64,000 nt of DNA from Lachnospiraceae bacterium (GTDB taxonomy: Bacteria > Bacillota > Clostridia > Lachnospirales > Lachnospiraceae), in the NCBI GenBank assembly GCA_024696005.1, contig JAILHF010000011.1:1-64000 (forward strand), given 5' to 3'. A program made the translations under genes and the position numbers. This document shows positions 1 through 64,000 of this stretch, piece by piece (position 1 is the first letter of the stretch; every line of letters begins with the position of its first letter). The notes beneath the pieces were generated by a model. It made no database searches. It was not told the DNA's origin and saw only the letters and a program-made list of their open reading frames with translations.

Positions 1-234
1 AACAAGCTGATTCTCCCAGTCTGCAACACCTATCGGATTGTTGTATCCAGCAAGGGAATACTCCACAACCGTCTTGTTTTTGCCCTTCACGAGCAGAAGT
101 CCTATCGTGGGCTTGTCATCCGGGTGGCGGAGCACATCGTCCACCACATTACGGTACATATTGATTTTGCTGACAAATTCCGGCTCAAACTCACAGGCTT
201 TCAGTTCGATTACCACATAGCATAAGTATATCAC
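1..234 (-). pseudogene. DUF1016/YhcG-type nuclease, 3' fragment lacking its N-terminus
   Basis: On the minus strand the reading frame contains YVVIELKACEFEPEF, then VVDDVLRHPDDKPTIGLLL and VVEYSL. This is the conserved C-terminal PD-(D/E)XK-like region of DUF1016 (YhcG) proteins, which accompany restriction and other accessory systems. The gene continues past position 1. Upstream, homology stops abruptly just before the YVVIEL motif: the frame meets a TGA within about 35 bases and has no ATG, and the preceding family sequence (the GRQY/FIDLLFYH region) is absent. A GTG at 234 could nominally start it but has no ribosome site. I read this as a 5'-truncated remnant; the part beyond the window could alter that view. 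Confidence 0.72.
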
Positions 235-314
235 ATTTTTGTGAAAAAAACGGGTCAATCACTTTTTCTATGTGATACCCCGGCCGTATGCCTGGCGGCA
301 TAGTACATTGACAG

Positions 315-343
315 TTGCATAAAAAAGGATCAACCTTTATGAT
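315..343 (+). promoter_or_regulatory. Promoter of glycerate kinase gene
   Basis: TTGCAT (315-320) and TATGAT (338-343) are separated by 17 bases, 46 bases upstream of the glycerate kinase start. An overlapping TTGACA at 308-313 is too far from the -10 (24 bases) to pair with it. Confidence 0.55.
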
Positions 344-389
344 TGAATTGCATCTTGACGGATGTAACAACCAATCAAAAGGATGAAGC

Positions 390-1517
390 ATGAAACTTGT
401 ATTTGCCTCGGATTCCTTTAAGGGGAGCCTGAGCAGCAGGAGAATAACGGAATTGCTGACCGCGGCGGCTGTCGCGGTTTTTGGCACGTGCGATGCGGTT
501 CCGGTGATCCTTGCGGACGGCGGAGAGGGAACGCTGGATGCGATCCTGAGCGTGCGGCCCGGCAGAAAAGTGCCGGTGGCAGTTCACGGTCCCTTGATGG
601 AGGAAACAGAGGCATGTTATGGCGTTATGGACAACGGCAAAGCGGTAGTGGAGATGGCGCAGGCCTCGGGACTTACGCTGGTGCCGCCCAAGAAGAGGGA
701 TCCGATGCTTTCCGGCAGCATCGGGACAGGGGAATTGATCCGGGATGCGCTGCTGGCCGGGCGTAAGAACATTACAGTGGCCATTGGTGGATCGGCTACC
801 AATGACGGCGGGATGGGAGCGATGACGGCCCTGGGAGTGCGTTTTCTTGATAAAGCCGGGAATGCTCTTGCCGGTCGTGGGAAGGATTTATGCCGGGTGG
901 CGGAGATAGACATGAGCCATCTGATGCCGGAAGCGGCGGCTGCGCATTTTACGGTCATGTGCGATGTAAAGAATCCGTTATGCGGTCCATCCGGGGCGAG
1001 TTTTGTCTTCGGCCCTCAAAAGGGAGCGGGTCCGGAAAAGGTCAGGCTTCTTGAAGAGGGGATGAGGAATTACCGGGATGTGATCATCCGGACTTTCGGG
1101 ATCGATCCGGACAGTATTCCCGGCGCAGGTGCCGCCGGTGGCATGGGAGCGGCGCTCAAGGTATTTCTCGGGGCTGAGCTCAAGTCGGGGATCGAAACGA
1201 TACTGGATCTGTGTGATTTTGACAGCCTGATCAAGGATGCGGACTGTGTCATTACCGGGGAGGGAAGGCTTGACGGTCAGAGCAGTGAGGGGAAAGCGGT
1301 ACAGGGCGTTGCAAAAAGAGCAAAGAGAGCCGGGATTCCCTGCGTTGCGCTTTGCGGCTGTCTGGGAGACGGACATGAAAGCATGATGGGAGCGGGGATC
1401 ACGAACGTTGTCACGTTGGCAAGGGAAGGTGTTTCAAACGAATATGCCATGCAGCATGCGGAAGAGCTGTACTATCAGAGAGCGGTGGAAGTGATGCAGA
1501 GTCTGAACGATGGGTGA
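390..1517 (+). CDS. glxK: Glycerate 2-kinase (GlxK/GarK family)
   Basis: This 375-residue protein phosphorylates D-glycerate with ATP, probably giving 2-phosphoglycerate, and so feeds glycerate into glycolysis in the cytosol. The family signature is present: N-terminal KLVFASDSFKGSLSS, ADGGEGTLDA near residue 50, the glycine-rich AIGGSATNDGGMGAM, GAGAAGGMGA near residue 245, and VITGEGRLDGQS near residue 290. Length is normal for the family. The ATG at 390 has GGATGA a few bases upstream and a good promoter at 315-343. It is followed after 66 bases by a small membrane protein and may be co-transcribed with it. The family assignment is secure; 2- versus 3-phosphate specificity is inferred from the family. 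Confidence 0.93.
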   Translation: MKLVFASDSFKGSLSSRRITELLTAAAVAVFGTCDAVPVILADGGEGTLDAILSVRPGRKVPVAVHGPLMEETEACYGVMDNGKAVVEMAQASGLTLVPPKKRDPMLSGSIGTGELIRDALLAGRKNITVAIGGSATNDGGMGAMTALGVRFLDKAGNALAGRGKDLCRVAEIDMSHLMPEAAAAHFTVMCDVKNPLCGPSGASFVFGPQKGAGPEKVRLLEEGMRNYRDVIIRTFGIDPDSIPGAGAAGGMGAALKVFLGAELKSGIETILDLCDFDSLIKDADCVITGEGRLDGQSSEGKAVQGVAKRAKRAGIPCVALCGCLGDGHESMMGAGITNVVTLAREGVSNEYAMQHAEELYYQRAVEVMQSLNDG

Positions 1518-1583
1518 GCCGTTTATCCGGATAGAACCGGCTAAGGGAAACAACCCTCCGGGGTTCCGGCGGAAGGAGATGCG

Positions 1584-2162
1584 ATGAGAGAGAAATGGAA
1601 TAAACTGGACGCAGGTGCAAAGGTTCGCATGATCATCCTGGCGCTGATCGCCCTGTGGTGCGCCTATTGCGTGATCGCGTACAGTCGCGAGATCTACGAA
1701 ACGAGCATTGCGAACGGAACGGTTGATACGAAAAACATGGGGTCCGTCACGGTCGACGGCTCGGATTTTACGCCGATCGCACAGTTTCTGGGCAGCAGCT
1801 TTAACTCCCTTTTTGTGTTCGTGATCATCGGAGCATACTCACTGGTGATCCTGGCAATCTGTGGACTTCCGGAATTCTTCTATTGGCTGATCCTCATCCG
1901 CAAGCGAAGCGTCATTCAGCCCGAGGAATCGGAGCTCGCCACCTACATCGTCGGTCTGGGGGCATTTTTCGGCGTTGTCGGCGGAATTGTGGCCTGCGGT
2001 TTTCATACGCGCTTTGCGCCGGTATGGTTCACGTTTTGCTGGCTGATCCCCGCGTTCCTGTTGCTCATTTTGCCGTTCAGGCGCAGGATGAGAGCCGGGG
2101 CGCCCCCGACGGATTCAAATCAGGTGCCTCCGACAATTCCGCCTCAGTCGCCAATGAACTGA
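1584..2162 (+). CDS. Hypothetical integral membrane protein
   Basis: A 192-residue protein that I do not recognise. The ATG at 1584 is well placed behind GGCGGAAGGAGATGCG. Hydrophobic segments lie near residues 16-34, 74-104 (probably two passes), 118-140 and 146-164. An extracytoplasmic loop probably lies between the first and second (around 35-72), and a proline-rich polar tail follows residue 165. The paired RKR and RRRMR clusters next to membrane segments suggest cytoplasmic loops. No catalytic motif was seen. It sits between glycerate kinase and the rpmE promoter and could be in the glycerate kinase transcript; nothing in the sequence ties it to that pathway. Confidence 0.75.
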   Translation: MREKWNKLDAGAKVRMIILALIALWCAYCVIAYSREIYETSIANGTVDTKNMGSVTVDGSDFTPIAQFLGSSFNSLFVFVIIGAYSLVILAICGLPEFFYWLILIRKRSVIQPEESELATYIVGLGAFFGVVGGIVACGFHTRFAPVWFTFCWLIPAFLLLILPFRRRMRAGAPPTDSNQVPPTIPPQSPMN

Positions 2163-2181
2163 AGTGTTCGGAAATCAGGGC

Positions 2182-2210
2182 TTGCTTTTTCTGACGGCTT
2201 GTGGTATAGT
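2182..2210 (+). promoter_or_regulatory. Promoter of rpmE
   Basis: TTGCTT (2182-2187), a 17-base spacer and TATAGT (2205-2210), leaving a leader of about 80 bases before the L31 start. Confidence 0.6.
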
Positions 2211-2297
2211 ACCACTGTTGTTTTGGCTAAGTAGTGTCCTGCACACATTCACAGTAACAACCCTGTGTGTCTGTGAGGCAGGAAGAAGGAGAGAGAA

Positions 2298-2501
2298 ATG
2301 AGAGAAGGAATCCATCCTGAGTATTATCAGGCAACTGTAACCTGCAACTGCGGCAACACCTTCGTTACCGGTTCCACCAAGAAGGAGATCCACGTGGAAA
2401 TCTGCTCCAAGTGCCATCCGTTCTACACCGGACAGCAGAAGGCTACGCAGGCTCGCGGTCGTGTGGATAAGTTCAACAAGAAATACGGCGTAGGCAAGTA
2501 G
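2298..2501 (+). CDS. rpmE: 50S ribosomal protein L31, zinc-binding form
   Basis: A 67-residue protein of the large ribosomal subunit. [19 protein letters not shown] is the typical L31 start. Cysteines 16, 18, 36 and 39 form the CxC...CxxC zinc site, so this is the C+ (RpmE) form rather than the zinc-independent RpmE2 form. The start is preceded by GGAAGAAGGAGAG. It has its own promoter and ends in a perfect terminator at 2525-2561, so most transcripts should carry only L31, with read-through into yqhQ-prmC-prfA. This order is conserved across Firmicutes. Confidence 0.98.
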
Positions 2502-2524
2502 AGTTCAATTTGGAAAAGCGAGAC

Positions 2525-2562
2525 AAAGCTTGAGGTGGCATGCGCTCATCTCAAGCTTTTTC
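2525..2562 (+). terminator. Rho-independent terminator after rpmE
   Basis: AAGCTTGAG (2526-2534) and CTCAAGCTT (2550-2558) form a perfect stem followed by a short T run. An in-frame ATG at 2540 lies in the loop, which argues against starting the next gene there. Confidence 0.85.
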
Positions 2563-2596
2563 GTTATACAAGAAGAAAGTCGGAGGATTGGCATTC

Positions 2597-3709
2597 ATGG
2601 CAAAAAAGAGACGCAGGAGCGTTTATTCCGGGATCGGCGGACAGGCTGTCCTGGAAGGGGTGATGATGAGGAATAAGGGAGACACGGCCGTGGCGGTTCG
2701 CAAAGCGGACGGCGAGATCGTTGTGAACCTCAAAGAGGAGAAGTACGATCCGAAGAGTCTCAAACGCCGCATCCCGTTCGTGCGCGGTGTGTTTGCCTTT
2801 GTGGAATCCCTGACCACCGGCATGGAAATGCTTTCCTATTCCGCTTCCTTCTTTGACGATGAGGAAGAAGAAAAGGATAAAGATAAGAAGAAAGAGAAAA
2901 AGAGCCTGCTGGAGAAGATCTTCGGCGACAAGGCCGACGAGGTGGTCATGGGCTTGACGGTCCTTTTCTCCATCGGCTTTGCGGTGCTCCTGTTCATGCT
3001 CCTGCCTTACGGCATCTCGGAGATCCTGCGGAAATATCTGCGAAACGACTCCCTGGTGCTTCTGCTTGAAGGGGTGCTGCGCATCGTCTTCTTTGTGATC
3101 TATGTGGCGTCGATCGCGCTGATGAAGGACATACGCCGCCTTTACCAGTATCACGGCGCCGAGCATAAATGCATCAACTGCATCGAGACGGGGCGGCCGC
3201 TGACGGTGGAAAACGTCAGACGTTCTTCGCGCTTCCACAAGCGCTGCGGAACGTCTTTCCTGCTCTTTGTCGTGGTGCTGGGCGTGATCCTCTGCTTCTT
3301 TATAAGAGTGGATCAGATCTGGCTCCGTTTCCTGCTTCGCATCGCCCTGATCCCGGTGATCGCGGGCCTGTCGTTTGAACTGCTGCAGCTGGCGGGAAAG
3401 CGGGACAGCTTCTTCCTGGCGCTGATCTCGGCACCCGGGCTTTTGCTGCAGCGCGTGACGACCAAGGAGCCGGACGATTCCATGATCGAGACGGCGATCG
3501 CAGCCACGGAAGCCGTGTTTGACTGGGAAGCCTTCCAGAAGAAGCATTTTGAGCGCAAGATGGTCAAGAAGACCGAAAAGGTTGCGGACGGCCGCGAGAT
3601 GGAGACCGGTGAGGAGACGATGGAGATCAATGTCCTCGACATCGAGGAACAGCTCCGTACCGGCTATACCGGCGTGATCCGCCGAGACGGGGACAAGTGG
3701 CCGCTTTGA
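2597..3709 (+). CDS. yqhQ: DUF1385 membrane protein YqhQ
   Basis: A 370-residue protein of the DUF1385 (YqhQ) family, a conserved Firmicutes membrane protein of unclear biochemical role found beside prmC and prfA. Visible family marks are GGQAVLEGVMMR at residues 14-25, a highly charged E/D/K stretch near residues 90-110, and YHGAEHKCINC near 185. About four membrane segments follow residue 115 and a soluble C-terminal region ends the protein. An ATG at 2540 is in frame but lies inside the rpmE terminator, so I chose 2597, behind CGGAGGATTGG. It overlaps prmC by 13 bases, which indicates translational coupling. Confidence 0.9.
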   Translation: MAKKRRRSVYSGIGGQAVLEGVMMRNKGDTAVAVRKADGEIVVNLKEEKYDPKSLKRRIPFVRGVFAFVESLTTGMEMLSYSASFFDDEEEEKDKDKKKEKKSLLEKIFGDKADEVVMGLTVLFSIGFAVLLFMLLPYGISEILRKYLRNDSLVLLLEGVLRIVFFVIYVASIALMKDIRRLYQYHGAEHKCINCIETGRPLTVENVRRSSRFHKRCGTSFLLFVVVLGVILCFFIRVDQIWLRFLLRIALIPVIAGLSFELLQLAGKRDSFFLALISAPGLLLQRVTTKEPDDSMIETAIAATEAVFDWEAFQKKHFERKMVKKTEKVADGREMETGEETMEINVLDIEEQLRTGYTGVIRRDGDKWPL

Positions 3710-4563
3710 GCAGCGTGTTGCGATACAGGGAAAGCTGCCTGGAGGCGCAGAAGCGCCTGGAAGCAGCCGGCGTGGAGGAAGCTGCACTGGAGGCAAGGCT
3801 GCTTTTGGAACATGTCTGCGGCTGTGAGCGCAGCGAGCTGTATCTGAACCCGGAGCGGGAGCTGAGCGCGGAAGAAGCCAAGCGCTTCCTGGAACTGCTC
3901 GGGAAACGCGAAAGGCGCATCCCGCTGCAGCAGCTGACCGGAAAAGCGTTCTTTTACGGATTGGAATTTGCGGTGAACGGGGACGTGCTCATCCCGCGTT
4001 CCGATACCGAGATCCTGGTCGAAGAGGCCGAGAAGTGCCTTTCGGGCGGGGAAAACATATTGGATCTGTGCACGGGCAGCGGCTGCATTCTGCTGAGTCT
4101 CCTGTCCAGAGGGAAGGGGCTGTCGGGGACCGGCACGGACCTTTCCGAAAAGGCCCTGGCCGTTGCCGGGGAAAACGCGAAGCGGCTGGCGCCTGCTGCG
4201 GCGTTTCTGCAGGGAGACCTCTTCGGTGCCCTGCCGGAGAGCCGGAAAAAGAGCTTTGACCTGATCGTGTCAAACCCGCCCTACATCGCAAGCGGCGAGA
4301 TACCCTCGCTGATGCCCGAGGTGGCGGAGCACGAGCCGCTTTCCGCCCTGGACGGCGGGGAAGACGGGCTTGCGTTCTACCGCAGGATCGCCATGGAGGC
4401 GGGAGCGTGGCTGAAAGACGGAGGGCGGATCTTTCTGGAGATCGGCTGCGATCAGGCGGCGGATGTCTGCGCATTGCTTGAAGAGAACGGCTTTGCGGAG
4501 GTCAGGGTGAGAAAGGATTACGCACAGCTCGACCGCGTGGTATGCGGGCGGGCCGAAATATAA
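3697..4563 (+). CDS. prmC: Release factor glutamine N5-methyltransferase PrmC
   Basis: A 288-residue S-adenosylmethionine-dependent enzyme that methylates the glutamine of the GGQ loop in release factors, increasing termination efficiency. Marks: the helical N-terminal domain (1-80) with RIPLQQLTGKAFFYG, then IPRSDTEILVEEA, the SAM-binding ILDLCTGSGC near 120, and the catalytic VSNPPYI near 190. It begins at a GTG (3697) inside the end of yqhQ, preceded by GACGGGGACAA. Its substrate, RF1, is the next gene 13 bases downstream, which fits the function directly. Confidence 0.96.
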   Translation: MAALSSVLRYRESCLEAQKRLEAAGVEEAALEARLLLEHVCGCERSELYLNPERELSAEEAKRFLELLGKRERRIPLQQLTGKAFFYGLEFAVNGDVLIPRSDTEILVEEAEKCLSGGENILDLCTGSGCILLSLLSRGKGLSGTGTDLSEKALAVAGENAKRLAPAAAFLQGDLFGALPESRKKSFDLIVSNPPYIASGEIPSLMPEVAEHEPLSALDGGEDGLAFYRRIAMEAGAWLKDGGRIFLEIGCDQAADVCALLEENGFAEVRVRKDYAQLDRVVCGRAEI

Positions 4564-4576
4564 AGAGGTGAGTTAG

Positions 4577-5653
4577 ATGTTCGGACAACTGGAAGATCTG
4601 GAGCGCCGTTTTGAAGAGGTGCTGAATGAACTGAATGAGCCGGGAACAGCAAACGACCAGCAGCGTTACCAGAAGCTGATGAAGGAGCATGCCGAATTGC
4701 TCCCTGTCGTGGAAGCCTACCGGGAATATAAAAAGGCGAAACAGGATGCCGAGGATGCCGTGAGCATGCTCGAAGAGGAGAAGGATCCCGACATGCGAGA
4801 GATGCTCAAGGAGGAGTACGCGGCGGCAAAGCAGAGGATCGTGGAGCTCGAAAAGAAGCTGACGCTCCTTTTGCTTCCGAAAGACCCTAACGACGGCAAG
4901 GACGTGGTGGTGGAGATCCGTGCCGGTGCCGGCGGTGACGAGGCTGCGCTCTTTGCGGCCGAGCTGTATCGGATGTATGCGCATTATGCCGAATCGCGGC
5001 GCTGGAGAGTGGAGATGGTCAATGCCGACGAAACCGGCATCGGCGGGATGAAGGAAGTGGAATTCATCGTAAGCGGCAACGGGGCGTATTCCGTGCTGAA
5101 GTACGAAAGCGGCGTGCACCGCGTGCAGCGCGTGCCCGAGACCGAGAGCGGCGGGCGCATCCACACGTCCACGGCCACCGTGGCTGTCATGCCCGAGGCT
5201 GAAGAGGTGGAAGTGCAGATCGATGAGAAGGACATCCGCATTGACGTGATGCGTGCTTCCGGAAACGGAGGACAGTGCGTGAACACGACGGACTCCGCGG
5301 TGCGCCTGACGCATTATCCGACCGGCATCGTGATCTATTCCCAGACGGAAAAGAGCCAGATCCAGAACAAGGAAAAGGCGTTCGCGCTGCTGCGCACCAA
5401 GCTTTACGATCTGGAGTGCCAGAAGGCGCACAATGCCGAGGCCGACCTGAGAAGGAGCCAGATCGGGACGGGCGACCGTTCGGAAAAGATCAGGACCTAC
5501 AACTTCCCGCAGGGGCGCGTGACGGATCACCGGATCGGCCTTACCCTTTACAAGATCGACAAGGTGATGGACGGGGATTTGCAGGAGATCATCGATGCCT
5601 GCGTGACCGCCGACCAGGCCGCCAAACTGAGCCGCATGAACGAAACGGCGTGA
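4577..5653 (+). CDS. prfA: Peptide chain release factor 1
   Basis: A 358-residue RF1 that recognises UAA and UAG and triggers peptide release. The coiled N-terminal domain occupies residues 1-100. Residues 187-189 are PET, the Firmicutes variant of the RF1 codon-recognition tripeptide (PxT; RF2 would have SPF). The catalytic GGQ is at 231-233 within [13 protein letters not shown]. Length is standard. AAGAGGTGAGTTAG precedes the ATG. It follows prmC, the enzyme that modifies its GGQ glutamine, and the block ends at a strong terminator. Confidence 0.98.
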
Positions 5654-5672
5654 ATCGCCATTGTTCAGCAGT

Positions 5673-5707
5673 AAAAAAGCCGTAAGCTCCCGCTTTCGGC
5701 TTTTTTT
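5673..5707 (+). terminator. Rho-independent terminator after prfA
   Basis: AAAAAAGCCG (5673-5682) pairs with CGGCTTTTTTT (5697-5707); the stem runs directly into seven Ts. Confidence 0.85.
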
Positions 5708-5708
5708 G

Positions 5709-5737
5709 ATGACAGAATGCCCCATTTGTGCTATTAT
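5709..5737 (+). promoter_or_regulatory. Promoter of the SGNH hydrolase-AraC unit
   Basis: ATGACA (5709-5714), 17 bases, TATTAT (5732-5737), lying immediately after the prfA terminator. Confidence 0.55.
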
Positions 5738-5801
5738 ATTGAAGGATTTTTGCTTTTTGTGGGGAGGCGCGTTCTTTTCGGACGCGGCCCGAGAGGTGAC
5801 A

Positions 5802-7244
5802 ATGAGAGAAGGCCCGGAAGATCGAAACGAAAACAGAGGCAAGCCCAGGAGCTTTTCAAGGACCCTGCGCAGGATGTGGAGACATCATCGCAGGGAAATG
5901 ATAGGCTTTGGCCTGCTTTTTCTTGCGGTCATCATCGCGCTGACGGCGATCCTTGTGTTTGGCGGCAGAAAGCCGCAGGAGGACGAAAAGCCGGCGGAGA
6001 GCTCGAACATGGTTGCTTCCTCTGCGGATCCCTACGGCGACCTTTTTGCCGACCCTTCCAAGGGCAGGAAAAAGGCGGGGAACGAAGGCTCGCTTTCGGG
6101 TGACGCGGCCGAAAACGGCGGAGCGGAGGAGAATCCGACGGTGCTGGCCGAGGTTGCGGGCGCACGCTCCGGTTATCTGAACAACTGCGTTTTCCTGGGA
6201 GATTCCCGTACCGTCGGAGCTGTGATCTACGGCTTCATATCGGACAAAGATGCGCTGGCCGAGATCGGCATCGCGCACACATCGGCAGAGAACTTCACCT
6301 ACACACAGAATTCCGGAAAGCAGTATACCATGCGTTCCTTCCTGGCGGAAAAAGCCGCGCCCGTTGTCTATGTCTGTTACGGCGTGAACGGGATGAACGG
6401 CATGGACGAGGCTACCTACGAGCGCACCTACAAGACGCTGGTGGAGCACATCATCGACATGGCGCCGACGAGCAATATCGTGCTGATGTCGATCTGGCCT
6501 GTAAACGACAACGGGATGTACAAGGGCGCCGTAAAGAACGAATGGATCGACAAGTACAACGAATTTCTGAAGACCCTTGCGGAATACGAAGGGATCTATT
6601 ATCTGGATGTTTCCTCGGTATTAAAGAACAGCGAAGGCGGGATCAAGGCCGAATTTGACGCGGGCGACGGCCTGCATTACCAGGCGTATGCCTACAACAC
6701 GATCATCGATTACATCATCTCGCACCCGGTGCCCGGCGTATCGGACGCGGGCGAGTATGTGGTGCATTATGTGGCGCCCAGACCGAACGTGACCTCGAAG
6801 CTGCCCACGCCGGTTCCTTTCACGCCTACGCCCGTTCCGGAAGAAGAGGAGGAGGAACCCACGCCGGAGGCAACGGCCACACCCACGCTCACGCCCACGC
6901 CTGAGGAGACGGTCAGCCAGAATGTGCCCACGCCGACAAAGAAGCCGACGCCCATTCCCACGCCGGAAGTGAGCCCCACGCCCACACCCGAGCCGAGCCC
7001 GACCGAAGGGCCGACGGAAGGGGTGACGCCCACGCCCACTCCCACGAAGGGAGATGAACCGAGCCCCTCGGAAGGCGCCACGCCTACTCCCACGAAGGGA
7101 GAGGATCCGGGCGAATCGCCCACACCCGTGCCTTCGGAAGGACCGAGCGAAGGACCTTCGCCCGGAGACCGCATTCCTACTCCGTCCGGAGGGGGCGGAT
7201 ATGAGGAAACAAGGAGAGGCCATGGCAACAGAAGTCTTCGATGA
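5802..7244 (+). CDS. Membrane-anchored SGNH/GDSL-type hydrolase with Pro/Thr-rich tail
   Basis: The start chosen is 5802 (behind GAGAGGTGACA), giving 480 residues; a more upstream in-frame ATG lies before the prfA terminator. A basic N-terminus is followed by one membrane segment near residues 34-52. The extracellular part carries an SGNH-hydrolase core: VFLGDSRTVG with candidate nucleophile Ser135, a GVNGM block near 200, and DGLH with Asp289 and His292. Such enzymes remove acetyl or other ester groups from glycans. Residues about 330-480 are a low-complexity tail of TPTP, PTPE and SEG repeats, probably a wall-spanning stalk; no sortase signal follows. Its end overlaps the AraC gene by 23 bases, so the two are co-transcribed. 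The substrate is unknown; an acetylated cell-wall or dietary glycan is an inference. Confidence 0.82.
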   Translation: MREGPEDRNENRGKPRSFSRTLRRMWRHHRREMIGFGLLFLAVIIALTAILVFGGRKPQEDEKPAESSNMVASSADPYGDLFADPSKGRKKAGNEGSLSGDAAENGGAEENPTVLAEVAGARSGYLNNCVFLGDSRTVGAVIYGFISDKDALAEIGIAHTSAENFTYTQNSGKQYTMRSFLAEKAAPVVYVCYGVNGMNGMDEATYERTYKTLVEHIIDMAPTSNIVLMSIWPVNDNGMYKGAVKNEWIDKYNEFLKTLAEYEGIYYLDVSSVLKNSEGGIKAEFDAGDGLHYQAYAYNTIIDYIISHPVPGVSDAGEYVVHYVAPRPNVTSKLPTPVPFTPTPVPEEEEEEPTPEATATPTLTPTPEETVSQNVPTPTKKPTPIPTPEVSPTPTPEPSPTEGPTEGVTPTPTPTKGDEPSPSEGATPTPTKGEDPGESPTPVPSEGPSEGPSPGDRIPTPSGGGGYEETRRGHGNRSLR

Positions 7245-8157
7245 CTATTATGAGCATACAAATGCCGATTATCCCGTGGGCGTCTACTACGTGGACCTGC
7301 GGAACATGTTCATGGAGCAGGTGCGCAGCCAGTATCACGAGGCCATGGAGCTGGATCTGATGCGAAGCGGCAGCGCGACGATCACCGTTGGCGACGAAAG
7401 CTTTACTCTTGATAAAGGAGGCGCGGTCTGGATCAACAGCGAGCGCCTTCATTCCATACGGCCGGCGGGAGACGGGGAGTGTGTGATCCTTTCCGTGCTG
7501 TTCCGCCCGGCCTATCTTTTTGAAAACGAAGATTCCTTTCTTGCAACGAAATATCTGGCGCCTCTCACTGCGGCGGACTCGCTGCCCTACATCCGCCTGG
7601 AACGCAGGGACCCTTACGGGCGCCGCGCGCTGGAGTGCGTGGATTCCATCCTGGAAGCCAATCTGAACAAGGCGTATGGTTACGAGCTCGAGACCAAGAG
7701 CATGCTCTGCGCGCTCTGGCTGCAGCTGCTTGAAAAGAGCACCCAGTCGCCCAAGACGGCTGCCCGTTCCCTCACGGATGAGCAGCGCGTGAAGGAAGCG
7801 ATCGAATTCATACGGGAACATTTCTCAGAGCAGATCCGCCTGGAAGACATCGCCGACAGCATCCACGTGAGCAAGAGCGAGTGCTGTCGCGCGTTCAAGC
7901 GCTGCACGGGCGAACCGCCTTTCGATCATCTGCTGATCTACCGTGTGTTTGAAGCGGCCCGCAGGATGCAGCGTTCCGACCCTGTCGCGGATTCCATGCA
8001 AAGGCTTTCCGCGGAGGTGGGCTTTAACAATGTCAGCTATTTCAACCGGATCTTCCGCAAGTTCATGGGGCTCACCCCGACGAAATACCGCGAGATCATC
8101 AAAAAAAGCCATCGCGATGCGCTGAACCCGTACGGGATCTCGCTTGCAAGGCTGTAG
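7222..8157 (+). CDS. AraC-family transcriptional regulator
   Basis: A 311-residue regulator. The N-terminal part resembles a cupin sensor (SGSATITVGDESF, then INSERLHSIRP). The last 100 residues are the AraC double helix-turn-helix, with QIRLEDIADSIHVSKSECCRAF and VGFNNVSYFNRIFRKFMG. The ATG at 7222 follows AAGGAGAGGCC; an earlier ATG at 7201 is possible but less well placed. It overlaps the SGNH hydrolase gene and precedes a GH3 glycosidase with its own promoter 5 bases beyond its stop codon. It therefore probably senses a sugar and controls the GH3 gene, the hydrolase, or both; this is inference from position. Confidence 0.88.
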   Translation: MATEVFDDYYEHTNADYPVGVYYVDLRNMFMEQVRSQYHEAMELDLMRSGSATITVGDESFTLDKGGAVWINSERLHSIRPAGDGECVILSVLFRPAYLFENEDSFLATKYLAPLTAADSLPYIRLERRDPYGRRALECVDSILEANLNKAYGYELETKSMLCALWLQLLEKSTQSPKTAARSLTDEQRVKEAIEFIREHFSEQIRLEDIADSIHVSKSECCRAFKRCTGEPPFDHLLIYRVFEAARRMQRSDPVADSMQRLSAEVGFNNVSYFNRIFRKFMGLTPTKYREIIKKSHRDALNPYGISLARL

Positions 8158-8162
8158 CCGTA

Positions 8163-8191
8163 TTGCATTCCGCATCGGCATTTGTTATATT
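8163..8191 (+). promoter_or_regulatory. Promoter of the GH3 gene
   Basis: TTGCAT (8163-8168), 17 bases, TATATT (8186-8191), ending 35 bases before the start codon. The upstream AraC-type gene is a plausible regulator. Confidence 0.6.
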
Positions 8192-8226
8192 GGGAATAAC
8201 GTAAACCCCCGTGAAAGGAGAGTGCG

Positions 8227-10467
8227 ATGAAAGAAAGCAAAAAGGAAACAAACGCCAGGATAGAAGCCCTGCTTCAGGAACTGACCCTTGAGGAAAAGTG
8301 CCGCATGATACACGGCGCGGAGTTTTTCAAGAGCGGCGGTGTGGACAGGCTGGGGATCCCCGGGATCGTGACGAGCGACGGCCCCTGCGGCGTCCGCAAC
8401 GATTTCTATCCCAACCGCTGGTATGTGATCGGCAGCAGCGCCGACTATGTGAGCTATCTGCCCAGCAACTCGGCGATCGCAAGCACCTGGAACAGAAAGC
8501 TGGCCGGGGATTCCGGCAGAGTGCTGGGCCGGGAAGCCCGCGGACGCGGCAAGGACATGATCCTGGCGCCCGGCATCAACATCAAGCGCAATCCTCTTTG
8601 CGGACGCAATTTCGAATACCTGAGTGAGGATCCGTATCTGGTAAGCGAGCTGGTCGTGCCCCTGATCGAGGGAATTCAGGAGAATGATGTATCGGCCTGC
8701 GTGAAGCATTTTGCCTGCAACAACCAGGAGTGGGAGCGCTATTCGGTGAATGCGGAGCCCACGGAGAGAGCTTTCCGCGAGCTCTATCTGCCCGGCTTTG
8801 AGGCGGCGGTGAAGAAAGCAAAGAGCCTGTCCCTGATGGGCAGCTATAACCTGGTGCGCGGGGAGCACGGCAGCGAGAGCCGCAAGCTCCTGACGGACAT
8901 CCTCCGGAAAGAATGGAAGTACGATGGTCTCGTTGTCAGCGACTGGACGGCGAACCACGACACGAAGGATGCGGCCGAGAGCGGCCTGGATCTGGAAATG
9001 GGCATCACCGACAACTTTGACGATTACTATCTGGGACGGCCTCTGGTCGAAGCCGTGAAGCGCGGCGAGATCGACGAGAGTGTTGTCGATGAGAAGATCC
9101 GTCATATCCTGCGCCTGCTGCTTCGCATCCGCAAGATCGATATCGAAGTGAGCACCGGTAAAAACGGAAAGAAGTCGGCCCGGGCCGTTGCAACGGAGGA
9201 CCGCGATCCCGGATATTACAACGGGCATGTCATGCACGCCTACGCACTGAAGACGGCCGAGGAGGCGGTGGTGCTTTTAAAGAACGAGAAGAAGCGTCTG
9301 CCGCTGAAGCCTTCGCAGACCAGAAAGCTTTTGGTCATCGGCGAGAACGCCAACCGTGCACATGCCAACGGCGGCGGAAGTGCCGAGATCAAGGCACTTT
9401 ATGAGATCACGCCCCTGCTTGGCCTGGCCGCGGAGTACGGCGGCAATACCGAGATCCGTTATGTGCCCGGCTATTACGTTCCGAAGAAGGTTCGCGACGG
9501 CGCGAACTGGCAGGAAAACAGCATCATGGATGAGTGGAAGCTGCAGGAGAAGCAGAAAGCCGGTCTCGATCCCGCTGCGGAGAGGAAGAAAGCAAAGGCG
9601 ATGAAAGAGGAGGCGGCGCGCCTCGCAAAGGAATACGATGACGTGATCTTCATCGGCGGTCTGGACCACGATCACGACGTGGAAGGCAAGGACAGGACCG
9701 ACATGAAGCTGCCCTACGGTCAGGATGATGTGCTGAACGCGGTGCTGGATGCCAATCCGGACACGGTCGTCGTGATGGTGGCCGGCAGCCCCGTGGACAT
9801 GCGTGCCTGGAAGGACCGCGCAAAAGCGATCGTATACATGAGCTACAACGGCATGGAAGGCGGAACGGCCCTGGCGAGAGTGATCAGCGGAACGATCTGC
9901 CCCTCCGGCAAGCTTGCCGAGACCTTCCCCGAGAGCTACGAGACCACGCCGGTCGCGCATTTCGGCGAGTATCCCGGACGCAAGCTCACCGCGGCCGAGA
10001 AGAAGCGCATGAAAGCCTGCAACTACACGGCGGACTACAAGGAAGGGATCTTTGTAGGCTATCGTTATTACGAGAAATTCGATGTGCCTGTCCAGTTCCC
10101 CTTCGGCTTCGGTCTGTCCTATGTGGATTTCAAATACAGCGACATCGCGCTGGAAAAGAGCGGGGACAAGATCACCGTCAGCGCCAAGATCACGAATACC
10201 GGCCATGTTTCGGCCATGGAGGTCGTGCAGCTTTACGTCGGCGCAAAGACTCCGAAGAAGGAAGATCCGGTGAAGGAGCTGAAGGGCTTCGAAAAGCTTG
10301 AGCTCAAAGCCGGCCAGACAAAGACCGTCCGTTTCAAGCTGGATGCATCGGATCTGGCACATTTCAACGAGGAGAGCGGCGAGTGGCAGACGGAACGCGG
10401 TGTCTACCGTTTCAGCATCGGCAGCTCCAGCGCGGATATCCGCCTGAAAAAGGATGCCCGCATCTGA
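8227..10467 (+). CDS. Glycoside hydrolase family 3 (beta-glucosidase-like)
   Basis: A 746-residue enzyme without a signal peptide, so it acts in the cytoplasm on imported oligosaccharides. The (beta/alpha)8 domain starts with LTLEEKCRMIHG and contains TSDGPCGVR, VKHFACNNQEWER and the nucleophile motif GLVVSDW with Asp239. The second alpha/beta domain follows residue 330 and includes the RTDMKLPYGQ and YNGMEGGTALARV segments. FPFGFGLSYVDF marks the end of the catalytic part, and a fibronectin III-like domain with VQLYVG and LKGFEKLELKAGQ closes the protein. The start has GTGAAAGGAGAGTGCG upstream. Family 3 is certain; beta-glucosidase versus xylosidase activity cannot be read from the sequence. 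Confidence 0.95.
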   Translation: MKESKKETNARIEALLQELTLEEKCRMIHGAEFFKSGGVDRLGIPGIVTSDGPCGVRNDFYPNRWYVIGSSADYVSYLPSNSAIASTWNRKLAGDSGRVLGREARGRGKDMILAPGINIKRNPLCGRNFEYLSEDPYLVSELVVPLIEGIQENDVSACVKHFACNNQEWERYSVNAEPTERAFRELYLPGFEAAVKKAKSLSLMGSYNLVRGEHGSESRKLLTDILRKEWKYDGLVVSDWTANHDTKDAAESGLDLEMGITDNFDDYYLGRPLVEAVKRGEIDESVVDEKIRHILRLLLRIRKIDIEVSTGKNGKKSARAVATEDRDPGYYNGHVMHAYALKTAEEAVVLLKNEKKRLPLKPSQTRKLLVIGENANRAHANGGGSAEIKALYEITPLLGLAAEYGGNTEIRYVPGYYVPKKVRDGANWQENSIMDEWKLQEKQKAGLDPAAERKKAKAMKEEAARLAKEYDDVIFIGGLDHDHDVEGKDRTDMKLPYGQDDVLNAVLDANPDTVVVMVAGSPVDMRAWKDRAKAIVYMSYNGMEGGTALARVISGTICPSGKLAETFPESYETTPVAHFGEYPGRKLTAAEKKRMKACNYTADYKEGIFVGYRYYEKFDVPVQFPFGFGLSYVDFKYSDIALEKSGDKITVSAKITNTGHVSAMEVVQLYVGAKTPKKEDPVKELKGFEKLELKAGQTKTVRFKLDASDLAHFNEESGEWQTERGVYRFSIGSSSADIRLKKDARI

Positions 10468-10481
10468 TGATCTTGAGGATG

Positions 10482-10515
10482 AAAAAAGGAACGGCCCGCG
10501 GGTCGTTCCTTTTTT
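10482..10515 (+). terminator. Bidirectional terminator between GH3 and the hybrid kinase
   Basis: AAAAAAGGAACG...CGTTCCTTTTTT forms a perfect stem with A and T runs on both sides. It can end the GH3 transcript from the left and the kinase transcript from the right. Confidence 0.85.
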
Positions 10516-10557
10516 GTTGCCTTGTGTTTGGTCCGGAGACCTGCATCTGCCCCGTGC

Positions 10558-12774
10558 TTACCGCGGCAGCGCCTTTTTGAGGTTCTCCTGCAGGGTGGCG
10601 TATTCTTTCATCACTTCGCCGTGATGCGCATCGACATAGGCGATATCGTTTGCCTTCGCTGCTGTCTCCAGAGCCTTTGCCTGCTCGGAAAGCTCGCCGG
10701 CACCGATGTTTGCCGCGCTGCTCTTCAGGGCATGGATGAGAGTGGCGTACTGCTTCCAGCTGTGGTCTCTGTACTGCTCTTCCATGTCGGCCAGCTTGTC
10801 CCATTTGACGAATTCCCGGATCATCTTCAGCAGGAACTCTTCGCTGTTCATGCAATAGGAAAGCCCCATGGAGATGTCCAGGTACGGAAAGCGTTCCGGA
10901 AGGGAGATGCTTTCTGCGGAGGCTTCCTGCGTGTTGGCGAACGGGTCGCCCGGATGAGGATTGCGTTCCGTGAACTGCCCGAGGCCTCTGTCTTTTTTCT
11001 TGTCGGTCTCAAAGAGTTCCTTCGGGAGATAGCGGTAGAGCATGCCCAGAAGCTCCCTCTCCTGAATGGGCTTGGACAGATAATCGACAAAGCCCTCCCG
11101 CAGATACATTTCCTTTGCGCCCACAACGGCATTGGCCGTGAGTGCGATGATCGGAGTGCTGCGGTTTAAGTGGTCGGTATTGCGGCGCATCAGCCGCAGG
11201 GTTTCCAGGCCGTCCAGATCGGGCATCATGTGATCCAGGAAGATGATGTGGTATTTCTTGCTCTTGACCATCTGCAGGCATTCCGCACCGCTGATGGCGG
11301 TATCGATCCTGGCGCGTGTGGATTTCAGCAGGCCTTTCGCGACCTCCAGGTTCATCTCCACATCGTCCACCAGAAGGATCTCGGCCTTCGGGGCGATGAA
11401 GTTGAATTCCTGCTCCTTTTCTTCCTGGCGGATGAAGCGGCGGTATTTCTCCTCAAAATTGCCGATGGGTTCGTTGGAAACGATGCGCTGGGAGATCAGG
11501 ACCGTAAAGACCGAACCGATGCCGTATTCGCTTCGCACGCTGATCTCGCCGTCCATCAGGTCCACGAGCTGCTTGGTCAGGCTCAGACCCAGGCCGGTGC
11601 CTTCAATGTTGCGGTTCTTGGTCTCATCCAGACGGGTGAAGTTGTCAAAAAGCTTTCCCAGATCCTCTTCCCGGATCCCGATCCCGGTATCCTTTACCTC
11701 GATGCGCAGGGTGATGTTTTCCTTGGTCCGTTTTTCCTCGCACATGCGCATCAGAACCTTGCCCTCGCGGGTATACTTGATCGCGTTGGAGATGATGTTG
11801 TTCATGATCTGCCGGATGTGGACCTCGTCGCCGTAAAGGGTAGAAGGCAGGCTTTCCTCGATGTCCGTTTCAAAACGCAGATCCTTGTCGCCGATGCGGG
11901 CCAGGTTCATGTTGTAGCAGTCGTTTAAGACCGAGAAGAGATTGTATTCCACGCATAGCAGCTCCATGCGGCCCGATTCGATCTTGGAGATGTCCAGGAT
12001 GTCGTTGATCAGGGACAGGAGGGTCTGGCTGGCGCTCTGGATGTTCTTGGCATATTCGCGGATCTGCTCCGTGTTCCCTTCATCCAGATCGCGGAGGAGC
12101 ATGGTGTCCATGCCGATGATGCCGTTGATCGGGGTGCGGATCTCGTGGGACATGTTGGCGAGGAACTGGCTTTTGGCCTCGTTGGCGATGTGGAGCTGTT
12201 CCTCCTTCTCCAGGGTGCGCTGCTGCTGCATTTCATAAACATGCGTCTGATACTTGAAGATGATGCCGATGATGCAGGAGACGATCACGATGGATTGCAG
12301 GATGTCGGACATCATGTAGCCTTCGGGCATCTCCAAAAACCAGTCCGGATGCAGGGTGCCGAAGATGATGCAGCCGAGCATCGCGACCAGATTGATCCCG
12401 TACATGATGAAGCAGGGCGCACCTTTCATGGTCAGCCAGGTAAAGATCAGGCCCATGACGAACCAGATGGGCATGCCGCTGTACATTCCGCCGCTTGTAA
12501 AGTACATCAGCGGGAAGATCACGATATTGGACATGCCGACGACCAGGCCGCCGGCGAGATTGACCTTGTTTTTGAATACCGAGAGGTAAAGGGACAGGAG
12601 GACTACCACCAGGATGCCGGCAACGGTCAGCGTGCTGCTCAGGCTGCCCATGAGCAGCGTGGCGATCATGGAAATGCCGCCGCCGATCAGGGCAACGCTC
12701 AGGATCAGGTTCAGGAGACGCTGCCGGATGGCGAGTTCCTCGCGGAACAGAAGGTTTTTCAGTTTATTGATCAT
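10558..12774 (-). CDS. Hybrid sensor histidine kinase with receiver and HPt domains
   Basis: The start chosen is 12774, behind AAGGAGGGAATC, giving 738 residues; an ATG 30 bases upstream has no such site. Residues 1-175 hold about six hydrophobic segments and no large extracellular domain, so the sensor is membrane-embedded. A short coiled linker leads to the HisKA box SHEIRTPINGIIG (His210) and the ATPase boxes NNIISNAIKYT, KDTGIGI and GTGLGLSL. The receiver has ILLVDD and phospho-acceptor Asp514 in FLDHMMPDLDG. The C-terminal HPt domain has His681 in IHALKSSAANIG. All phosphorelay parts are present in one chain, but no output regulator is adjacent. It is divergent from a GGDEF protein, a possible functional partner. 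Confidence 0.94.
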   Translation of the reverse strand: MINKLKNLLFREELAIRQRLLNLILSVALIGGGISMIATLLMGSLSSTLTVAGILVVVLLSLYLSVFKNKVNLAGGLVVGMSNIVIFPLMYFTSGGMYSGMPIWFVMGLIFTWLTMKGAPCFIMYGINLVAMLGCIIFGTLHPDWFLEMPEGYMMSDILQSIVIVSCIIGIIFKYQTHVYEMQQQRTLEKEEQLHIANEAKSQFLANMSHEIRTPINGIIGMDTMLLRDLDEGNTEQIREYAKNIQSASQTLLSLINDILDISKIESGRMELLCVEYNLFSVLNDCYNMNLARIGDKDLRFETDIEESLPSTLYGDEVHIRQIMNNIISNAIKYTREGKVLMRMCEEKRTKENITLRIEVKDTGIGIREEDLGKLFDNFTRLDETKNRNIEGTGLGLSLTKQLVDLMDGEISVRSEYGIGSVFTVLISQRIVSNEPIGNFEEKYRRFIRQEEKEQEFNFIAPKAEILLVDDVEMNLEVAKGLLKSTRARIDTAISGAECLQMVKSKKYHIIFLDHMMPDLDGLETLRLMRRNTDHLNRSTPIIALTANAVVGAKEMYLREGFVDYLSKPIQERELLGMLYRYLPKELFETDKKKDRGLGQFTERNPHPGDPFANTQEASAESISLPERFPYLDISMGLSYCMNSEEFLLKMIREFVKWDKLADMEEQYRDHSWKQYATLIHALKSSAANIGAGELSEQAKALETAAKANDIAYVDAHHGEVMKEYATLQENLKKALPR

Positions 12775-12816
12775 GATTCCCTCCTTGCGGGAACGGATCC
12801 GCATCTAATTATGTTA

Positions 12817-12845
12817 ATTTTACCATAACGGGAGCGGGATTACAA
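12817..12845 (-). promoter_or_regulatory. Promoter of the hybrid kinase
   Basis: On the minus strand TTGTAA (12845-12840), 17 bases, TAAAAT (12822-12817). Confidence 0.6.
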
Positions 12846-12859
12846 TCTTGCCGTTTAGT

Positions 12860-12984
12860 CCCGAGCCACGCACTCCGCTGCGTGGCTACGGGCCGGTATT
12901 TTGCCTGACGGGCTTGCCGCCCATCGGCGAAGCCGATTTGCATGGCGGCAAGCAGTTATGTTCAGCGGCCGAATGGACGCTGAA
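12860..12984. repeat. Three-hairpin intergenic element
   Basis: This fills most of the 309-base gap between the divergent kinase and GGDEF genes. Hairpin 1: AGCCACGCA (12864-12872) with TGCGTGGCT (12879-12887), extended by CCCG/CGGG with one bulge. Hairpin 2: GCTTGCCGCC (12912-12921) with GGCGGCAAGC (12944-12953), enclosing a nested ATCGGC/GCCGAT stem. Hairpin 3: TTCAGCG (12961-12967) with CGCTGAA (12978-12984). No coding sequence is convincing here. It looks like a REP/MITE-type or structured RNA element. Confidence 0.6.
12955..12971 (-). repeat. Dispersed 17-base repeat, copy 1
   Basis: Read on the minus strand it is CGGCCGCTGAACATAAC. It differs by one base from copy 2 on the other side of the GGDEF gene. 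Confidence 0.55.
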
Positions 12985-12992
12985 TGTAATAC

Positions 12993-13021
12993 TTGTCAGC
13001 ATAGCGTAAAAATGCTAAAAT
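12993..13021 (+). promoter_or_regulatory. Promoter of the GGDEF gene
   Basis: TTGTCA (12993-12998), 17 bases, TAAAAT (13016-13021). Confidence 0.65.
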
Positions 13022-13083
13022 ATACCATATCTTGCATGCCCGGCACTACATATATGGACTTGCATCGGCTGAAGAAGGTTGCT

Positions 13084-14370
13084 ATGGAACACAGGGAATT
13101 TCTTGATTCGATCGTCGAAAACTTCATAGGCGGCATCTGTGCGTTCGAGGTGAACGCGGGCACGAAGCGGATCAAGCCGGTATATCTGAATTCCGGACTG
13201 TATCGCATGATGGGCGGCTCGCGCACGGCGGTCGACCAGCTTTTCGCCGACATCTATCTTTCGATCATTCCCGATGATGTCAAACTCTTTGAACAGGGGA
13301 TCCGGGACATACTCGCCGATGACGGGGCCATCGAGTTTGAATTCCGCATCGTCAATGTGGACGGCGGTCTGATGTGGCTGCGTCTTCACGGAAATCTCTA
13401 TTCCCGGGAAGGGGAACGGAATATCATAAGTGCCGTGATCCTGGACTGCACCGAGGAAAAGACCATCGAAGAGGAGCTGAAACGCCAGTCCGACTACATG
13501 CATCTTCTGATGGATACTAATATCACCTTCGATTTCAACTGCCGCACCGATGTGTGCGTTTACCGATTTGCGCGGACCGACACGCTCCATCACGATGCCG
13601 TGGTACAGGGCTATCTTGAGCAGATCCCCTCCAGCGGCCTTCATCCGGAGGACGTGCAGACCTACAGCAGGATGCTGACCAGCGCCATGTATCATGCCCA
13701 CAGGGACAGCATCGAGTTCCGTTCGAAGGGCTTTTTCGACGAGGCGGAAGAGTACCGCTGGTACCGGGCCAATGTGGTGAGCATCATGGGAAAAGAAGGC
13801 TATGTTTCCCATGTCATAGGCCACATCGTCGACATTCACGACCAGAAGCTGAAAGAGATCGAGCTGCAGCTGCGTGCCGATCATGACGGGCTTACCGGCC
13901 TGATGAACAAGCGCGCGACCGAAGAACTGATCCAGACGATGATCCGCCAGTACGGGAATGACGAAAACCTGGGAGCCCTCATCATCCTGGATACGGACAA
14001 CTTCAAGGGTGTGAACGATACCTACGGACACCGGATGGGCGACCACGTGCTGGCCACGATCGGCGAGATCATCCGCAACAATTTCAAGGGAATGGATGTG
14101 ACCGGGCGCATCGGCGGAGACGAATTCATGGTCTTTGCCAACAACATCGGCAGCTGCGAAAACGCCTGCCTGCTGGCAAACAGGGTGGAGCAGAAGGTTA
14201 TGCACGCTTTTGACGGCACGGATCTGGAGGGGCATGTTTCGATGAGTATCGGTGTGGCGGTATGCCCGAGCCACGGGACGGATTTCGGGACCCTCTATAA
14301 ACACGCCGATGAGGCGCTCTATTACATCAAGGAGCACGGAAAGGCGGCGGTGCATCTGTACGGAACGTGA
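13084..14370 (+). CDS. Diguanylate cyclase with two PAS-like domains
   Basis: The start chosen is 13084, behind AAGAAGG, giving 428 residues; the upstream in-frame ATGs have no ribosome site and lie in or near the promoter. No membrane segment is seen, so the protein is cytoplasmic. Two PAS-like sensor regions (about 1-125 and 130-260) precede the cyclase domain, which begins at DHDGLTGLMNKRA. The active-site loop is GGDEF at 344-348. The inhibitory I-site position reads KGMD rather than RxxD, so product feedback may be weak. It should make cyclic-di-GMP from two GTP. It is divergent from the hybrid kinase, and an HD-GYP protein at 50862 could degrade the product. Confidence 0.93.
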   Translation: MEHREFLDSIVENFIGGICAFEVNAGTKRIKPVYLNSGLYRMMGGSRTAVDQLFADIYLSIIPDDVKLFEQGIRDILADDGAIEFEFRIVNVDGGLMWLRLHGNLYSREGERNIISAVILDCTEEKTIEEELKRQSDYMHLLMDTNITFDFNCRTDVCVYRFARTDTLHHDAVVQGYLEQIPSSGLHPEDVQTYSRMLTSAMYHAHRDSIEFRSKGFFDEAEEYRWYRANVVSIMGKEGYVSHVIGHIVDIHDQKLKEIELQLRADHDGLTGLMNKRATEELIQTMIRQYGNDENLGALIILDTDNFKGVNDTYGHRMGDHVLATIGEIIRNNFKGMDVTGRIGGDEFMVFANNIGSCENACLLANRVEQKVMHAFDGTDLEGHVSMSIGVAVCPSHGTDFGTLYKHADEALYYIKEHGKAAVHLYGT

Positions 14371-14375
14371 GAAGC

Positions 14376-14392
14376 CGGCCGCTGAACATGAC
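14376..14392 (+). repeat. Dispersed 17-base repeat, copy 2
   Basis: CGGCCGCTGAACATGAC just after the GGDEF stop codon, inverted relative to copy 1 at 12955-12971. Confidence 0.55.
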
Positions 14393-14402
14393 TGCAAGGA
14401 TG

Positions 14403-14427
14403 AGACGGGATGTTTCCCGTCTTTTTT
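14403..14427 (+). terminator. Terminator after the GGDEF gene
   Basis: GACGGGA (14403-14409) pairs with TCCCGTC, followed by six Ts. Confidence 0.85.
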
Positions 14428-14556
14428 ATTTCTTCCCGAATATGGTAAAAAAGCACATAGTAATCGTAATATAGTATATGTTTCTTGGTACTTTTCTCTG
14501 ATAGGATAGGATCTGTAGTAACTATGTAGTAAATGTATCATCAAGGAGGTAGGACC

Positions 14557-17500
14557 ATGAAACAGAAAAGGAACAGAGTATGGTCTATGCTGCTCACATT
14601 CGCTCTCCTGGTGTCTTCCTTTGCGGGCAACACCGCAGTGCTGCCTGTTCAGGCAGGGGAAGAGGATGAGGGTGTCGTGAGCGGGGAAGAGTATGCCGGA
14701 AGCGAAGCCGGGGTGAGCGAAAGCCCCGAAGAGGCTCCGGAAGCGGCGCCTGCGGAGGTGCCCTCGGAAGAGGACGAAACCGCGGAAGCACCGAACTATG
14801 CGCCGGACGATGCACCGGCCGGCAGCTGCGGCGAGAGCCTGAGCTATGCGCTGGAGGACGGCGTGCTCACCATCACGGGCAGCGGTGACATGTACGATTA
14901 CGACAACCCCACCGCTTCGGGAACGCCGAAGAAGGTGCCCTGGCTGGACGAGATCGCCACGATCAAAGAAGTGAGATTTCCGGATGGCATCACGAGCATC
15001 GGAGCTTATTCTTTCTATAAGGCCACTTCTCTCAGCCAGAATCTGGTGATCCCGGATGGCGTGACGAAGATCGGAACGTATGCTTTCGAGGAAAGCGCGA
15101 TCACGGGAGATCTGACCATACCCGCGAGTGTGACGAGCCTCGGAGAAAACGCTTTTAATGACTGCCAGAAGCTGACCGGCGAGCTGATCATCCGCGGCGG
15201 CGGGATCACGGTCATTCCGAAATACTGCTTCTATCGCTGCTATTTCACCAAGGTGACCCTGCCGTCCTCGCTGCAGGAGATCCGGCAATATGCCTTTGCC
15301 TATCTGTCGCCGGAAACGCAGACCGAGCGGGTCGAGGTGGTGATCCCGCCTCTGGTGAACCGCATCGACGATTATGCGTTCTATTATTCGAAAGCCAGGT
15401 TTTATTTCAAGGGCAATGTTCCCAACTACAGCTTTTACGATCCGTATGAATGGCTGTGGCAGGTCAATCATCCCCTCGGCTACAATAACGGTGACGGAAA
15501 GCTCTTCTACATCGAAGGGACGTCCGGCTGGTACGAAGTGCAGGACGGCAAGCTGGGCGGCTACACCTTTGCAGCCCTGCCTGCCGATGACACTCATTTT
15601 TCGAACGCCAATGACGGTGAGACCCTGCCCGCAGTCAGTGACAGCGGAAGCTGCGGATCGGACCTGAGCTGGGAGATCAGCGGTACCATGGCAGGGCTGA
15701 CCCTGACCATCAGCGGTACCGGAAAGATGAATGACTTCAAGGAAAAACAGGCACCCTGGCAGAAGTACATGCCGGCCATCACCACGCTGGTGCTGCCGGA
15801 AGGCCTTACCTCGATCGGTGACTATGCGTTTCAGAAGAGCTATGCCCTGAAGGGCGAGCTGAAGCTTCCTTCCACGCTCACCACGATCGGCACCCATGCC
15901 TTTGAACAGAGCGGTTTCTATGCGGCGAAGCTTTCAATCCCCGCTTCCGTGAAGACCATCGGGGACTATGCGTTCTACCGCTGCCTCGGCATCCGTTCCC
16001 TGGAGTTCGCGGAAGGGCTGGAGACGATCGGGGTCCATGCGTTTGAGTATTGCGCGGGCTTGAACGGCATTTACGCGATCCCGGGCAGCCTTCGCAAGCT
16101 GGATGATTCTGCGTTTGCCTATTGCAAGAACCTGACGGGCAAGCTGGTATTCCGCTCCGGTCTGGAAGAGATCGGTGCCTATGCGTTCCTGGAAGCGGCG
16201 ATCAATGAGCTGACGCTGTCCTCCACGCTGCTGGTGATCAAAAACAGTGCATTCCTGCGCTGTGACGGCCTGGAAAAGGTCGTGATCCCCGCGTTGGTAT
16301 ACAATGTCGGTGCCAGTGCTTTCGGACAGACGACCGGGCGCACGGACGGAACGAACGGAAAGCTTGCGGATGTTTATTTCAAGGGGAATGCGCCTTTTGA
16401 GAAAGACGGTTCCGGCGCGGACGACTGGAAGAATTATTTCGGCGATACCGAGAAGGTAAAGATCCATTACATCAAGGGCCGCAGCGGCTGGACCAATCCC
16501 TGGAGCTCTTACACGACCGTGCGTTCCAATGACGGTTCGGAAGCGGGCTTCTCGGACGAGAACGACACAGAGACGCTTGCCGAGATCACTGACGGCGGCA
16601 AGTGCGGCAGTAAGCTGAACTGGGCGGTTTCCGGAACGCCCGACGACCTGACCCTGACCATCACGGGCAGCGGCACGATGAATGCCTTCACCAAGGCGGA
16701 TGCGGTGCCCTGGTACGAGTACCGCCACAAGATCCGTCATCTGGTCCTGCCGGCAGAGCTGGGCAGCATCAGCGACTATGCATTTTATCAGTTCACGGCG
16801 GTGAACGGCGATCTTGCGATCCCCGAAGGCGTGACGAGCATCGGCCAGTGGGCCTTTTCGGGCTGCGGCTTCGGGAATGAAACGCTGGTCATCCCGTCCA
16901 ACGTTACCACGATCAATGCTTCGGCTTTCCGTAACTGCAGCCGTTTCTCCTATCTGGAGATCGAAAACGGCGTGAAGACGATCGGAGATTTTGCCTTCAA
17001 CAGCTGCAGCGGCTTTACGGGTGACCTGGAGATCCCCGAATCCGTGACCTCGATCGGCAAATATGCCTTCGCGGGATGCAAGGGCTTTTCCGGCATCCTG
17101 ACGATGAATGCGGGCGTGACGAGCATCAGCGAGGGTGTGTTCCAGCGCTGCTATTTCACCGAGGCGATCCTGCCCCAGACGCTGACCGAGATCGAGAAGC
17201 AGGCCTTCGGCTATTGCGATACGCTCACAAAGATCACGATCCCGCCTCTGGTGGATTATGTGGGCATTGCCTTCGGTTATGACAGTTATGACAAAGCGAA
17301 TCCCCGTTCGGTCTACTTTGAGGGGAACGCACCCACGAACAGCAAGGATCCGGATTATGCGCCTTCTACCCTGAAGCAGGCATTCGGACATAACAGCAAG
17401 GTTACCCTGTATTACATTGAGGGCAAGGAAGGCTGGACGAGCCCGACCTGGCATGAGTATCCCACCGCGACCTGGGAAGGTCCCGCTACCGTGAATGTCA

Positions 17501-19614
17501 CGGGCGTGGAGCTGACTCCTTCGGAAGTGACTCTGAAAGTGGGAGCCACGAAACAGCTTAACGCAAAGGTCCTGCCTTCGAATGCGACGACAAAGACCGT
17601 GAGCTATAACAGCAGCAACGACGAAGTGGCAACGGTGAGCGAAAAAGGTCTGGTCACGGCAGTGAAGGCCGGAAGCGCAACGATCACCGTGACGACGACC
17701 GACGGCAACAAGACCGCGACCTGTGCGGTGACGGTGAGCGAAGAGGCGGCAACGGTATCGGTGAACGGCGTGACAGTCTCGCCCAAAACGGTAAGCATGA
17801 ATGTCGGCGAGGTCAAAAACCTTGTCGTGTCGGTATCGCCTTCGGATGCAACGGATCCGGGCGTGAGCTTTGCAAGTGACAAGCCGGCAGTCGCAAAGGT
17901 CGACGAAAACGGCAGGATCACGGGCGTGGCTTCCGGCAACGCGGTGATCACCGTGACCACAAACGACGGCGGCTTTACGGATACCTGTGAAGTGACGGTG
18001 ACGGAGAAAAAGACCGAGCCTGTCAAGAGTGCATGGAAGGTCGATTTCTACTGGGATAACGAGAAAGACGAGACGGTGCTTCTGGTCAGCCAGAGCGTGA
18101 AAGACGGTGATACCGTGGACTTCCCGGATGTTCCCGAAAAGGCGGGCTTCATGCTTGCCGGCTGGTGCGTGGACGATGAGGAAGGCCGCAACTGGGACGA
18201 GACCATGCCGGTATTCAGGGATCTGGACCTGCATGCACGCTTTGTAAGTGACAGCGGCAGCTCCAGACATTCGGGAATGGATCCGGATCTGGTACTGGAG
18301 GGAGAAGAGGATCTCTTCATGGTGAAGGGACAGAAGTACAACTTCCCTGTTGAAAAGAAGTGGAGCAGTGACGCACCGGATGTCGTTTCGATCACGAACG
18401 ATTACAAGTCCGCGGCCAAGAAGGCCGGACATGCCGTGATCACAGGAACGGACGGGACGGAGGAAGGAAAGGCCACCTATGATGTTTATGTCACGGATCC
18501 CAAGCTGGTCATTACAGCACCGGAGGCACAGAAGGGAGCCAAGGTCCTGAAGCTGGTGGAAGGCAACAAGGGTGTCCTGGATCTGGACGGCATGATGATC
18601 GACCGTGTGAAAGACGAAGGCGGTACCGAGAAGGAAGACGCTTCGTACGAATACGACATCACCTGGGTGACTTCCAACAAAGAAGTGGCGCTGGTGGATG
18701 ACGGCGAAGTCCATGCGGTGGCAAAGGGCAACGCCAGGATCACGGCTTATATCTGCGGCAAGACCTACAGCTTCAACGTGAAGGTGACCGACATCTACGG
18801 ATACGGGGCCGGCGACTATGAAGGAGCGCTCGAGCTCACTCCGCTTCAGACGGCAAAGGTCAAGTACAAGGGCGGCGATTTCAAGCTGAGCGCAAAGAGC
18901 GAATGGTCCTCCCCGGATGAGAGCCTGCAGCCGGTCTGGAACGCGAATAAGAGCAAGATCCTGTATTACCAGAACGATGTGGTGCGTGTGACGCCGGCCG
19001 GCAAGATCACGGCCATCGGCGCAGGCAGCGTGGATCTGGTGGTGAAGGAAGGCTCGAAACAGAAAGAGTTCACCGTGACGGTTCCCGACTCGGTCAGCAA
19101 GACCGTCTACATCAACAAGGGCAAGACCAAGAACATCAAGTTCTACGGCATGAAGTTCGGCGGAAGCACGGGCGCGACAGGCAGCATCGTGGTGGATACC
19201 GAGAAGTATGACGCAAAGATGATCGAGTTCGCAAAGAAGCAGTCCACGATCAGGGCCAATTCGACCGGCAAGGCAAAGGTACTCTATCGCTATGATCCTT
19301 ACGGGACCGGCGGCTTTGATTATGTGGTGAACGTCTTTGTCGAGGATCCGAAGCTGAAGACGGACAGCAAGCTCAAGCTCAAGTCCGGGACCAAGTACAC
19401 GCTGGAACTGAAGGAAGGCGAGACTTACGCGCTGCAGCTTGACGGTGTGTACCAGACGCCCGCGTACGCCAGCAACAAGAAGGATGTGGCGTTTGTGGAT
19501 GAGATGGGCGTGATCGAAGCCCGCAGTGCCGGAAAGAAGGGCACCGGGAAGGCAACGATCTCGGCCAAGATCAACGGGACCAAGATCTCCGTGGAGGTCA
19601 CGGTCAAAAAGTAA
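14557..19614 (+). CDS. Giant BspA-like surface protein A (LRR_5 plus Ig-like domains)
   Basis: The start chosen is 14557, behind AAGGAGGTAGGACC, giving 1685 residues. A signal peptide (about 1-33, ending PVQA) is followed by an acidic Glu/Ala/Pro linker. Three tandem blocks start at residues 89, 364 and 681. Each opens with GxCGxxLxW-type sequence and a TITGSG motif, continues with BspA leucine-rich repeats of the form ITSIGxYAFxxC, and ends near a YFKGN and YIKGxxGW pair. Two BIG_2 Ig-like domains follow from about 980, then a Listeria-Bacteroides-type repeat (FMLAGW) near 1210. From about 1240 to the end is the module shared with proteins B, C and D. No LPXTG, SLH or choline-binding motif is present. 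It probably binds host or dietary ligands at the cell surface; the ligand is unknown. A weak promoter (TTGGTA, 16, TAGGAT) lies at 14485-14512. Confidence 0.9.
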   Translation: MKQKRNRVWSMLLTFALLVSSFAGNTAVLPVQAGEEDEGVVSGEEYAGSEAGVSESPEEAPEAAPAEVPSEEDETAEAPNYAPDDAPAGSCGESLSYALEDGVLTITGSGDMYDYDNPTASGTPKKVPWLDEIATIKEVRFPDGITSIGAYSFYKATSLSQNLVIPDGVTKIGTYAFEESAITGDLTIPASVTSLGENAFNDCQKLTGELIIRGGGITVIPKYCFYRCYFTKVTLPSSLQEIRQYAFAYLSPETQTERVEVVIPPLVNRIDDYAFYYSKARFYFKGNVPNYSFYDPYEWLWQVNHPLGYNNGDGKLFYIEGTSGWYEVQDGKLGGYTFAALPADDTHFSNANDGETLPAVSDSGSCGSDLSWEISGTMAGLTLTISGTGKMNDFKEKQAPWQKYMPAITTLVLPEGLTSIGDYAFQKSYALKGELKLPSTLTTIGTHAFEQSGFYAAKLSIPASVKTIGDYAFYRCLGIRSLEFAEGLETIGVHAFEYCAGLNGIYAIPGSLRKLDDSAFAYCKNLTGKLVFRSGLEEIGAYAFLEAAINELTLSSTLLVIKNSAFLRCDGLEKVVIPALVYNVGASAFGQTTGRTDGTNGKLADVYFKGNAPFEKDGSGADDWKNYFGDTEKVKIHYIKGRSGWTNPWSSYTTVRSNDGSEAGFSDENDTETLAEITDGGKCGSKLNWAVSGTPDDLTLTITGSGTMNAFTKADAVPWYEYRHKIRHLVLPAELGSISDYAFYQFTAVNGDLAIPEGVTSIGQWAFSGCGFGNETLVIPSNVTTINASAFRNCSRFSYLEIENGVKTIGDFAFNSCSGFTGDLEIPESVTSIGKYAFAGCKGFSGILTMNAGVTSISEGVFQRCYFTEAILPQTLTEIEKQAFGYCDTLTKITIPPLVDYVGIAFGYDSYDKANPRSVYFEGNAPTNSKDPDYAPSTLKQAFGHNSKVTLYYIEGKEGWTSPTWHEYPTATWEGPATVNVTGVELTPSEVTLKVGATKQLNAKVLPSNATTKTVSYNSSNDEVATVSEKGLVTAVKAGSATITVTTTDGNKTATCAVTVSEEAATVSVNGVTVSPKTVSMNVGEVKNLVVSVSPSDATDPGVSFASDKPAVAKVDENGRITGVASGNAVITVTTNDGGFTDTCEVTVTEKKTEPVKSAWKVDFYWDNEKDETVLLVSQSVKDGDTVDFPDVPEKAGFMLAGWCVDDEEGRNWDETMPVFRDLDLHARFVSDSGSSRHSGMDPDLVLEGEEDLFMVKGQKYNFPVEKKWSSDAPDVVSITNDYKSAAKKAGHAVITGTDGTEEGKATYDVYVTDPKLVITAPEAQKGAKVLKLVEGNKGVLDLDGMMIDRVKDEGGTEKEDASYEYDITWVTSNKEVALVDDGEVHAVAKGNARITAYICGKTYSFNVKVTDIYGYGAGDYEGALELTPLQTAKVKYKGGDFKLSAKSEWSSPDESLQPVWNANKSKILYYQNDVVRVTPAGKITAIGAGSVDLVVKEGSKQKEFTVTVPDSVSKTVYINKGKTKNIKFYGMKFGGSTGATGSIVVDTEKYDAKMIEFAKKQSTIRANSTGKAKVLYRYDPYGTGGFDYVVNVFVEDPKLKTDSKLKLKSGTKYTLELKEGETYALQLDGVYQTPAYASNKKDVAFVDEMGVIEARSAGKKGTGKATISAKINGTKISVEVTVKK

Positions 19615-19642
19615 GCTTCGCGCATTTCGCGAAAACAAATGC

Positions 19643-19671
19643 AAAAGGGGTGGCTGTGCCGCCCCTTTTTT
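19643..19671 (+). terminator. Terminator after surface protein A
   Basis: AAAAGGGGTGGC and GCCGCCCCTTTTTT form a GC-rich stem with a T tail. Confidence 0.8.
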
Positions 19672-19742
19672 GTGCCCTTTGGAAGAGACTGGACAGAATT
19701 CAGCAAAACAATGCATATATTATGATGAGCGGAAACGGGGAC

Positions 19743-19770
19743 TTGCAATTCTTTCTTCTTTTCCCATAAT
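19743..19770 (+). promoter_or_regulatory. Promoter of the YesN-SBP-SBP-YesM-GH2 operon
   Basis: TTGCAA (19743-19748), 16 bases, CATAAT (19765-19770), 27 bases before the first start codon. No other convincing promoter was seen within the overlapping five genes. Confidence 0.5.
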
Positions 19771-19797
19771 GGAATAGGAGAATACAAGGAGAGTGCG

Positions 19798-20526
19798 ATG
19801 TATAAGGTCTTTCTGGTGGATGACGATTCCTTCATATTGGAAGAGCTGGTGGAAATGGTGCAGTGGGCCGAGAACGGCTTTGAGGTCTCGGGAAGCTGCA
19901 CGGACCCGCAGGAGGCTCTTCGCCGCATCCCGGAGCTTAGGCCCGAGGTGGTCTTCTGCGACCTGAAGATGCCTGTCATGGACGGGAATGAGCTGATCCG
20001 GCGCCTGCGTGAAGCAGGGGTGGACTGCGAGTTTGTCATGCTCTCGGCTTATGACAGCTTTGAGAACGTGAGGACCTTTTTCCAGCAGACCGGCTTTGAT
20101 TATATCTTAAAGCCGGTAAACAATGAGGACATCCAGATCGTTCTGGAGCGGCTCATGGCAAAGCTGGCCGAAAAATATCCCCTGGAGGACCGGGAGGGCT
20201 TGACCGAGAACCCGGAATTTAATAAACTGGTCACGTACCTGAACGAAAACTTTGAGGAGAAGATCACGCTCGGTGGCCTGGCCCAGCAGTTCGGCTTCAG
20301 TAAGAATTATATCTGCGCTCTGTTTCAGAAATACTATAACAAATCGCTGAATCTTTATCTGACGGATCTGCGCATGGCCCATGCCAGGGAACTTCTGATG
20401 GACAAGACGATCCTGATCAAGGAAGTTGCCTATCACTGCGGTTACATGGACTATTACCACTTTTTCAAGGTCTTTAAGGAGCATTACGGGATCTCTCCGA
20501 GGGAAATGCGAGAGCAGAATACTTGA
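19798..20526 (+). CDS. YesN-type response regulator (receiver plus AraC helix-turn-helix)
   Basis: A 242-residue regulator. The receiver has VFLVDDD, phospho-acceptor Asp55 in VVFCDLKMPVMDG, a Ser/Thr switch in MLSAYDSF, and Lys in ILKPVNN. The AraC DNA-binding half starts near residue 140: ITLGGLAQQFGFSKNYICALFQK, then LIKEVAYHCGYMDYYHFFKVFK. It is shorter than most YesN proteins because the central coiled region is missing. The start follows AGGAGAGTGCG. It is the first gene of the operon and its cognate kinase is at 23026. It presumably activates this operon in response to a sugar (inference). Confidence 0.93.
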   Translation: MYKVFLVDDDSFILEELVEMVQWAENGFEVSGSCTDPQEALRRIPELRPEVVFCDLKMPVMDGNELIRRLREAGVDCEFVMLSAYDSFENVRTFFQQTGFDYILKPVNNEDIQIVLERLMAKLAEKYPLEDREGLTENPEFNKLVTYLNENFEEKITLGGLAQQFGFSKNYICALFQKYYNKSLNLYLTDLRMAHARELLMDKTILIKEVAYHCGYMDYYHFFKVFKEHYGISPREMREQNT

Positions 20527-21911
20527 AAAAACATCGTCTGTCGATCCTGATATTGCTGATCTTCATCTGCAGCGGCTGTGTCTCTTCGGAGCGGCCGTCT
20601 GTTTTGCATGTGGCCATGCCCTATTCCGACAAGGTGCAGGATGTGGAGAGCAATTACTACATCAACTGGCTTTCGGAAAAAACCGGGCTCACCCTGGACA
20701 TCACACTGATCCGCCAGAGCCGCAGCACGGAGTATCTGGAAGCGCTTTTCGAATCGGATGCCGACATCGATGTGGTGCTCTTTGGGGGGCCGCTCACCGT
20801 GCGGGAAGAGGAGCTGGAGAAATACAAGGACCGGATCTACAGCGAGAACGGAACCCTCTGCTATTACAACAACGGCAGCGGGCGCTTAAGCGGCGCCGGA
20901 CAGATCCTCTGGATCAACAGCGACTGGCTGAAGAAGCTGGGGCTTTCGATCCCGAAGACCGATGCACAGCTGCGTGAGGTGCTCAGAGCCTTCCGCGACA
21001 GGGATCCCAACGGAAACGGTCTGGCGGACGAGATCCCGCTGGCGGCATCCTGGGAGAGCTATGCTTCCTCGCCGGTGGAGTTTCTTCTCAATTCCTATGT
21101 ATACAACGATCCTTATCATTCCCGTTTCGGGATCGGTGAGGAGGCCGGAGCGCCTGTGGCCGGGACGGACGCCTTCCGGGAAGGGCTGGTGTTTGCGCAC
21201 GGGCTTTACGAAGAAGGCCTGCTCGCAGATGCTGGCATGGCAAGCGTCAGGCAGCTTTCCGAACTTGTGAACAGTCCCGCCGATCTGGTCGGTGCTTTCA
21301 CCACGGCATCCGTTTCGGACGTCATCTATCCGGGAAATCCCGAGATCCTCTCAAAATATACCTATGTGGCGCCGCTTGCGGGTCCGGAGGGCGTGCAGAA
21401 TGCCCTTTATGCGGAAAACAGACCGGAAGTGGGAGCCATCATCACGGAGCGGAGCACGCGGAAGGAAGAGGCGAAGCTTCTGCTCGATACAATGCTTGGT
21501 GAGGAGGCGTCCCTGATCGCACGCTTCGGCGAACAGGGGGTGGACTGGGACTATTCCGCGGGGACGGATGTGAGCGTATACGAGGGGCCCTCCACCATCG
21601 TCACCAGGAATTATCTCTGGAACACGCTGCAGAACAAGCATCTGAACGGGATCGGACCCATGAACGTGCCGGTACGCTATCTGGAGGGCGTTACCTGGAA
21701 CGGGGTGAATTCCGATACCGAATACATAGACGGACATGCGCAGATGGGATACCGGCCCTATCTGCCGGAAGTGATGCGTTTTCATGCGCCGGACGCGGAG
21801 CTGTCGGAATACACGGACAGCCGGATCCGCGAATTCGTCTGCGGACAGAGGAACATCGGGAGTGATGAAGAATGGGAAGAGTATCGAAAAGGCTTGGAGT
21901 GCTTTTATTGA
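20523..21911 (+). CDS. Extracellular solute-binding lipoprotein (LplA-like)
   Basis: A 462-residue lipoprotein beginning at a TTG that overlaps the regulator stop codon (TTGA). Lipobox FICSGC places the lipidated Cys at residue 19. The mature part resembles family 1 sugar-binding proteins of the LplA/YtcQ type: NWLSEKTGLTLDI near 50 and the calcium-loop-like RDPNGNGLADEIPL near 160. It should bind an oligosaccharide outside the cell. Importantly, no ABC permease or ATPase gene is in the operon. It could feed a permease elsewhere or act as a sensory subunit for the kinase two genes downstream. Confidence 0.87.
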   Translation: MKKHRLSILILLIFICSGCVSSERPSVLHVAMPYSDKVQDVESNYYINWLSEKTGLTLDITLIRQSRSTEYLEALFESDADIDVVLFGGPLTVREEELEKYKDRIYSENGTLCYYNNGSGRLSGAGQILWINSDWLKKLGLSIPKTDAQLREVLRAFRDRDPNGNGLADEIPLAASWESYASSPVEFLLNSYVYNDPYHSRFGIGEEAGAPVAGTDAFREGLVFAHGLYEEGLLADAGMASVRQLSELVNSPADLVGAFTTASVSDVIYPGNPEILSKYTYVAPLAGPEGVQNALYAENRPEVGAIITERSTRKEEAKLLLDTMLGEEASLIARFGEQGVDWDYSAGTDVSVYEGPSTIVTRNYLWNTLQNKHLNGIGPMNVPVRYLEGVTWNGVNSDTEYIDGHAQMGYRPYLPEVMRFHAPDAELSEYTDSRIREFVCGQRNIGSDEEWEEYRKGLECFY

Positions 21912-23029
21912 GCGGCCTGCTCTGTGCGGCCTGCGGCGGGAAGGAGCAGGAGACGGACAGCTGGCTTGAAAACGCCGCGCTCGATGCGCAGGAGAGCCCG
22001 CAGGAGCTTTATGAGAAAGCCCTGAAGGAAGATATCCTGGTGGTTTATACCGTGAGCACCCGACTGGTGCAGACCAAGGAGAGCTTTGAGGCCGCGTACC
22101 CGGGGCTGTCCGTGGAGCTGCGTGATGTGCGCAGCCCCAGCCTGATCGAGGCGGTGGAAGAGAAGCACGAAAAGGGGCTTACGGATTGCGATGTGGTGCT
22201 TTGCAACGACAACAGCGGAGAGTTCAAGCAGCGCCTGACGGACAGGGGGCTGGTGTATCCCTACCGGCCGGCGGACATCGAGGCCCACCGGAAGCCGGAG
22301 CTTGGGGGAGACACAAGCAGCTTCCTGATCGAGGCGGAAATGCTCTTTTACAATTCGGCGGATCACGAGAGCTGTCCCATAGAGAATCTCTGGGAGCTGA
22401 CGGAGGAACGCTTCCGTGAGCGCATCTACATGCCGAATCCGCTGAATTCCTTTTCGACTTATGCATTCTGCGGCGCGAGCATGCAGCACGACGAAGAGCT
22501 GGCGGAAGCCTACCGACGCTATGCCGGGAAGGAGGCGCAGCCCGGGGAGGGCGAAACGGTATCCGAGTATTTCTGGAAAGAAGTGGCGGACAACATCGTT
22601 TTCACGAACAGCTCGGATGAGGTGGTGGAGGCGCTGGCCAACGGTTCGGCGGATTTCGGGATCTGCGTTTCTTCCAAGTTGCGCCTGCGCGAGCTGGGAT
22701 ATTCGATCGAGCCGGTCTGGAAGCTGGATCCCTTTGTGGGCTGCCTGACCACTTATTCGGTAATGATCGCCCGGGACAGCCGCAACGTGAATACGGCGAA
22801 GCTGTTCATCCGTTATCTCTATGGCGAGGCCGACGGAAAGGGAGAAGGTTTTGTGCCTTTTTGCACGGAGGGGACATGGTCGGTCAGGGACGATGTGGAG
22901 GACGGGGCTTCCGTTCCCCTGACACAGATCGATCTGATCGACGTGGATCAGGATGCCCTGATCGGACAGCGTACACACATGGAAGGATTCTGGGCAGGGA
23001 TCATCCGGGAAAGCGGCAGGGGAGAATGA
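21872..23029 (+). CDS. Second solute-binding lipoprotein (periplasmic-binding fold)
   Basis: A 385-residue lipoprotein with lipobox LLCAAC (Cys21). ILVVYTVSTRLVQTKESFEAAYPG near the mature N-terminus and the later FTNSSDEVVEALANGSADFGI stretch resemble type 2 periplasmic-binding proteins of the iron/polyamine class. It overlaps the preceding binding protein by 40 bases and the kinase by 4, so all are translated together. Sequence similarity to its neighbour is not obvious, so this is not a simple duplication. A role as a ligand-sensing partner of the downstream kinase is attractive but is inference. Confidence 0.85.
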   Translation: MGRVSKRLGVLLLSGLLCAACGGKEQETDSWLENAALDAQESPQELYEKALKEDILVVYTVSTRLVQTKESFEAAYPGLSVELRDVRSPSLIEAVEEKHEKGLTDCDVVLCNDNSGEFKQRLTDRGLVYPYRPADIEAHRKPELGGDTSSFLIEAEMLFYNSADHESCPIENLWELTEERFRERIYMPNPLNSFSTYAFCGASMQHDEELAEAYRRYAGKEAQPGEGETVSEYFWKEVADNIVFTNSSDEVVEALANGSADFGICVSSKLRLRELGYSIEPVWKLDPFVGCLTTYSVMIARDSRNVNTAKLFIRYLYGEADGKGEGFVPFCTEGTWSVRDDVEDGASVPLTQIDLIDVDQDALIGQRTHMEGFWAGIIRESGRGE

Positions 23030-24549
23030 AAAGAAAGGTGTCCGGAACAAACCGATTTGTGCGCAGCACCATTGCCCTGAGCCTGGCGGTCGTGACCCTC
23101 TGGGTGATCTTTTATGTCCTGATGATCCGGATGGTGCGGGGGAACATGCGCCTGCAGGCCGAGACCGGCGCCGGGGCCATCACCTCTGCAGTGGAGGAGG
23201 AACTCTGCAGCATGGAGGATACGGCCTTCAATCTGGCCCGTCTGGAGAGGGTGACCGACATGGTGCAGGCATCGCGGGCAAAAGATCTGCTGGATGCGGG
23301 GGGACGTTTTCTGGATGAAAATCCGATACTGCCGGGGAATATCCGAAACGACGACAGTGTCGTGGTCTTTCGGGCGGACGGCCTGTTTTACAGGCTGAAG
23401 GGGAACATGCCCAATACGACGCTGAAGCGGGTATTCTATCTGTGCGAGAACGGCGGGAACCGCACGCTGACGGTGGCGTCCAACGGCCTGACCTACATCG
23501 GGGCCTGGGAGGAGATCTGGACGGATGGGAAAAAGACCGGCTATGTGGCGATCCTGACCGGTCTGGGAAGGATCAGGGGCATCCTGGAGGCTTATAACGA
23601 CCTGGACTATCTGGGCGTCGTGCTGCTCTCGGGCGAAGAGATCCTCTTTTCCAACAAGGAGATCCGCTATGAGGAGCTTCCGGCGATCGCGGCGGAGTCC
23701 GTTTTCTCCAAGGAGAAGGAGATCGGGCTTTCGGGCTTCCGCCTGTTCGTCTATTGCGAACGCAGTTTCTCGGGACAGGTGAGCACTTATTTCCGCAGGG
23801 TGCTGCCCATCATGATCCTGATCCTGGTGGTGATGATCCTGATGCAGCGCCAGCTTTACCGCTCCGAAGTGGGGCGCAGGGAAGCGGAGCTGGAGCGGGA
23901 GCGGAGCCTTCTCTCCCTGCTGAAGAAGCAGATCAGCGCCCATTTTACGGTGAATACGCTGAACGTGGTCCGCGCCATGATCAAGAAAGGGGAGAAGGAA
24001 CCGGCAGCGCACATCTGCGACGAGCTGTCCACCCTGCTGCGTTATGCCAACGGCGGAGAAGCCTATATCTCCCTGTTGGAGGAGTTTTACGTGCTCAGGC
24101 AGTACGTGGGTATCATGCAGGCGCGCTATCCCGGCAAGATCGATGCCGAGATCGAGGAAGAGGATTTCTTTGATGAGGTCTATATCCCGCGCATGCTGCT
24201 GCAGCCGGTGGTGGAGAACGCGATCCAGCACGGACTGGGCGGCGGAGGAGGAAAGATCCGGGTGAGCGCCGTCCGCGTCGGCGAGGACATCGATGTGAGT
24301 GTGGAAGACAACGGGAGCGGCATGAGCGAAGAGAAGCTGGCGGAACTGGAACGGGAGATCAACAGCCCTGCCGGCGATGAAAAAGGAGAGCTGCAGCATG
24401 TGGCCCTTCGGAACATCCAGCGGCGGATCCGCATGGTATGCGGCGAGGGCTACGGCATCAGCGTGCGATCAAAGGAAGGCGAAGGAACGGAGATGCGTCT
24501 GCACCTCCCGGGGAAAGGAAAGGAGAGCGGTGATGAAGAAGCTGTTTAA
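23026..24549 (+). CDS. YesM/LytS-type sensor histidine kinase
   Basis: The start chosen is 23026, an ATGA overlap behind GGCAGGGGAGA, giving 507 residues. Two membrane segments (about 20-40 and 260-280) bound an extracellular sensor of roughly 220 residues. The kinase core is of the His_kinase (PF06580) class: LKKQISAHFTVNTLN carries His306, where the family usually reads QINPHFLYNTLN. Then come LLQPVVENAIQHGL and the ATP-lid motif VEDNGSGM. It overlaps the GH2 gene by 17 bases. Its partner is the YesN-type regulator at 19798. Confidence 0.92.
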   Translation: MKRKVSGTNRFVRSTIALSLAVVTLWVIFYVLMIRMVRGNMRLQAETGAGAITSAVEEELCSMEDTAFNLARLERVTDMVQASRAKDLLDAGGRFLDENPILPGNIRNDDSVVVFRADGLFYRLKGNMPNTTLKRVFYLCENGGNRTLTVASNGLTYIGAWEEIWTDGKKTGYVAILTGLGRIRGILEAYNDLDYLGVVLLSGEEILFSNKEIRYEELPAIAAESVFSKEKEIGLSGFRLFVYCERSFSGQVSTYFRRVLPIMILILVVMILMQRQLYRSEVGRREAELERERSLLSLLKKQISAHFTVNTLNVVRAMIKKGEKEPAAHICDELSTLLRYANGGEAYISLLEEFYVLRQYVGIMQARYPGKIDAEIEEEDFFDEVYIPRMLLQPVVENAIQHGLGGGGGKIRVSAVRVGEDIDVSVEDNGSGMSEEKLAELEREINSPAGDEKGELQHVALRNIQRRIRMVCGEGYGISVRSKEGEGTEMRLHLPGKGKESGDEEAV

Positions 24550-27500
24550 CGACGGATGGGAGTTTTCGAAGCAGAAGAGCGGGACGGGGATCGAAAGCCT
24601 GCAGTCCATGGACTTTACGCCCGTTAACATCCCGCATGACTGGCTGATCGGGCAGACGAAGGATCTGTATGAGGATTCCGAGGGGATCTACCGCAAGCGC
24701 TTTTCCCTGAAGAAAGAGGCGGGGCGCAGATACGAGATCTATTTCGAAGGCGCCTACATGGACAGCACGCTTTATGTGAACGGAAAGGAAGCCGGCAGCT
24801 GGAAGTACGGCTATTCTTCCTTTTTCTTTGATATCACATCGCTTTTGATCGACGGGCGGAATGAGCTTGTCCTGAAGCTGAGCTTCCGCTCGCCCAACAG
24901 CCGCTGGTACAGCGGGGCCGGGATCTTCCGGGATGTGTTCTTCACGGAATTCGCGGAGACGCATGTCGTCACGGACAGTCTGTGTGTTTCGACAAAGCAG
25001 CTTTCCGATGAAACGGACGGCGAATGGGAACTTACGGTCAGTGCCGAGATCGCGAAGGGGGCCGCGGACTGCCGGTGGAACAAGGGCTTTCCGGAAAGCA
25101 GCGCGCCTGATGAGGACGGGGAGCTTCTGCTCTCGGTGCCGGAGGCCGGGATCGAAAGTCGCGTGAGCCTTCGCGACGCGGTGAAGGAGCGGCTTTCGGA
25201 CGGTGTGCTGCGGGTGGAACTGACGGAGCGTGTCCGCGCGCCGAGGCTTTGGGCGCCTGAAACACCGGAGCTTTATGCCTGCAGCCTGGCACTGTGCGGG
25301 CCGGGGCAGAAGCCGGAGGAAGACGCTGCGGGCTGCCGCTTCGGCTTCCGCAGCTTCCGTTACGACACTGAGAAGGGGCTGTTCGTGAACGGCGTTCACA
25401 CAAAGATCCGGGGTGTGTGCGAGCACCACGACCTGGGCGCGATCGGTGCGGCTTTCAACCGGGAGGCCATGCGGCGCAAATATCTCATCCTCCGGGAAAT
25501 GGGCGTGAATGCCATCCGCACCGCCCACAACATGCCTGCAACGGGGCTGCTCGATCTGGCGGACGAGCTGGGCTTTCTGGTCATGGACGAAGCCTTTGAC
25601 ATGTGGGAGAGCAGCAAGACCGAGTTTGATTACGGGCGCTTCTTCAAGGAATGGCAGGAACGCGATGTGCGCAGCTGGATACGCAGGGACAGAAACCACC
25701 CTTCGATCGTGCTCTGGAGCATCGGCAACGAGATCTACGATACCCACAAGGATGAACACGGGCAGGAGATCACCCGCATGCTGCAGGAGGAAGCTCTCGC
25801 GAACGATCCCCGGGGGAATGCGGCCGTCACGATGGGCTCCAATTACATGCCCTGGGAAAATACGCAGAAATGCGCGGATATCCTGAAATACATCGGCTAT
25901 AACTACGCGGAGCGCTTCTATGATGAACACCACGCGGCCCATCCCGACTGGTACATCTTCGGCAGTGAGACGGGCTCCACGGTCCAGAGCCGCGGGATCT
26001 ATCATTTCCCTTATTCGCGGGCGCTGCTGGCAGATGACGATCTGGAATGTTCGTCGCTCGGAAACAGCACCACCAGCTGGGGGGCGCCGAATCCCGAGCA
26101 CTGCGTGATCCAGGAGCGGGATCATGATTTTTCGATGGGGCAGTTCTTATGGTCGGGCTTTGATTACATCGGGGAGCCCACGCCCTATCAGACCAGGAAT
26201 TCCTATTTCGGCCAGATCGACACCGCGGGCTTTCCGAAGGACAGCTTCTATGTTTACAAGGCGGCCTGGACGAAGGAGCCCTTTGTGCATCTCTTCCCGT
26301 ACTGGGATTTCAATCCGGGACAGCTCATCGATGTGCGGGCGCTCAGCAACGCACCGGAGCTGGAGCTTTTTGTGAACGGAAAGAGCCTGGGGCGGCAGCA
26401 GATCGACCATGCGCACGGGACGGTGTTGAGCGGGAACTGGCAGGTGGAGTACGAGCCCGGCGAGATCACTGCGGTGGCTTATGATGCGGAAGGGAATGAA
26501 GTCGCAAGGCAGAGCCGGCATTCCTTCGGGGAAGCGGTGAAGCTCTGTGCGGAATGGTTTTTTCCCGAACGTGAGCTGACGGCCGGCAACGGGGACATGG
26601 CATTCATCTCGGTTTGGGCCGAGGATGCGGAGGGGCATCCGGTTGAGAATGCGACCAATGCGGTACGGGTGGAAGTGGAAGGCGCCGGCTGGCTGGCCGG
26701 CCTGGATAACGGCGATTCGGCCGACGCGGATGAATACAAGGGGCATGTAAAACGCCTCTTTTCCGGGAAAATGCTGGTGTGCGTGGCAGTGGAAGCCGGG
26801 TGCGGGGAGATCCGCGTGAAGCTCGAAAGCGCCGGGCTTGAAGGCGTGAGTCTCAGCCGCACGGTGAGCAGGAAGGAAGAGATCCCCGGCATCTCACTGC
26901 TTCCCGAGCGTTTGTCGGATGAGGGCGATGAAAGCAGGCGGGTACGGAAGATCGAGCTTACCTGTGAAGGCAGCCGGATGTTCGGGCCGGAGCGGAAGGA
27001 GGCCGTGGTGACGGCACGCATCCTTCCTGCGGATGCAGAGTCGGGAGCGGCAGCGGAGGAGCTGATCTGGAAGGCGGTCAACGACGACGGGATCGAGAGC
27101 AATGTTGCAAAGATCACGGCCCGGGACGGCTATCGTGTCACGATCGCCGCGCTCGGGGACGGTGATTTCCGCCTGCGCTGCATGACAAAATGCGGCTGCG
27201 AATGCGTGCGTGTGATCTCGGAGCTGGATTTTCACGCCGAGGGCCTGGGAACGGCAACCCTGGATCCCTATCATTTTGTGGCCGGCGGGCTTTGGAGCTA
27301 CGGTGAGGGCGACATCGGCGTGGGGAACGATCACGGCGTTTCAACCGAGCGCGGCGCGCGGAGCGTGGTCGGCTTCGAGAACATCGACTTCGGCTCTTAC
27401 GGTTCCGACGAGATCAGCCTGTCGGTCTTCAACCTTTCGGACGATCCCTTCGATTTTGAGCTCTGGGAGGGGATACCCGGAAAGGAAGGAAGCGAGCTGC

Positions 27501-28015
27501 TGTTGAACGGCCATTATCACAAAAAGATGATCTGGAACGTATACCAGCCGGAGACCTACCGCCTGAAACGCCGCATGAAGGGGCTGTGCGGCCTCTATCT
27601 GGTGGCGCATGACAAGGTGCACATCGGGGGCTTTTCCTTCACGGAGTTCCGGAAGGCATATGAGAGACTGAAGGCCGGAGAATGCGATGCGGTCTACGGC
27701 GACAGCTTCGCGAAGAAGGAGGACCGTCTCGAGCGGATCGGCAACAACGTGACCGTGGAGTTCACGGACATGGATTTCGGTGAAGAAGGCGCGAAGCAGC
27801 TTGTCATCGAAGGACAAACGGACAAGCCGGTCAATACGATCCATGTGATCTTTGATGACGGCAGCGGCGAGATCCGCGACATCCTGGAATTTGCGAAGGA
27901 CGGCGGCAGGGAGCAGCGCTTTGCGGTGGGGCCGTACCGCGGAAAGGGAACGATACGCTTTGTATTCCTTCCCGGATCGAGCTTTGACTTTTATTCGCTG
28001 CGTTTTGAAAAATAA
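24533..28015 (+). CDS. Glycoside hydrolase family 2 (beta-galactosidase-like), long C-terminal extension
   Basis: The start chosen is 24533, behind GGAAAGGAGAGCGGTG, giving 1160 residues. There is no signal peptide, so it is cytoplasmic. The sugar-binding jelly-roll domain holds FNDGWEF, IPHDWLIG and the SRWYSGAGIFRDV motif. The catalytic barrel contains GVCEHHDLG, NAIRTAHNMP, acid/base Glu400 in WSIGNEIYD and nucleophile Glu479 in FGSETGS. Residues beyond about 600 hold DUF4982-like and Ig-like sandwich domains (LFVNGKSLGRQQ, VEGAGWLAGLDNGD). The last 250 residues contain two CBM6-like beta-sandwich regions, unusual for an intracellular enzyme. It is the metabolic output of the sensing operon. 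Substrate is unknown. Confidence 0.92.
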   Translation: MKKLFNDGWEFSKQKSGTGIESLQSMDFTPVNIPHDWLIGQTKDLYEDSEGIYRKRFSLKKEAGRRYEIYFEGAYMDSTLYVNGKEAGSWKYGYSSFFFDITSLLIDGRNELVLKLSFRSPNSRWYSGAGIFRDVFFTEFAETHVVTDSLCVSTKQLSDETDGEWELTVSAEIAKGAADCRWNKGFPESSAPDEDGELLLSVPEAGIESRVSLRDAVKERLSDGVLRVELTERVRAPRLWAPETPELYACSLALCGPGQKPEEDAAGCRFGFRSFRYDTEKGLFVNGVHTKIRGVCEHHDLGAIGAAFNREAMRRKYLILREMGVNAIRTAHNMPATGLLDLADELGFLVMDEAFDMWESSKTEFDYGRFFKEWQERDVRSWIRRDRNHPSIVLWSIGNEIYDTHKDEHGQEITRMLQEEALANDPRGNAAVTMGSNYMPWENTQKCADILKYIGYNYAERFYDEHHAAHPDWYIFGSETGSTVQSRGIYHFPYSRALLADDDLECSSLGNSTTSWGAPNPEHCVIQERDHDFSMGQFLWSGFDYIGEPTPYQTRNSYFGQIDTAGFPKDSFYVYKAAWTKEPFVHLFPYWDFNPGQLIDVRALSNAPELELFVNGKSLGRQQIDHAHGTVLSGNWQVEYEPGEITAVAYDAEGNEVARQSRHSFGEAVKLCAEWFFPERELTAGNGDMAFISVWAEDAEGHPVENATNAVRVEVEGAGWLAGLDNGDSADADEYKGHVKRLFSGKMLVCVAVEAGCGEIRVKLESAGLEGVSLSRTVSRKEEIPGISLLPERLSDEGDESRRVRKIELTCEGSRMFGPERKEAVVTARILPADAESGAAAEELIWKAVNDDGIESNVAKITARDGYRVTIAALGDGDFRLRCMTKCGCECVRVISELDFHAEGLGTATLDPYHFVAGGLWSYGEGDIGVGNDHGVSTERGARSVVGFENIDFGSYGSDEISLSVFNLSDDPFDFELWEGIPGKEGSELLLNGHYHKKMIWNVYQPETYRLKRRMKGLCGLYLVAHDKVHIGGFSFTEFRKAYERLKAGECDAVYGDSFAKKEDRLERIGNNVTVEFTDMDFGEEGAKQLVIEGQTDKPVNTIHVIFDDGSGEIRDILEFAKDGGREQRFAVGPYRGKGTIRFVFLPGSSFDFYSLRFEK

Positions 28016-28045
28016 CTGTCTCTTTTCGGGACAGTCGTGTATAAT
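28016..28045 (+). promoter_or_regulatory. Hairpin and -10 upstream of metY
   Basis: CTGTCTC (28016-28022) pairs with GGGACAG (28028-28034) directly after the GH2 stop codon. A consensus TATAAT follows at 28040-28045. No good -35 is visible; the hairpin occupies that position, so an activator or operator role is possible. Confidence 0.45.
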
Positions 28046-28081
28046 GCTATAGGAATTACTTATCACGAGGAGGATTTTATC

Positions 28082-29359
28082 ATGAGCGAAAGAGGAATCG
28101 GAACCAAATGCGTGCAGGCAGGCTATACGCCGGGGAACGGGGAGCCCAGGCAGATCCCGATCATCCAGTCCACGACCTTCAAATACGATACCAGCGAGGA
28201 CATGGGAAAGCTCTTCGACCTGGAGGCCAGCGGCTATTTCTATACCAGGCTGCAGAACCCGACCAATGACTATGTGGCGGCCAAGATCGCGGCCCTGGAG
28301 GGCGGAGCTGCGGGCATGCTCTTGAGCTCCGGCCAGGCGGCCAACTTCTTTGCTCTTTTCAATATCTGTGAGTGCGGCAGCCATATCGTGGCGTCGTCCT
28401 CCATCTACGGCGGCACCTTCAACCTGATCTCCGTTACCATGAAGAAGATGGGGATCGATGTGACTTTCGTGTCGCCCACGGCCAGCCGCGAAGAGCTGGA
28501 TGCGGCTTTCCGGGACAATACCCGCGCGGTGTTCGGCGAGACCATCGCCAATCCCGCCCTCACGGTGCTGGATATCGAAAAGTTCGCGCAGGCGGCCCAT
28601 GATCACGGCGTGCCCCTGATCGTCGACAATACCTTCCCCACGCCCGTGCATTGCCGTCCCATCGAATGGGGCGCGGATATCGTGACGCATTCCACCACCA
28701 AGTACATGGACGGACACGGAACCGCGGTGGGCGGTGCCATCGTGGATTCCGGCAAGTTTGACTGGATGGCCCACAAGGATAAGTTCCCGGGGCTTACCGA
28801 GCCGGACGAGAGCTATCACGGCATCACCTATGCCGAGAAATTCGGGCAGGAGGGTGCCTTTATCACCAAGGCTACCGCACAGCTGATGCGCGACCTGGGC
28901 AGCATCCAGTCGCCGCAGCACGCGTTTTACCTCAATCTGGGTCTGGAATCCCTGCATGTGCGCATGAAGCGGCACGCGGAGAATGGACAGGCCGTGGCGG
29001 AATTCTTGAGCGGCTGCGAGCAGGTGAGCGCGGTGCATTATTCCGGCCTGCCGAGCGATCCTTACCACGAGCTTGCAAAGAAGTATCTGCCGAACGGCGG
29101 CTGCGGCGTGGTGAGCTTTGAGCTGAAGGGCGGACGCAGCGCGGCCGAGAGCTTCATGAAGAAGCTGCGCCTGGCAGCCATCGAGACCCATGTGGCCGAT
29201 GCCAGAACCTGCTGCCTGAACCCTGCCACTTCCACGCACCGTCAGATGAACGATGAGCAGCTGGCGGCGGCGGGCATTCCGGCCGGACTGATCCGCATGT
29301 CCTGCGGCCTGGAGGATGCGGCGGACCTGATCGCGGACATCAAACAGGCTCTGGGATGA
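28082..29359 (+). CDS. metY: O-acetylhomoserine sulfhydrylase (MetY)
   Basis: A 425-residue PLP enzyme of the Cys/Met metabolism family that makes homocysteine from O-acetylhomoserine and sulfide. Marks: GTKCVQAGY at the start, YTRLQNPTNDYVAAKIAALEGG, SSGQAAN, VDNTFPTP, and the PLP lysine Lys207 in HSTTKYMDGHG. It ends with an SCGLEDAADLIADI element typical of the family. The start at 28082 lies behind CGAGGAGGATTTTATC. It stands alone between a promoter and a strong terminator. A MetY rather than MetB/MetC call rests on the length and the insertion after the PLP lysine (KFPGLTEPDESYHG). Confidence 0.94.
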   Translation: MSERGIGTKCVQAGYTPGNGEPRQIPIIQSTTFKYDTSEDMGKLFDLEASGYFYTRLQNPTNDYVAAKIAALEGGAAGMLLSSGQAANFFALFNICECGSHIVASSSIYGGTFNLISVTMKKMGIDVTFVSPTASREELDAAFRDNTRAVFGETIANPALTVLDIEKFAQAAHDHGVPLIVDNTFPTPVHCRPIEWGADIVTHSTTKYMDGHGTAVGGAIVDSGKFDWMAHKDKFPGLTEPDESYHGITYAEKFGQEGAFITKATAQLMRDLGSIQSPQHAFYLNLGLESLHVRMKRHAENGQAVAEFLSGCEQVSAVHYSGLPSDPYHELAKKYLPNGGCGVVSFELKGGRSAAESFMKKLRLAAIETHVADARTCCLNPATSTHRQMNDEQLAAAGIPAGLIRMSCGLEDAADLIADIKQALG

Positions 29360-29382
29360 ATCTGATCCCCGACAATAAAGAA

Positions 29383-29418
29383 CAAACGGCGGCGGCTTGC
29401 AAAAGCCGCCGTTTGTTT
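29383..29418 (+). terminator. Terminator after metY
   Basis: ACAAACGGCGGC...GCCGCCGTTTGTTT with the core GGCGGCTTGCAAAAGCCGCC. The same hairpin core recurs at 33355-33380 after the next gene. Confidence 0.8.
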
Positions 29419-29532
29419 GCCCTGTCAAGGCAGAAGCCTGTATCCTGCCATATGTTTTTCTTAATATCATATATATCTGTTTTTTGTATTTTCCGCTATA
29501 ATAATAGCAACGTTTTTTCGAGGAGGTGCTTT

Positions 29533-32500
29533 ATGGGAAAAAGAGCAAACAGATTTCTGGCCATGCTGATGTCGGCGGTGCTGGTCGTCGGAAATATCCC
29601 GGCATATGCGGCAGACGGGGATGAGACCGTCAGGCTGCAGACAGAGGCAGCTGAGGAAGCGGATTTCGCAGGGGATGAGGAGGAAACTGATCCGTGCTAT
29701 GCGGAGGAAGCAGCTGCGGACTGGTACACGAAATACGATTATGAAAAGGATGAGGAGGCCGGAAAGATCTGGCTTACCGCATCCAAGGGGGAGCTGTCGG
29801 GTGATATCACGGTACCGGCCAAGGCCACTATCGACGGAAAGGAATATGCGGTAGGCGTAAAGCCTTCGGGCACCAGCATCTGGAGTGCGGATGGGGACAA
29901 GATCACCGGGATCAGCTTTGAAAAGGGTGTGGAAGCATTTAACTACCTGGATAGTCTCTTTTACGGGCTTTCCAAGCTGAAGAAGGCCGATCTGAGCGGC
30001 CTGGATACCTCGAATGTCACGTCCATGCGCTTTCTCTTTCAGGGCTGCTACGAGCTGGAAGAGGTGAACCTTGAGGGCGTGAAGACCGGAAAAGTGCAGG
30101 AGATGGACTTCATGTTCTTTATGTGCTGGAAGCTGAAAAGCCTGGATCTGAGCGGCTTTGATACTTCCTCTCTTATAAAGCTGAATGCCGTCTTTTCCGG
30201 CTGCAAGAGCCTGGAAAGCCTGGATGTGAGCAGTTTCGACACCTCGAACGTTACCTGGATGGACAGCCTGTTTTCCGGCTGCTCGTCTCTGAAAAGTCTT
30301 GATATCAGCAATTTCTCAAGCGGAAAATGTGAAAGCATGTACTCCCTTTTCTATGGCTGTGAGTCCCTGGAAACACTGAATCTCGGGGAATTGGACACGG
30401 CAAACGTGAAAAACATGGGAGACATGTTCAAGGGCTGTTCCAAGCTGACGGGCATTGATCTGCACAGCTTCCGCACGACCCGCCTGGAAGACATGCGATC
30501 CATGTTCCAGGGCTGCACGGCCTTGAAACAGGCGGATCTGCGCAGCTTTGACCTGACAAAGCTGAATGAGGCTCATACCGAGTATCTGGATCCCGCGCTT
30601 TATTTCCTGACCAACAGCGGCGTGGAGGAACTGTACCTGCCGAAAAAGGCCATGTCTTCCCACGATTTCAGCGAATACAGCGCATTGAAGAAAGTGGGTT
30701 ATGTGGGAACGCAGGAAGAATGGAATGCCCTGAACAATACGCTTGCGAGCGGGGTGACCCTTACTTGCAATGTACCCGCGCCGCAGCCCGATGTGGACCC
30801 TGCGGAGTGGTATAAGGATTACTATTTTACGCTGGATGGGGAAGAGATCCTGATCCACGCGTCAAACGGAAAGATCACGGACGGAAATGTCATCATCCCG
30901 GCCACGGCACTTGTGGAGGGAAAGGAATACCGGACCGTTCTGGATTCTGCGAATAACTACGATGATCCGGCCAAGGTTTTTGATAACGAGAGCCTCTGGA
31001 AGATGGACAAGGGGACTGTTACCGGAATCACGATCCAAAAGGGTGTGAAAGCAACTCACAATCTGAACGGATTGTTTGCCGGCCTGGAGAATCTGTCTTC
31101 CGTGGACATGAGCGGCCTGGATACCTCGGCTGTCACGAGCATGACTTTTCTTTTCCGGGGATGTTATAAGATCAATGAGATCAAGCTGGGTAATCCGGAT
31201 ACCTCTGCCGTGACCGAGATGCGTGGCATGTTTGCCGGCTGCATCGAGCTTCAGCGCCTGGATGTGAGCGGTCTGGATACACAGAATGTCACGAACATGA
31301 TCGGCATGTTTGACTTTCTCTCGGCCGTAAAGACACTGGATCTGCGGAACTTTGACACATCCTCCGTTACCGACATGACGTCCATGTTTGATAATTGCAA
31401 GTCTCTGGAAAGCGTGGATCTGAGCAGTTTCAATACTTCCAAAGTGGAAGTCATGATCTCGATGTTTTCGGATTGCGAGAGCCTGAAAGAACTGGATCTG
31501 AGCAGCTTTGACACATCTTCCGTCCGGGGCTTCCAGTGGATGTTTGAAAATTGCAGATCCCTGCAGAGCCTTGATCTGAGAAGTTTTTCCACCAAGAGTG
31601 CACAGGATATCCACCAGATGTTCTCCGGCAGTTCGGCCCTGGAAAGCATTCTGTTCGGGGAGGGCTTTACCACGGAGCACGTAACGGACATGTACGGCGT
31701 CTTTGAAAACTGCAGAAGCTTAAAGAATGTGGATGTAAGTCGTTTCCATACGGAAAATGTAACGAGCATGCTCAGCTTGTTTGCTTTCTGTGAAAACCTG
31801 AGCAGCGTGGATGTCAGCAATTTCCATACCACAAAAGTCACGAATTTCATCGGGATGTTCAAGAAATGCCTCTGCCTGCGCTCGCTGGATCTGCGCAGTG
31901 TGGATTTTACGGATGAAAAAACGCTGAGCGAACTTACGGCCGACAGCGGCGTCACGCACCTGTATCTGGGACAATATGCCATGAGCGGCTACGACTTTAC
32001 CTCCGGGTATACGGACGGGAAGTTTGCGATCAGCAACATTTACTTTACGGGGACGGAAGAAGAATGGGCTGCGAAGAACAACAGCTATCCGGACAGCGTG
32101 ACGGTCAGCTGCAATTTCAGCGGGGATCCGGTAGAACTGGAGAAGGTAGTGGAATCCGTGAGCCTGAACCATTCGAGTGTGACCATCGAGCAGAATGGCA
32201 GCGTGCAGATTAGCGCAACGGTATATCCCGAGGATGCGACGGATAAGCGGGTCTTCTGGGAAGTCGTGGGCGGATCGGCAGATATCAGCGTGGATCAGAC
32301 CGGAAAGGTGACGGCAACGAATGTCCGCGGCACGTTCCGCATCAAAGCAACTGCCATGGACCGCGGGCTTGTGAGCGCCGTATGCGAAGTGACCGTGAAA
32401 GATAAGGGGAGCGACGATCCCACGCCTGCACCGGCTATCCCCATCCCCGGCAGCGGCGAGGCCAGGGATTCCCAGCCGTTGATCGAAGAGGGCGAAACGC

Positions 32501-33339
32501 TTTATCTCGTGAAGGGACAGAGCTTTACGCTGGCAAAGGGCTGGAGCAGCAAGGACAAGATCCTCAGCGTGAGCAAAACGGGTGTGGTCAAGGCAAAGAA
32601 TACCGGAACGGCCACTCTGGTCTACGGAGAAAACGAAAAGACGATCCATGTGAGCATCACCGCTCCCACGATCACTTCCAAGATCCCTTCGCTGCCCGTG
32701 GGTACGAGTCAGGAAATCGCCCTGAACTGCGACAGTAACCTTCCGGTGCTCTGGTACAGCGCCGCGCCGAACATCGCGACAGTGGATCAGGGGGGACATG
32801 TGACGGGGCTTTCGAAGGGTACGGCCAAAGTCACCGCGATGATCAACGGCAAGGCCTATACCTGCTCGGTGAAGGTTACGGAAGAGAAATCCCTTCCGGA
32901 ACGGGATCTGTATCTGAACGTGAAGAGCAGCAAGAACGTAAAGATCAAGGGGCTGAAGAAGACGGTTTGGACCATCTCCGGAAACGAAGCGGAAGGCAAG
33001 GAGATCCTGAAGGTAAGCGGCAGCAAGTTCAAGGGACTGAAGGCCGGTGACGTGAAGCTGGTCTGCGAGGGCTATGTGCTGAATGTCCATGTGGAGGATC
33101 CGGCCCTGGAGGGAAGCGCGAAGCCCTGCAAGATGACGCTCAACATGAAGGCAGGGGAGGTCTCGGAGAAGCCGGTGACGCTCCTCGGCGTGGAACAGGA
33201 CGTGATCTACAAGAGCAACAAGCCTTCCGTGGCCTATATCGACGACAGCGGCCTGATCCGGGCCCGCAGCAAGGGCACGGCCAAGATCACGGCCAAGATA
33301 AACGGAAAGACGGTCACGATCACTGTGAAGGTAAAGTAA
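29533..33339 (+). CDS. BspA-like surface protein B (DUF285 repeats plus Ig-like domains)
   Basis: The start chosen is 29533, behind CGAGGAGGTGCTTT, giving 1268 residues. A signal peptide ends near residue 27 (IPAYAA). Two blocks start near residues 64 and 426. Each opens with a WYxxYxF beta-rich segment and continues with 25-residue DUF285 repeats of the form LxGLDTSNVTxMxxLFxGC. An Ig-like BIG_2 domain occupies about 875-960. From residue about 972 (GSGEARDSQPLIEEGE) to the end lies the module shared with A, C and D. The first 27 residues closely match those of protein C, indicating duplication. No known anchoring signal is visible. A TATAAT lies at 29495-29500 without a good -35. Confidence 0.9.
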   Translation: MGKRANRFLAMLMSAVLVVGNIPAYAADGDETVRLQTEAAEEADFAGDEEETDPCYAEEAAADWYTKYDYEKDEEAGKIWLTASKGELSGDITVPAKATIDGKEYAVGVKPSGTSIWSADGDKITGISFEKGVEAFNYLDSLFYGLSKLKKADLSGLDTSNVTSMRFLFQGCYELEEVNLEGVKTGKVQEMDFMFFMCWKLKSLDLSGFDTSSLIKLNAVFSGCKSLESLDVSSFDTSNVTWMDSLFSGCSSLKSLDISNFSSGKCESMYSLFYGCESLETLNLGELDTANVKNMGDMFKGCSKLTGIDLHSFRTTRLEDMRSMFQGCTALKQADLRSFDLTKLNEAHTEYLDPALYFLTNSGVEELYLPKKAMSSHDFSEYSALKKVGYVGTQEEWNALNNTLASGVTLTCNVPAPQPDVDPAEWYKDYYFTLDGEEILIHASNGKITDGNVIIPATALVEGKEYRTVLDSANNYDDPAKVFDNESLWKMDKGTVTGITIQKGVKATHNLNGLFAGLENLSSVDMSGLDTSAVTSMTFLFRGCYKINEIKLGNPDTSAVTEMRGMFAGCIELQRLDVSGLDTQNVTNMIGMFDFLSAVKTLDLRNFDTSSVTDMTSMFDNCKSLESVDLSSFNTSKVEVMISMFSDCESLKELDLSSFDTSSVRGFQWMFENCRSLQSLDLRSFSTKSAQDIHQMFSGSSALESILFGEGFTTEHVTDMYGVFENCRSLKNVDVSRFHTENVTSMLSLFAFCENLSSVDVSNFHTTKVTNFIGMFKKCLCLRSLDLRSVDFTDEKTLSELTADSGVTHLYLGQYAMSGYDFTSGYTDGKFAISNIYFTGTEEEWAAKNNSYPDSVTVSCNFSGDPVELEKVVESVSLNHSSVTIEQNGSVQISATVYPEDATDKRVFWEVVGGSADISVDQTGKVTATNVRGTFRIKATAMDRGLVSAVCEVTVKDKGSDDPTPAPAIPIPGSGEARDSQPLIEEGETLYLVKGQSFTLAKGWSSKDKILSVSKTGVVKAKNTGTATLVYGENEKTIHVSITAPTITSKIPSLPVGTSQEIALNCDSNLPVLWYSAAPNIATVDQGGHVTGLSKGTAKVTAMINGKAYTCSVKVTEEKSLPERDLYLNVKSSKNVKIKGLKKTVWTISGNEAEGKEILKVSGSKFKGLKAGDVKLVCEGYVLNVHVEDPALEGSAKPCKMTLNMKAGEVSEKPVTLLGVEQDVIYKSNKPSVAYIDDSGLIRARSKGTAKITAKINGKTVTITVKVK

Positions 33340-33354
33340 AGAAAGATCTGTCAG

Positions 33355-33380
33355 ACGGCGGCTTGCGAAAGCCGCCGTTT
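33355..33380 (+). terminator. Terminator after surface protein B
   Basis: ACGGCGGCTT (33355-33364) and AAGCCGCCGT (33369-33378) form a perfect 10-bp stem with a 4-base loop, followed by TT and a T-rich stretch. Confidence 0.8.
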
Positions 33381-33383
33381 AGT

Positions 33384-33412
33384 TTGACAATCCCTGGGCA
33401 TTGAAATAGAAT
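33384..33412 (+). promoter_or_regulatory. Promoter of the transglutaminase-like lipoprotein gene
   Basis: Consensus TTGACA (33384-33389), 17 bases, TAGAAT (33407-33412). Confidence 0.75.
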
Positions 33413-33446
33413 GGCTTCAATGAATGAGGATCGGAGTGAGGATATC

Positions 33447-34565
33447 ATGAAGAAAAACAGGATCGGGCGGCTTGTCCCGGTATTGGCCCTTTCGGTATTA
33501 TTGACGGCCTGCAACGAAAACAACGAGCCGAGGGGGACCTACGAGCCCGAGATCACGGAGGTGCCGGCAGCTCCCACGGCGGAACCCACGGAAGCGCCGA
33601 CGCCGACGGAAATCCCGAAACCGACCGCAACACCCACGCCCGTGCAGGATCAAAAGATATCGGTCGCTGAGATCGATCACTATGTGATGAGCCCGGTGAG
33701 AGAGGCATATTTCCCGGAGGATGAAGCCTCCCGGCAGGCATACTGCGATCTGATCGACGGCATCATGGCCCACAAAAGCGTGGTCAGGCTTACGGATGAC
33801 TGGGACCACAATCTGATCATCTGGGGTGCTGTTTCGGAAAGCCCGTATTACTTTATTGTGGACAAGGATCGTCTTTCCGACGATCACAAAAGTCTGGAAC
33901 TGACCTACCGTTATGATGCGGAAGAGTCGGCGGAGATGCTTCACTTTATCGATGAGTCCTATGTGGAGATCCTGAATGAATGCATCACCGAGAACATGAG
34001 CGATCTGGAAAAGGTGCTGTCTATCTACCACTATTTCGGGGAGCGGATCAGCTATGACTACGAATGGTACGAAAATGCGCAGGCGACGGAAGCGGATGAA
34101 CGTTTCAAGGTACCGGACATCGCGGTTTATGATGCGCTGAAGTCGAACGAAGGGGTATGTCATTCCTATACCTATCTGTGCCAGTTTGCATTTCAGCAGC
34201 TGGGGATCGAGTGCCTTCGGGTAACGGCGGACATGGCGGAGGGGGATGAAAGCCACATGTGGCCCATCGTAAAGATCGACGGCATGTTCTATAACATCGA
34301 CCCCACCTGGGACAGCCATGACGGGAATGATACGGTGGGATTGCAGTATTTCGGGATGACCTATGAGGAAGCGACCGCAGACCGCGGGATCCTGGGTTAC
34401 GATATTTCCATCGACATGGCATACGGGGATGTGATCTGCGAGGATGAGCGTTTCGCCTCCCTGCATGATGTGTACGATTATCACATGAATTATGACGGGA
34501 CCATCACGGTCGTTCGCACGGATGGAAGCGAGGAGATCGTGAACGTGCGGGAATGGGAGGAGTGA
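33447..34565 (+). CDS. Transglutaminase-like lipoprotein
   Basis: The start chosen is 33447, behind GGAGTGAGGATATC, giving 372 residues. Lipobox VLLTAC puts the lipidated Cys at 22. A Pro/Thr linker (about 30-66) leads to a transglutaminase-core domain. The catalytic triad is readable: Cys238 in EGVCHSYTYL, His270 in SHMWPIVKI and Asp285 in NIDPTWD. Such domains act as cysteine peptidases or crosslinking enzymes. It is tethered to the outer face of the membrane and lies between surface proteins B and C, so those may be its substrates (inference). It has its own promoter. Confidence 0.87.
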   Translation: MKKNRIGRLVPVLALSVLLTACNENNEPRGTYEPEITEVPAAPTAEPTEAPTPTEIPKPTATPTPVQDQKISVAEIDHYVMSPVREAYFPEDEASRQAYCDLIDGIMAHKSVVRLTDDWDHNLIIWGAVSESPYYFIVDKDRLSDDHKSLELTYRYDAEESAEMLHFIDESYVEILNECITENMSDLEKVLSIYHYFGERISYDYEWYENAQATEADERFKVPDIAVYDALKSNEGVCHSYTYLCQFAFQQLGIECLRVTADMAEGDESHMWPIVKIDGMFYNIDPTWDSHDGNDTVGLQYFGMTYEEATADRGILGYDISIDMAYGDVICEDERFASLHDVYDYHMNYDGTITVVRTDGSEEIVNVREWEE

Positions 34566-34670
34566 TCGTTTTCAGGGCGGATCTGATTTTTGCATTGTTT
34601 ATCGTAATTTTAGCCATATCTTTTTCCATGCTTCAGCCTGTATAATAAAATCAACGTTTTTTGTGCTTTG

Positions 34671-34690
34671 CGCGGGTGGTATCACCCGCG
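34671..34690 (+). promoter_or_regulatory. Perfect hairpin in the leader of surface protein C
   Basis: CGCGGGTG (34671-34678), loop GTAT, CACCCGCG (34683-34690). It lies between a TATAAT at 34641-34646 and the ribosome site, so it is in the untranslated leader. Confidence 0.55.
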
Positions 34691-34711
34691 ACGAAAACAG
34701 GAGGTGCATTT

Positions 34712-37700
34712 ATGGGAAAAAGAGCGAACAGGTTACTTGCGTTGCTGATGAGCGCAGTGCTGTGCGTCAGCAATATCCCGGTCCATGCGGCGGACGCCGA
34801 TGACGGGAGAGTGACGCTGACTGCCACGGAAGAGAGCGGCAGTGAGGCGGACGGAGGGGAGAGCGGCCTGCCTTCGGCAGATGCGGTCGATTCCGGCGAT
34901 TTCGGCGAAGGAAACACACTGCACTGGGCCCTTTCGGACGGCGTGCTGACCATCAGCGGGACAGGGCGCATGGAGAATTTTGAAGCTGATTCCCGGCCTT
35001 GGGAGAGCGTGCTGGATTCCATCACGGAAGTGAAGGTGGAGGACGGCGTGACCCGTGTCGGGAAATTTGCCTTCATGAACGCCAAGGCCCTGAAAAAGCT
35101 TACGCTGGCGGACAGCGTGAAGCAGGTGGGCGGCGCGGCTTTCGGAGGCTGCAGCGCGCTGGAAGAGGTGGATCTGGGCAAAGGTCTGGTGAGCCTCGGC
35201 TACAACTGCTTTACCTATACCACTGCCCTGAAGAGCATCGTTATCCCGGGCGGCGTGAAGATGGTCCCGCACTATGCCTTTAACGGCGGCGGGCTGGAAG
35301 AGATCACCCTGGCGGAGGGCGTGGAAGCCATCGGATACCAGGCGTTTCCCAATACACTCAAAAAGCTCTGCATCCCGACGACACTGAAGAGCATCGCCAA
35401 TTCCGCCTGCTCGGGAAAGAACGGCGTTGATCTGTATCTGTATTACGGCGGCACGGCGGAGGAGTTTGAAAATGTGGTCATCGCGGATCTGAATGACCGC
35501 ATCACGACGATCAATCTGGTCACGGAATGTGACAAGGTCGTGACGGACCGGAGTGCCGTGCCTGCGGCGGCAAAGGTCGCCGAGGGCAGCTGCGGGGAGC
35601 TTGGCTGGACCCTGGATGACGAGGGACTGCTCACGTTCAGCGGCAGCGGGGACATGCCGGATTATCTGGCGGATACGCTTCCCGGATATGAGCCCACTCC
35701 CTGGAATGCCTATAAAGACAGCATCGTTACCGTCCGCCTGGAAGAGGGCGTGGGCTGCGTCGGCGATTACGCCTTTGACGTCGCCGATGCCATCCAGAAG
35801 GTCATCCTGGCCGACAGCGTGAAACGCATCGGCCGCTCTGCGTTTGACCAGTGCCTGAATCTGTACGCCGTGGAACTCGGAAGCGGCCTTCGCTCCATCG
35901 ATCCCTATGCTTTCCTCAATTGCGACGGCATGGCATCGATCACCATTCCCGGAAGGATCAAGACGATCTCGGAAAGCGCGTTCAGCTATTGCCGTCTGGG
36001 CAGGCTGGTCCTGGAAGAAGGCGTGCAGACCATCGAGGGCTGGGCTTTCCAGTATGCGAATCTGACGCATGTCGAGCTGCCCCTGAGCCTCAAGAGCATC
36101 GGGGATGCGGCTTTCCGCGGTAATCCGAATCTGAAGGCATGGTATGCGGGGACACGGGAAAGCTTCGAAAAGATCACGATCGGAAGCGGAAATGAAAATC
36201 TGACCGGAGCCGAGATCGTCTACGGCGAAGCAGCCGCCCCGGCGCAGAAGATCTCGGATGTGCGATACGATAAAGCAAAGGGAAATGTGTTTTATCATGC
36301 GACGGGAGCAGGGACGTATTACGGCATCGTTTTCTTCGAAGACAAGCATTTCGGCCTGTGGACCGAGCCCAAAGAGTCGGAAGAGACAGAGGAACGCAGT
36401 CTGCAGCTTTACATGGATCTGCTTGAGCACGGGAGCGGAGAATACCGCTATTATCTGATCTGGGAAAACGGAACGGAACTGAAGAAACTCAGAGAAGCCG
36501 CAGAGGATGCAGATGATCCTTCTTCCCTGTTCAACGAGGAGATCCTGAAAGACTGGATCAGCTCAAAAAGCGAAGCCGAAGCGCAGTGCGTGTCGGGAAA
36601 GGTCAACTACACGCTTCCTTCCCAAAGACTTTCTGTGCCGACGGATCTGAAGTTCGTGCAGAATGATGACGGCGTGTTCCTGAGCTTTTCCGAAGTGGAG
36701 AATGCCGACGATGGTTATTACTGGCTTCGCAGCCGTGCCCTGGATGACAAGGGCTGTGAGATCGACAAGGGGCAGCAGTCCGCGATCAGCAATCACATCG
36801 ATGTGCAGTGGCTTCTGGACCTTCACGGGAACAGACAGGCGTTTGCCGTGAGTGCTTATCCGCTGGATTGCGAGGCTTATCGAAACAGCGAATGGTCGGA
36901 ATGGATCATCTACGATAACGGTACCGTGAAGAAAGCGGTTCCGGTCACAAAGGTCACGATGGAAAAGACGAGCCTCTCCGTTGAACCCGGAAAGGTTGTC
37001 ACGATACAGGCATCGGTCGCTCCGGAAACTTCCACCTGCAAGACGGTGGAGTGGTCGAGCAGCGACCCGTCTGTCTGCAAGGTGGAATCCTTCGGGGATA
37101 CCGGTTCTAAGGCGCACCTGAAAGGGCTGAAAGCCGGGAGCGTCACGATCACGGCAAAGGCCATTGACGGAAGCGGTGTAAGCGCAACGATGAAGGTGAC
37201 CGTGACGACAGGCGGCGACGAACCCGGCCCCGGTCCCGGCCCGGTCGATCCCGATCCCATCTCGGGCGGCGGCGGAGCGACAGACTCGCAGCCGGCCATC
37301 ACGGACGCGGCAGAGCAGAGCCTGGTGCTGGTAAAGGGACAGAAGTTCACGCTCGCGCAGAAGGACTGGACCAGCTCCGACAAGACCGTGCTTGCGGTCA
37401 GCAAGGGAAATGTGACAGCCAAGAAGGCCGGATCGGCAACCCTCAAGAGCGAAAAGCAGACGATCACGGTCACGGTGGTGGAATTTGCCATCGACAAGAA
37501 GGACAAGACGATCAGCCTCTTCGCCGGAAACAACGGAATGGTTACGAAGCTGACGGATCTTCTGGCCGATTACAATGAAGGCAAGGATGCATCTGCGCAG
37601 CTGTCTGCGACTTATCAGAGCCTGGCGCCGGATGTGGCGACCGTGGGCGAAGACGGAAGCCTGACGGCCGTGTCCAAGGGCAGCGCGGTGATCAATGCCT

Positions 37701-38509
37701 ATGTGAACGGCGTGGTCTTCAAGTTCACGGTGAAGGTGGCGGATGCGGATACCACCAAGCCTCCCTTCGGAGAAGGGGAAGCATCGATCTGGGCGGAGCC
37801 CATGCAGAGCTACCAGATCAAGGCGGCCGGCTTCAATGCCAAGAAGGCAAAATACAGCTCGGACAATGAGAATGCTGTATCGGAGAACGCCCTGAAGAAG
37901 GGAATCGCCTACGAGGACAATGTTGTGCGCATCACGACTTCCGGAAAGCTCACGGCCATCGGTGTGGGCGAGACGCGCATCACGACGACCGGCGGCGGAA
38001 AGGACTTTGTCTTCAACGTGACGGTGGAAGAGCCGCGCGCCAAGACCCTGCACCTGAACGTGAAGGGAAGCAAGACGCTGAAGATGTACGGTACCAAGGG
38101 CAATCTGAACTGGAAAGCGTATGATCCGGAGGATCCCTCCAAAGAGATCAAGGACGTGGTCGGCATCAAGGGCAACACGATCAAGGGAAGCAAGACCGGC
38201 CATGTGCTGCTGCAGGCGGAGTGCGAAGGTTTCACTTATTTCGTGGATGCCTATGTCGAGGATCCTTCGCTCGAGATCAAAGGGGAGCTCAAGGGGAAGC
38301 CGACCTCCGCGAAGTGGGAGGCCAAGCCGGGAGAAAGCCTGACGATCATCCAGCCCGGCGTATCGCAGGAGGTGCTGTTTACGAGCAACAAGTGCAGCGT
38401 GGCCTATGTGGATGAAGATGGCGTGATCCATGCCCGCAGCGCCGGGAAAGCCAAGATCACGGCCAAGGTGAACGGAAAGACCGTCACGATCACCGTGACG
38501 GTCAATTGA
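34712..38509 (+). CDS. BspA-like surface protein C (LRR_5 plus Ig-like domains)
   Basis: The start chosen is 34712, behind ACAGGAGGTGCATTT, giving 1265 residues. The signal peptide starts MGKRANRLLALLMSAVL, nearly identical to protein B. Two BspA-type leucine-rich blocks begin near residues 70 and 292, each with LHWAL/LGWTL and TISGTG/TFSGSG openings like the blocks of protein A. A fibronectin-like region follows (about 515-740), then a BIG_2 domain near 750-830, a Gly/Pro spacer, and from about 851 (GATDSQPAITD) the shared C-terminal module. No sortase, SLH or choline-binding motif. It is probably exported and held at the surface by the shared module or by unknown partners. Confidence 0.9.
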   Translation: MGKRANRLLALLMSAVLCVSNIPVHAADADDGRVTLTATEESGSEADGGESGLPSADAVDSGDFGEGNTLHWALSDGVLTISGTGRMENFEADSRPWESVLDSITEVKVEDGVTRVGKFAFMNAKALKKLTLADSVKQVGGAAFGGCSALEEVDLGKGLVSLGYNCFTYTTALKSIVIPGGVKMVPHYAFNGGGLEEITLAEGVEAIGYQAFPNTLKKLCIPTTLKSIANSACSGKNGVDLYLYYGGTAEEFENVVIADLNDRITTINLVTECDKVVTDRSAVPAAAKVAEGSCGELGWTLDDEGLLTFSGSGDMPDYLADTLPGYEPTPWNAYKDSIVTVRLEEGVGCVGDYAFDVADAIQKVILADSVKRIGRSAFDQCLNLYAVELGSGLRSIDPYAFLNCDGMASITIPGRIKTISESAFSYCRLGRLVLEEGVQTIEGWAFQYANLTHVELPLSLKSIGDAAFRGNPNLKAWYAGTRESFEKITIGSGNENLTGAEIVYGEAAAPAQKISDVRYDKAKGNVFYHATGAGTYYGIVFFEDKHFGLWTEPKESEETEERSLQLYMDLLEHGSGEYRYYLIWENGTELKKLREAAEDADDPSSLFNEEILKDWISSKSEAEAQCVSGKVNYTLPSQRLSVPTDLKFVQNDDGVFLSFSEVENADDGYYWLRSRALDDKGCEIDKGQQSAISNHIDVQWLLDLHGNRQAFAVSAYPLDCEAYRNSEWSEWIIYDNGTVKKAVPVTKVTMEKTSLSVEPGKVVTIQASVAPETSTCKTVEWSSSDPSVCKVESFGDTGSKAHLKGLKAGSVTITAKAIDGSGVSATMKVTVTTGGDEPGPGPGPVDPDPISGGGGATDSQPAITDAAEQSLVLVKGQKFTLAQKDWTSSDKTVLAVSKGNVTAKKAGSATLKSEKQTITVTVVEFAIDKKDKTISLFAGNNGMVTKLTDLLADYNEGKDASAQLSATYQSLAPDVATVGEDGSLTAVSKGSAVINAYVNGVVFKFTVKVADADTTKPPFGEGEASIWAEPMQSYQIKAAGFNAKKAKYSSDNENAVSENALKKGIAYEDNVVRITTSGKLTAIGVGETRITTTGGGKDFVFNVTVEEPRAKTLHLNVKGSKTLKMYGTKGNLNWKAYDPEDPSKEIKDVVGIKGNTIKGSKTGHVLLQAECEGFTYFVDAYVEDPSLEIKGELKGKPTSAKWEAKPGESLTIIQPGVSQEVLFTSNKCSVAYVDEDGVIHARSAGKAKITAKVNGKTVTITVTVN

Positions 38510-38559
38510 GAAGCCGGGGTTTCTTCACCGGGCTTCGCCCGGGAAAGCCGGTGCTTCAG

Positions 38560-38587
38560 GGATCTGCTTCCGGGCAGATCCTTTTTA
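38560..38587 (+). terminator. Terminator after surface protein C
   Basis: GGATCTGC (38560-38567) and GCAGATCC (38574-38581) with a T-rich tail. The tail overlaps the stop codon of the convergent small gene. A second hairpin, CCGGGC-TTC-GCCCGG, lies at 38528-38542. Confidence 0.8.
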
Positions 38588-38836
38588 TTTTTTCATCATC
38601 TCGTTAACGAGTTTCTGGACGGCGGATGCATCGTATCCCGCTGCGGTGAGCTTGTTGATGCGGTCCTGTCCGACGCCCCAGTTGCCGCGGATCACTTCTT
38701 TGGCAATCTCTTCGTTGGATTTGCGCTCCGGAGCGGAATTGTTGTGTGCGGCTGCTACCGCGGCTGCCTTGAGGCTGCCGCCCTTAGTACCGTTGTCGTT
38801 CGCGTTCTTGGCGATCGTGTCCTTAAATGAAGGCAT
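38585..38836 (-). CDS. Small stand-alone CW_7 (Cpl-7-like) domain protein
   Basis: An 83-residue protein with an excellent ribosome site (AAAGGAGGAAACAAAA) and its own promoter. The C-terminal 35 residues, EVIRGNWGVGQDRINKLTAA and the following GYDASAVQKLVNEM, match the CW_7 repeat of phage Cpl-7-type lysins, which binds peptidoglycan muropeptides. The N-terminal half is a polar, Ala/Asn/Lys-rich stretch with no signal peptide. The usual enzymatic partner domain is absent. How such a protein would reach the wall is unclear; a cytosolic role binding wall precursors is also possible. It is convergent with surface protein C. Confidence 0.8.
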   Translation of the reverse strand: MPSFKDTIAKNANDNGTKGGSLKAAAVAAAHNNSAPERKSNEEIAKEVIRGNWGVGQDRINKLTAAGYDASAVQKLVNEMMKK

Positions 38837-38877
38837 TTTTGTTTCCTCCTTTCGTGCCTGAGTTTACATGATCATAT

Positions 38878-38906
38878 ATATTAGCATAATTCCGGTAACG
38901 AAACAA
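38878..38906 (-). promoter_or_regulatory. Promoter of the CW_7 protein gene
   Basis: On the minus strand TTGTTT (38906-38901), 17 bases, TAATAT (38883-38878). Confidence 0.65.
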
Positions 38907-38931
38907 GACAGGGCGGGACTTGACGGCAAGC

Positions 38932-38960
38932 TTGTGCAGCCTGCCCGTTTTTGTTATGAT
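38932..38960 (+). promoter_or_regulatory. Promoter of lipoprotein gene 38990
   Basis: TTGTGC (38932-38937), 17 bases, TATGAT (38955-38960). Confidence 0.6.
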
Positions 38961-38989
38961 AGGGTAAATGCGGAAAGGAGGAGCGGAGC

Positions 38990-40540
38990 ATGAAGGCAAA
39001 AAAGCGCTGCATGCGTGCCGTGGCCGGGATGATCGGTGTGGTGCTGCTGACGGGCTGCGTGGGCAGTGAAAAGCCCGAGAGCCGCGGACGATATCAAGAG
39101 ACGGGGGAAGGCGAAGGCGGGATCAAGGTGCAGGCGGATCTTCCCGAAAACGAGATCCTGATGATCAGCTACAGTACCAACGGTGCCTGGTATGTGGAGG
39201 ACCAGGGATATTTCGTGGATACCGACGGAGATGTGTACGGCTTTGACTCGAGCAGGGAAAGCTATAACTACCATGACGGAGAGTATATGGATCTTCACAG
39301 CAGGCTGCTCCTGATACGGGAATACACCGAGCCCAGCGGACATGTGGATCCGGAGATTGTGATGCAGATGTACTCCCTGGGAGAGCAGATCGATCCCGAT
39401 AAGGGTTTTGAGGGGGAAAACGTTGCCTGTGATGCCGGACAGACCACCCTGTATTATTATGATGCGGATACGTCCGAGAGCGTACAGTGCTGTTCCTACG
39501 GTGACATGGAAGAGCACCCGCTTGACAAGTCGGCGCAGAAGCTGGAGAAGCTGTTTTACGATGAAATGCGTTCGGCAAAGATCGAGCGCGTGAAGTTTTA
39601 TGACGGGTATATGATACCCATGCTGAACCTCCATTGCGGTTACATGGACGGAATGGAAGGCGGCTATTATCTTCAGGACCAAAAGGAATTGCGGGAGTTT
39701 GCCGCGCAGACCGGCCTGAAGCTGGATGATATCTTTTCCGACATGACAGATTATGAGAAAGAGGAGTATTCCTATTTCGTGCAGATCGTAAACGTCTCCA
39801 GCGGCGGTTATGATCTGAAGAGCTGCGGCATCATGTGCGACCGCGGCGTGTTCCGTTTTGTCCCGTCTCCCGACAGCAGATCCCCGGAGGAAGGGGCAAC
39901 GGTAACCCAGGCGATGGACGGATTCTGCTATGTAGCGGGCTATCCCGAGCATCCGGATGCGGCTGCGGTTGAGGCGGCCTGCGGCTGGATCGGCCTGGAG
40001 GAAGCCGCGTCCCGCTTCGGCTGGACAGTGACGTCGGGCCCGGGAAAGACCGGCGTCGTAAATCCCGAGCTTGATCTGTACGATGACGGGGGCGTTCCGG
40101 TAAGGGCGGAAGAGTTCTCCACTGCTCCGGCGATCATCTATCCGGCGGAGGGCTTTGCGCTGGATACCGAGAACTCCACGACCGAGTGCGCGATCTATTA
40201 TCTGGAAGAGTGGCCGGAATATGAATATAAGGTTTACGCGGACATGCCGGGAGCAGATTCGGATTACTTCTATTACGGCGTGGAGCCGAATGACCAGTAT
40301 TCGTTCAATTATTACGGAAAGATGGGCTTTTCCGTGAACGGGCATGAGGTCTGTTGGGCGGAACGTTTTGATCCTCTTTTGGATGAGGAAGGGGACATGT
40401 ATTACATTTACTTCATGTACGGGCCGGATGCGAGTCCTTATGCGCTCACCATCGCGCTTCCGGACGTGGTGATGATGGGAATCTCGGACGGGACGTTTTC
40501 CTTTGAGCAGTTTGCGAAAGAGGTCTTCGGCCTGGAGTGA
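38990..40540 (+). CDS. Hypothetical lipoprotein
   Basis: A 516-residue lipoprotein of no family I recognise. GGAAAGGAGGAGCGGAGC precedes the ATG. Lipobox VLLTGC places the lipidated Cys at 23. The mature protein is acidic and rich in Tyr, Asp and Glu, with several aromatic beta-strand-like stretches such as YYYDADTSE, GGYYLQDQKEL and DSDYFYYGVEPN. It contains eight or more cysteines beyond the lipobox. No catalytic signature or repeat was found. It has its own promoter and is not obviously in an operon with the following cysteine hydrolase, which also has a promoter. Confidence 0.8.
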   Translation: MKAKKRCMRAVAGMIGVVLLTGCVGSEKPESRGRYQETGEGEGGIKVQADLPENEILMISYSTNGAWYVEDQGYFVDTDGDVYGFDSSRESYNYHDGEYMDLHSRLLLIREYTEPSGHVDPEIVMQMYSLGEQIDPDKGFEGENVACDAGQTTLYYYDADTSESVQCCSYGDMEEHPLDKSAQKLEKLFYDEMRSAKIERVKFYDGYMIPMLNLHCGYMDGMEGGYYLQDQKELREFAAQTGLKLDDIFSDMTDYEKEEYSYFVQIVNVSSGGYDLKSCGIMCDRGVFRFVPSPDSRSPEEGATVTQAMDGFCYVAGYPEHPDAAAVEAACGWIGLEEAASRFGWTVTSGPGKTGVVNPELDLYDDGGVPVRAEEFSTAPAIIYPAEGFALDTENSTTECAIYYLEEWPEYEYKVYADMPGADSDYFYYGVEPNDQYSFNYYGKMGFSVNGHEVCWAERFDPLLDEEGDMYYIYFMYGPDASPYALTIALPDVVMMGISDGTFSFEQFAKEVFGLE

Positions 40541-40549
40541 GAGCGCAGC

Positions 40550-40578
40550 TTGCGGTAAGAGCGGCTTTTTGATATGAT
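40550..40578 (+). promoter_or_regulatory. Promoter of the cysteine hydrolase gene
   Basis: TTGCGG (40550-40555), 17 bases, TATGAT (40573-40578). Confidence 0.6.
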
Positions 40579-40610
40579 TTGGAAAAATGCGGAATCGGAG
40601 GTAAAGAAGC

Positions 40611-41114
40611 ATGAAAAAGACATTGATCGTGGTAGACATGCAGAACGATTTTATCGACGGGGCACTGGGAACGGCGGAAGCCGTGGGCATACTGCCCGCT
40701 GTCCGGGCCAAGATCGCGGAATATGCGGCGCGCGGGGACGAGATCATCTATACCCGTGATACCCATCAGAGCGATTATCTCTCGACAAACGAGGGGAAGC
40801 ACCTCCCGGTCGTGCACTGCATCGAAGGCAGCGAAGGCTGGGAGATCGCGGAGGGCCTGTACCGGGAGGGCTGCTGCATCGTGAACAAGCCTTCCTTCGG
40901 CTATACGGGCTGGGCGGATTTTGAACTGGAAGAGGTGGAACTGATCGGTCTGTGCACGGATATCTGCGTGATCTCCAACGCATTGCTGATCAAGGCCATT
41001 TATCCGGAGATCCCTGTCAGTGTGGATCCGAAATGCTGTGCGGGAGTGACGCCCGAGAGCCATGAGGCGGCCCTGACGACCATGAAGATGTGCCAGGTGG
41101 ATATCAGGGAGTAA
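40611..41114 (+). CDS. Isochorismatase-fold cysteine hydrolase (nicotinamidase-like)
   Basis: A 167-residue enzyme. The catalytic triad of the cysteine hydrolase family is visible: Asp9 in VVDMQNDFI, Lys93 in IVNKPSFG and Cys119 in GLCTDICVISNA. TRDTHQSDYL near residue 48 corresponds to the metal-binding part of nicotinamidases. It therefore probably converts nicotinamide to nicotinate in NAD salvage, but other amidases share this fold. It is slightly short for PncA. The ATG follows GGAGGTAAAGAAGC. A strong bidirectional terminator lies downstream. Confidence 0.87.
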   Translation: MKKTLIVVDMQNDFIDGALGTAEAVGILPAVRAKIAEYAARGDEIIYTRDTHQSDYLSTNEGKHLPVVHCIEGSEGWEIAEGLYREGCCIVNKPSFGYTGWADFELEEVELIGLCTDICVISNALLIKAIYPEIPVSVDPKCCAGVTPESHEAALTTMKMCQVDIRE

Positions 41115-41138
41115 GAAGTTTTATGAAAAGAACATGGA

Positions 41139-41171
41139 AAAGGCCGGCAGTTTTCTGCCGGCCTTTGTTTT
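41139..41171 (+). terminator. Bidirectional terminator
   Basis: AAAGGCCGGCAG (41139-41150), loop TTTT, CTGCCGGCCTTT (41155-41166), then GTTTTT. It is a perfect 12-bp stem shared by the convergent hydrolase and glycosyltransferase genes. Confidence 0.88.
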
Positions 41172-41188
41172 TCGGGAATGGAATCGGA

Positions 41189-42361
41189 TCAGGCAGCAGC
41201 TTTTGGCTTCGTCTCCGGGGTGGTCATGACGGTGTGCGTGAACCAGACGAAGATGAAAAACTCGATGAAGGCATCTTCGCGGTACAGGCCGTTGTCGTGA
41301 ACCAGGAACGGAGCATAGGACATGAAGCTCAGGAAAGCCGAGGCGGCTGCAAACTTGATGTAGCGCCTGTCCAGAAAGGCCAGAAGGACCAGGAGCAGAT
41401 CCAGGAAATAGGCGTAACGTTCGTGCATGGCGGGCAGGAAGAAGATGCACACCCAGACGAACCAGGCTGCGGCAGAGAAATAGCCTGAAGGAGTGTCGAT
41501 CTCCTTTTTCCGGGCCAGGATCACGTAAAAGCCGAGACCGCAGATCGAGAGCGCGAAGAGGATGGCAAAACTTCCGAATTCCGGATAGTCGTTTCCGAAT
41601 ACCTGCCAGAAGCTTCTGGAACAGAGCCACATGCTCTGGTAAGTCGAGGTCTGTTCCATGTAAAGCCGGAACGGAGCGAGCAGCTCACGGCCGAAGAGGT
41701 AAGCGACTCCGCCGCTGAGCCAGAACGAGGCGAGCGAGACGAGAAACATTGCCAGGCTGAAACGCTTTTTGACAAAATAGACTGCCAGATAGAACGGAAG
41801 GACAAAAACGGTCTGAAGCTTCAGGGCGAAAGCGAGACCGAGCAGGATGAAGGAGGGCAGGTCTTTTTCGCGCCATAAAAGCCAAAGAGCCAGAAGCAGG
41901 CAGAAGGCATACATGGAATCGCACTGCCCCCAGTAGGCGGAATTGAGTACCGCTGTGGGGAGAAAAAGGAAAACGGCATATACACTGTTAAAAAGGGTGC
42001 CGAAACGGGGCTTTTCCAGAAGGCCGGCGGCCAGAAGGGCAGCGGTCAGGGCCGTGAGATAATCAAAGCCGCAGGACAAAGCCTTGTACATGGTCATCGG
42101 ATTCAGGGGGATGTAGGTCATCAGGGCGATGACGGTCTGGTAAAGGACATTGTAATCGCCGATCTGTTCCTTAAGGCCTTTCAGTCCGCCTGCAGCCTGC
42201 ATGTCTTCAAACCAGGGGATCAGGAATACATCCATGTCGGAGGAAAGGAAATGGCGGCCTTTTAATCGGATGAGAAAGCCCAGAACGGAAAACGCCGCGA
42301 AACAGAGAATGGAAAGATGCTTTTCGATCAACTCCGTAAGTTTCCGTTCCGCTTTGAACAT
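41189..42361 (-). CDS. GT-C-type membrane glycosyltransferase
   Basis: A 390-residue integral membrane protein with about ten hydrophobic segments. It shows the pattern of lipid-linked-sugar glycosyltransferases with the GT-C fold: an early extracytoplasmic acidic motif (SSDMDVFLIPWF near residue 43), NSAYWGQCDSMYA near 140, and PAMHERYAYF near 315, as in GT39/GT87-like mannosyltransferases. AGAGGAG precedes the start. It likely adds sugars outside the membrane to glycolipids, wall polymers or proteins. Nearby secreted proteins are possible acceptors, but that is only positional inference. It carries no signal of recent transfer. Confidence 0.85.
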   Translation of the reverse strand: MFKAERKLTELIEKHLSILCFAAFSVLGFLIRLKGRHFLSSDMDVFLIPWFEDMQAAGGLKGLKEQIGDYNVLYQTVIALMTYIPLNPMTMYKALSCGFDYLTALTAALLAAGLLEKPRFGTLFNSVYAVFLFLPTAVLNSAYWGQCDSMYAFCLLLALWLLWREKDLPSFILLGLAFALKLQTVFVLPFYLAVYFVKKRFSLAMFLVSLASFWLSGGVAYLFGRELLAPFRLYMEQTSTYQSMWLCSRSFWQVFGNDYPEFGSFAILFALSICGLGFYVILARKKEIDTPSGYFSAAAWFVWVCIFFLPAMHERYAYFLDLLLVLLAFLDRRYIKFAAASAFLSFMSYAPFLVHDNGLYREDAFIEFFIFVWFTHTVMTTPETKPKAAA

Positions 42362-42450
42362 GATGCGTCTGCTCCTCTAATCTGAAAAATGGCTGAGATC
42401 TGATTGCTGTTTGAGTTCCGGGCAACAACTTCCGCTTCGTGGCGGCCGGC

Positions 42451-42468
42451 CGGCGGCTGAACAGTAAC
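42451..42468 (+). repeat. Dispersed repeat, copy 3
   Basis: CGGCGGCTGAACAGTAAC, related to the two copies flanking the GGDEF gene at 12955 and 14376. Confidence 0.45.
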
Positions 42469-42828
42469 CTGACCTGCTTATCTTACACGATATCGGATGA
42501 GCTTGCAAGAAATAAGGAAAGAAAAAAAGTGCTGCTGAAGAGCCGTGCCGGCAGGAATGATAGTTAATAATTTAATCACGATAAAATAAAATAGAAAGAT
42601 GATGAAAATAAAGCGATTGACCGGGATGGATTACGCACTCGATATATTTAATCGTGATATAATGTGCTAAAAAACGGGAGAGATGGGATGGAGGGATGGG
42701 AATGAGAGAAGGCCGGAAGAAGTTATCCACAGACTATGGTCATATCTTTTTGCGTGAACATATGGCAAAACGCCCAAGAATCTGTCCTGCAATTTTCATA
42801 TATATATGGCAAAAGGCCTAATGATTTC

Positions 42829-42857
42829 TTGAATCCGGCCGATATAACTGATATAAT
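42829..42857 (+). promoter_or_regulatory. Promoter of the SASDN-repeat protein gene
   Basis: TTGAAT (42829-42834), 17 bases, consensus TATAAT (42852-42857). Two ATATGGCAAAA sites end 15 and 59 bases upstream of the -35. Confidence 0.7.
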
Positions 42858-42920
42858 TATGAAAACGCGCCCGGGACGGATCCCGGGACAGTAGCATGAG
42901 CAGGGAAGGAAAGTGCGGAG

Positions 42921-44393
42921 TTGAAGCGTTCTTCATTCGATCTTATGCATATGGTGTATAAGTGGAGCAGGGCCGTGAGGCGCCTGTCTTTTCTGCTGCT
43001 TGTGGCAGTTGCACTGTATTCGCTTCCGATGTCTGCCCATGCGGCAGAGCTTTCCGACGGTTCCTGGGACGAGCCCGGAACTTCCCCGATCATGGAAGAG
43101 AGAGGAATGGACATCCGTGACATCGTTTCTCCCGAGAACAACGATATCATCTATTCCCGTGGTTTTGATCATCTGGATCACAATCCCTTTGACTTTATCA
43201 TCGATCCCCAGCGCCTGATCGCGCAGTGGTTTGCTGCAACGGACGAAAGTGACATCGCCGGTAACGCTACCGTATTCTTCGGCCGGGCGGACGGTTCGCT
43301 CCACGAGAGCAGTGAGCGCGTCACGGTGATCAATAAAGGAAGCGTTTCCATGGAGGCGGTCGTGCAGGTTGAACTGGATCAGCTTGGCGGCATCATCATC
43401 AGTGAAGATTGCGACTTTGCATCGGAGGAAGCTCCGATGATCTGCATGACGGTTGTGGACAGCCTGGGAAACATCACTCCGCTGAACGCCGATGGCGTGG
43501 CGGAGCTTCATTATGTGATCCCGGCTGCTTCGGAGGAAGAAGAAAGCGTGTTCTGGTTCCGCCTGGCTGCTTCCGTCAATCCCGATGCGAAATGGGATCT
43601 GTTCGCGGAAACCCATCCGCGTCTGGTGGTGAAGTGGTCTGCGGATGGCGTTGGCAGCGCCTCCGATAACAGTGCCTCGGATAACAGTGCTTCCGAAAAC
43701 AGCGCATCTGATAACAGTGCTTCGGATAACAGTGCTTCGGATAACAGTGCTTCCGATAACAGCGCATCTGATAATAGTGCCTCTGATAACAGCGCCTCCG
43801 ATAACAGCGCGTCTGACAACAGTGCATCGGATAACAGCACCTCCGATAACAGCGCATCTGAAAATAGTGCATCCGATAACAGCGCCTCCGATAACAGCGC
43901 CTCCGATAACAGTGCATCTGATAACAGCGCATCTGACAACAGCGCCTCTGATAATAGCGCCTCGGATAACAGTGCGTCGGATAACAGTGCATCCGATAAC
44001 AGTGTCTCTGATAACAGCGGGACTGAGGAAGAGGGAGAAGAGGGCGAAGCCGGAGAAGCCGGAGAAGGCGAAGAGGCTGAAGAAGGCGATGATGACGGGG
44101 ATGATGCCATCTCGGACAATACGGTTTCCGAAAACGATCCTTCCGATGAGGAAGGCAATGATGATGATGATGATGATGATGATACTTCCGGTGACGATGC
44201 TTCCGACGAAGAAGACGAAGGATCCGGTACGGATAGCGGCTCGGAAGCATCTTCCGGCAACGGCACTTCCGGCGATGGTGGTGAAGCAGGTGAAAACGGC
44301 GGCACGGAGGAAGCTCCGTCTGAAGCTGCGGGCCAGGAAAACGGAGCAGGCGCGTCGGGTGATCCGGCTGCGTCCCAGGATGCTCCCCATTAA
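42921..44393 (+). CDS. Secreted protein with 24 SASDN pentapeptide repeats
   Basis: A 490-residue protein read from a TTG at 42921, preceded by GGAAGGAAAG; ATGs at 42945 and 42951 lack a ribosome site. A signal peptide ends near residue 41 (SAHA). Residues about 42-245 form a beta-rich domain that I do not recognise. Residues 246-365 are 24 perfect-length copies of S-A-S-D-N, with Glu or Thr replacing a residue in three copies and Val in the last. The tail is extremely acidic, with runs of Glu and Asp, then Ser/Gly. No anchor motif is present. The repeat could be a flexible stalk or a calcium-binding region. Confidence 0.85.
   Translation: MKRSSFDLMHMVYKWSRAVRRLSFLLLVAVALYSLPMSAHAAELSDGSWDEPGTSPIMEERGMDIRDIVSPENNDIIYSRGFDHLDHNPFDFIIDPQRLIAQWFAATDESDIAGNATVFFGRADGSLHESSERVTVINKGSVSMEAVVQVELDQLGGIIISEDCDFASEEAPMICMTVVDSLGNITPLNADGVAELHYVIPAASEEEESVFWFRLAASVNPDAKWDLFAETHPRLVVKWSADGVGSASDNSASDNSASENSASDNSASDNSASDNSASDNSASDNSASDNSASDNSASDNSASDNSTSDNSASENSASDNSASDNSASDNSASDNSASDNSASDNSASDNSASDNSASDNSVSDNSGTEEEGEEGEAGEAGEGEEAEEGDDDGDDAISDNTVSENDPSDEEGNDDDDDDDDTSGDDASDEEDEGSGTDSGSEASSGNGTSGDGGEAGENGGTEEAPSEAAGQENGAGASGDPAASQDAPH
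43656..44015 (+). repeat. 15-base in-frame tandem repeat, 24 units
   Basis: Each unit is AGYGCNTCNGAYAAY, encoding SASDN. Third positions vary widely (GCC, GCT, GCA, GCG; TCC, TCT, TCG), so the array is not freshly expanded. Because the unit is 15 bases, gain or loss changes length without a frameshift. Confidence 0.95.
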
Positions 44394-44551
44394 GCTGCAT
44401 CAGAAAAGAGCGACCCGGCTTCCGGCGCTGCCGCTGCGGTTTTCTGCTTGTGCCGGTGAAACGGAAGTTTTTGCGGGAAACACATAGAAGTTAATTTCAG
44501 AATTAATAAATATGACTATCCGGCAGACCGGAATGGTTATATCTGCAACAG

Positions 44552-44560
44552 TTATCCACA
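44552..44560 (+). promoter_or_regulatory. DnaA-box-like site
   Basis: TTATCCACA, an exact DnaA consensus, in the 277-base AT-rich gap after the SASDN gene. The same site is at 42723-42731 before that gene, in the same orientation. Confidence 0.35.
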
Positions 44561-44591
44561 TTCCGACATAACGATTAAACTTTGATTATAT

Positions 44592-44658
44592 ATGCCGGAG
44601 CCAAGTGGTCGCAAAGGACATGCCTGCATGGCCTTTTGCAGCTATGAGACTCCGGTAT
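44592..44658. ncRNA. Candidate structured RNA
   Basis: ATGCCGGAG (44592-44600) pairs with CTCCGGTAT (44650-44658) in a 9-bp stem with one G-U. It encloses two 10-base single-stranded segments and an inner arm: GCAAAGG (44611-44617), CATG, loop CCTG, CATG, CCTTTTGC (44632-44639). A TTATAT lies just upstream on the plus strand. No Rfam family was recognised, and the strand is uncertain. Confidence 0.4.
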
Positions 44659-44670
44659 CATTCTATTCCC

Positions 44671-46317
44671 TTATTCAAATGAGATATGACGGATGATGTC
44701 CCGGGCCAGCATCTGCGATGACCCGAGCAGGGCTCCCGCTTTGTCGCCGGCGCGGGCGTGCAGATTGACGGAAGAGCAGCAGATCCCGAAAAGGTCTTTT
44801 GCTTCCGGGCCGGCCTGCGCCAGAAGTCCGGCGGTGATGCCGGCCAGCACATCGCCGGAACCGCCCTTTGCCATGCCGGCATTCCCGGCCGTATTGAGAT
44901 AAACAGGAAGAAGGGGGCCTTCCGGCCGGGGGCCGGTAACGATGGTACGGGCATCCTTCAGGATGCAGATCAGGCCATGGGATGCGGAAAAGTCTGCGGC
45001 GTATTCCACCCGCCGGTCTTTCAGTCCGGCCATTTTAACCGTCTCTCCCAGCAGGCGTTTCATCTCCGCCATGTGAGGGGTGATCACGCAGCGGAGATCC
45101 CCAAGCTTTTCGCGGATCCGCCGGAAGATGTCCTTGGGTCCGCGTGCGGAGATCAGGTTCAGGGCGTCCGCATCCATGACGATGCTCTGTCCGCTGCGGC
45201 AGTTTTCAATGAGTCCGTTCAGAAGCGAGCCGGCCGTCTCATCGGTGCCGAGCCCGGGGCCGATCAGGATCACATCCGCCCAGGCGATGGCTTTTTTGTA
45301 GTTTTCGGCAAAGAGGGGATCGTCCGCCTCACCGTCCCGGGAAAGGAACATGGCTTCCGGCAGCCTGCTCATCAGGAGGTCGCGGTTCTTTGCGGCACTG
45401 ACCACTTTTACCAGGCCGGCCCCTGTCCGGAAACAGGCTTCAGCGCACAGATCCAGGGCACCGTAGATATCTTCGGAGCCTGCCACGATCAGCACTTTTC
45501 CGCCGTTTCCCTTGTTGGAATCGGGCTTTTTTTCGGGAAGATGTTCCCGGAGATCGTTTTCTCCGTATTCATGAAACAGGAAGGCATCGCCGGCGGGAGA
45601 CAGGGCCGCGGAAAGCGCAGCCGCATCGTCCGGCGCAAAGAGCCCGATGTCTGCGCAGAGTATCCTGCCGGAGCATTCCCGTCCTTCGGCAAAGAGCATC
45701 CCGAATTTCACATATTGAAAGCTGACCGTCAGCGAGCATTTTACGGCTGCGCCGAGGATGTGCCCCGTATCGCTGCAGATCCCGCTGGGAATGTCGCAGC
45801 CGACGATGACGCAGCCCGCTTCTTCGGCAGAGCGGTTCATAGCTGCGATCAGGGAAAGGTGCAGCCCTTCGACCGGACGGTTCAGGCCGATGCCGAAGAG
45901 ACCGTCGATCAGGATACGGTAGCCTCCGAAAAAGGAGACGAGCCCGTCGGTGTCGCTGCGGTCAAGCTCCTCACCCGCAAAGCGCACGCCGCTGTTCTTC
46001 GCGATCCGCTCCTGCGTTTCGAAAGAGGGGCTTTTCCGGGAAAGGCCGCCGGCTTCAAAGATATGGCACTCATAGCCCATGCCCTTCAGGATGCGCGCGC
46101 AGGCCAGGGCATCGCCGCCGTTGTTGCCGCTTTCGGCCACCGCAAGGATCCTGTCCCGGCGCCGGTCGAAGGAGGGCATGCTCTCGCAGAGCTCCCGGAT
46201 GGCTTCCGCGAGCTTCAGGGCGGCCCGCTCCATCAGGACCAGGGAGGGGATGCCGATGACCTCCTGCGTGTATCGGTCGATCGTTTGTGCCTGTTTCCGG
46301 CTCAGATAGTAATGCAT
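44671..46317 (-). CDS. nnrD: Bifunctional NAD(P)HX epimerase/ADP-dependent dehydratase
   Basis: A 548-residue fusion that repairs hydrated NAD(P)H. The N-terminal epimerase (YjeF-N, about 1-220) has VAESGNNGGDALACARIL, ILIDGLFGIGLNRPV and CDIPSGICSDTG. The C-terminal dehydratase (ribokinase-like, about 240-545) has GGKVLIVAGS, GPGLGTDE, VMDADALN, ITPHMAEMKRL and NAGMAKGGSGDVLAG. Fusion of the two is normal in bacteria. No ribosome site precedes the ATG. The -10 hexamer ends only 7 bases before it, so the mRNA is probably leaderless; an internal ATG at residue 29 would delete the conserved N-terminus. Confidence 0.95.
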   Translation of the reverse strand: MHYYLSRKQAQTIDRYTQEVIGIPSLVLMERAALKLAEAIRELCESMPSFDRRRDRILAVAESGNNGGDALACARILKGMGYECHIFEAGGLSRKSPSFETQERIAKNSGVRFAGEELDRSDTDGLVSFFGGYRILIDGLFGIGLNRPVEGLHLSLIAAMNRSAEEAGCVIVGCDIPSGICSDTGHILGAAVKCSLTVSFQYVKFGMLFAEGRECSGRILCADIGLFAPDDAAALSAALSPAGDAFLFHEYGENDLREHLPEKKPDSNKGNGGKVLIVAGSEDIYGALDLCAEACFRTGAGLVKVVSAAKNRDLLMSRLPEAMFLSRDGEADDPLFAENYKKAIAWADVILIGPGLGTDETAGSLLNGLIENCRSGQSIVMDADALNLISARGPKDIFRRIREKLGDLRCVITPHMAEMKRLLGETVKMAGLKDRRVEYAADFSASHGLICILKDARTIVTGPRPEGPLLPVYLNTAGNAGMAKGGSGDVLAGITAGLLAQAGPEAKDLFGICCSSVNLHARAGDKAGALLGSSQMLARDIIRHISFE

Positions 46318-46324
46318 GCTTCGT

Positions 46325-46353
46325 ATTCTACCACAGGGGAGAGCGGCTGTAAA
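46325..46353 (-). promoter_or_regulatory. Promoter of nnrD, probably leaderless
   Basis: On the minus strand TTTACA (46353-46348), 17 bases, TAGAAT (46330-46325), then 7 bases to the ATG. Transcription would start at or next to the start codon. Confidence 0.65.
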
Positions 46354-46435
46354 TCGTGCTCTGCCACCTGCCCGGAGGCTCTGATCCGCGGCGGGACGCT
46401 GTCAGGACCGAACGGCGGCGGTCCCTTCCTCTTCC

Positions 46436-46464
46436 TTGTTTTTGCGTTCTGCGCGTGCTATCAT
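46436..46464 (+). promoter_or_regulatory. Promoter of the nuclease-ATPase gene, probably leaderless
   Basis: TTGTTT (46436-46441), 17 bases, TATCAT (46459-46464), then 6 bases to the ATG at 46471. Confidence 0.6.
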
Positions 46465-46470
46465 ACGTTT

Positions 46471-47955
46471 ATGAAGGCGATCAACATCTATTCCCTCACA
46501 AGGATAAACGATCCGTCCCGGCTTTCCAGTCTGGAACGGCAGCTTTCGGGCCGGAGCGGGCATCTCAGGATCAAAGCCTGGGAGACGGAAGGGCTCAGGG
46601 CTTTCTGCGCGCGGCTTTTGGAAGTATATGAGGATGCGGCGTCCCTTCGTTTCTATTATTCCTTCACGATGCCGAAACTCGGAAAGGAATTCGACCTGCT
46701 GCGCATCAATGAAGATCTTGCAGTCAATATCGAGCTCAAGAGCGGGAATGTCAGCGACGAGGCCATACAGAGGCAGCTGGTGCAGAACCGCTATTACATC
46801 TCAGCCCTGGGAAGGGGAATGGCGTTTTACACCTATATCAGCGGGACAGACCGCCTGGTGCGTCTCAGCAACAGCGGACGCCTGGTCGAGGCCGGCTGGG
46901 AGGAACTGGCGGAAGTGCTGGAGCGCCAGGGAGAATGCGGAAGAGGGGATATCGAGGAACTCTTCAAGGAGGACAGCTATCTGATCTCGCCCCTGACGGA
47001 TCCGGCGCGTTTTCTGCGGCAGGACTATTTCCTGACATCCCAGCAGCGGGACATCAAAAAGCAGATCCTTCGCCACATGGATGCGCCTTTTCAGGGATTC
47101 ACGGGTTTTCCCGGCACCGGAAAGACCATATTGCTCTACGACATCGCCATGCACGCCTCCCGGCGTGAACGCGTCTGCATCTTTCATCTGGGACCGCATA
47201 CGCCCGAGCTCGAGGAACTGGACAGCAGGCTCAAGCGCATCGATTTCTATTATCTTTCGCCGGACGGAAGGCTGTCGGTGCCCGGAAACTATTCCGTCAT
47301 CTTTGTGGATGAAGGACACCGCATCAGCGAGGGGATCCTGGAGCAGATACGCAGCTATTCGGAGCGATGGAAGGCCCCCGTCATCCTTTCCTATGACCGT
47401 GAGGATGCCATGCATGAGGATGAGGCCGGAGAAGACGGGGCGGGGCTGATCGAAGCGATCCCCGGTTTCATCCGTTACCGCCTTACCAACCGCATTCGTT
47501 TAAACAGCGAGCTTTCGGCCTTCATCCGCTGCCTGATGTGGCGTGGGGAGAGCAATCACCGCGCCTCCTACCCTTCGGTGACCCCGCTCTATGCATCGGA
47601 TGAGGAGGAGTTGTCCAGGCAGCTTAAGAGCCTGCAGTCGGAGGGCTATGTCTGCATCCGGGATGAGTCGGCGTTGGCAAAGGGGGACGAAAAAGCGCGG
47701 GAAGGAGCGCAGATCGGGGTCTCGGAGGCCTCCTGCAAGGAATACGACAACGTGGTGATGATCCTGGACAGCTCTTTTGTTTATGACGCGCAGGGGTATC
47801 TGCGGCAGAAGGAGAGCACGGGCGGCGATCACCGCGTGCGCGATCTTTTCCACGGGCTGAGCCGCGCAAAGCACCGCATCGCGCTCATCGTTCTGGACAA
47901 CCCGGAGGTATTTGACGAGCTGCTTTCGATCGTTCAGCTTCCCCTCCGGGCATAG
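46471..47955 (+). CDS. PD-(D/E)XK nuclease-like domain fused to a DUF2075-type P-loop ATPase/helicase
   Basis: A 494-residue protein. The reading frame is open far upstream, antisense to nnrD, but family-like sequence starts at the ATG at 46471. Residues 60-115 carry the pattern of a PD-(D/E)XK nuclease: Asp75 in KEFDLLR and Glu88-x-Lys90 in NIELKSG, followed by a helix with QRQLVQNRYYI. The ATPase has Walker A GFTGFPGTGKT with Lys218, Walker B VIFVDEGHRI near 285, and a helicase-like C-terminal part with KEYDNVVMIL and DLFHGLSRAKHRIAL. This resembles DUF2075/Schlafen-group-3 helicase-like ATPases. A role in DNA or RNA processing or phage defence is inferred. No restriction or methylase genes adjoin it. 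Confidence 0.82.
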   Translation: MKAINIYSLTRINDPSRLSSLERQLSGRSGHLRIKAWETEGLRAFCARLLEVYEDAASLRFYYSFTMPKLGKEFDLLRINEDLAVNIELKSGNVSDEAIQRQLVQNRYYISALGRGMAFYTYISGTDRLVRLSNSGRLVEAGWEELAEVLERQGECGRGDIEELFKEDSYLISPLTDPARFLRQDYFLTSQQRDIKKQILRHMDAPFQGFTGFPGTGKTILLYDIAMHASRRERVCIFHLGPHTPELEELDSRLKRIDFYYLSPDGRLSVPGNYSVIFVDEGHRISEGILEQIRSYSERWKAPVILSYDREDAMHEDEAGEDGAGLIEAIPGFIRYRLTNRIRLNSELSAFIRCLMWRGESNHRASYPSVTPLYASDEEELSRQLKSLQSEGYVCIRDESALAKGDEKAREGAQIGVSEASCKEYDNVVMILDSSFVYDAQGYLRQKESTGGDHRVRDLFHGLSRAKHRIALIVLDNPEVFDELLSIVQLPLRA

Positions 47956-47961
47956 AGCCGG

Positions 47962-48804
47962 TCAGCAGTTGCCGGTATTGACGTATTTCAGATGCCGGGA
48001 GGCCGTTTCGGCAAGGGAATAAACGAGCCCCACGTCTGTGGGGGGACGGTCCTGCATGCGGTATCGCGGGAAAAAACGCGAAACGTGCAGAGGGATGTCG
48101 CTCCCGCCCGGCAGGGATGCCACCCAGGAGGCCAGTTCCTCCATCTCGCTTTCGGAATCGTTCTCGCCGGGGATGATCAGGCAGCTCAGTTCCACATGGG
48201 AAAAGGAGGCGGCCTTTTCTATGAAGCGCATCACGCAGCGGCGGTCCCCGCCGATCAGCTTTTCGTAAAAGCGGTCACTGAAGGCTTTCAGATCGATGTT
48301 CATGGCGTCGATCAGGCCGTCAAGCGCGTCACAGACACTTTCTTCCGCCAGTCCGGCGGTCACCAGCACGGTCTTTAATCCGCGCGCGTGAATGCGTTCC
48401 GCGCAGTCCCTTACATATTCATAACCCACCAGCGGCTCGTTATAGGTAAAGGCGACGCCGATGTTCCCTTCCGGGACGAAGCGTTCCGCGAGCGAGGCCA
48501 GCTCTTCGGGGCTGACGTGGCGCGAGGAAGCGAGCAGCGCATCAAGCGCTTCCGGGTGGGAGATGCCGTGGTTCTGGCAGAAAGGGCAGGAGAGGTTGCA
48601 GCCGTAGCTTCCCACGGACAGGATCCGGCTCCCGGGATGGAAACGGGAAAGGGGTTTCTTCTCGATGGGATCCAGGGCAAGGGAAGTGACGATGCCGTAA
48701 TTGGCGGGGACGATGCGGCCGCCCACGCAGCTTCTGGCAAGGCAGCGCCCCGAAGCGCCTTCCTTCAGATCGCAATGATGGATGCAGACCGGACATATCG
48801 CCAT
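47962..48804 (-). CDS. amrS: AmmeMemoRadiSam-type radical SAM enzyme
   Basis: The start chosen is 48804, behind GAAAGGAGCCTGTC, giving 280 residues; an ATG 18 bases upstream is less suitable. The N-terminal cysteine cluster CPVCIHHCDL and later the radical SAM motif CNLSCPFCQNHGIS (CxxxCxxC) are characteristic of AmmeMemoRadiSam system radical SAM proteins. FTYNEPLVGYEYVRDC and IPLHVSRFFPRYRM are further family motifs. It should cleave S-adenosylmethionine using a 4Fe-4S cluster; the substrate is unknown. The usual Memo and AMMECR1 partner genes are not adjacent. It is convergent with the nuclease-ATPase gene, with only 6 bases between the stops. Confidence 0.92.
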   Translation of the reverse strand: MAICPVCIHHCDLKEGASGRCLARSCVGGRIVPANYGIVTSLALDPIEKKPLSRFHPGSRILSVGSYGCNLSCPFCQNHGISHPEALDALLASSRHVSPEELASLAERFVPEGNIGVAFTYNEPLVGYEYVRDCAERIHARGLKTVLVTAGLAEESVCDALDGLIDAMNIDLKAFSDRFYEKLIGGDRRCVMRFIEKAASFSHVELSCLIIPGENDSESEMEELASWVASLPGGSDIPLHVSRFFPRYRMQDRPPTDVGLVYSLAETASRHLKYVNTGNC

Positions 48805-48850
48805 GACAGGCTCCTTTCGCATGAAACACTACTCTGCGGGATACCTGTTC

Positions 48851-48879
48851 ATTTTACGCTTTTTGCGTCTTTCGCGCAA
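48851..48879 (-). promoter_or_regulatory. Promoter of the radical SAM gene
   Basis: On the minus strand TTGCGC (48879-48874), 17 bases, TAAAAT (48856-48851). Confidence 0.6.
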
Positions 48880-49009
48880 TGCCGCGCACGTTTCCGAAGC
48901 TGTTTTGCATGCCTTCACAAAAAAAACCGGGGATGCCATAAAAAGCTCCCGCTCTTTCCGTATCTGAATCAACGGCACCGATTGCCGCAGGAAGATCAGG
49001 AGGGATAAC

Positions 49010-50758
49010 ATGAAAAAGAGAATGATCGCTACAATGCTTATGAGCGTACTCGCATTCAGCGCGTGCACATCCAATACACCCGGGGCGGAGGGAGAGCCGC
49101 CCGTAAGCAAAAAAAAGGTGTATTCCGAGGAGGAGATCGAGAAGAGGATCGCAAAAGCCGGAAAGAAATACGACGGCCTGTACAGTTACGAAAGAGACGG
49201 GCTCCAGACCCTGTTTTTCTCGAGCAACAGCGCAAAAAAAGGTGCGTTGGGCGGGGCTGTGATGTATGAGGCGACCGCGGAGGCGGAAGCTTCAATGGAC
49301 TTATCTGCGGCACCCAATTCCGTTCCGGCACAGTATGATGTTTATGAGGATGTGGACTGGAATACGGAAGACTACAATTCGATCAGGGAATCGGGCTTTG
49401 TGTCCGTGGCCACGCAGCCGTTCTCGACCTTCGGGGCCGATGTGGATACGGCAACCTATTCCAACTTCCGCCGCAGCGTGTTCGAGAATGACGGCTTCGG
49501 CATCGGGGGCGATGCGATCCGCGTGGAAGAGATGATCAACTATTTCAATTATGACTATGCGAAGCCGGCCGATGGTGATAAGTTCGGCGTGACGACCGTG
49601 CTTGCGGAGTGCCCCTGGAATCCGGATACCCTGCTCCTTCGTGTGGGAGTAAAGGCCGAGGAGATCAAGCCCCAGGGCGGCAGCAACATCGTGTTCCTGA
49701 TCGATACCTCGGGCTCCATGTTCGATAACAACAAGCTGCCCCTCGCGCAGGAAGCTTTCAAGAAGCTGCAGGAGAGCCTGACGGAAGATGACATCGTTTC
49801 GATCGTGACCTATGCGGGCACGTCCGAAGTGGCGCTGGAAGGGGAAAAGGGCGACTCCCGCGAGGCGATCAGAGACGCCATCGATTCCCTGGAGGCCGGC
49901 GGGTCGACCAACGGAGAAGGCGGCATCATCAAAGCCTATGAGATCGCGGAGAAGTACTTCATCAAGGGCGGCAATAACCGTGTGATCCTGGCGACGGACG
50001 GCGACCTGAACGTGGGTGTTTCTTCCGAAGCCGGCTTGATCGAGCTGGTGGAAGAAAAGAAGGAAAGCGGTGTCTTTCTCTCCTGCCTGGGCTTTGGCAG
50101 CGGAAACTATAAGGATGACAAGATGGAAGCACTGGCCGACCACGGCAACGGCAATTATTCCTTTATCGACTGCACTGCGGAGGCGGACCGTGTGCTGAAG
50201 GACGAGATCTGGTCCACGCTGTATACGGTGGCAAAGGACGTCAAGTTCCAGGTGGAGTTCAATCCCGCCGCGGTAAAGGGTTATCGCCTGATCGGTTACG
50301 AAAACCGTGCCATGGCAGCCGAGGACTTTGCGGATGATACGAAGGACGGCGGAGAAGTGGGAAGCGGACAGTGCGTGACGGTCCTCTACGAAGTGGTGAC
50401 GACGGATTCGGCTTACGAGATCCCCGGTGTGGAATCCCGCTACGGAAACGATGAAGCGGCAGCAGGCGATGCGGATGAACTGCTGGTCGTGAACGTCCGC
50501 TACAAAGAGCCCGATGAGGATACGTCCAAACTGTTAAACTATCCCGTGACGAAGGACATGCAGATTGAGGAAATGGATGAGGATACGTCCTGGGCAGCAG
50601 GTGTGGCGCAGTTCGGCATGCTGCTGAGAGACTCCGAATATGCCGGCAATTCCGATTATCAGGCGATCTACGACCGGCTGAAGATGACGCCGAAGGTCAT
50701 GGATGACGATTACCGCTCCGAATTCCTGTATCTGGTGAAGACGGTGGGAAACCTGTAA
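49010..50758 (+). CDS. Von Willebrand factor A lipoprotein (YfbK-like)
   Basis: A 582-residue lipoprotein; lipobox LAFSAC puts the lipidated Cys at 19, and ATCAGGAGGGATAAC precedes the ATG. The region before the A domain contains FSTFGADVDTATYSNFRR and VRVEEMINYFNYDY-like sequence of the von_Willebrand N-terminal domain. The A domain has the metal site DTSGS at 232-236, with TYAGTSEVAL and ILATDGDLNVG. The C-terminal region (LLVVNVRYKEPD, AAGVAQFGMLLRDS) matches DUF3520. It is probably a calcium- or magnesium-dependent adhesion or complex-assembly protein on the outer membrane face. It is transcribed alone and ends at a strong terminator. Confidence 0.93.
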   Translation: MKKRMIATMLMSVLAFSACTSNTPGAEGEPPVSKKKVYSEEEIEKRIAKAGKKYDGLYSYERDGLQTLFFSSNSAKKGALGGAVMYEATAEAEASMDLSAAPNSVPAQYDVYEDVDWNTEDYNSIRESGFVSVATQPFSTFGADVDTATYSNFRRSVFENDGFGIGGDAIRVEEMINYFNYDYAKPADGDKFGVTTVLAECPWNPDTLLLRVGVKAEEIKPQGGSNIVFLIDTSGSMFDNNKLPLAQEAFKKLQESLTEDDIVSIVTYAGTSEVALEGEKGDSREAIRDAIDSLEAGGSTNGEGGIIKAYEIAEKYFIKGGNNRVILATDGDLNVGVSSEAGLIELVEEKKESGVFLSCLGFGSGNYKDDKMEALADHGNGNYSFIDCTAEADRVLKDEIWSTLYTVAKDVKFQVEFNPAAVKGYRLIGYENRAMAAEDFADDTKDGGEVGSGQCVTVLYEVVTTDSAYEIPGVESRYGNDEAAAGDADELLVVNVRYKEPDEDTSKLLNYPVTKDMQIEEMDEDTSWAAGVAQFGMLLRDSEYAGNSDYQAIYDRLKMTPKVMDDDYRSEFLYLVKTVGNL

Positions 50759-50786
50759 AGAGCAAAAAAACACAGGGGGGATAAGT

Positions 50787-50816
50787 AAAAAGCTCCGTTG
50801 AACGGCGGAGCTTTTT
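50787..50816 (+). terminator. Terminator after the vWA lipoprotein
   Basis: AAAAAGCTCCG (50787-50797) pairs with CGGAGCTTTTT (50806-50816). Confidence 0.85.
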
Positions 50817-50861
50817 GTGTTATCATTAATCTCGCAGGACACCTAACATGAGGGGATCGTC

Positions 50862-53036
50862 ATGAAGAAACATACGGAAGGAGCAGCGGAGAACAGGAAT
50901 GACCGGTATCTGTTGTTTCAGGTCTTATTCTTTGGCGCTGCCATAATGATCAACTTTATCCTGCCCAGGCTTGCGGGGGCTCTGAAACTGCCCTTGTATC
51001 TGGACAATGTGGGAACTCTTCTGGCCGCAGTGCTGGGCGGCTACCTGCCCGGTGTCGTGGTGGGCTATCTCAACAACATCATCAACATGCAGGGAAATCC
51101 CGGGAATGCGTATTATGTGGTGCTTTCCACCATGATCGCAGCCTGCGGGACCTGGCTGGGACGAAAGGGCTGCTTTGAGCGCTTCTGGAAAGCGCTGCTT
51201 ACGATACCCCTCTTTGCCTTTATCGGAGGCGTGCTGGGGTCCATCCTGACCTATCTCCTTTACGGGTACGGCATGGGCGAGGGGATCAGCGCACCCTTTG
51301 CCAGGGAGCTTCTGGAAAGCGGGAAACTGACCGTTTTCTGGGCGCAGATGACTTCGGATGTGGTGATCGACCTGATCGACAAGGGGATCACCGTGGTGCT
51401 GGTCTTTGTGATCCTGAAACTGATCCCGGAGCGGGTCAAGCCCTGCCTGTGGCTGACCGGCTGGCGCCAGGCCCCGCTTACGGACGATGCGCTGACGGAT
51501 GCCAGAAGGAATGTCACCAGGTCCTTCTCCCTCCGGGGAAAGATCATTGCCATCATTTCCGTGATCATGGTCTGCGTGGCTGTTGTCACCACGGTGATCA
51601 GTTATCTTCTGTTCCGGAGCTTTGCCCTGAAGCAGTATACCTACAGCTGTAACAGCGCGGCCTCCCTGGTGGCGGATCTCATCGACCCGGAGAAGGTGGA
51701 CGAATTCCTTGCGCTGGGCGAGGCGGACCCGGATTACGGCGACATCGAGAAGCGGCTGGAGAGCATCAGGCACGGGAATCCCGACATCGAATACATCTAT
51801 GTGTACCGCTTTACGGAGGAAGGGGTACGGGTCATCTTTGACCTGGATACGGCAGAAGTGAAAGGGCAGGAAGCAGGAAGCCTCATCGCTCTGGAGGAGT
51901 ATCTGGAACCCTACCGGGATGCGCTGCTCGCCGGCGAAGCTGTGGAGCCGCTCATGGATGATACCATGTACGGAAAGCTCCTTACGGTCTTCAAGCCGAT
52001 CTATAGATCGGACGGTACGTGCGCCTGCTATGCCGCGGCGGACATCAAGGTGGAGGACATCCATATCTCCACCCTGAACTACATGACCAAGGTCTTTTCC
52101 CTCTTCATCGGCTTTTACATCTTTATCCTGACCCTTTGCATCTGGCTGGTGGATTATCATCTGATCTATCCCATCGCGGCTATGACGGTTTCGGCCAGAA
52201 AGTTTGCTTATGACAGTGAGGAAGCGCTGGAGGTGAGCGTTGACCGCCTGCAGCACCTGGACATCGCCACGGGGGACGAGATCGAGAACCTGTACGAGTC
52301 GCTCTCCAAGACCATCGCCGAAACGGTCGGCTATCTCGAGGATGCGAAGAACAAGGGAGAAGAGATCGCCCATATGCAGAACGGGCTGATCTACATCCTG
52401 GCGGACATGGTGGAGAGCCGGGATAAGAATACCGGGGATCATGTGCGAAAGACGGCGGCTTATGTCCGTCTGATCATGAATAAGATGAAGGAGAAGGGGA
52501 TCTATGCGGATGTCCTGACGGATGAATACATAGAGGATGTGGTGAATTCGGCCCCCCTGCATGATGTGGGAAAGATCATGGTATCCGATGTGATCCTGAA
52601 CAAGCCCGGGAGGCTTACGGATGAGGAGTTTGCCCAGATGAAGGGGCATACCACTGCCGGCAAGCGCGTCATCGCCAGCGCCATGTCCCTGGTCTCTGAC
52701 AGCAGCTATCTGAGGGAGGCCAAGAATCTGGCAACCTATCACCACGAGCGTTGGGACGGCAAGGGCTATCCCAGCGGCAAGGCCGGGGAGGAGATCCCTC
52801 TTTCCGCCCGCATCATGGCGGTGGCGGATGTCTTTGATGCCCTGGTATCCAAACGCAGCTATAAGGAGCCCTTCAGCTTTGAAAAAGCCATGGATATCAT
52901 CCGGGAAGGCGCCGGAACCCAGTTCGACCCGCAGATCGCCATGCTCTTTGTGGAAGCCGAGGATGAGGTGCGGGAAGTGACCCGTACTCACGAAGTCCTG
53001 CTCGGACCGGGCAACGAGATACGTGACAATGGCTGA
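50862..53036 (+). CDS. Membrane HD-GYP phosphodiesterase with HAMP-like linker
   Basis: A 724-residue protein. About five membrane segments (20-190) resemble an ECF/LytS-type membrane sensor. Another segment near 230-250 starts an extracellular sensor (about 255-410), which ends in a segment near 410-430. A HAMP-like region follows, then the HD-GYP domain from about 505. Metal and catalytic residues are His567-Asp568 in LHDVGKI, HHERWDGKGYP with GYP at 635-637, and ADVFDALVSKRSYK. It should hydrolyse cyclic-di-GMP. GAGGGGATCGTC precedes the ATG. It may counterbalance the GGDEF protein at 13084. Confidence 0.93.
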   Translation: MKKHTEGAAENRNDRYLLFQVLFFGAAIMINFILPRLAGALKLPLYLDNVGTLLAAVLGGYLPGVVVGYLNNIINMQGNPGNAYYVVLSTMIAACGTWLGRKGCFERFWKALLTIPLFAFIGGVLGSILTYLLYGYGMGEGISAPFARELLESGKLTVFWAQMTSDVVIDLIDKGITVVLVFVILKLIPERVKPCLWLTGWRQAPLTDDALTDARRNVTRSFSLRGKIIAIISVIMVCVAVVTTVISYLLFRSFALKQYTYSCNSAASLVADLIDPEKVDEFLALGEADPDYGDIEKRLESIRHGNPDIEYIYVYRFTEEGVRVIFDLDTAEVKGQEAGSLIALEEYLEPYRDALLAGEAVEPLMDDTMYGKLLTVFKPIYRSDGTCACYAAADIKVEDIHISTLNYMTKVFSLFIGFYIFILTLCIWLVDYHLIYPIAAMTVSARKFAYDSEEALEVSVDRLQHLDIATGDEIENLYESLSKTIAETVGYLEDAKNKGEEIAHMQNGLIYILADMVESRDKNTGDHVRKTAAYVRLIMNKMKEKGIYADVLTDEYIEDVVNSAPLHDVGKIMVSDVILNKPGRLTDEEFAQMKGHTTAGKRVIASAMSLVSDSSYLREAKNLATYHHERWDGKGYPSGKAGEEIPLSARIMAVADVFDALVSKRSYKEPFSFEKAMDIIREGAGTQFDPQIAMLFVEAEDEVREVTRTHEVLLGPGNEIRDNG

Positions 53037-53059
53037 TATTAAGGTCTCTTCTTAATATC
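53035..53059. promoter_or_regulatory. Perfect inverted repeat after the HD-GYP gene
   Basis: GATATTAAG (53035-53043), 7-base spacer, CTTAATATC (53051-53059). It overlaps the stop codon and ends 30 bases before the -10 at 53089. It lacks a T run, so an operator fits better than a terminator. Confidence 0.5.
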
Positions 53060-53088
53060 GGCAATATTCATGAAGAATAACCCCATGC

Positions 53089-53240
53089 TATAATCGATAA
53101 TATGGCGGAAGTGCCTTCTGCTGCCCGGCAAAAGCGGGCGGCGGAAGCGTGTTTCCCTTCCGGCAGTGCTTTGAAAATGCCCGGGAGCCCGTGCGGGCTT
53201 TTGCGTGTTTTGCGCGGGGGCAGGAAAAGGAGGTTTGGAG
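53089..53240 (+). promoter_or_regulatory. Structured leader of surface protein D
   Basis: TATAAT at 53089-53094 is followed by a leader of about 140 bases. It contains a 13-bp hairpin, CTTCTGCTGCCCG (53115-53127) with CGGGCGGCGGAAG (53135-53147) and two G-U pairs. A second, terminator-like hairpin, AGCCC-GTGC-GGGCT, runs into a T-rich stretch (53186-53206). The ribosome site AAAAGGAGG follows. Confidence 0.5.
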
Positions 53241-56200
53241 ATGAAGAACAGATGGACGAAACTGCTGTCCCTGCTGCTTACGGCATCGCTGCTGGCGCCT
53301 TATGTGCCTTCTTATGCGGCGGAGCCCGACGGAGGGGAGAGTGTGGTGCAGGAGGCTGCCCCCGGAGAAGAAGAGGCAGAAAGCGGAGAAAATGATGCGC
53401 CGGAGGATGCCGCTCCGGAAGATGAGGCCAAAACAAAGGAAGAGGGCAAGCGGGAAGCGACGGATCCGGCAGAAGTCGGGGCACCGGTGGTGCAGGTCGA
53501 GCTCCCTGACGGTTCCTATGCAGAGGCGGTGGATATCACGGCCTATTGCGAGATCAATAAGCATACGATCCAGTCCTACAGCGGGAATTTTAAGGCGATC
53601 CTGATCCCCGATAAATATCACGATTATGATCTGGATGAACACGACTGTGAATGCTCTGCCATCGGAAACTATGTTTTTCAGGGGCATACGGAACTGGAAG
53701 AAGTATATTTTGCGGATAACACGAATTATATCGGCAGCTATGCGTTTTCCAATACCGGCCTGAAAAGCGTCACGATCCCTTCCTCGATGGGGGCGATCGG
53801 TGCGAACGCCTTCAGCGATTGCGATGAATTGGAAGAGGTCGTATTCCTTCCGGATAATGAACTTGCGATCCAGACCTGGGGGGACAGTACCTTCGCGAGA
53901 TGTGAGAAGCTGAAAAAGATCACCCTGTCCAACAAGTGCTGGAGCGTTCCGGATAATTTCGCCACGGAATGTCCGGAACTGGAAGAAGTGGTGTGGCCCG
54001 ATCTGGGACCCGTTGTGCCCTTCAAGATCGGTACCTATGCTTTCCGTTATGACAAAAAGCTCAGGACTTCGGATTTTACCGGGACCAATCTGACGGAGAT
54101 CGGATCGGGCGCCTTTACCCAGTGTGAGAAGCTGGAGGTGCCGAAATTTACATCTGCCTTAAAGACGATCGGGAGTCAGGCTTTTTCTTCGGCCTGCACG
54201 GATGAAAGCGTCACACCGGCGCCTCTCACGATCCCGAAAAGTGTCAAGACCATCGAACACAGTGCTTTTCAGAATGTGTCTGCGATCACGGAGCTGACGT
54301 TTGAAGCGAACGGCACGGGAGCTTTTGATACGCCGTCCACGATCGAATTTACGGAAAACGGATCGGCGGGCACCTTCTATGAGTGCACCGGACTGAAAAA
54401 GATCGTTCTTTCGGACCGCACGCCGCATATTCCTTCTGCATTTGCGGAGTACTGCACGGCGCTGGAAACGGTGGAATGGCCGGCCAATCTGGAGGACATC
54501 GACAGCTATGCCTTCCGCTACGACGAAAACCTCGTCAGTTCGGATTTCACGGGGACGTCCCTGAAGGAGACCCATAAAGGCGCATTTAACCAGTGTGATA
54601 AACTTCCGGTACCGAAGTTCCCGGCCACGATGGAAACGATCGGCTGGGAGAGTTTTTGCAAGACCGGAACGAATGAGAGCGTGACGCCCGCCGCCCTTGT
54701 GATCCCCCGCAGTGTGACCGAGGTCGGCTGCACGGCCTTTGCGTATACGCCGTCCATCACCAAGGTTACGTTTGAAGCAAATGATCCGGCGCATCCGGAG
54801 AATGACAGCATCATCAAATTTACGGAAAACGGTTCCGCGGCGACATTTGCCGATTGCGAAGGGATCCGCGAGTTTGTTCTTTCGGACCGCACGCCGAATA
54901 TCCCCTCTGCCTTTGCAGAGGGCTGCAAGGCGCTGGAGACCATCAACTGGCCGGCTGATCTGGAGAGCATCGATTCCTATGCCTTCCGCTATGATGAAAA
55001 GCTTGCCAACTCGGATTTCAGCAAAACGAAGCTGAAGGTCACCGAAAAAGGCGCATTTTTCGGATGTGCAAAGCTGAATCTTCCGAAATTCCCGCACACG
55101 ATGCAGGAGATCGGCTGGGAGTCCTTTGAGAAGATCGCATCGGATCCCGGGGTTGAAGCCGGTACCGTGATCATCCCCAACAGCGTGACCACGATCGGCT
55201 GTTCAGCGCTTTCCCGCATCGATGCGTTGAGGAAAGTGGTATTTGAGGCCAATGAAGAAGGGAAAGAAGCGACGTCGATCACATTTCAGAAGAACGGGAC
55301 GGCGTATACCTTCGGCGGCTGCGAAAACCTCACGGAGGTGGTGCTTTCGGACCGTGTGACGAAGATCCCCTCGGCGTGTTTCCGGGGAAGCTATAATCTG
55401 ATCCTGTTGGAAGATGCTGTGGCAGTTACCGAGATCGACGGATACGCGTTCCTGCCGGAAGAACTGGATCAGCAGGAGATCGTGCTGAAAAACTGCAATT
55501 CGACGGTGCTGAAGTATGATTGGTCGGATGACCGCCGTGTGGTGGTGGATGTTGCAACGTCAGTCATTCTTGAGGCGGAATATACCGTTGAAGAGGGCAA
55601 GAGCCTCGATCTGAACCCGGTCATCACGGTAGTTCCGGAGGGAAGTGCGGTTCCGAAGTTTGAATGGATCAGCAGTTCCGAAAGCTATGTCAAGGTTGAT
55701 GCGAACGGAAAGGTTACCGGGCTCAAGGTGGGAAGCGCCACGATCTCGGTCAAGAGCAAGGAAGGCATCCTGAAGGCAAAGTGCAAGGTGAAGGTCACCG
55801 AGAAGGGCGAAGGCCCCGCGCCTGCCCCGGAACCCTTTAAGCCGGTTTACGGAAGCGGGGAAGCCATGGACAGCCTGCCACTGATCGAAGAAGAGACCGA
55901 AAAGATCTATCTGGTGGCGGGGCAGAGCTTTACCGTCAGCAATGCGAAGGGATGGAAGGTCGGGAGCAGCTCGATCCTGAGCCTGAACAAAAAGGGCATG
56001 GTAAAGGCCAAGAATACAGGGGATACGACCCTGAGCTACGGTGATCTGACGTTTGACGTGAATGTCTCCAAGCCGGCCATCACGACAAAGAAAAAGACGC
56101 TGGAAGCCGGATCGGAGTGGAGTGTGGACTTAAACTGCAACGAAAACCTCGCGGTGTACTGGCAGAGCGCATCCCCGGATGTGGCAAGAGTAAACCGGGA

Positions 56201-56744
56201 GGGCGTGGTCACTGCCGTCAGCAAGGGCAGCGCGAAGATCACGGCCTATATCAACGGCAAGGCTTACAGCTGCACGGTCAAGGTCACGGAAGGCACGCCC
56301 GCAAAGGAACGTACGCTGCATCTGAATGTCGGTGCCAAAAAGAGCGTCAAGCTCAAGGGTGTGAAGAAGCCGGACTGGAAGGCGGCCGACGAGGATCCGG
56401 ACTGCATCGGAACGATCGTTGACGTCACCGGCGGCAAGATCTACGGACGCGCGGTCGGTGAGGCTACGCTGGTCTGCGGAGAATACACGCTTCATGTAAC
56501 GGTGCAGGATCCTTCGGTCAAGGGTGCGGCCAAGCCTTACAAGACGACGGTGGAACTGGGCGTCGGCGACACGAAGGCCATGAGCTTTGCCCAGGAAGAG
56601 CTGCCCATGATCTTCAAGAGCAGCAAATGCAATGTGGCTTACATGACGGCTGACGGCACGATACATGCCCGCGCGAAGGGTACCGCCAAGCTTACGACCA
56701 AGATCAACGGAAAGGCCGTGACCATCACGGTGAAGGTGAAGTAG
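53241..56744 (+). CDS. BspA-like surface protein D (LRR_5 plus Ig-like domains)
   Basis: The start chosen is 53241, behind AAAAGGAGGTTTGGAG, giving 1167 residues. A signal peptide ends near residue 26 (PSYAA), followed by an acidic Glu/Asp/Ala linker. Residues about 100-770 are irregular BspA leucine-rich repeats. One unit of about 155 residues is nearly duplicated, marked by LSDRTPHIPSAFAEYC and LSDRTPNIPSAFAEGC and by IDSYAFRYDE. A BIG_2 Ig-like domain lies near 775-855, and the shared module starts near 870 (GSGEAMDSLPLIEEE). It is closest to protein B in this module, including LNCNENLAVYWQSASP versus LNCDSNLPVLWYSAAP. No known anchor motif is visible. Confidence 0.9.
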   Translation: MKNRWTKLLSLLLTASLLAPYVPSYAAEPDGGESVVQEAAPGEEEAESGENDAPEDAAPEDEAKTKEEGKREATDPAEVGAPVVQVELPDGSYAEAVDITAYCEINKHTIQSYSGNFKAILIPDKYHDYDLDEHDCECSAIGNYVFQGHTELEEVYFADNTNYIGSYAFSNTGLKSVTIPSSMGAIGANAFSDCDELEEVVFLPDNELAIQTWGDSTFARCEKLKKITLSNKCWSVPDNFATECPELEEVVWPDLGPVVPFKIGTYAFRYDKKLRTSDFTGTNLTEIGSGAFTQCEKLEVPKFTSALKTIGSQAFSSACTDESVTPAPLTIPKSVKTIEHSAFQNVSAITELTFEANGTGAFDTPSTIEFTENGSAGTFYECTGLKKIVLSDRTPHIPSAFAEYCTALETVEWPANLEDIDSYAFRYDENLVSSDFTGTSLKETHKGAFNQCDKLPVPKFPATMETIGWESFCKTGTNESVTPAALVIPRSVTEVGCTAFAYTPSITKVTFEANDPAHPENDSIIKFTENGSAATFADCEGIREFVLSDRTPNIPSAFAEGCKALETINWPADLESIDSYAFRYDEKLANSDFSKTKLKVTEKGAFFGCAKLNLPKFPHTMQEIGWESFEKIASDPGVEAGTVIIPNSVTTIGCSALSRIDALRKVVFEANEEGKEATSITFQKNGTAYTFGGCENLTEVVLSDRVTKIPSACFRGSYNLILLEDAVAVTEIDGYAFLPEELDQQEIVLKNCNSTVLKYDWSDDRRVVVDVATSVILEAEYTVEEGKSLDLNPVITVVPEGSAVPKFEWISSSESYVKVDANGKVTGLKVGSATISVKSKEGILKAKCKVKVTEKGEGPAPAPEPFKPVYGSGEAMDSLPLIEEETEKIYLVAGQSFTVSNAKGWKVGSSSILSLNKKGMVKAKNTGDTTLSYGDLTFDVNVSKPAITTKKKTLEAGSEWSVDLNCNENLAVYWQSASPDVARVNREGVVTAVSKGSAKITAYINGKAYSCTVKVTEGTPAKERTLHLNVGAKKSVKLKGVKKPDWKAADEDPDCIGTIVDVTGGKIYGRAVGEATLVCGEYTLHVTVQDPSVKGAAKPYKTTVELGVGDTKAMSFAQEELPMIFKSSKCNVAYMTADGTIHARAKGTAKLTTKINGKAVTITVKVK

Positions 56745-56758
56745 GCTTTCCCGGACGC

Positions 56759-56787
56759 TTGCAAAAGAAGGTGCTTTCGGTTATGAT
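56759..56787 (+). promoter_or_regulatory. Promoter upstream of the C39-like peptidase gene
   Basis: TTGCAA (56759-56764), 17 bases, TATGAT (56782-56787). A terminator lies between it and the gene. Confidence 0.6.
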
Positions 56788-56817
56788 GTTAGCCTGGAAA
56801 GTGTAACGGATCACAGA

Positions 56818-56850
56818 AAGGCCGTATGCTTCGCATGCGGCCTTCTTTTT
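56818..56850 (+). terminator. Terminator in the leader of the C39-like gene, possible attenuator
   Basis: AAGGCCGTATGC (56818-56829) pairs with GCATGCGGCCTT (56833-56844) with one G-U, then CTTTTT. It lies 15 bases before the ATG and downstream of the promoter at 56759. Confidence 0.75.
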
Positions 56851-56864
56851 ATCGGGGAGAGAAA

Positions 56865-57563
56865 ATGGGCGTTTTATGGAAACATGCCGTGGATATGCTG
56901 ACTTACGGAGTCTTCCGGCTCTGCTCGGGGCACCTTTCCCGCAATGTGATCGAAAAGCAGGAAGAGGAGAATGAGAAGGCCTGGGAAAAGAGAGGGGAGA
57001 AGGGCTTCTTTGAGACCCAGTATAACCTGACGGATCTGAAGTACGGAACGGCGGGAAAACTGGCGAGAAAGCTCTTTTTCAACGGGAGAGAGATGACGGC
57101 GGCCGAGAATGCCTGTGAGGTGATCGCGGCCTATAATGTGCTGCTGGCACTGGGGGAGAAGACCGGCCTGCCAAAGCTCCTGGCAGTGTTTTCCGGCCGG
57201 GGGATCTGCTTAAACGGCTGTTTCGGTACCTCGCCGAAGGCGCTGGAGCGTTTCTTTGTCCGGAAGGGCTATGAGGTGGAGTGCCTGAAGGGGCGGCAGG
57301 TTATGAAGGAGAGGCTGCGGAAGCTGGAGGAAGACCATGAAGCCTGGATCCTTACGGCTTTTAACCACCATCAGGATCCTTTCCACATGGTCCATACTAT
57401 GGGGATCACCAACGGGCCGGAAGGAGAGAAGCTGGTCCATAACGATAACGGACGCTGCCGGAAGGCAAAGGATCTGGCGGAAGCGGTGCTGGATTACCAG
57501 AAAGGGGAAGGCCATGCCATCTGCGTGCTTGGGATACGCAGGGGGCAGATGAAGGAAATGTGA
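56865..57563 (+). CDS. C39-like cysteine peptidase-fold protein
   Basis: The start chosen is 56865, behind CGGGGAGAGAAA, giving 232 residues. The middle resembles papain-like C39-type domains: Cys84 in ENACEVIAAYNVL, then CFGTSPKALERFFVRKGYEVE, AWILTAFNHHQDPFHMVHTM with candidate His174 or His177, and VHNDNGRCRK with an Asn/Asp. No signal peptide is seen, although a weakly hydrophobic stretch lies near the N-terminus. It overlaps nothing but is 3 bases from the MATE gene, so the two are co-transcribed. The peptidase assignment is from fold-like motifs only. Confidence 0.7.
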   Translation: MGVLWKHAVDMLTYGVFRLCSGHLSRNVIEKQEEENEKAWEKRGEKGFFETQYNLTDLKYGTAGKLARKLFFNGREMTAAENACEVIAAYNVLLALGEKTGLPKLLAVFSGRGICLNGCFGTSPKALERFFVRKGYEVECLKGRQVMKERLRKLEEDHEAWILTAFNHHQDPFHMVHTMGITNGPEGEKLVHNDNGRCRKAKDLAEAVLDYQKGEGHAICVLGIRRGQMKEM

Positions 57564-57566
57564 GAA

Positions 57567-59045
57567 ATGACGGATCAGAAAGACAGAATGAAGGAAAATA
57601 AAAGAGAGCTGCAGCTTGCGGTGGAAGGAGTGCCGGAAATGCCGATGCCCGCAAAGAGGGGAGGACTGCGCGGCCTGATCGGAGACCGGGCTTTTTACCG
57701 CATGGTCCTGACCGTCGCTGTGCCGATCATGGTACAGAACGGGGTGTCCAGCTTTGTGAGCCTTCTGGACAACCTGATGATCGGACGCGTGGGTACGAAT
57801 GCCCTTTCCGGCGTGGCGATCTCGAACCAGCTGATCTTTGTGTATTATCTGCTCGTTTTCGGGGCATCGGCGGGAGCCGGGATCTTTACGGCCCAGTATC
57901 ACGGCTGCGGGGATACGGAAGGCGTGCGAAACACCTTCCGTTTCAAGCTGCTGATCAATACGGCCCTTACGCTTGCGAGCATAGCGGTATATGCTTTGTT
58001 TGCGGATGTCCTGATCGGCCTGTTCCTGAAAGGGGAAGGGGATCCGGCAGACGCGGCCGAGACCCTGCTTCTGGGGAAGGAATATCTGTACATCATGCTG
58101 ATCGGCCTGGTGCCTGTGGGACTGACAAACAGCTACTCGGGGACGCTGCGCGAGACCGGGGAGACCAGGGTGCCGATGGTGGCCAGCATCGTGGCGATCC
58201 TGGTGAACCTGGTGGGAAATGCCCTGCTGATCTACGGGCTTTTCGGCCTGCCGGCCCTGGGGGCGGCGGGCGCGGCCATTGCGACCGTGGCCTCGCGTTT
58301 TGTGGAGCTGGCGGTCCTTGCGGTGTATACGGCTTTGCACGCAAAACAGCATCCCTTCATCACGGGGGCTTTCCGGCATTTTCATGTGCCTGCCCGCCAG
58401 GCCGGGAAATTCATGCTCAAATGCCTTCCGCTGATGGCCAACGAAACGCTGTGGGCCCTGGGGCAGACCATGATGAACCAGAGTTATTCCTACCGCAGCC
58501 TGGACGCGGTGGCGGCTTTGAACATCGAAACGACGATCTGGAACCTGATGGGGGTGGCTTTCATCGCCATGGGAGACGCCGTGGGGATCGTGATCGGCCA
58601 GATCCTGGGCAGCGGCGATGTGGAGAAGGCCAAAGATCACGCCAAGAAGATGATCGCGTTTACCATAGGCTGGGGCATTCTTTTCGGCATCATCACGCTT
58701 ATAGCGGCCCCGTTCTTCCCGCTGTTCTACAAGACCTCGACGGCCATACGGCAGATGGCCACAAAGCTGATCCTGATCTATGGCATCCTGATGCCGTTTT
58801 ATGCATTCACCCATGCCAGCTATTTTACGATCCGGGCAGGCGGGAACACCCTGATCACCTTTGTGTTCGACAGCTGCTTTGTATGGCTCATTTCGGTGCC
58901 GGTGGCATATGCGCTCAGCCGTTTCACCCGGATGGATGTCGTTCTGATGGTCCTGATCGTCCAGTCCCTGGAACTCATCAAATGCCTGATCGGCTATGCG
59001 ATGGTGCGAAGCGGGATATGGGCAAAGAATATAGTGGGGAAGTAG
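57567..59045 (+). CDS. MATE-family efflux transporter
   Basis: A 492-residue transporter with about 12 membrane segments. It begins after a 40-residue cytoplasmic N-terminus. Family features are AVPIMVQNGVSSFVSLLDNLMIGRVG at the first segments, the repeat of this pattern in the second half (LPLMANETLWALGQTMMNQSY), and GLVPVGLTNSYSGTLRETGET. MATE proteins export drugs or metabolites in exchange for Na+ or H+. The substrate is unknown. It is coupled to the C39-like gene. Transcription ends at 59061-59101. Confidence 0.93.
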   Translation: MTDQKDRMKENKRELQLAVEGVPEMPMPAKRGGLRGLIGDRAFYRMVLTVAVPIMVQNGVSSFVSLLDNLMIGRVGTNALSGVAISNQLIFVYYLLVFGASAGAGIFTAQYHGCGDTEGVRNTFRFKLLINTALTLASIAVYALFADVLIGLFLKGEGDPADAAETLLLGKEYLYIMLIGLVPVGLTNSYSGTLRETGETRVPMVASIVAILVNLVGNALLIYGLFGLPALGAAGAAIATVASRFVELAVLAVYTALHAKQHPFITGAFRHFHVPARQAGKFMLKCLPLMANETLWALGQTMMNQSYSYRSLDAVAALNIETTIWNLMGVAFIAMGDAVGIVIGQILGSGDVEKAKDHAKKMIAFTIGWGILFGIITLIAAPFFPLFYKTSTAIRQMATKLILIYGILMPFYAFTHASYFTIRAGGNTLITFVFDSCFVWLISVPVAYALSRFTRMDVVLMVLIVQSLELIKCLIGYAMVRSGIWAKNIVGK

Positions 59046-59060
59046 CGGCTGCTTACTCCC

Positions 59061-59101
59061 GGGCCGGCGTTCGGATCAGCGGGCTTGCCGGCCCTTTTTT
59101 T
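59061..59101 (+). terminator. Terminator after the MATE gene
   Basis: GGGCCGGC (59061-59068) pairs with GCCGGCCC (59087-59094), followed by seven Ts. Confidence 0.85.
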
Positions 59102-59102
59102 G

Positions 59103-59131
59103 TTGTGCGGAAGGCACATTTATGGTACACT
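59103..59131 (+). promoter_or_regulatory. Promoter of the aldolase-thioesterase-ddh operon
   Basis: TTGTGC (59103-59108), 17 bases, TACACT (59126-59131), 29 bases before the aldolase start. Confidence 0.55.
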
Positions 59132-59160
59132 GTATGGAGTGTTTTTAGGGAGGAAGAAAT

Positions 59161-60138
59161 ATGAAAGAGTTATCGAAGCTTCTGGGTTACCGGGAAGAGA
59201 TCCGGGTCGTGGATGCCACGATGCGGGACGGCGGTCTGGTGAATGATTTCCATTTTTCGGATGAATTTGTCAAGGCGCTGTACATGACCAATCTCAAGGC
59301 CGGAGTTGACTACATGGAACTGGGATACAAGGGTTCCAAAGAAATGTTTGACGTAAACAAGTTCGGAAAGTGGAAGTTTACGAACGACGAGGATATCCTG
59401 AAGGTCATCGGGGAGAACAAGGACACGGGGATGAAGCTGGCAGCCATGGCCGATGTGGGGCGCTGCGACTACAAGACGGACATCATTTCCCGCTCCGAGA
59501 GCCCGCTGGACCTGATCCGCGTGGCCTGCTACATCCATCAGATCCCCGCGGCGATCGACATGATCGAGGACGCCAAGCGCAAGGGATATGAGGTGAGCTG
59601 CAACATCATGGCGATCAGCAATGCCCAGGAGGGCGACATCAAGGTCGCGCTGGACATGCTGGGACAGTCTCCGGTCGATGTGATCTACATCGTGGACAGC
59701 TTCGGCTCGCTTTTCCCCGAGCAGATCGCGCGCATTGCCCATCTTTACGGGGAATTTGCCGAGAAATACGGAAAACAGCTGGGAATGCATGCGCACAATA
59801 ACCAGCAGCTGGCATTTGCAAACACCATCGAGGCGGTCGGAGACGGCGTGAACTGGCTGGATGCGACCTACAACGGTATGGGCCGCGGGGCCGGCAACTG
59901 CTACATGGAGCATCTTCTGGGCTTTTTGCGCAATCCAAAATACAATCTGTTCCCCGTGATCCGTTTTATCGAGAATCAGATGGCCGAACTGAAGAAGAGC
60001 GGTGCAGTCTGGGGGTATGAAACGCAGTATTTTTTTACGGGACTCCTTAACCAGCATCCCAGGTCGGCCATAGCGTTCACGAAGGAAGGCCGCAAGGATT
60101 ACGCCCAGTTTTATACGGAACTGCTGGGGATGGATTGA
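59161..60138 (+). CDS. DRE-TIM aldolase-domain protein (4-hydroxy-2-oxovalerate aldolase/HMGL-like)
   Basis: A 325-residue TIM-barrel enzyme of the HMG-CoA lyase-like family. The start motif VVDATMRDGGLVN supplies the metal and catalytic residues (Arg22-Asp23 region). HAHNNQQLAF gives metal ligands His210 and His212. DSFGSLFPEQI and NGMGRGAGNCYMEHLL are family motifs. It lacks the C-terminal communication domain of DmpG. The reaction is probably a retro-aldol or Claisen-type cleavage or condensation with pyruvate or acetyl donors; the exact substrate cannot be told. It overlaps the acyl-ACP thioesterase gene by one base (TGATG), so the two are translationally coupled. Confidence 0.88.
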   Translation: MKELSKLLGYREEIRVVDATMRDGGLVNDFHFSDEFVKALYMTNLKAGVDYMELGYKGSKEMFDVNKFGKWKFTNDEDILKVIGENKDTGMKLAAMADVGRCDYKTDIISRSESPLDLIRVACYIHQIPAAIDMIEDAKRKGYEVSCNIMAISNAQEGDIKVALDMLGQSPVDVIYIVDSFGSLFPEQIARIAHLYGEFAEKYGKQLGMHAHNNQQLAFANTIEAVGDGVNWLDATYNGMGRGAGNCYMEHLLGFLRNPKYNLFPVIRFIENQMAELKKSGAVWGYETQYFFTGLLNQHPRSAIAFTKEGRKDYAQFYTELLGMD

Positions 60139-60887
60139 TGACGCAGCACTATCTGTACGAGGAGACTAAAGTCCAGGAATTCCGGGATGCGGATGCGGAC
60201 GGAGCGGTCGGGATGCGGGGATACCTGGAATATTTCCAGGATGCCGCCGCCAGCTACATGCACCGTTTCGGCTGGGGAAACGACACGGTCCACGAACAGT
60301 ACGGTGTGGCGTGGGTATACACGAAATACCGCATGCAGCTTTATGAAAAGACGATCTATGACCATCCGCTCAAGCTCGAATGCTGGATAGAGCCTACCGG
60401 GCGGAGCATCGCCGTAAGGCATGCGCTCGAGATCAGCAAAGAAGGCCGCCTGATGGCGCGCGGAAGGCTGGAGAGCTGCATCATTGACATCAAGAGACAG
60501 AGGATCAGCCGCCTGGAAAAGATCGGCTATGATCCGGAGCTGGCGCTGGAGCGCGAGAATCCGACGGAAGAGTTTACAAGGATCGAACAGTCGGCGGAGG
60601 GAATGGAGAAGGCGTACTCCAGGCGCGTGCGTTATTCGGACCTGGATAACAACGCGCACATGAACAATCTCCGCTACATCCCTTTGCTGCTGGACGCTTT
60701 TTCGCCCGATTACCACGGGACGCATCTGCTCAGGGATCTGGAGATCCACTACAGGAAGCAGTGCCTGTATGACGAACTGCTTTCCGTATGCAGGGAAGAA
60801 GAGGAAGAAGGGGTCTGGCGCATGCTGGTCCTGAAGGAAGACGGAAACGCTGCAGTCTGCGCAAGGCTGCGTTTTGAAAAAACATGA
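60138..60887 (+). CDS. Acyl-ACP thioesterase
   Basis: A 249-residue double hot-dog enzyme that releases fatty acids from acyl carrier protein. The N-terminal hot-dog has GYLEYFQDAAASYMHRFGWG and AWVYTKYRMQLYEKT. The C-terminal one has RVRYSDLDNNAHMNNLRYI, which carries the catalytic Asn/His positions of the FatA/FatB family, and LRDLEIHYRKQCLYDE. Length matches bacterial members. The start is the ATG in TGATG at 60138. It could supply free acids for membrane, lipoprotein or small-molecule acylation; pairing with an aldolase is unusual. Confidence 0.9.
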   Translation: MTQHYLYEETKVQEFRDADADGAVGMRGYLEYFQDAAASYMHRFGWGNDTVHEQYGVAWVYTKYRMQLYEKTIYDHPLKLECWIEPTGRSIAVRHALEISKEGRLMARGRLESCIIDIKRQRISRLEKIGYDPELALERENPTEEFTRIEQSAEGMEKAYSRRVRYSDLDNNAHMNNLRYIPLLLDAFSPDYHGTHLLRDLEIHYRKQCLYDELLSVCREEEEEGVWRMLVLKEDGNAAVCARLRFEKT

Positions 60888-60906
60888 AGATCCGGGAGGA
60901 GAAAAA

Positions 60907-61893
60907 ATGAGCATCAGAGTAGGTATCATGGGGTACGGCAATCTGTCGAGGGGCGTGGAGAGCGCGATCCGGCAGAATGAGGACATGGAGCTGGCGGCTG
61001 TCTTTACCAGGCGCGATCCGAAGAGCGTGCAGATCCGCACAGAGGGTGTTCCCGTGCTGGCAGAGGAGGAACTGCTGTCCTGGAAGGACAAGCTGGATGT
61101 CCTGGTCCTGGGCGGCGGAAGCGCAACGGATCTTCCGGTCCAGACGCCGAAATACGCAGAGCATTTCAATGTGGTGGACAGTTTCGACACCCATGCCCGC
61201 ATCGCGGAGCATTTTGCCAATGTGGATGCGGCGGCCAAGGCCGGCGGACATGTCGCCGTGATCTCGGTCGGCTGGGATCCGGGCATGTTTTCCCTTCTCC
61301 GCATGGTCAGTGACGCTGTGCTTCCGGAGGGCAGGCATTACACCTTCTGGGGACGCGGTGTCAGCCAGGGACATTCCGACGCGATCCGCCGCATCGAGGG
61401 CGTGAAGGATGCGCGTCAGTACACGATCCCGGTGGAGGATGCCGTGGAAGCGGTACGCAGGGGAGAAACGCCTGATTTTACCACTCGGCAGATGCACACG
61501 AGAGAATGCTTTGTCGTGGCCGAGGAAGGTGCCGACAAAGCCCGCATCGAAAAAGAGATCAAGGAAATGCCCAATTACTTTGCCGATTATGACACCACGG
61601 TCCACTTCATCAGCGAAGAGGAACTCAAGCGCGATCACAGCGGTCTTCCGCACGGGGGATTCGTGATCCGCAGCGGTGTGACCGGCATGGAAAAGGAAAA
61701 CAGACATATCATCGAATACAAGCTTACGCTGGATTCGAACCCCGAGTTTACGGGATCGGTGCTGGCGGCTTATGCCAGAGCGGCATATCGCCTGGCGAAG
61801 GAAGGAAACAGCGGGTGCAGGAGCGTGTTTGACATCGCACCTGCTTATCTGAGCAGCAAGAGCGCAGAGGAGCTTCGGAGCCATCTGCTTTAA
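60907..61893 (+). CDS. ddh: meso-Diaminopimelate dehydrogenase
   Basis: The start chosen is 60907, behind GGGAGGAGAAAAA, giving 328 residues. It catalyses NADPH-dependent interconversion of tetrahydrodipicolinate and meso-diaminopimelate, a one-step route to lysine and peptidoglycan precursors. Marks: RVGIMGYGNLSRGVE (Rossmann nucleotide site), VVDSFDTHARI, SVGWDPGMFSLLR, FWGRGVSQGHSDAIRRI and DYDTTVHFI. All are characteristic of Ddh. It lies 19 bases after the thioesterase and appears to be in the same transcript. It is a typical Clostridia housekeeping enzyme. Confidence 0.96.
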   Translation: MSIRVGIMGYGNLSRGVESAIRQNEDMELAAVFTRRDPKSVQIRTEGVPVLAEEELLSWKDKLDVLVLGGGSATDLPVQTPKYAEHFNVVDSFDTHARIAEHFANVDAAAKAGGHVAVISVGWDPGMFSLLRMVSDAVLPEGRHYTFWGRGVSQGHSDAIRRIEGVKDARQYTIPVEDAVEAVRRGETPDFTTRQMHTRECFVVAEEGADKARIEKEIKEMPNYFADYDTTVHFISEEELKRDHSGLPHGGFVIRSGVTGMEKENRHIIEYKLTLDSNPEFTGSVLAAYARAAYRLAKEGNSGCRSVFDIAPAYLSSKSAEELRSHLL

Positions 61894-61928
61894 GATCATG
61901 GAACAGCCAGACGGAAGGGGGTGACGGG

Positions 61929-64000
61929 ATGAATCCTTGTCCGAATTGCGGCGCGGAAATGACTTTTGACATAGCGTCGCAGATGCTGAAATGCCCGTTT
62001 TGTGAGGGGACGGTAGCGCCGACGGCGGCAGCAGCCGGGAAAGCGGCAGAGGAATCGCATTATGTGGAGTATTCCGAGGCGCCGAAGGAGGACGGCATCG
62101 CCATGGATGTGACGCCGCAGATGAGCGCACAGCCGCAGATGCAGCCCGCGGGGCAGGTTCCGCCTGCCGGAATGCAGCAGCAGTCTTATGCCCAGCCGCA
62201 GCAGCTGGGGCCGAGCCCGTCGCAGCAGAGCTATGGGATGCCGCAGCAGACAAATGTGATGCCGACTCAGACGTTCGGGGCGGTGGTGCCGCCTGTGGGC
62301 GGACAGCAGCAGGCTTACGGGACAGCACCGCAGCAGCTGGGGCCGAGCCCGTCAAAGCAGAGCTATGGGATGCCCCCGCAGCAGGGAATGGGGATGCCGC
62401 AGCAGGGCTACGGAATGCCGCAGCAGGGGTATGCGATGCCTCAGCAGCAAGCTTATGCGCAGCCCCAGCAGCCAAACGGCATGCAGATGGCTTACGGAGC
62501 CGTGGAACCGCCCGCCGGCGTTGCGCCGCAGATGGCCGGAACGGCACCGCAGCAGCAGTCCTTTGAGGGACAGCAGGGGACGGCCGAAACACAGCCGGAT
62601 GCTTTTGACGTGATCTCCTATACCTGCCCGCAGTGCGGAGGCAGCATCTATGCCACCGAGGAGTCGGTGAACGGCTTCTGCAGCTACTGCGGATCCAATC
62701 TGATGCTGCAGTCGCGCATGGGAAAGATGCCCAGGCCGAAAAAGATCATTCCCTTCAGCATCGACAAGCAGAAATGCAAAGCGGCTTACCAGAACTATAC
62801 GGCAAAAGCACTTTTTGCGCCGAAGGAATTCAAGGATCCGAATGCCCTGGAGCGTTTCCGCGGGATCTACATGCCCTATTGGGTATACGACTCGGGGCTG
62901 AACCAGCAGGTAAACCTGAGGGGCAAAAAGAGCTACCGGCGGGGCAATTACGTTTATACCGAGCATTATAAGTGCAGCGCCTACGTGGACTGCTTTTACC
63001 GCGGGCTCACGTTTGACGCGTCCGCATCCTTTGACGATTATTTCAGCCGGGGGATCGCGCCTTTCGATGTCCGGGCCATGGTGGATTTTAACGAGAATTA
63101 CATGAGCGGATTCTACGCCGACATGCAGGATGTCGACTACCGTGTGTACATGGCGGATGCCATGAATTTCAGCCAGAAGCAGATCTTTGCGGGGATCAGT
63201 TCCGCACGCTGCTTCCCGGGCGTGACGATCAGTGACGATGAATCGAAAACGATCCACCCGATGCTGGAGGGAGGATCGGCATATCTTGCTTTCCAGCCGG
63301 TCTGGTTCCTTTCCTACCGGAAGAAGGACCGCGTGGCCTATGCGGTCGTCAACGGTCAGACCGGAAAGATCGTCAGCGACCTGCCGGTGGACAACAAGAA
63401 GGTGTTGCTCTCGGCCGGGCTGATCGCGCTGGTCCTTTACGCGATCATGGCATTTCTTCCGGCCATGACGCCGGTCGTGCTTCTGGGAACGACCCAGTTC
63501 ATTTCCCTGGTATCTGTGGGAATGCTTCTGGCCACGCTCTCCAAGGTGATCAAACGGGAAAAACGCCTGGACGATAAAGGTTATCTGAGCAAATACGATC
63601 TGAAAAATTACAAGGCGAAAGAGGTCAAGGACAACAGCGGTAAAAAGGCGACGGCCGGGGTGCTTTCGGCCATCGGTGTGGTTGCCGTTGTGGGTCTTCA
63701 GTTCGGCGTGCAGATCGCCGCGGTGATCATATCGCTCGTCGGAGCCAAGCTCCTGGCGCTCATAGCGGCAGCCACGATGGTCATAATGACCTTTATCGGC
63801 TTTTCCAAGGCGGGAGAGGGGCCGAAGGAGACCAAGACCGGTCTTCAGCTCGGACTGGCCGCCATCCTCGGAGCCACGGCTTTTGCAACGCTTTTGCACA
63901 TCTTCAGGCCGCCTTCGGACCTCCTGTTTTATGGCGGGACGTTCGTGATGATGGCAGGCACGATCATTTGCCAGCTGCTGTCGCTGAAGCAGTACAATCT
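61929..64000 (+). CDS. Zinc-ribbon, Gln/Pro-rich membrane protein (partial)
   Basis: Starts at 61929 behind GGAAGGGGGTGACGGG; 690 codons are visible and the frame continues past the window. Two zinc ribbons are seen: Cys4/Cys7/Cys22/Cys25 (CPNCG...CPFC) and Cys233/Cys236 with a second CxxC near 252-255 (CPQCGG...CSYCG). Between them is a disordered linker rich in Gln, Pro, Met and Gly, with a near-duplicated QLGPSPSxQSYGMP unit. A conserved soluble region follows (PYWVYDSGLNQQVNLRGKK, FQPVWFLSYRKKDRVAYAVV). About six membrane segments start near residue 497. It resembles Clostridia TFIIB-type zinc-ribbon proteins of unknown role. It is probably the last visible gene of the 59161 operon. Confidence 0.85.
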   Translation, partial: MNPCPNCGAEMTFDIASQMLKCPFCEGTVAPTAAAAGKAAEESHYVEYSEAPKEDGIAMDVTPQMSAQPQMQPAGQVPPAGMQQQSYAQPQQLGPSPSQQSYGMPQQTNVMPTQTFGAVVPPVGGQQQAYGTAPQQLGPSPSKQSYGMPPQQGMGMPQQGYGMPQQGYAMPQQQAYAQPQQPNGMQMAYGAVEPPAGVAPQMAGTAPQQQSFEGQQGTAETQPDAFDVISYTCPQCGGSIYATEESVNGFCSYCGSNLMLQSRMGKMPRPKKIIPFSIDKQKCKAAYQNYTAKALFAPKEFKDPNALERFRGIYMPYWVYDSGLNQQVNLRGKKSYRRGNYVYTEHYKCSAYVDCFYRGLTFDASASFDDYFSRGIAPFDVRAMVDFNENYMSGFYADMQDVDYRVYMADAMNFSQKQIFAGISSARCFPGVTISDDESKTIHPMLEGGSAYLAFQPVWFLSYRKKDRVAYAVVNGQTGKIVSDLPVDNKKVLLSAGLIALVLYAIMAFLPAMTPVVLLGTTQFISLVSVGMLLATLSKVIKREKRLDDKGYLSKYDLKNYKAKEVKDNSGKKATAGVLSAIGVVAVVGLQFGVQIAAVIISLVGAKLLALIAAATMVIMTFIGFSKAGEGPKETKTGLQLGLAAILGATAFATLLHIFRPPSDLLFYGGTFVMMAGTIICQLLSLKQYN

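Follow-up and report, generated by a model that had tools for sequence, protein, structure and literature searches.

How a Lachnospiraceae bacterium may keep large exported proteins with unlike fronts at its surface is the question raised by the window, the whole 64,000-nucleotide stretch of contig JAILHF010000011.1 analysed here. Four of its proteins, A to D, end in a common C-terminal block, which the first-pass annotation considered unrecognised and placed in the position of an attachment or secretion module.

Architecture of proteins A to D

The four ORFs lie on the forward strand, as do all features given below, and open at the positions first assigned to them. Protein A (14557..19614) carries a signal peptide, LRR_5 blocks, Big_2 units, a List_Bact (InlB B-type) repeat that scores slightly below the family cut-off, a linker (SGMDPDLV..., 18271..18306) and an extended C-terminal module of about 435 aa (18307..19611). 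Protein B (29533..33339) has a signal peptide, DUF285/PARCEL repeats, Big_2 and a compact module of four Ig-like units (32491..33336); protein C (34712..38509) has a signal peptide, LRR_5, Big_2 and an extended module of about 396 aa (37319..38506); protein D (53241..56744) has a signal peptide, LRR_5 blocks, Big_2 and a compact module, again of four Ig-like units (55893..56741). The fronts are as claimed, with LRR_5 in A, C and D and DUF285 in B, although B additionally scores as LRR_5; a family profile scan finds Big_2 upstream of the module in all four.

The proposed common architecture of the C-termini is borne out: they align over the whole module with 52 of 452 columns invariant, and in this four-sequence alignment the modules of D, C and A are 50%, 44% and 35% identical to that of B. 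The segments LxLVKGQ, AKITAxINGK, LxLNVxxxK, VEDPxL and SNKxxVAYxD are present, with small variants in A and D. To the first account it can be added that A and C represent an extended form, in which a further Ig-like unit lies between the halves.

Family size and taxonomic range

The shared C-terminus is confirmed and the family is larger than first described. A profile built from the four modules finds 14 further complete proteins in the source genome; A to D therefore belong to a family of 18, and chance resemblance is excluded. Genomes of relatives add 79 complete modules for a total of 97 distinct copies, all of which (97/97) finish 0-7 residues before the stop codon, although neither the profile search nor the filter demanded closeness to it; two more fragments of the source genome, at contig edges, likewise terminate at the stop.

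The genus of the source genome is apparently that of Lachnospiraceae isolate NK4A179. Strong module copies, called at E below 1e-60, occur in 12 of 35 genus genomes, the others showing weaker matches (19) or none (4); the genome taken as NK4A179 (G004) has three full-length matches and one split match among the matches listed. Related Ig tandems are found beyond the genus, with some match at E 0.001 in 156 of 200 family genomes; of 40 such ORFs from other Lachnospiraceae, 23 carry the tandem at the N-terminus, 14 at the C-terminus and three elsewhere, which limits strict C-terminality to this genus. Both the looser position of these tandems and the few copies in G004 were counted against an anchoring role.

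Horizontal spread is not needed to explain the distribution: module presence takes 2 changes on a PrfA tree, versus a mean of 10.0 with shuffled labels; the tree covers 34 of the 35 genus genomes, all but G251, which has no full PrfA match. Concerted evolution within genomes was not seen, as only 17 of 97 copies have their closest counterpart within their own genome; since mean module identity is also alike within (38.7%) and between genomes (38.5%), most paralogues seem older than the species.

Fold and relation to Big_2 domains

The module consists of four tandem Ig-like units in its compact form (282-313 aa, 78/97 modules) and five in its extended form (379-435 aa, 19/97). AlphaFold2 predicts the compact module with a pLDDT of 93.3 and a pTM of 0.82, and the extended module with a pLDDT of 84.5 and a pTM of 0.73; both models belong to the Ig-like fold, as tandem beta sandwiches. 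Foldseek matches of the predicted compact module are mostly generic tandem Ig and cadherin-type chains, and this fold search pointed to no ligand. By sequence, relatives in the PDB are headed by a teneurin-like protein (E 3e-16) and include a carbohydrate-binding protein (E 1e-4) as well as, with weak similarity, intimin (E 0.02).

Parts of the module are in fact recognised, as matches to Big_2 (PF02368) and Big-like (PF22359). Against a curated cut-off of 22.8 bits, Big_2 scores 25.9 (A), 27.4 (C), 32.1 (D) and 38.6 (B) on unit 2; on unit 4 it reaches 22.9 bits in C and 21.8 in B (22.9 with neighbours), with no match listed for A and D. Units 1 and 3 of A to D have no Big_2 match, and to these the original description still applies; unit 1 barely passes in two other modules of the source genome (C58:84756-84884, 23.1 bits; C73:92485-92589, 23.9 bits). 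Big_2 is consequently not a known family that covers the full module length. Unit 2 and some copies of unit 4 can be considered divergent Big_2 domains within a predicted tandem Ig-like fold; the module differs from ordinary Big_2 and Big-like tandems in its fixed unit number, fixed C-terminal position, linker and basic charge, besides the unrecognised units 1 and 3 of A to D.

Tandem Big_2 domains are usually read as stalks, which counts against an anchor. The module could then be merely the last part of a Big_2 rod with no binding function of its own, a reading that agrees with the scores of units 2 and 4, with the further Big_2 in front of the module in many of the proteins, and with the many putative adhesins whose stalk reaches the C-terminus, as described in the cited passages of an adhesin survey (PMC9210967). 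It is nevertheless quite unlikely: stalks are expected to vary in copy number, whereas the module keeps unit order and length and has its own invariant residues and conserved linker, Big_2 is absent from 42 of 61 front parts of the relatives' module proteins, and the charge of the module is reversed relative to the Big_2-type units upstream.

Charge of the module

The median pI of the module is 9.5 versus 4.6 for the proteins that bear it, and in each of the 93 proteins compared it is the module that is more basic; its mean net charge per 100 aa is +4.7 versus -5.8 for the rest of the protein (Wilcoxon p 5.6e-17). Upstream Big_2-type stretches in module-bearing proteins average -3.9 net charges per 100 aa (n=54), so that in these proteins the fold as such does not account for the basic charge of the module. 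Lysine or arginine occupies 23 positions in at least 70% of 68 modules, versus 8 such positions for aspartate or glutamate. Three points were counted against an anchor: unit 2 is nearly neutral (mean charge +0.3), the extended modules are weakly basic in both A (+1.4 per 100 aa) and C (+1.5 per 100 aa), and module charge falls as low as -1.2 per 100 aa among the 93 proteins.

Export, other anchors and partner enzymes

A rule-based call recognises ordinary signal peptides in 73 of the 81 ORFs whose 5' end is visible, and none of these 73 contains a lipobox. No hydrophobic membrane segment was found in the 97 modules, in which no 19-residue window exceeds a KD value of 1.32, and the sortase tail (LPXTG plus hydrophobic segment) is absent, a single LPxTG-like string being seen among 97 proteins within the final 400 aa. 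The initial statement that A to D lack LPXTG, SLH, GW, LysM and choline-binding family matches agrees with a profile scan at E up to 1, in which the four proteins also gave no match to CWB1, CWB2 or WxL; GW, SLH, LysM, CWB1, CWB2 and WxL are likewise without match at E up to 0.001 in 12 ORFs and 10 front parts, the family scans covering 15 of the 18 proteins of the source genome at full length and, for the relatives' front parts, the 25 commonest families of 42 and the 25 commonest of 34.

SLH anchoring was rejected, as SLH has no match in the source genome and matches in 4 of 35 genus genomes. Co-occurrence with a specific enzyme had been proposed as a check, and neither of the two enzymes tried tracks the module. 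Sortases were rejected as partner, since 34 of 35 genus genomes have them irrespective of module presence; a separate survey was positive for 20 of 21 genome identifiers, and the invariance of sortase was also counted against an anchor. The gene of a transglutaminase-like lipoprotein between B and C (33411-34565), which could have cross-linked a lysine-rich module, was rejected as a general partner because a clear orthologue, at 68% identity, occurs in just one (G232) of the other 34 genus genomes, the remainder showing matches that are short or weak. No ligand or partner gene for the module was found.

In type IX secretion an Ig-like CTD is read by the secretion machinery, and the strict C-terminal position and conserved linker would suit a comparable export or sorting signal recognised by a secretion or processing machine. 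Such a role is very improbable here: the family is Gram-positive, the two enzymes tried do not follow the module, and related tandems are frequently N-terminal in other genera. Secretion is also the less likely half of the original proposal because the proteins have ordinary signal peptides and the block is folded and about 290 residues or more in length, rather than a short signal.

Cargo and cassette exchange

One module stands at the terminus of many unrelated exported proteins. The classes in front of it include LRR_5, DUF285, List_Bact (InlB-type) repeats, papain-like proteases, papain plus lectin fronts, subtilase, CHAP and NlpC/P60 domains, GH9 cellulase and cohesin proteins, the relatives' front parts being represented by the 25 commonest families of 42 and the 25 commonest of 34. 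The CHAP, NlpC/P60, subtilase, papain plus lectin, GH9 and cohesin classes would be expected to act at the cell. A stretch of B (32440..33342) is 91.7% identical in DNA over 903 bp, from the linker to 3 bp past the stop, to a gene on contig C54 of the source genome with a different front; this is one case of cassette exchange, and an exception to the pattern of old paralogues.

LRR-type proteins also occur without the module. None of 23 LRR-type ORFs examined in module-poor species of the genus matches it; at least eight have an apparent N-terminal membrane segment instead, and the others have other tails or look cytoplasmic. In the source genome, an LRR protein adjoining a sortase has a PKTG-type tail and no module. 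Both observations were counted in favour of an anchoring role.

The C-terminal Ig block may alternatively face outward and bind an external target (plant fibre, mucus or other cells) or its counterpart on neighbouring proteins, with attachment to the own cell achieved otherwise. Big_2 and Ig-like domains do occur in adhesins, the PDB relatives include the carbohydrate-binding protein and, weakly, intimin, and rumen or omasum appears in the titles of several source genomes; yet it is difficult to see why proteases, wall hydrolases, a cellulase and LRR proteins should all share one specificity, the proteins would be left with no visible anchor of their own, and the survey of fibrillar adhesins looks for the adhesive part opposite the anchor (PMC9210967). 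Outward adhesion is thus considered unlikely.

Comparison with known attachment systems

InlB has the order LRR, Ig-like, B repeat, GW, in which the GW part is basic and of SH3-like fold. Protein A resembles this layout with LRR_5, Big_2, a List_Bact repeat and then the module, whose C-terminal place is comparable to that of GW; in Listeria, the C-terminal GW-type domain retains InlB at the wall non-covalently, as outlined in the cited source (PMC7155027). The module differs in its predicted tandem Ig-like structure and in giving no GW family match in the scanned proteins. WxL, in the sections cited, is a C-terminal block of about 120-190 residues on extracellular proteins that binds peptidoglycan non-covalently and whose genes are often clustered (PMC5817068). 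The module is likewise a C-terminal block on extracellular proteins, but it belongs to another lineage, has another length and shows no WxL family match in the scanned proteins. SLH and CWB2 domains form tandem triplets that anchor varied cargo, and the module is of another fold and family. Their anchoring is non-covalent and proceeds via wall polymers, in the same sections (PMC5817068).

The module is described nowhere in the open-access literature searched. Roseburia enzymes combine Big_2 and List_Bact domains, for which the literature search gave no confirmation. A survey of fibrillar adhesins notes known anchors or sortase motifs in 846 of 1,666 positive training-set proteins and, in the portion cited, supposes that many anchor domains are still unknown (PMC9210967).

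A candidate surface anchor and its significance

The strict C-terminal position (97/97), the diverse cargo, the lack of any other anchor among those sought and a basic module on acidic proteins together support the attachment half of the original proposal. The module is probably a dedicated non-covalent, charge-assisted surface-attachment device; on the best reading, this putative anchor would act like GW or WxL modules yet be built from Big_2-type domains. A protein of this family would leave the cell via an ordinary cleaved signal peptide, its last residues would fold into a fixed row of four or five Ig-like units, and conserved lysines and arginines may grip an anionic envelope component, e.g. 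wall teichoic acid or another secondary wall polymer; the acidic, variable N-terminal cargo (LRR, lectin, protease, wall hydrolase, cellulase or cohesin) would then be held at the cell. The module may have derived from Big_2 stalk domains that later became fixed in number, charge and position, which suggests a route from stalk domain to anchor by charge reversal and fixed number; new surface proteins would arise when the same cassette is placed behind a new front.

For the missing anchors the module provides a concrete candidate, from a lineage of which an isolate is in culture, and it could serve as a tag for surface display in anaerobic gut Firmicutes. More tentatively, and with somewhat less than even probability, lysine-rich tandem Ig-like blocks may form a general, unrecognised class of wall-binding modules in Lachnospiraceae, located at either protein end and in this genus fixed as one standard C-terminal socket that displays as many as twenty or so proteins in a genome, among them a cohesin protein, a cellulase and wall hydrolases; if true, such a family-wide class would supply many of the 'missing' anchors of large surface proteins.

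The four window proteins

Proteins A (14557-19614), B (29533-33339), C (34712-38509) and D (53241-56744) were all found on the + strand where the first-pass annotation had placed them, and each begins with a signal-peptide-like sequence. Pfam confirms the fronts (the cargo N-terminal to the module) that it had read from the sequence, LRR_5 in A, C and D and DUF285 in B, and places Big_2 downstream of these domains in all four; a List_Bact repeat in A scores just below its cut-off (24.5 vs 27). The common C-terminus also stands: in an alignment that spans LxLVKGQ through the stop, 52 of 452 columns are invariant, identity to B being 50% for D, 44% for C and 35% for A. A transglutaminase-like lipoprotein gene (33411-34565) lies between B and C, with a clear orthologue in one of 34 other genus genomes (G232, module-positive). 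A GGDEF gene (12901-14370) immediately precedes A and an HD_5 (HD-GYP-like) gene (50862-53036) immediately precedes D; these neighbours may tie c-di-GMP to surface display.

Module structure

Compact modules (282-313 aa; 78 of 97 complete modules) read as four Ig-like units, modeled by AlphaFold2 (68 sequences) with mean pLDDT 93.3 and pTM 0.82; the extended form (379-435 aa; 19 of 97) is predicted to have one additional all-β unit (pLDDT 84.5, pTM 0.73). Foldseek matches are generic tandem Ig and cadherin-type chains. The earlier description of the module as unrecognised holds for units 1 and 3, which have no Big_2 match in A-D, but fails for unit 2, which is above the Big_2 cut-off in all four; unit 4 of C and B passes or barely reaches that cut-off, and unit 1 is barely above it in two other modules of the same genome. 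A proline-containing linker precedes the module; the pattern S[APGMV]x[DN...][PSTV] occurs within 35 residues in 75/95 cases vs 84/1900 random upstream windows. B, C and D have variant linkers and fall among the 20 without it.

Copies, position and exchange

A profile built from the C-termini of A-D gave 49 matches in the window's own genome (3.75 Mb, 74 contigs), where individual reading of the ORFs yielded 18 complete modules, A-D included, all ending 0-3 residues from the stop. Contig-edge C-terminal fragments on contigs C44 and C74 both terminate at a stop, and a YDG-domain ORF (L046:12798-14627; C73, near 192,800) has an in-frame stop after the module's first half. All other matches are to single Big_2-type units, which lie either upstream in module proteins or, not at the C-terminus, in other proteins (L048:8413-14964, L055, L054). 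On C66 an LRR_5 module protein occupies two overlapping frames (L258:1594-2859 and 2823-8204), a 422-aa signal-peptide piece and a 1794-aa piece bearing the module; this reflects either a frameshift or an assembly error.

When 84,980 species genomes were scanned with the 12 compact modules of the own genome, 152 pattern matches resulted; 85 were confirmed and the best 80 of 85 kept, at 76 loci. By record title these are Lachnospiraceae throughout, with the rumen or omasum of goat, sheep or water buffalo named in several titles, and three loci belong to isolate NK4A179. Genome G004, of the window's genus, appears to be this isolate: its two sortase matches agree in contig number and coordinates with those in the genome behind L078. 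With identical modules dropped, 97 complete ones remained, 18 from the own genome and 79 from 18 other assemblies (best 80 matches). Whether the module is always C-terminal had been posed as a check by the first-pass annotation; all 97 end 0-7 residues from the stop. The count leaves out ORFs whose matches are internal or incomplete, among them L090:7082-11467 and L117:6779-11281, matched in Big_2-type units only, L069:8689-12720, with a partial match extending to the stop, and contig-end pieces.

B and an LRR_5/DUF6273 protein on C54 share 91.7% DNA identity across 903 bp, from 51 bp upstream of the B module match to 3 bp beyond its stop codon; outside this stretch the genes match over 44 bp only, and the fronts as proteins have a single common stretch (136 residues, 46% identity). 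Near-identical module DNA behind different fronts indicates at least one transfer of the module as a cassette. For 80/97 the closest module found lies in another genome, which suggests that modules are mostly old.

Distribution

Some module match at E 0.001 occurs in 156/200 family genomes, and strong full-length matches in the own genome and G004 only; the best match elsewhere in this set reaches 3.4e-33 over part of the model, and among 291 class genomes one other passes 1e-20, also partially. Within the genus (35 genomes) 12 have strong matches (E < 1e-60), 19 weaker and 4 none; copy number varies, G004 (apparently NK4A179) having three full-length and one split among the matches listed. 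Median LRR_5 matches are 44 in module-positive (n=12) vs 12 in the other genus genomes (n=23; p 1.6e-4, kinship ignored).

None of 23 inspected LRR-type ORFs from module-poor species has a module match; at least eight carry an apparent N-terminal membrane segment in its stead, presumably uncleaved, and the rest include ORFs that seem cytoplasmic or are cut. Three more LRR-type ORFs (G004 and own genome) likewise lack the module. On C73 a module-free LRR protein (L251:634-6537) adjoins a sortase gene and has a PKTG-plus-hydrophobic tail.

Two further tails, grouped by eye, occur on own-genome exported proteins. The second type, on large proteins, ends in a sequence resembling KGTMTVxxxGxGDxYSGTxxxKI (G000:C4:3463-8130; L055:661-6690 on C73; L253 on C47; L057 on C27; L056 on C68), and one of its proteins has LRR_5. 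The third type, GKTKTVTLKNVSxYTxVxW, is on three proteins (L048:8413-14964, L054:2674-5076, L255:3276-7229), with the final 150 aa basic in 3/3.

Charge, cargo and proposed function

Across the 93 proteins whose front spans 200 aa or more, net charge per 100 aa is +4.7 in the module vs -5.8 in the rest of the protein; all 93 modules are more basic than the rest of their protein (median pI 9.5 vs 4.6). Net charge per 100 aa averages -3.9 over Big_2-type stretches upstream in module proteins (n=54) and -6.6 over the 150 residues preceding the module (n=91). Mean net charges of units 1-4 are +6.8, +0.3, +3.4 and +5.4; per 100 aa, the extended modules of A and C reach only +1.4 and +1.5, with a minimum of -1.2 among the 93.

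Related Ig tandems in other Lachnospiraceae genera, many of them strongly basic, were located in 40 closed-end ORFs: 23 are N-terminal (start within 170 residues), 14 C-terminal and 3 elsewhere. The N-terminal cases count against a secretion signal, one of two roles originally offered; tandems at either end fit a binding module placeable at both.

Own-genome fronts comprise LRR_5, DUF285, List_Bact repeats, DUF6273 and CHB_HEX_C_1, with YDG on the protein with the truncated module; three proteins combine a papain-like protease with a lectin-like domain, and one matches cohesin, dockerin and ricin lectin. Among the matches listed for 61 relatives' fronts (Pfam, E up to 0.001) are List_Bact (30), Big_2 (19), LRR_5 (9), papain (5), DUF285 (4) and CHAP (2; L071, L072), with subtilase, NlpC/P60, GH9 (L070) and cohesin once each. 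A rule-based call found signal-peptide-like starts in 73/81 ORFs with a visible 5' end, with a lipobox in none of these 73; in two of the eight failing ORFs the start resembles a signal peptide by eye.

The module occupies a position equivalent to the GW block of InlB and to the WxL domain, as these are described in PMC7155027 and PMC5817068, and is taken as a non-covalent surface anchor that would use charge, its binding being putative. The main rivals are an outward role in adhesion and service as a plain stalk. Anchoring by repeated modules is already known; no description of Big_2-type domains as an anchor, in a fixed basic C-terminal tetrad, was found in the open-access literature searched. 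As an anchor, the module would grip an anionic envelope polymer through its positive charge, with ligand and affinity likewise conjectural. Wall hydrolases, proteases, a cellulase, a cohesin protein and LRR proteins may share one need, that of staying at the cell.
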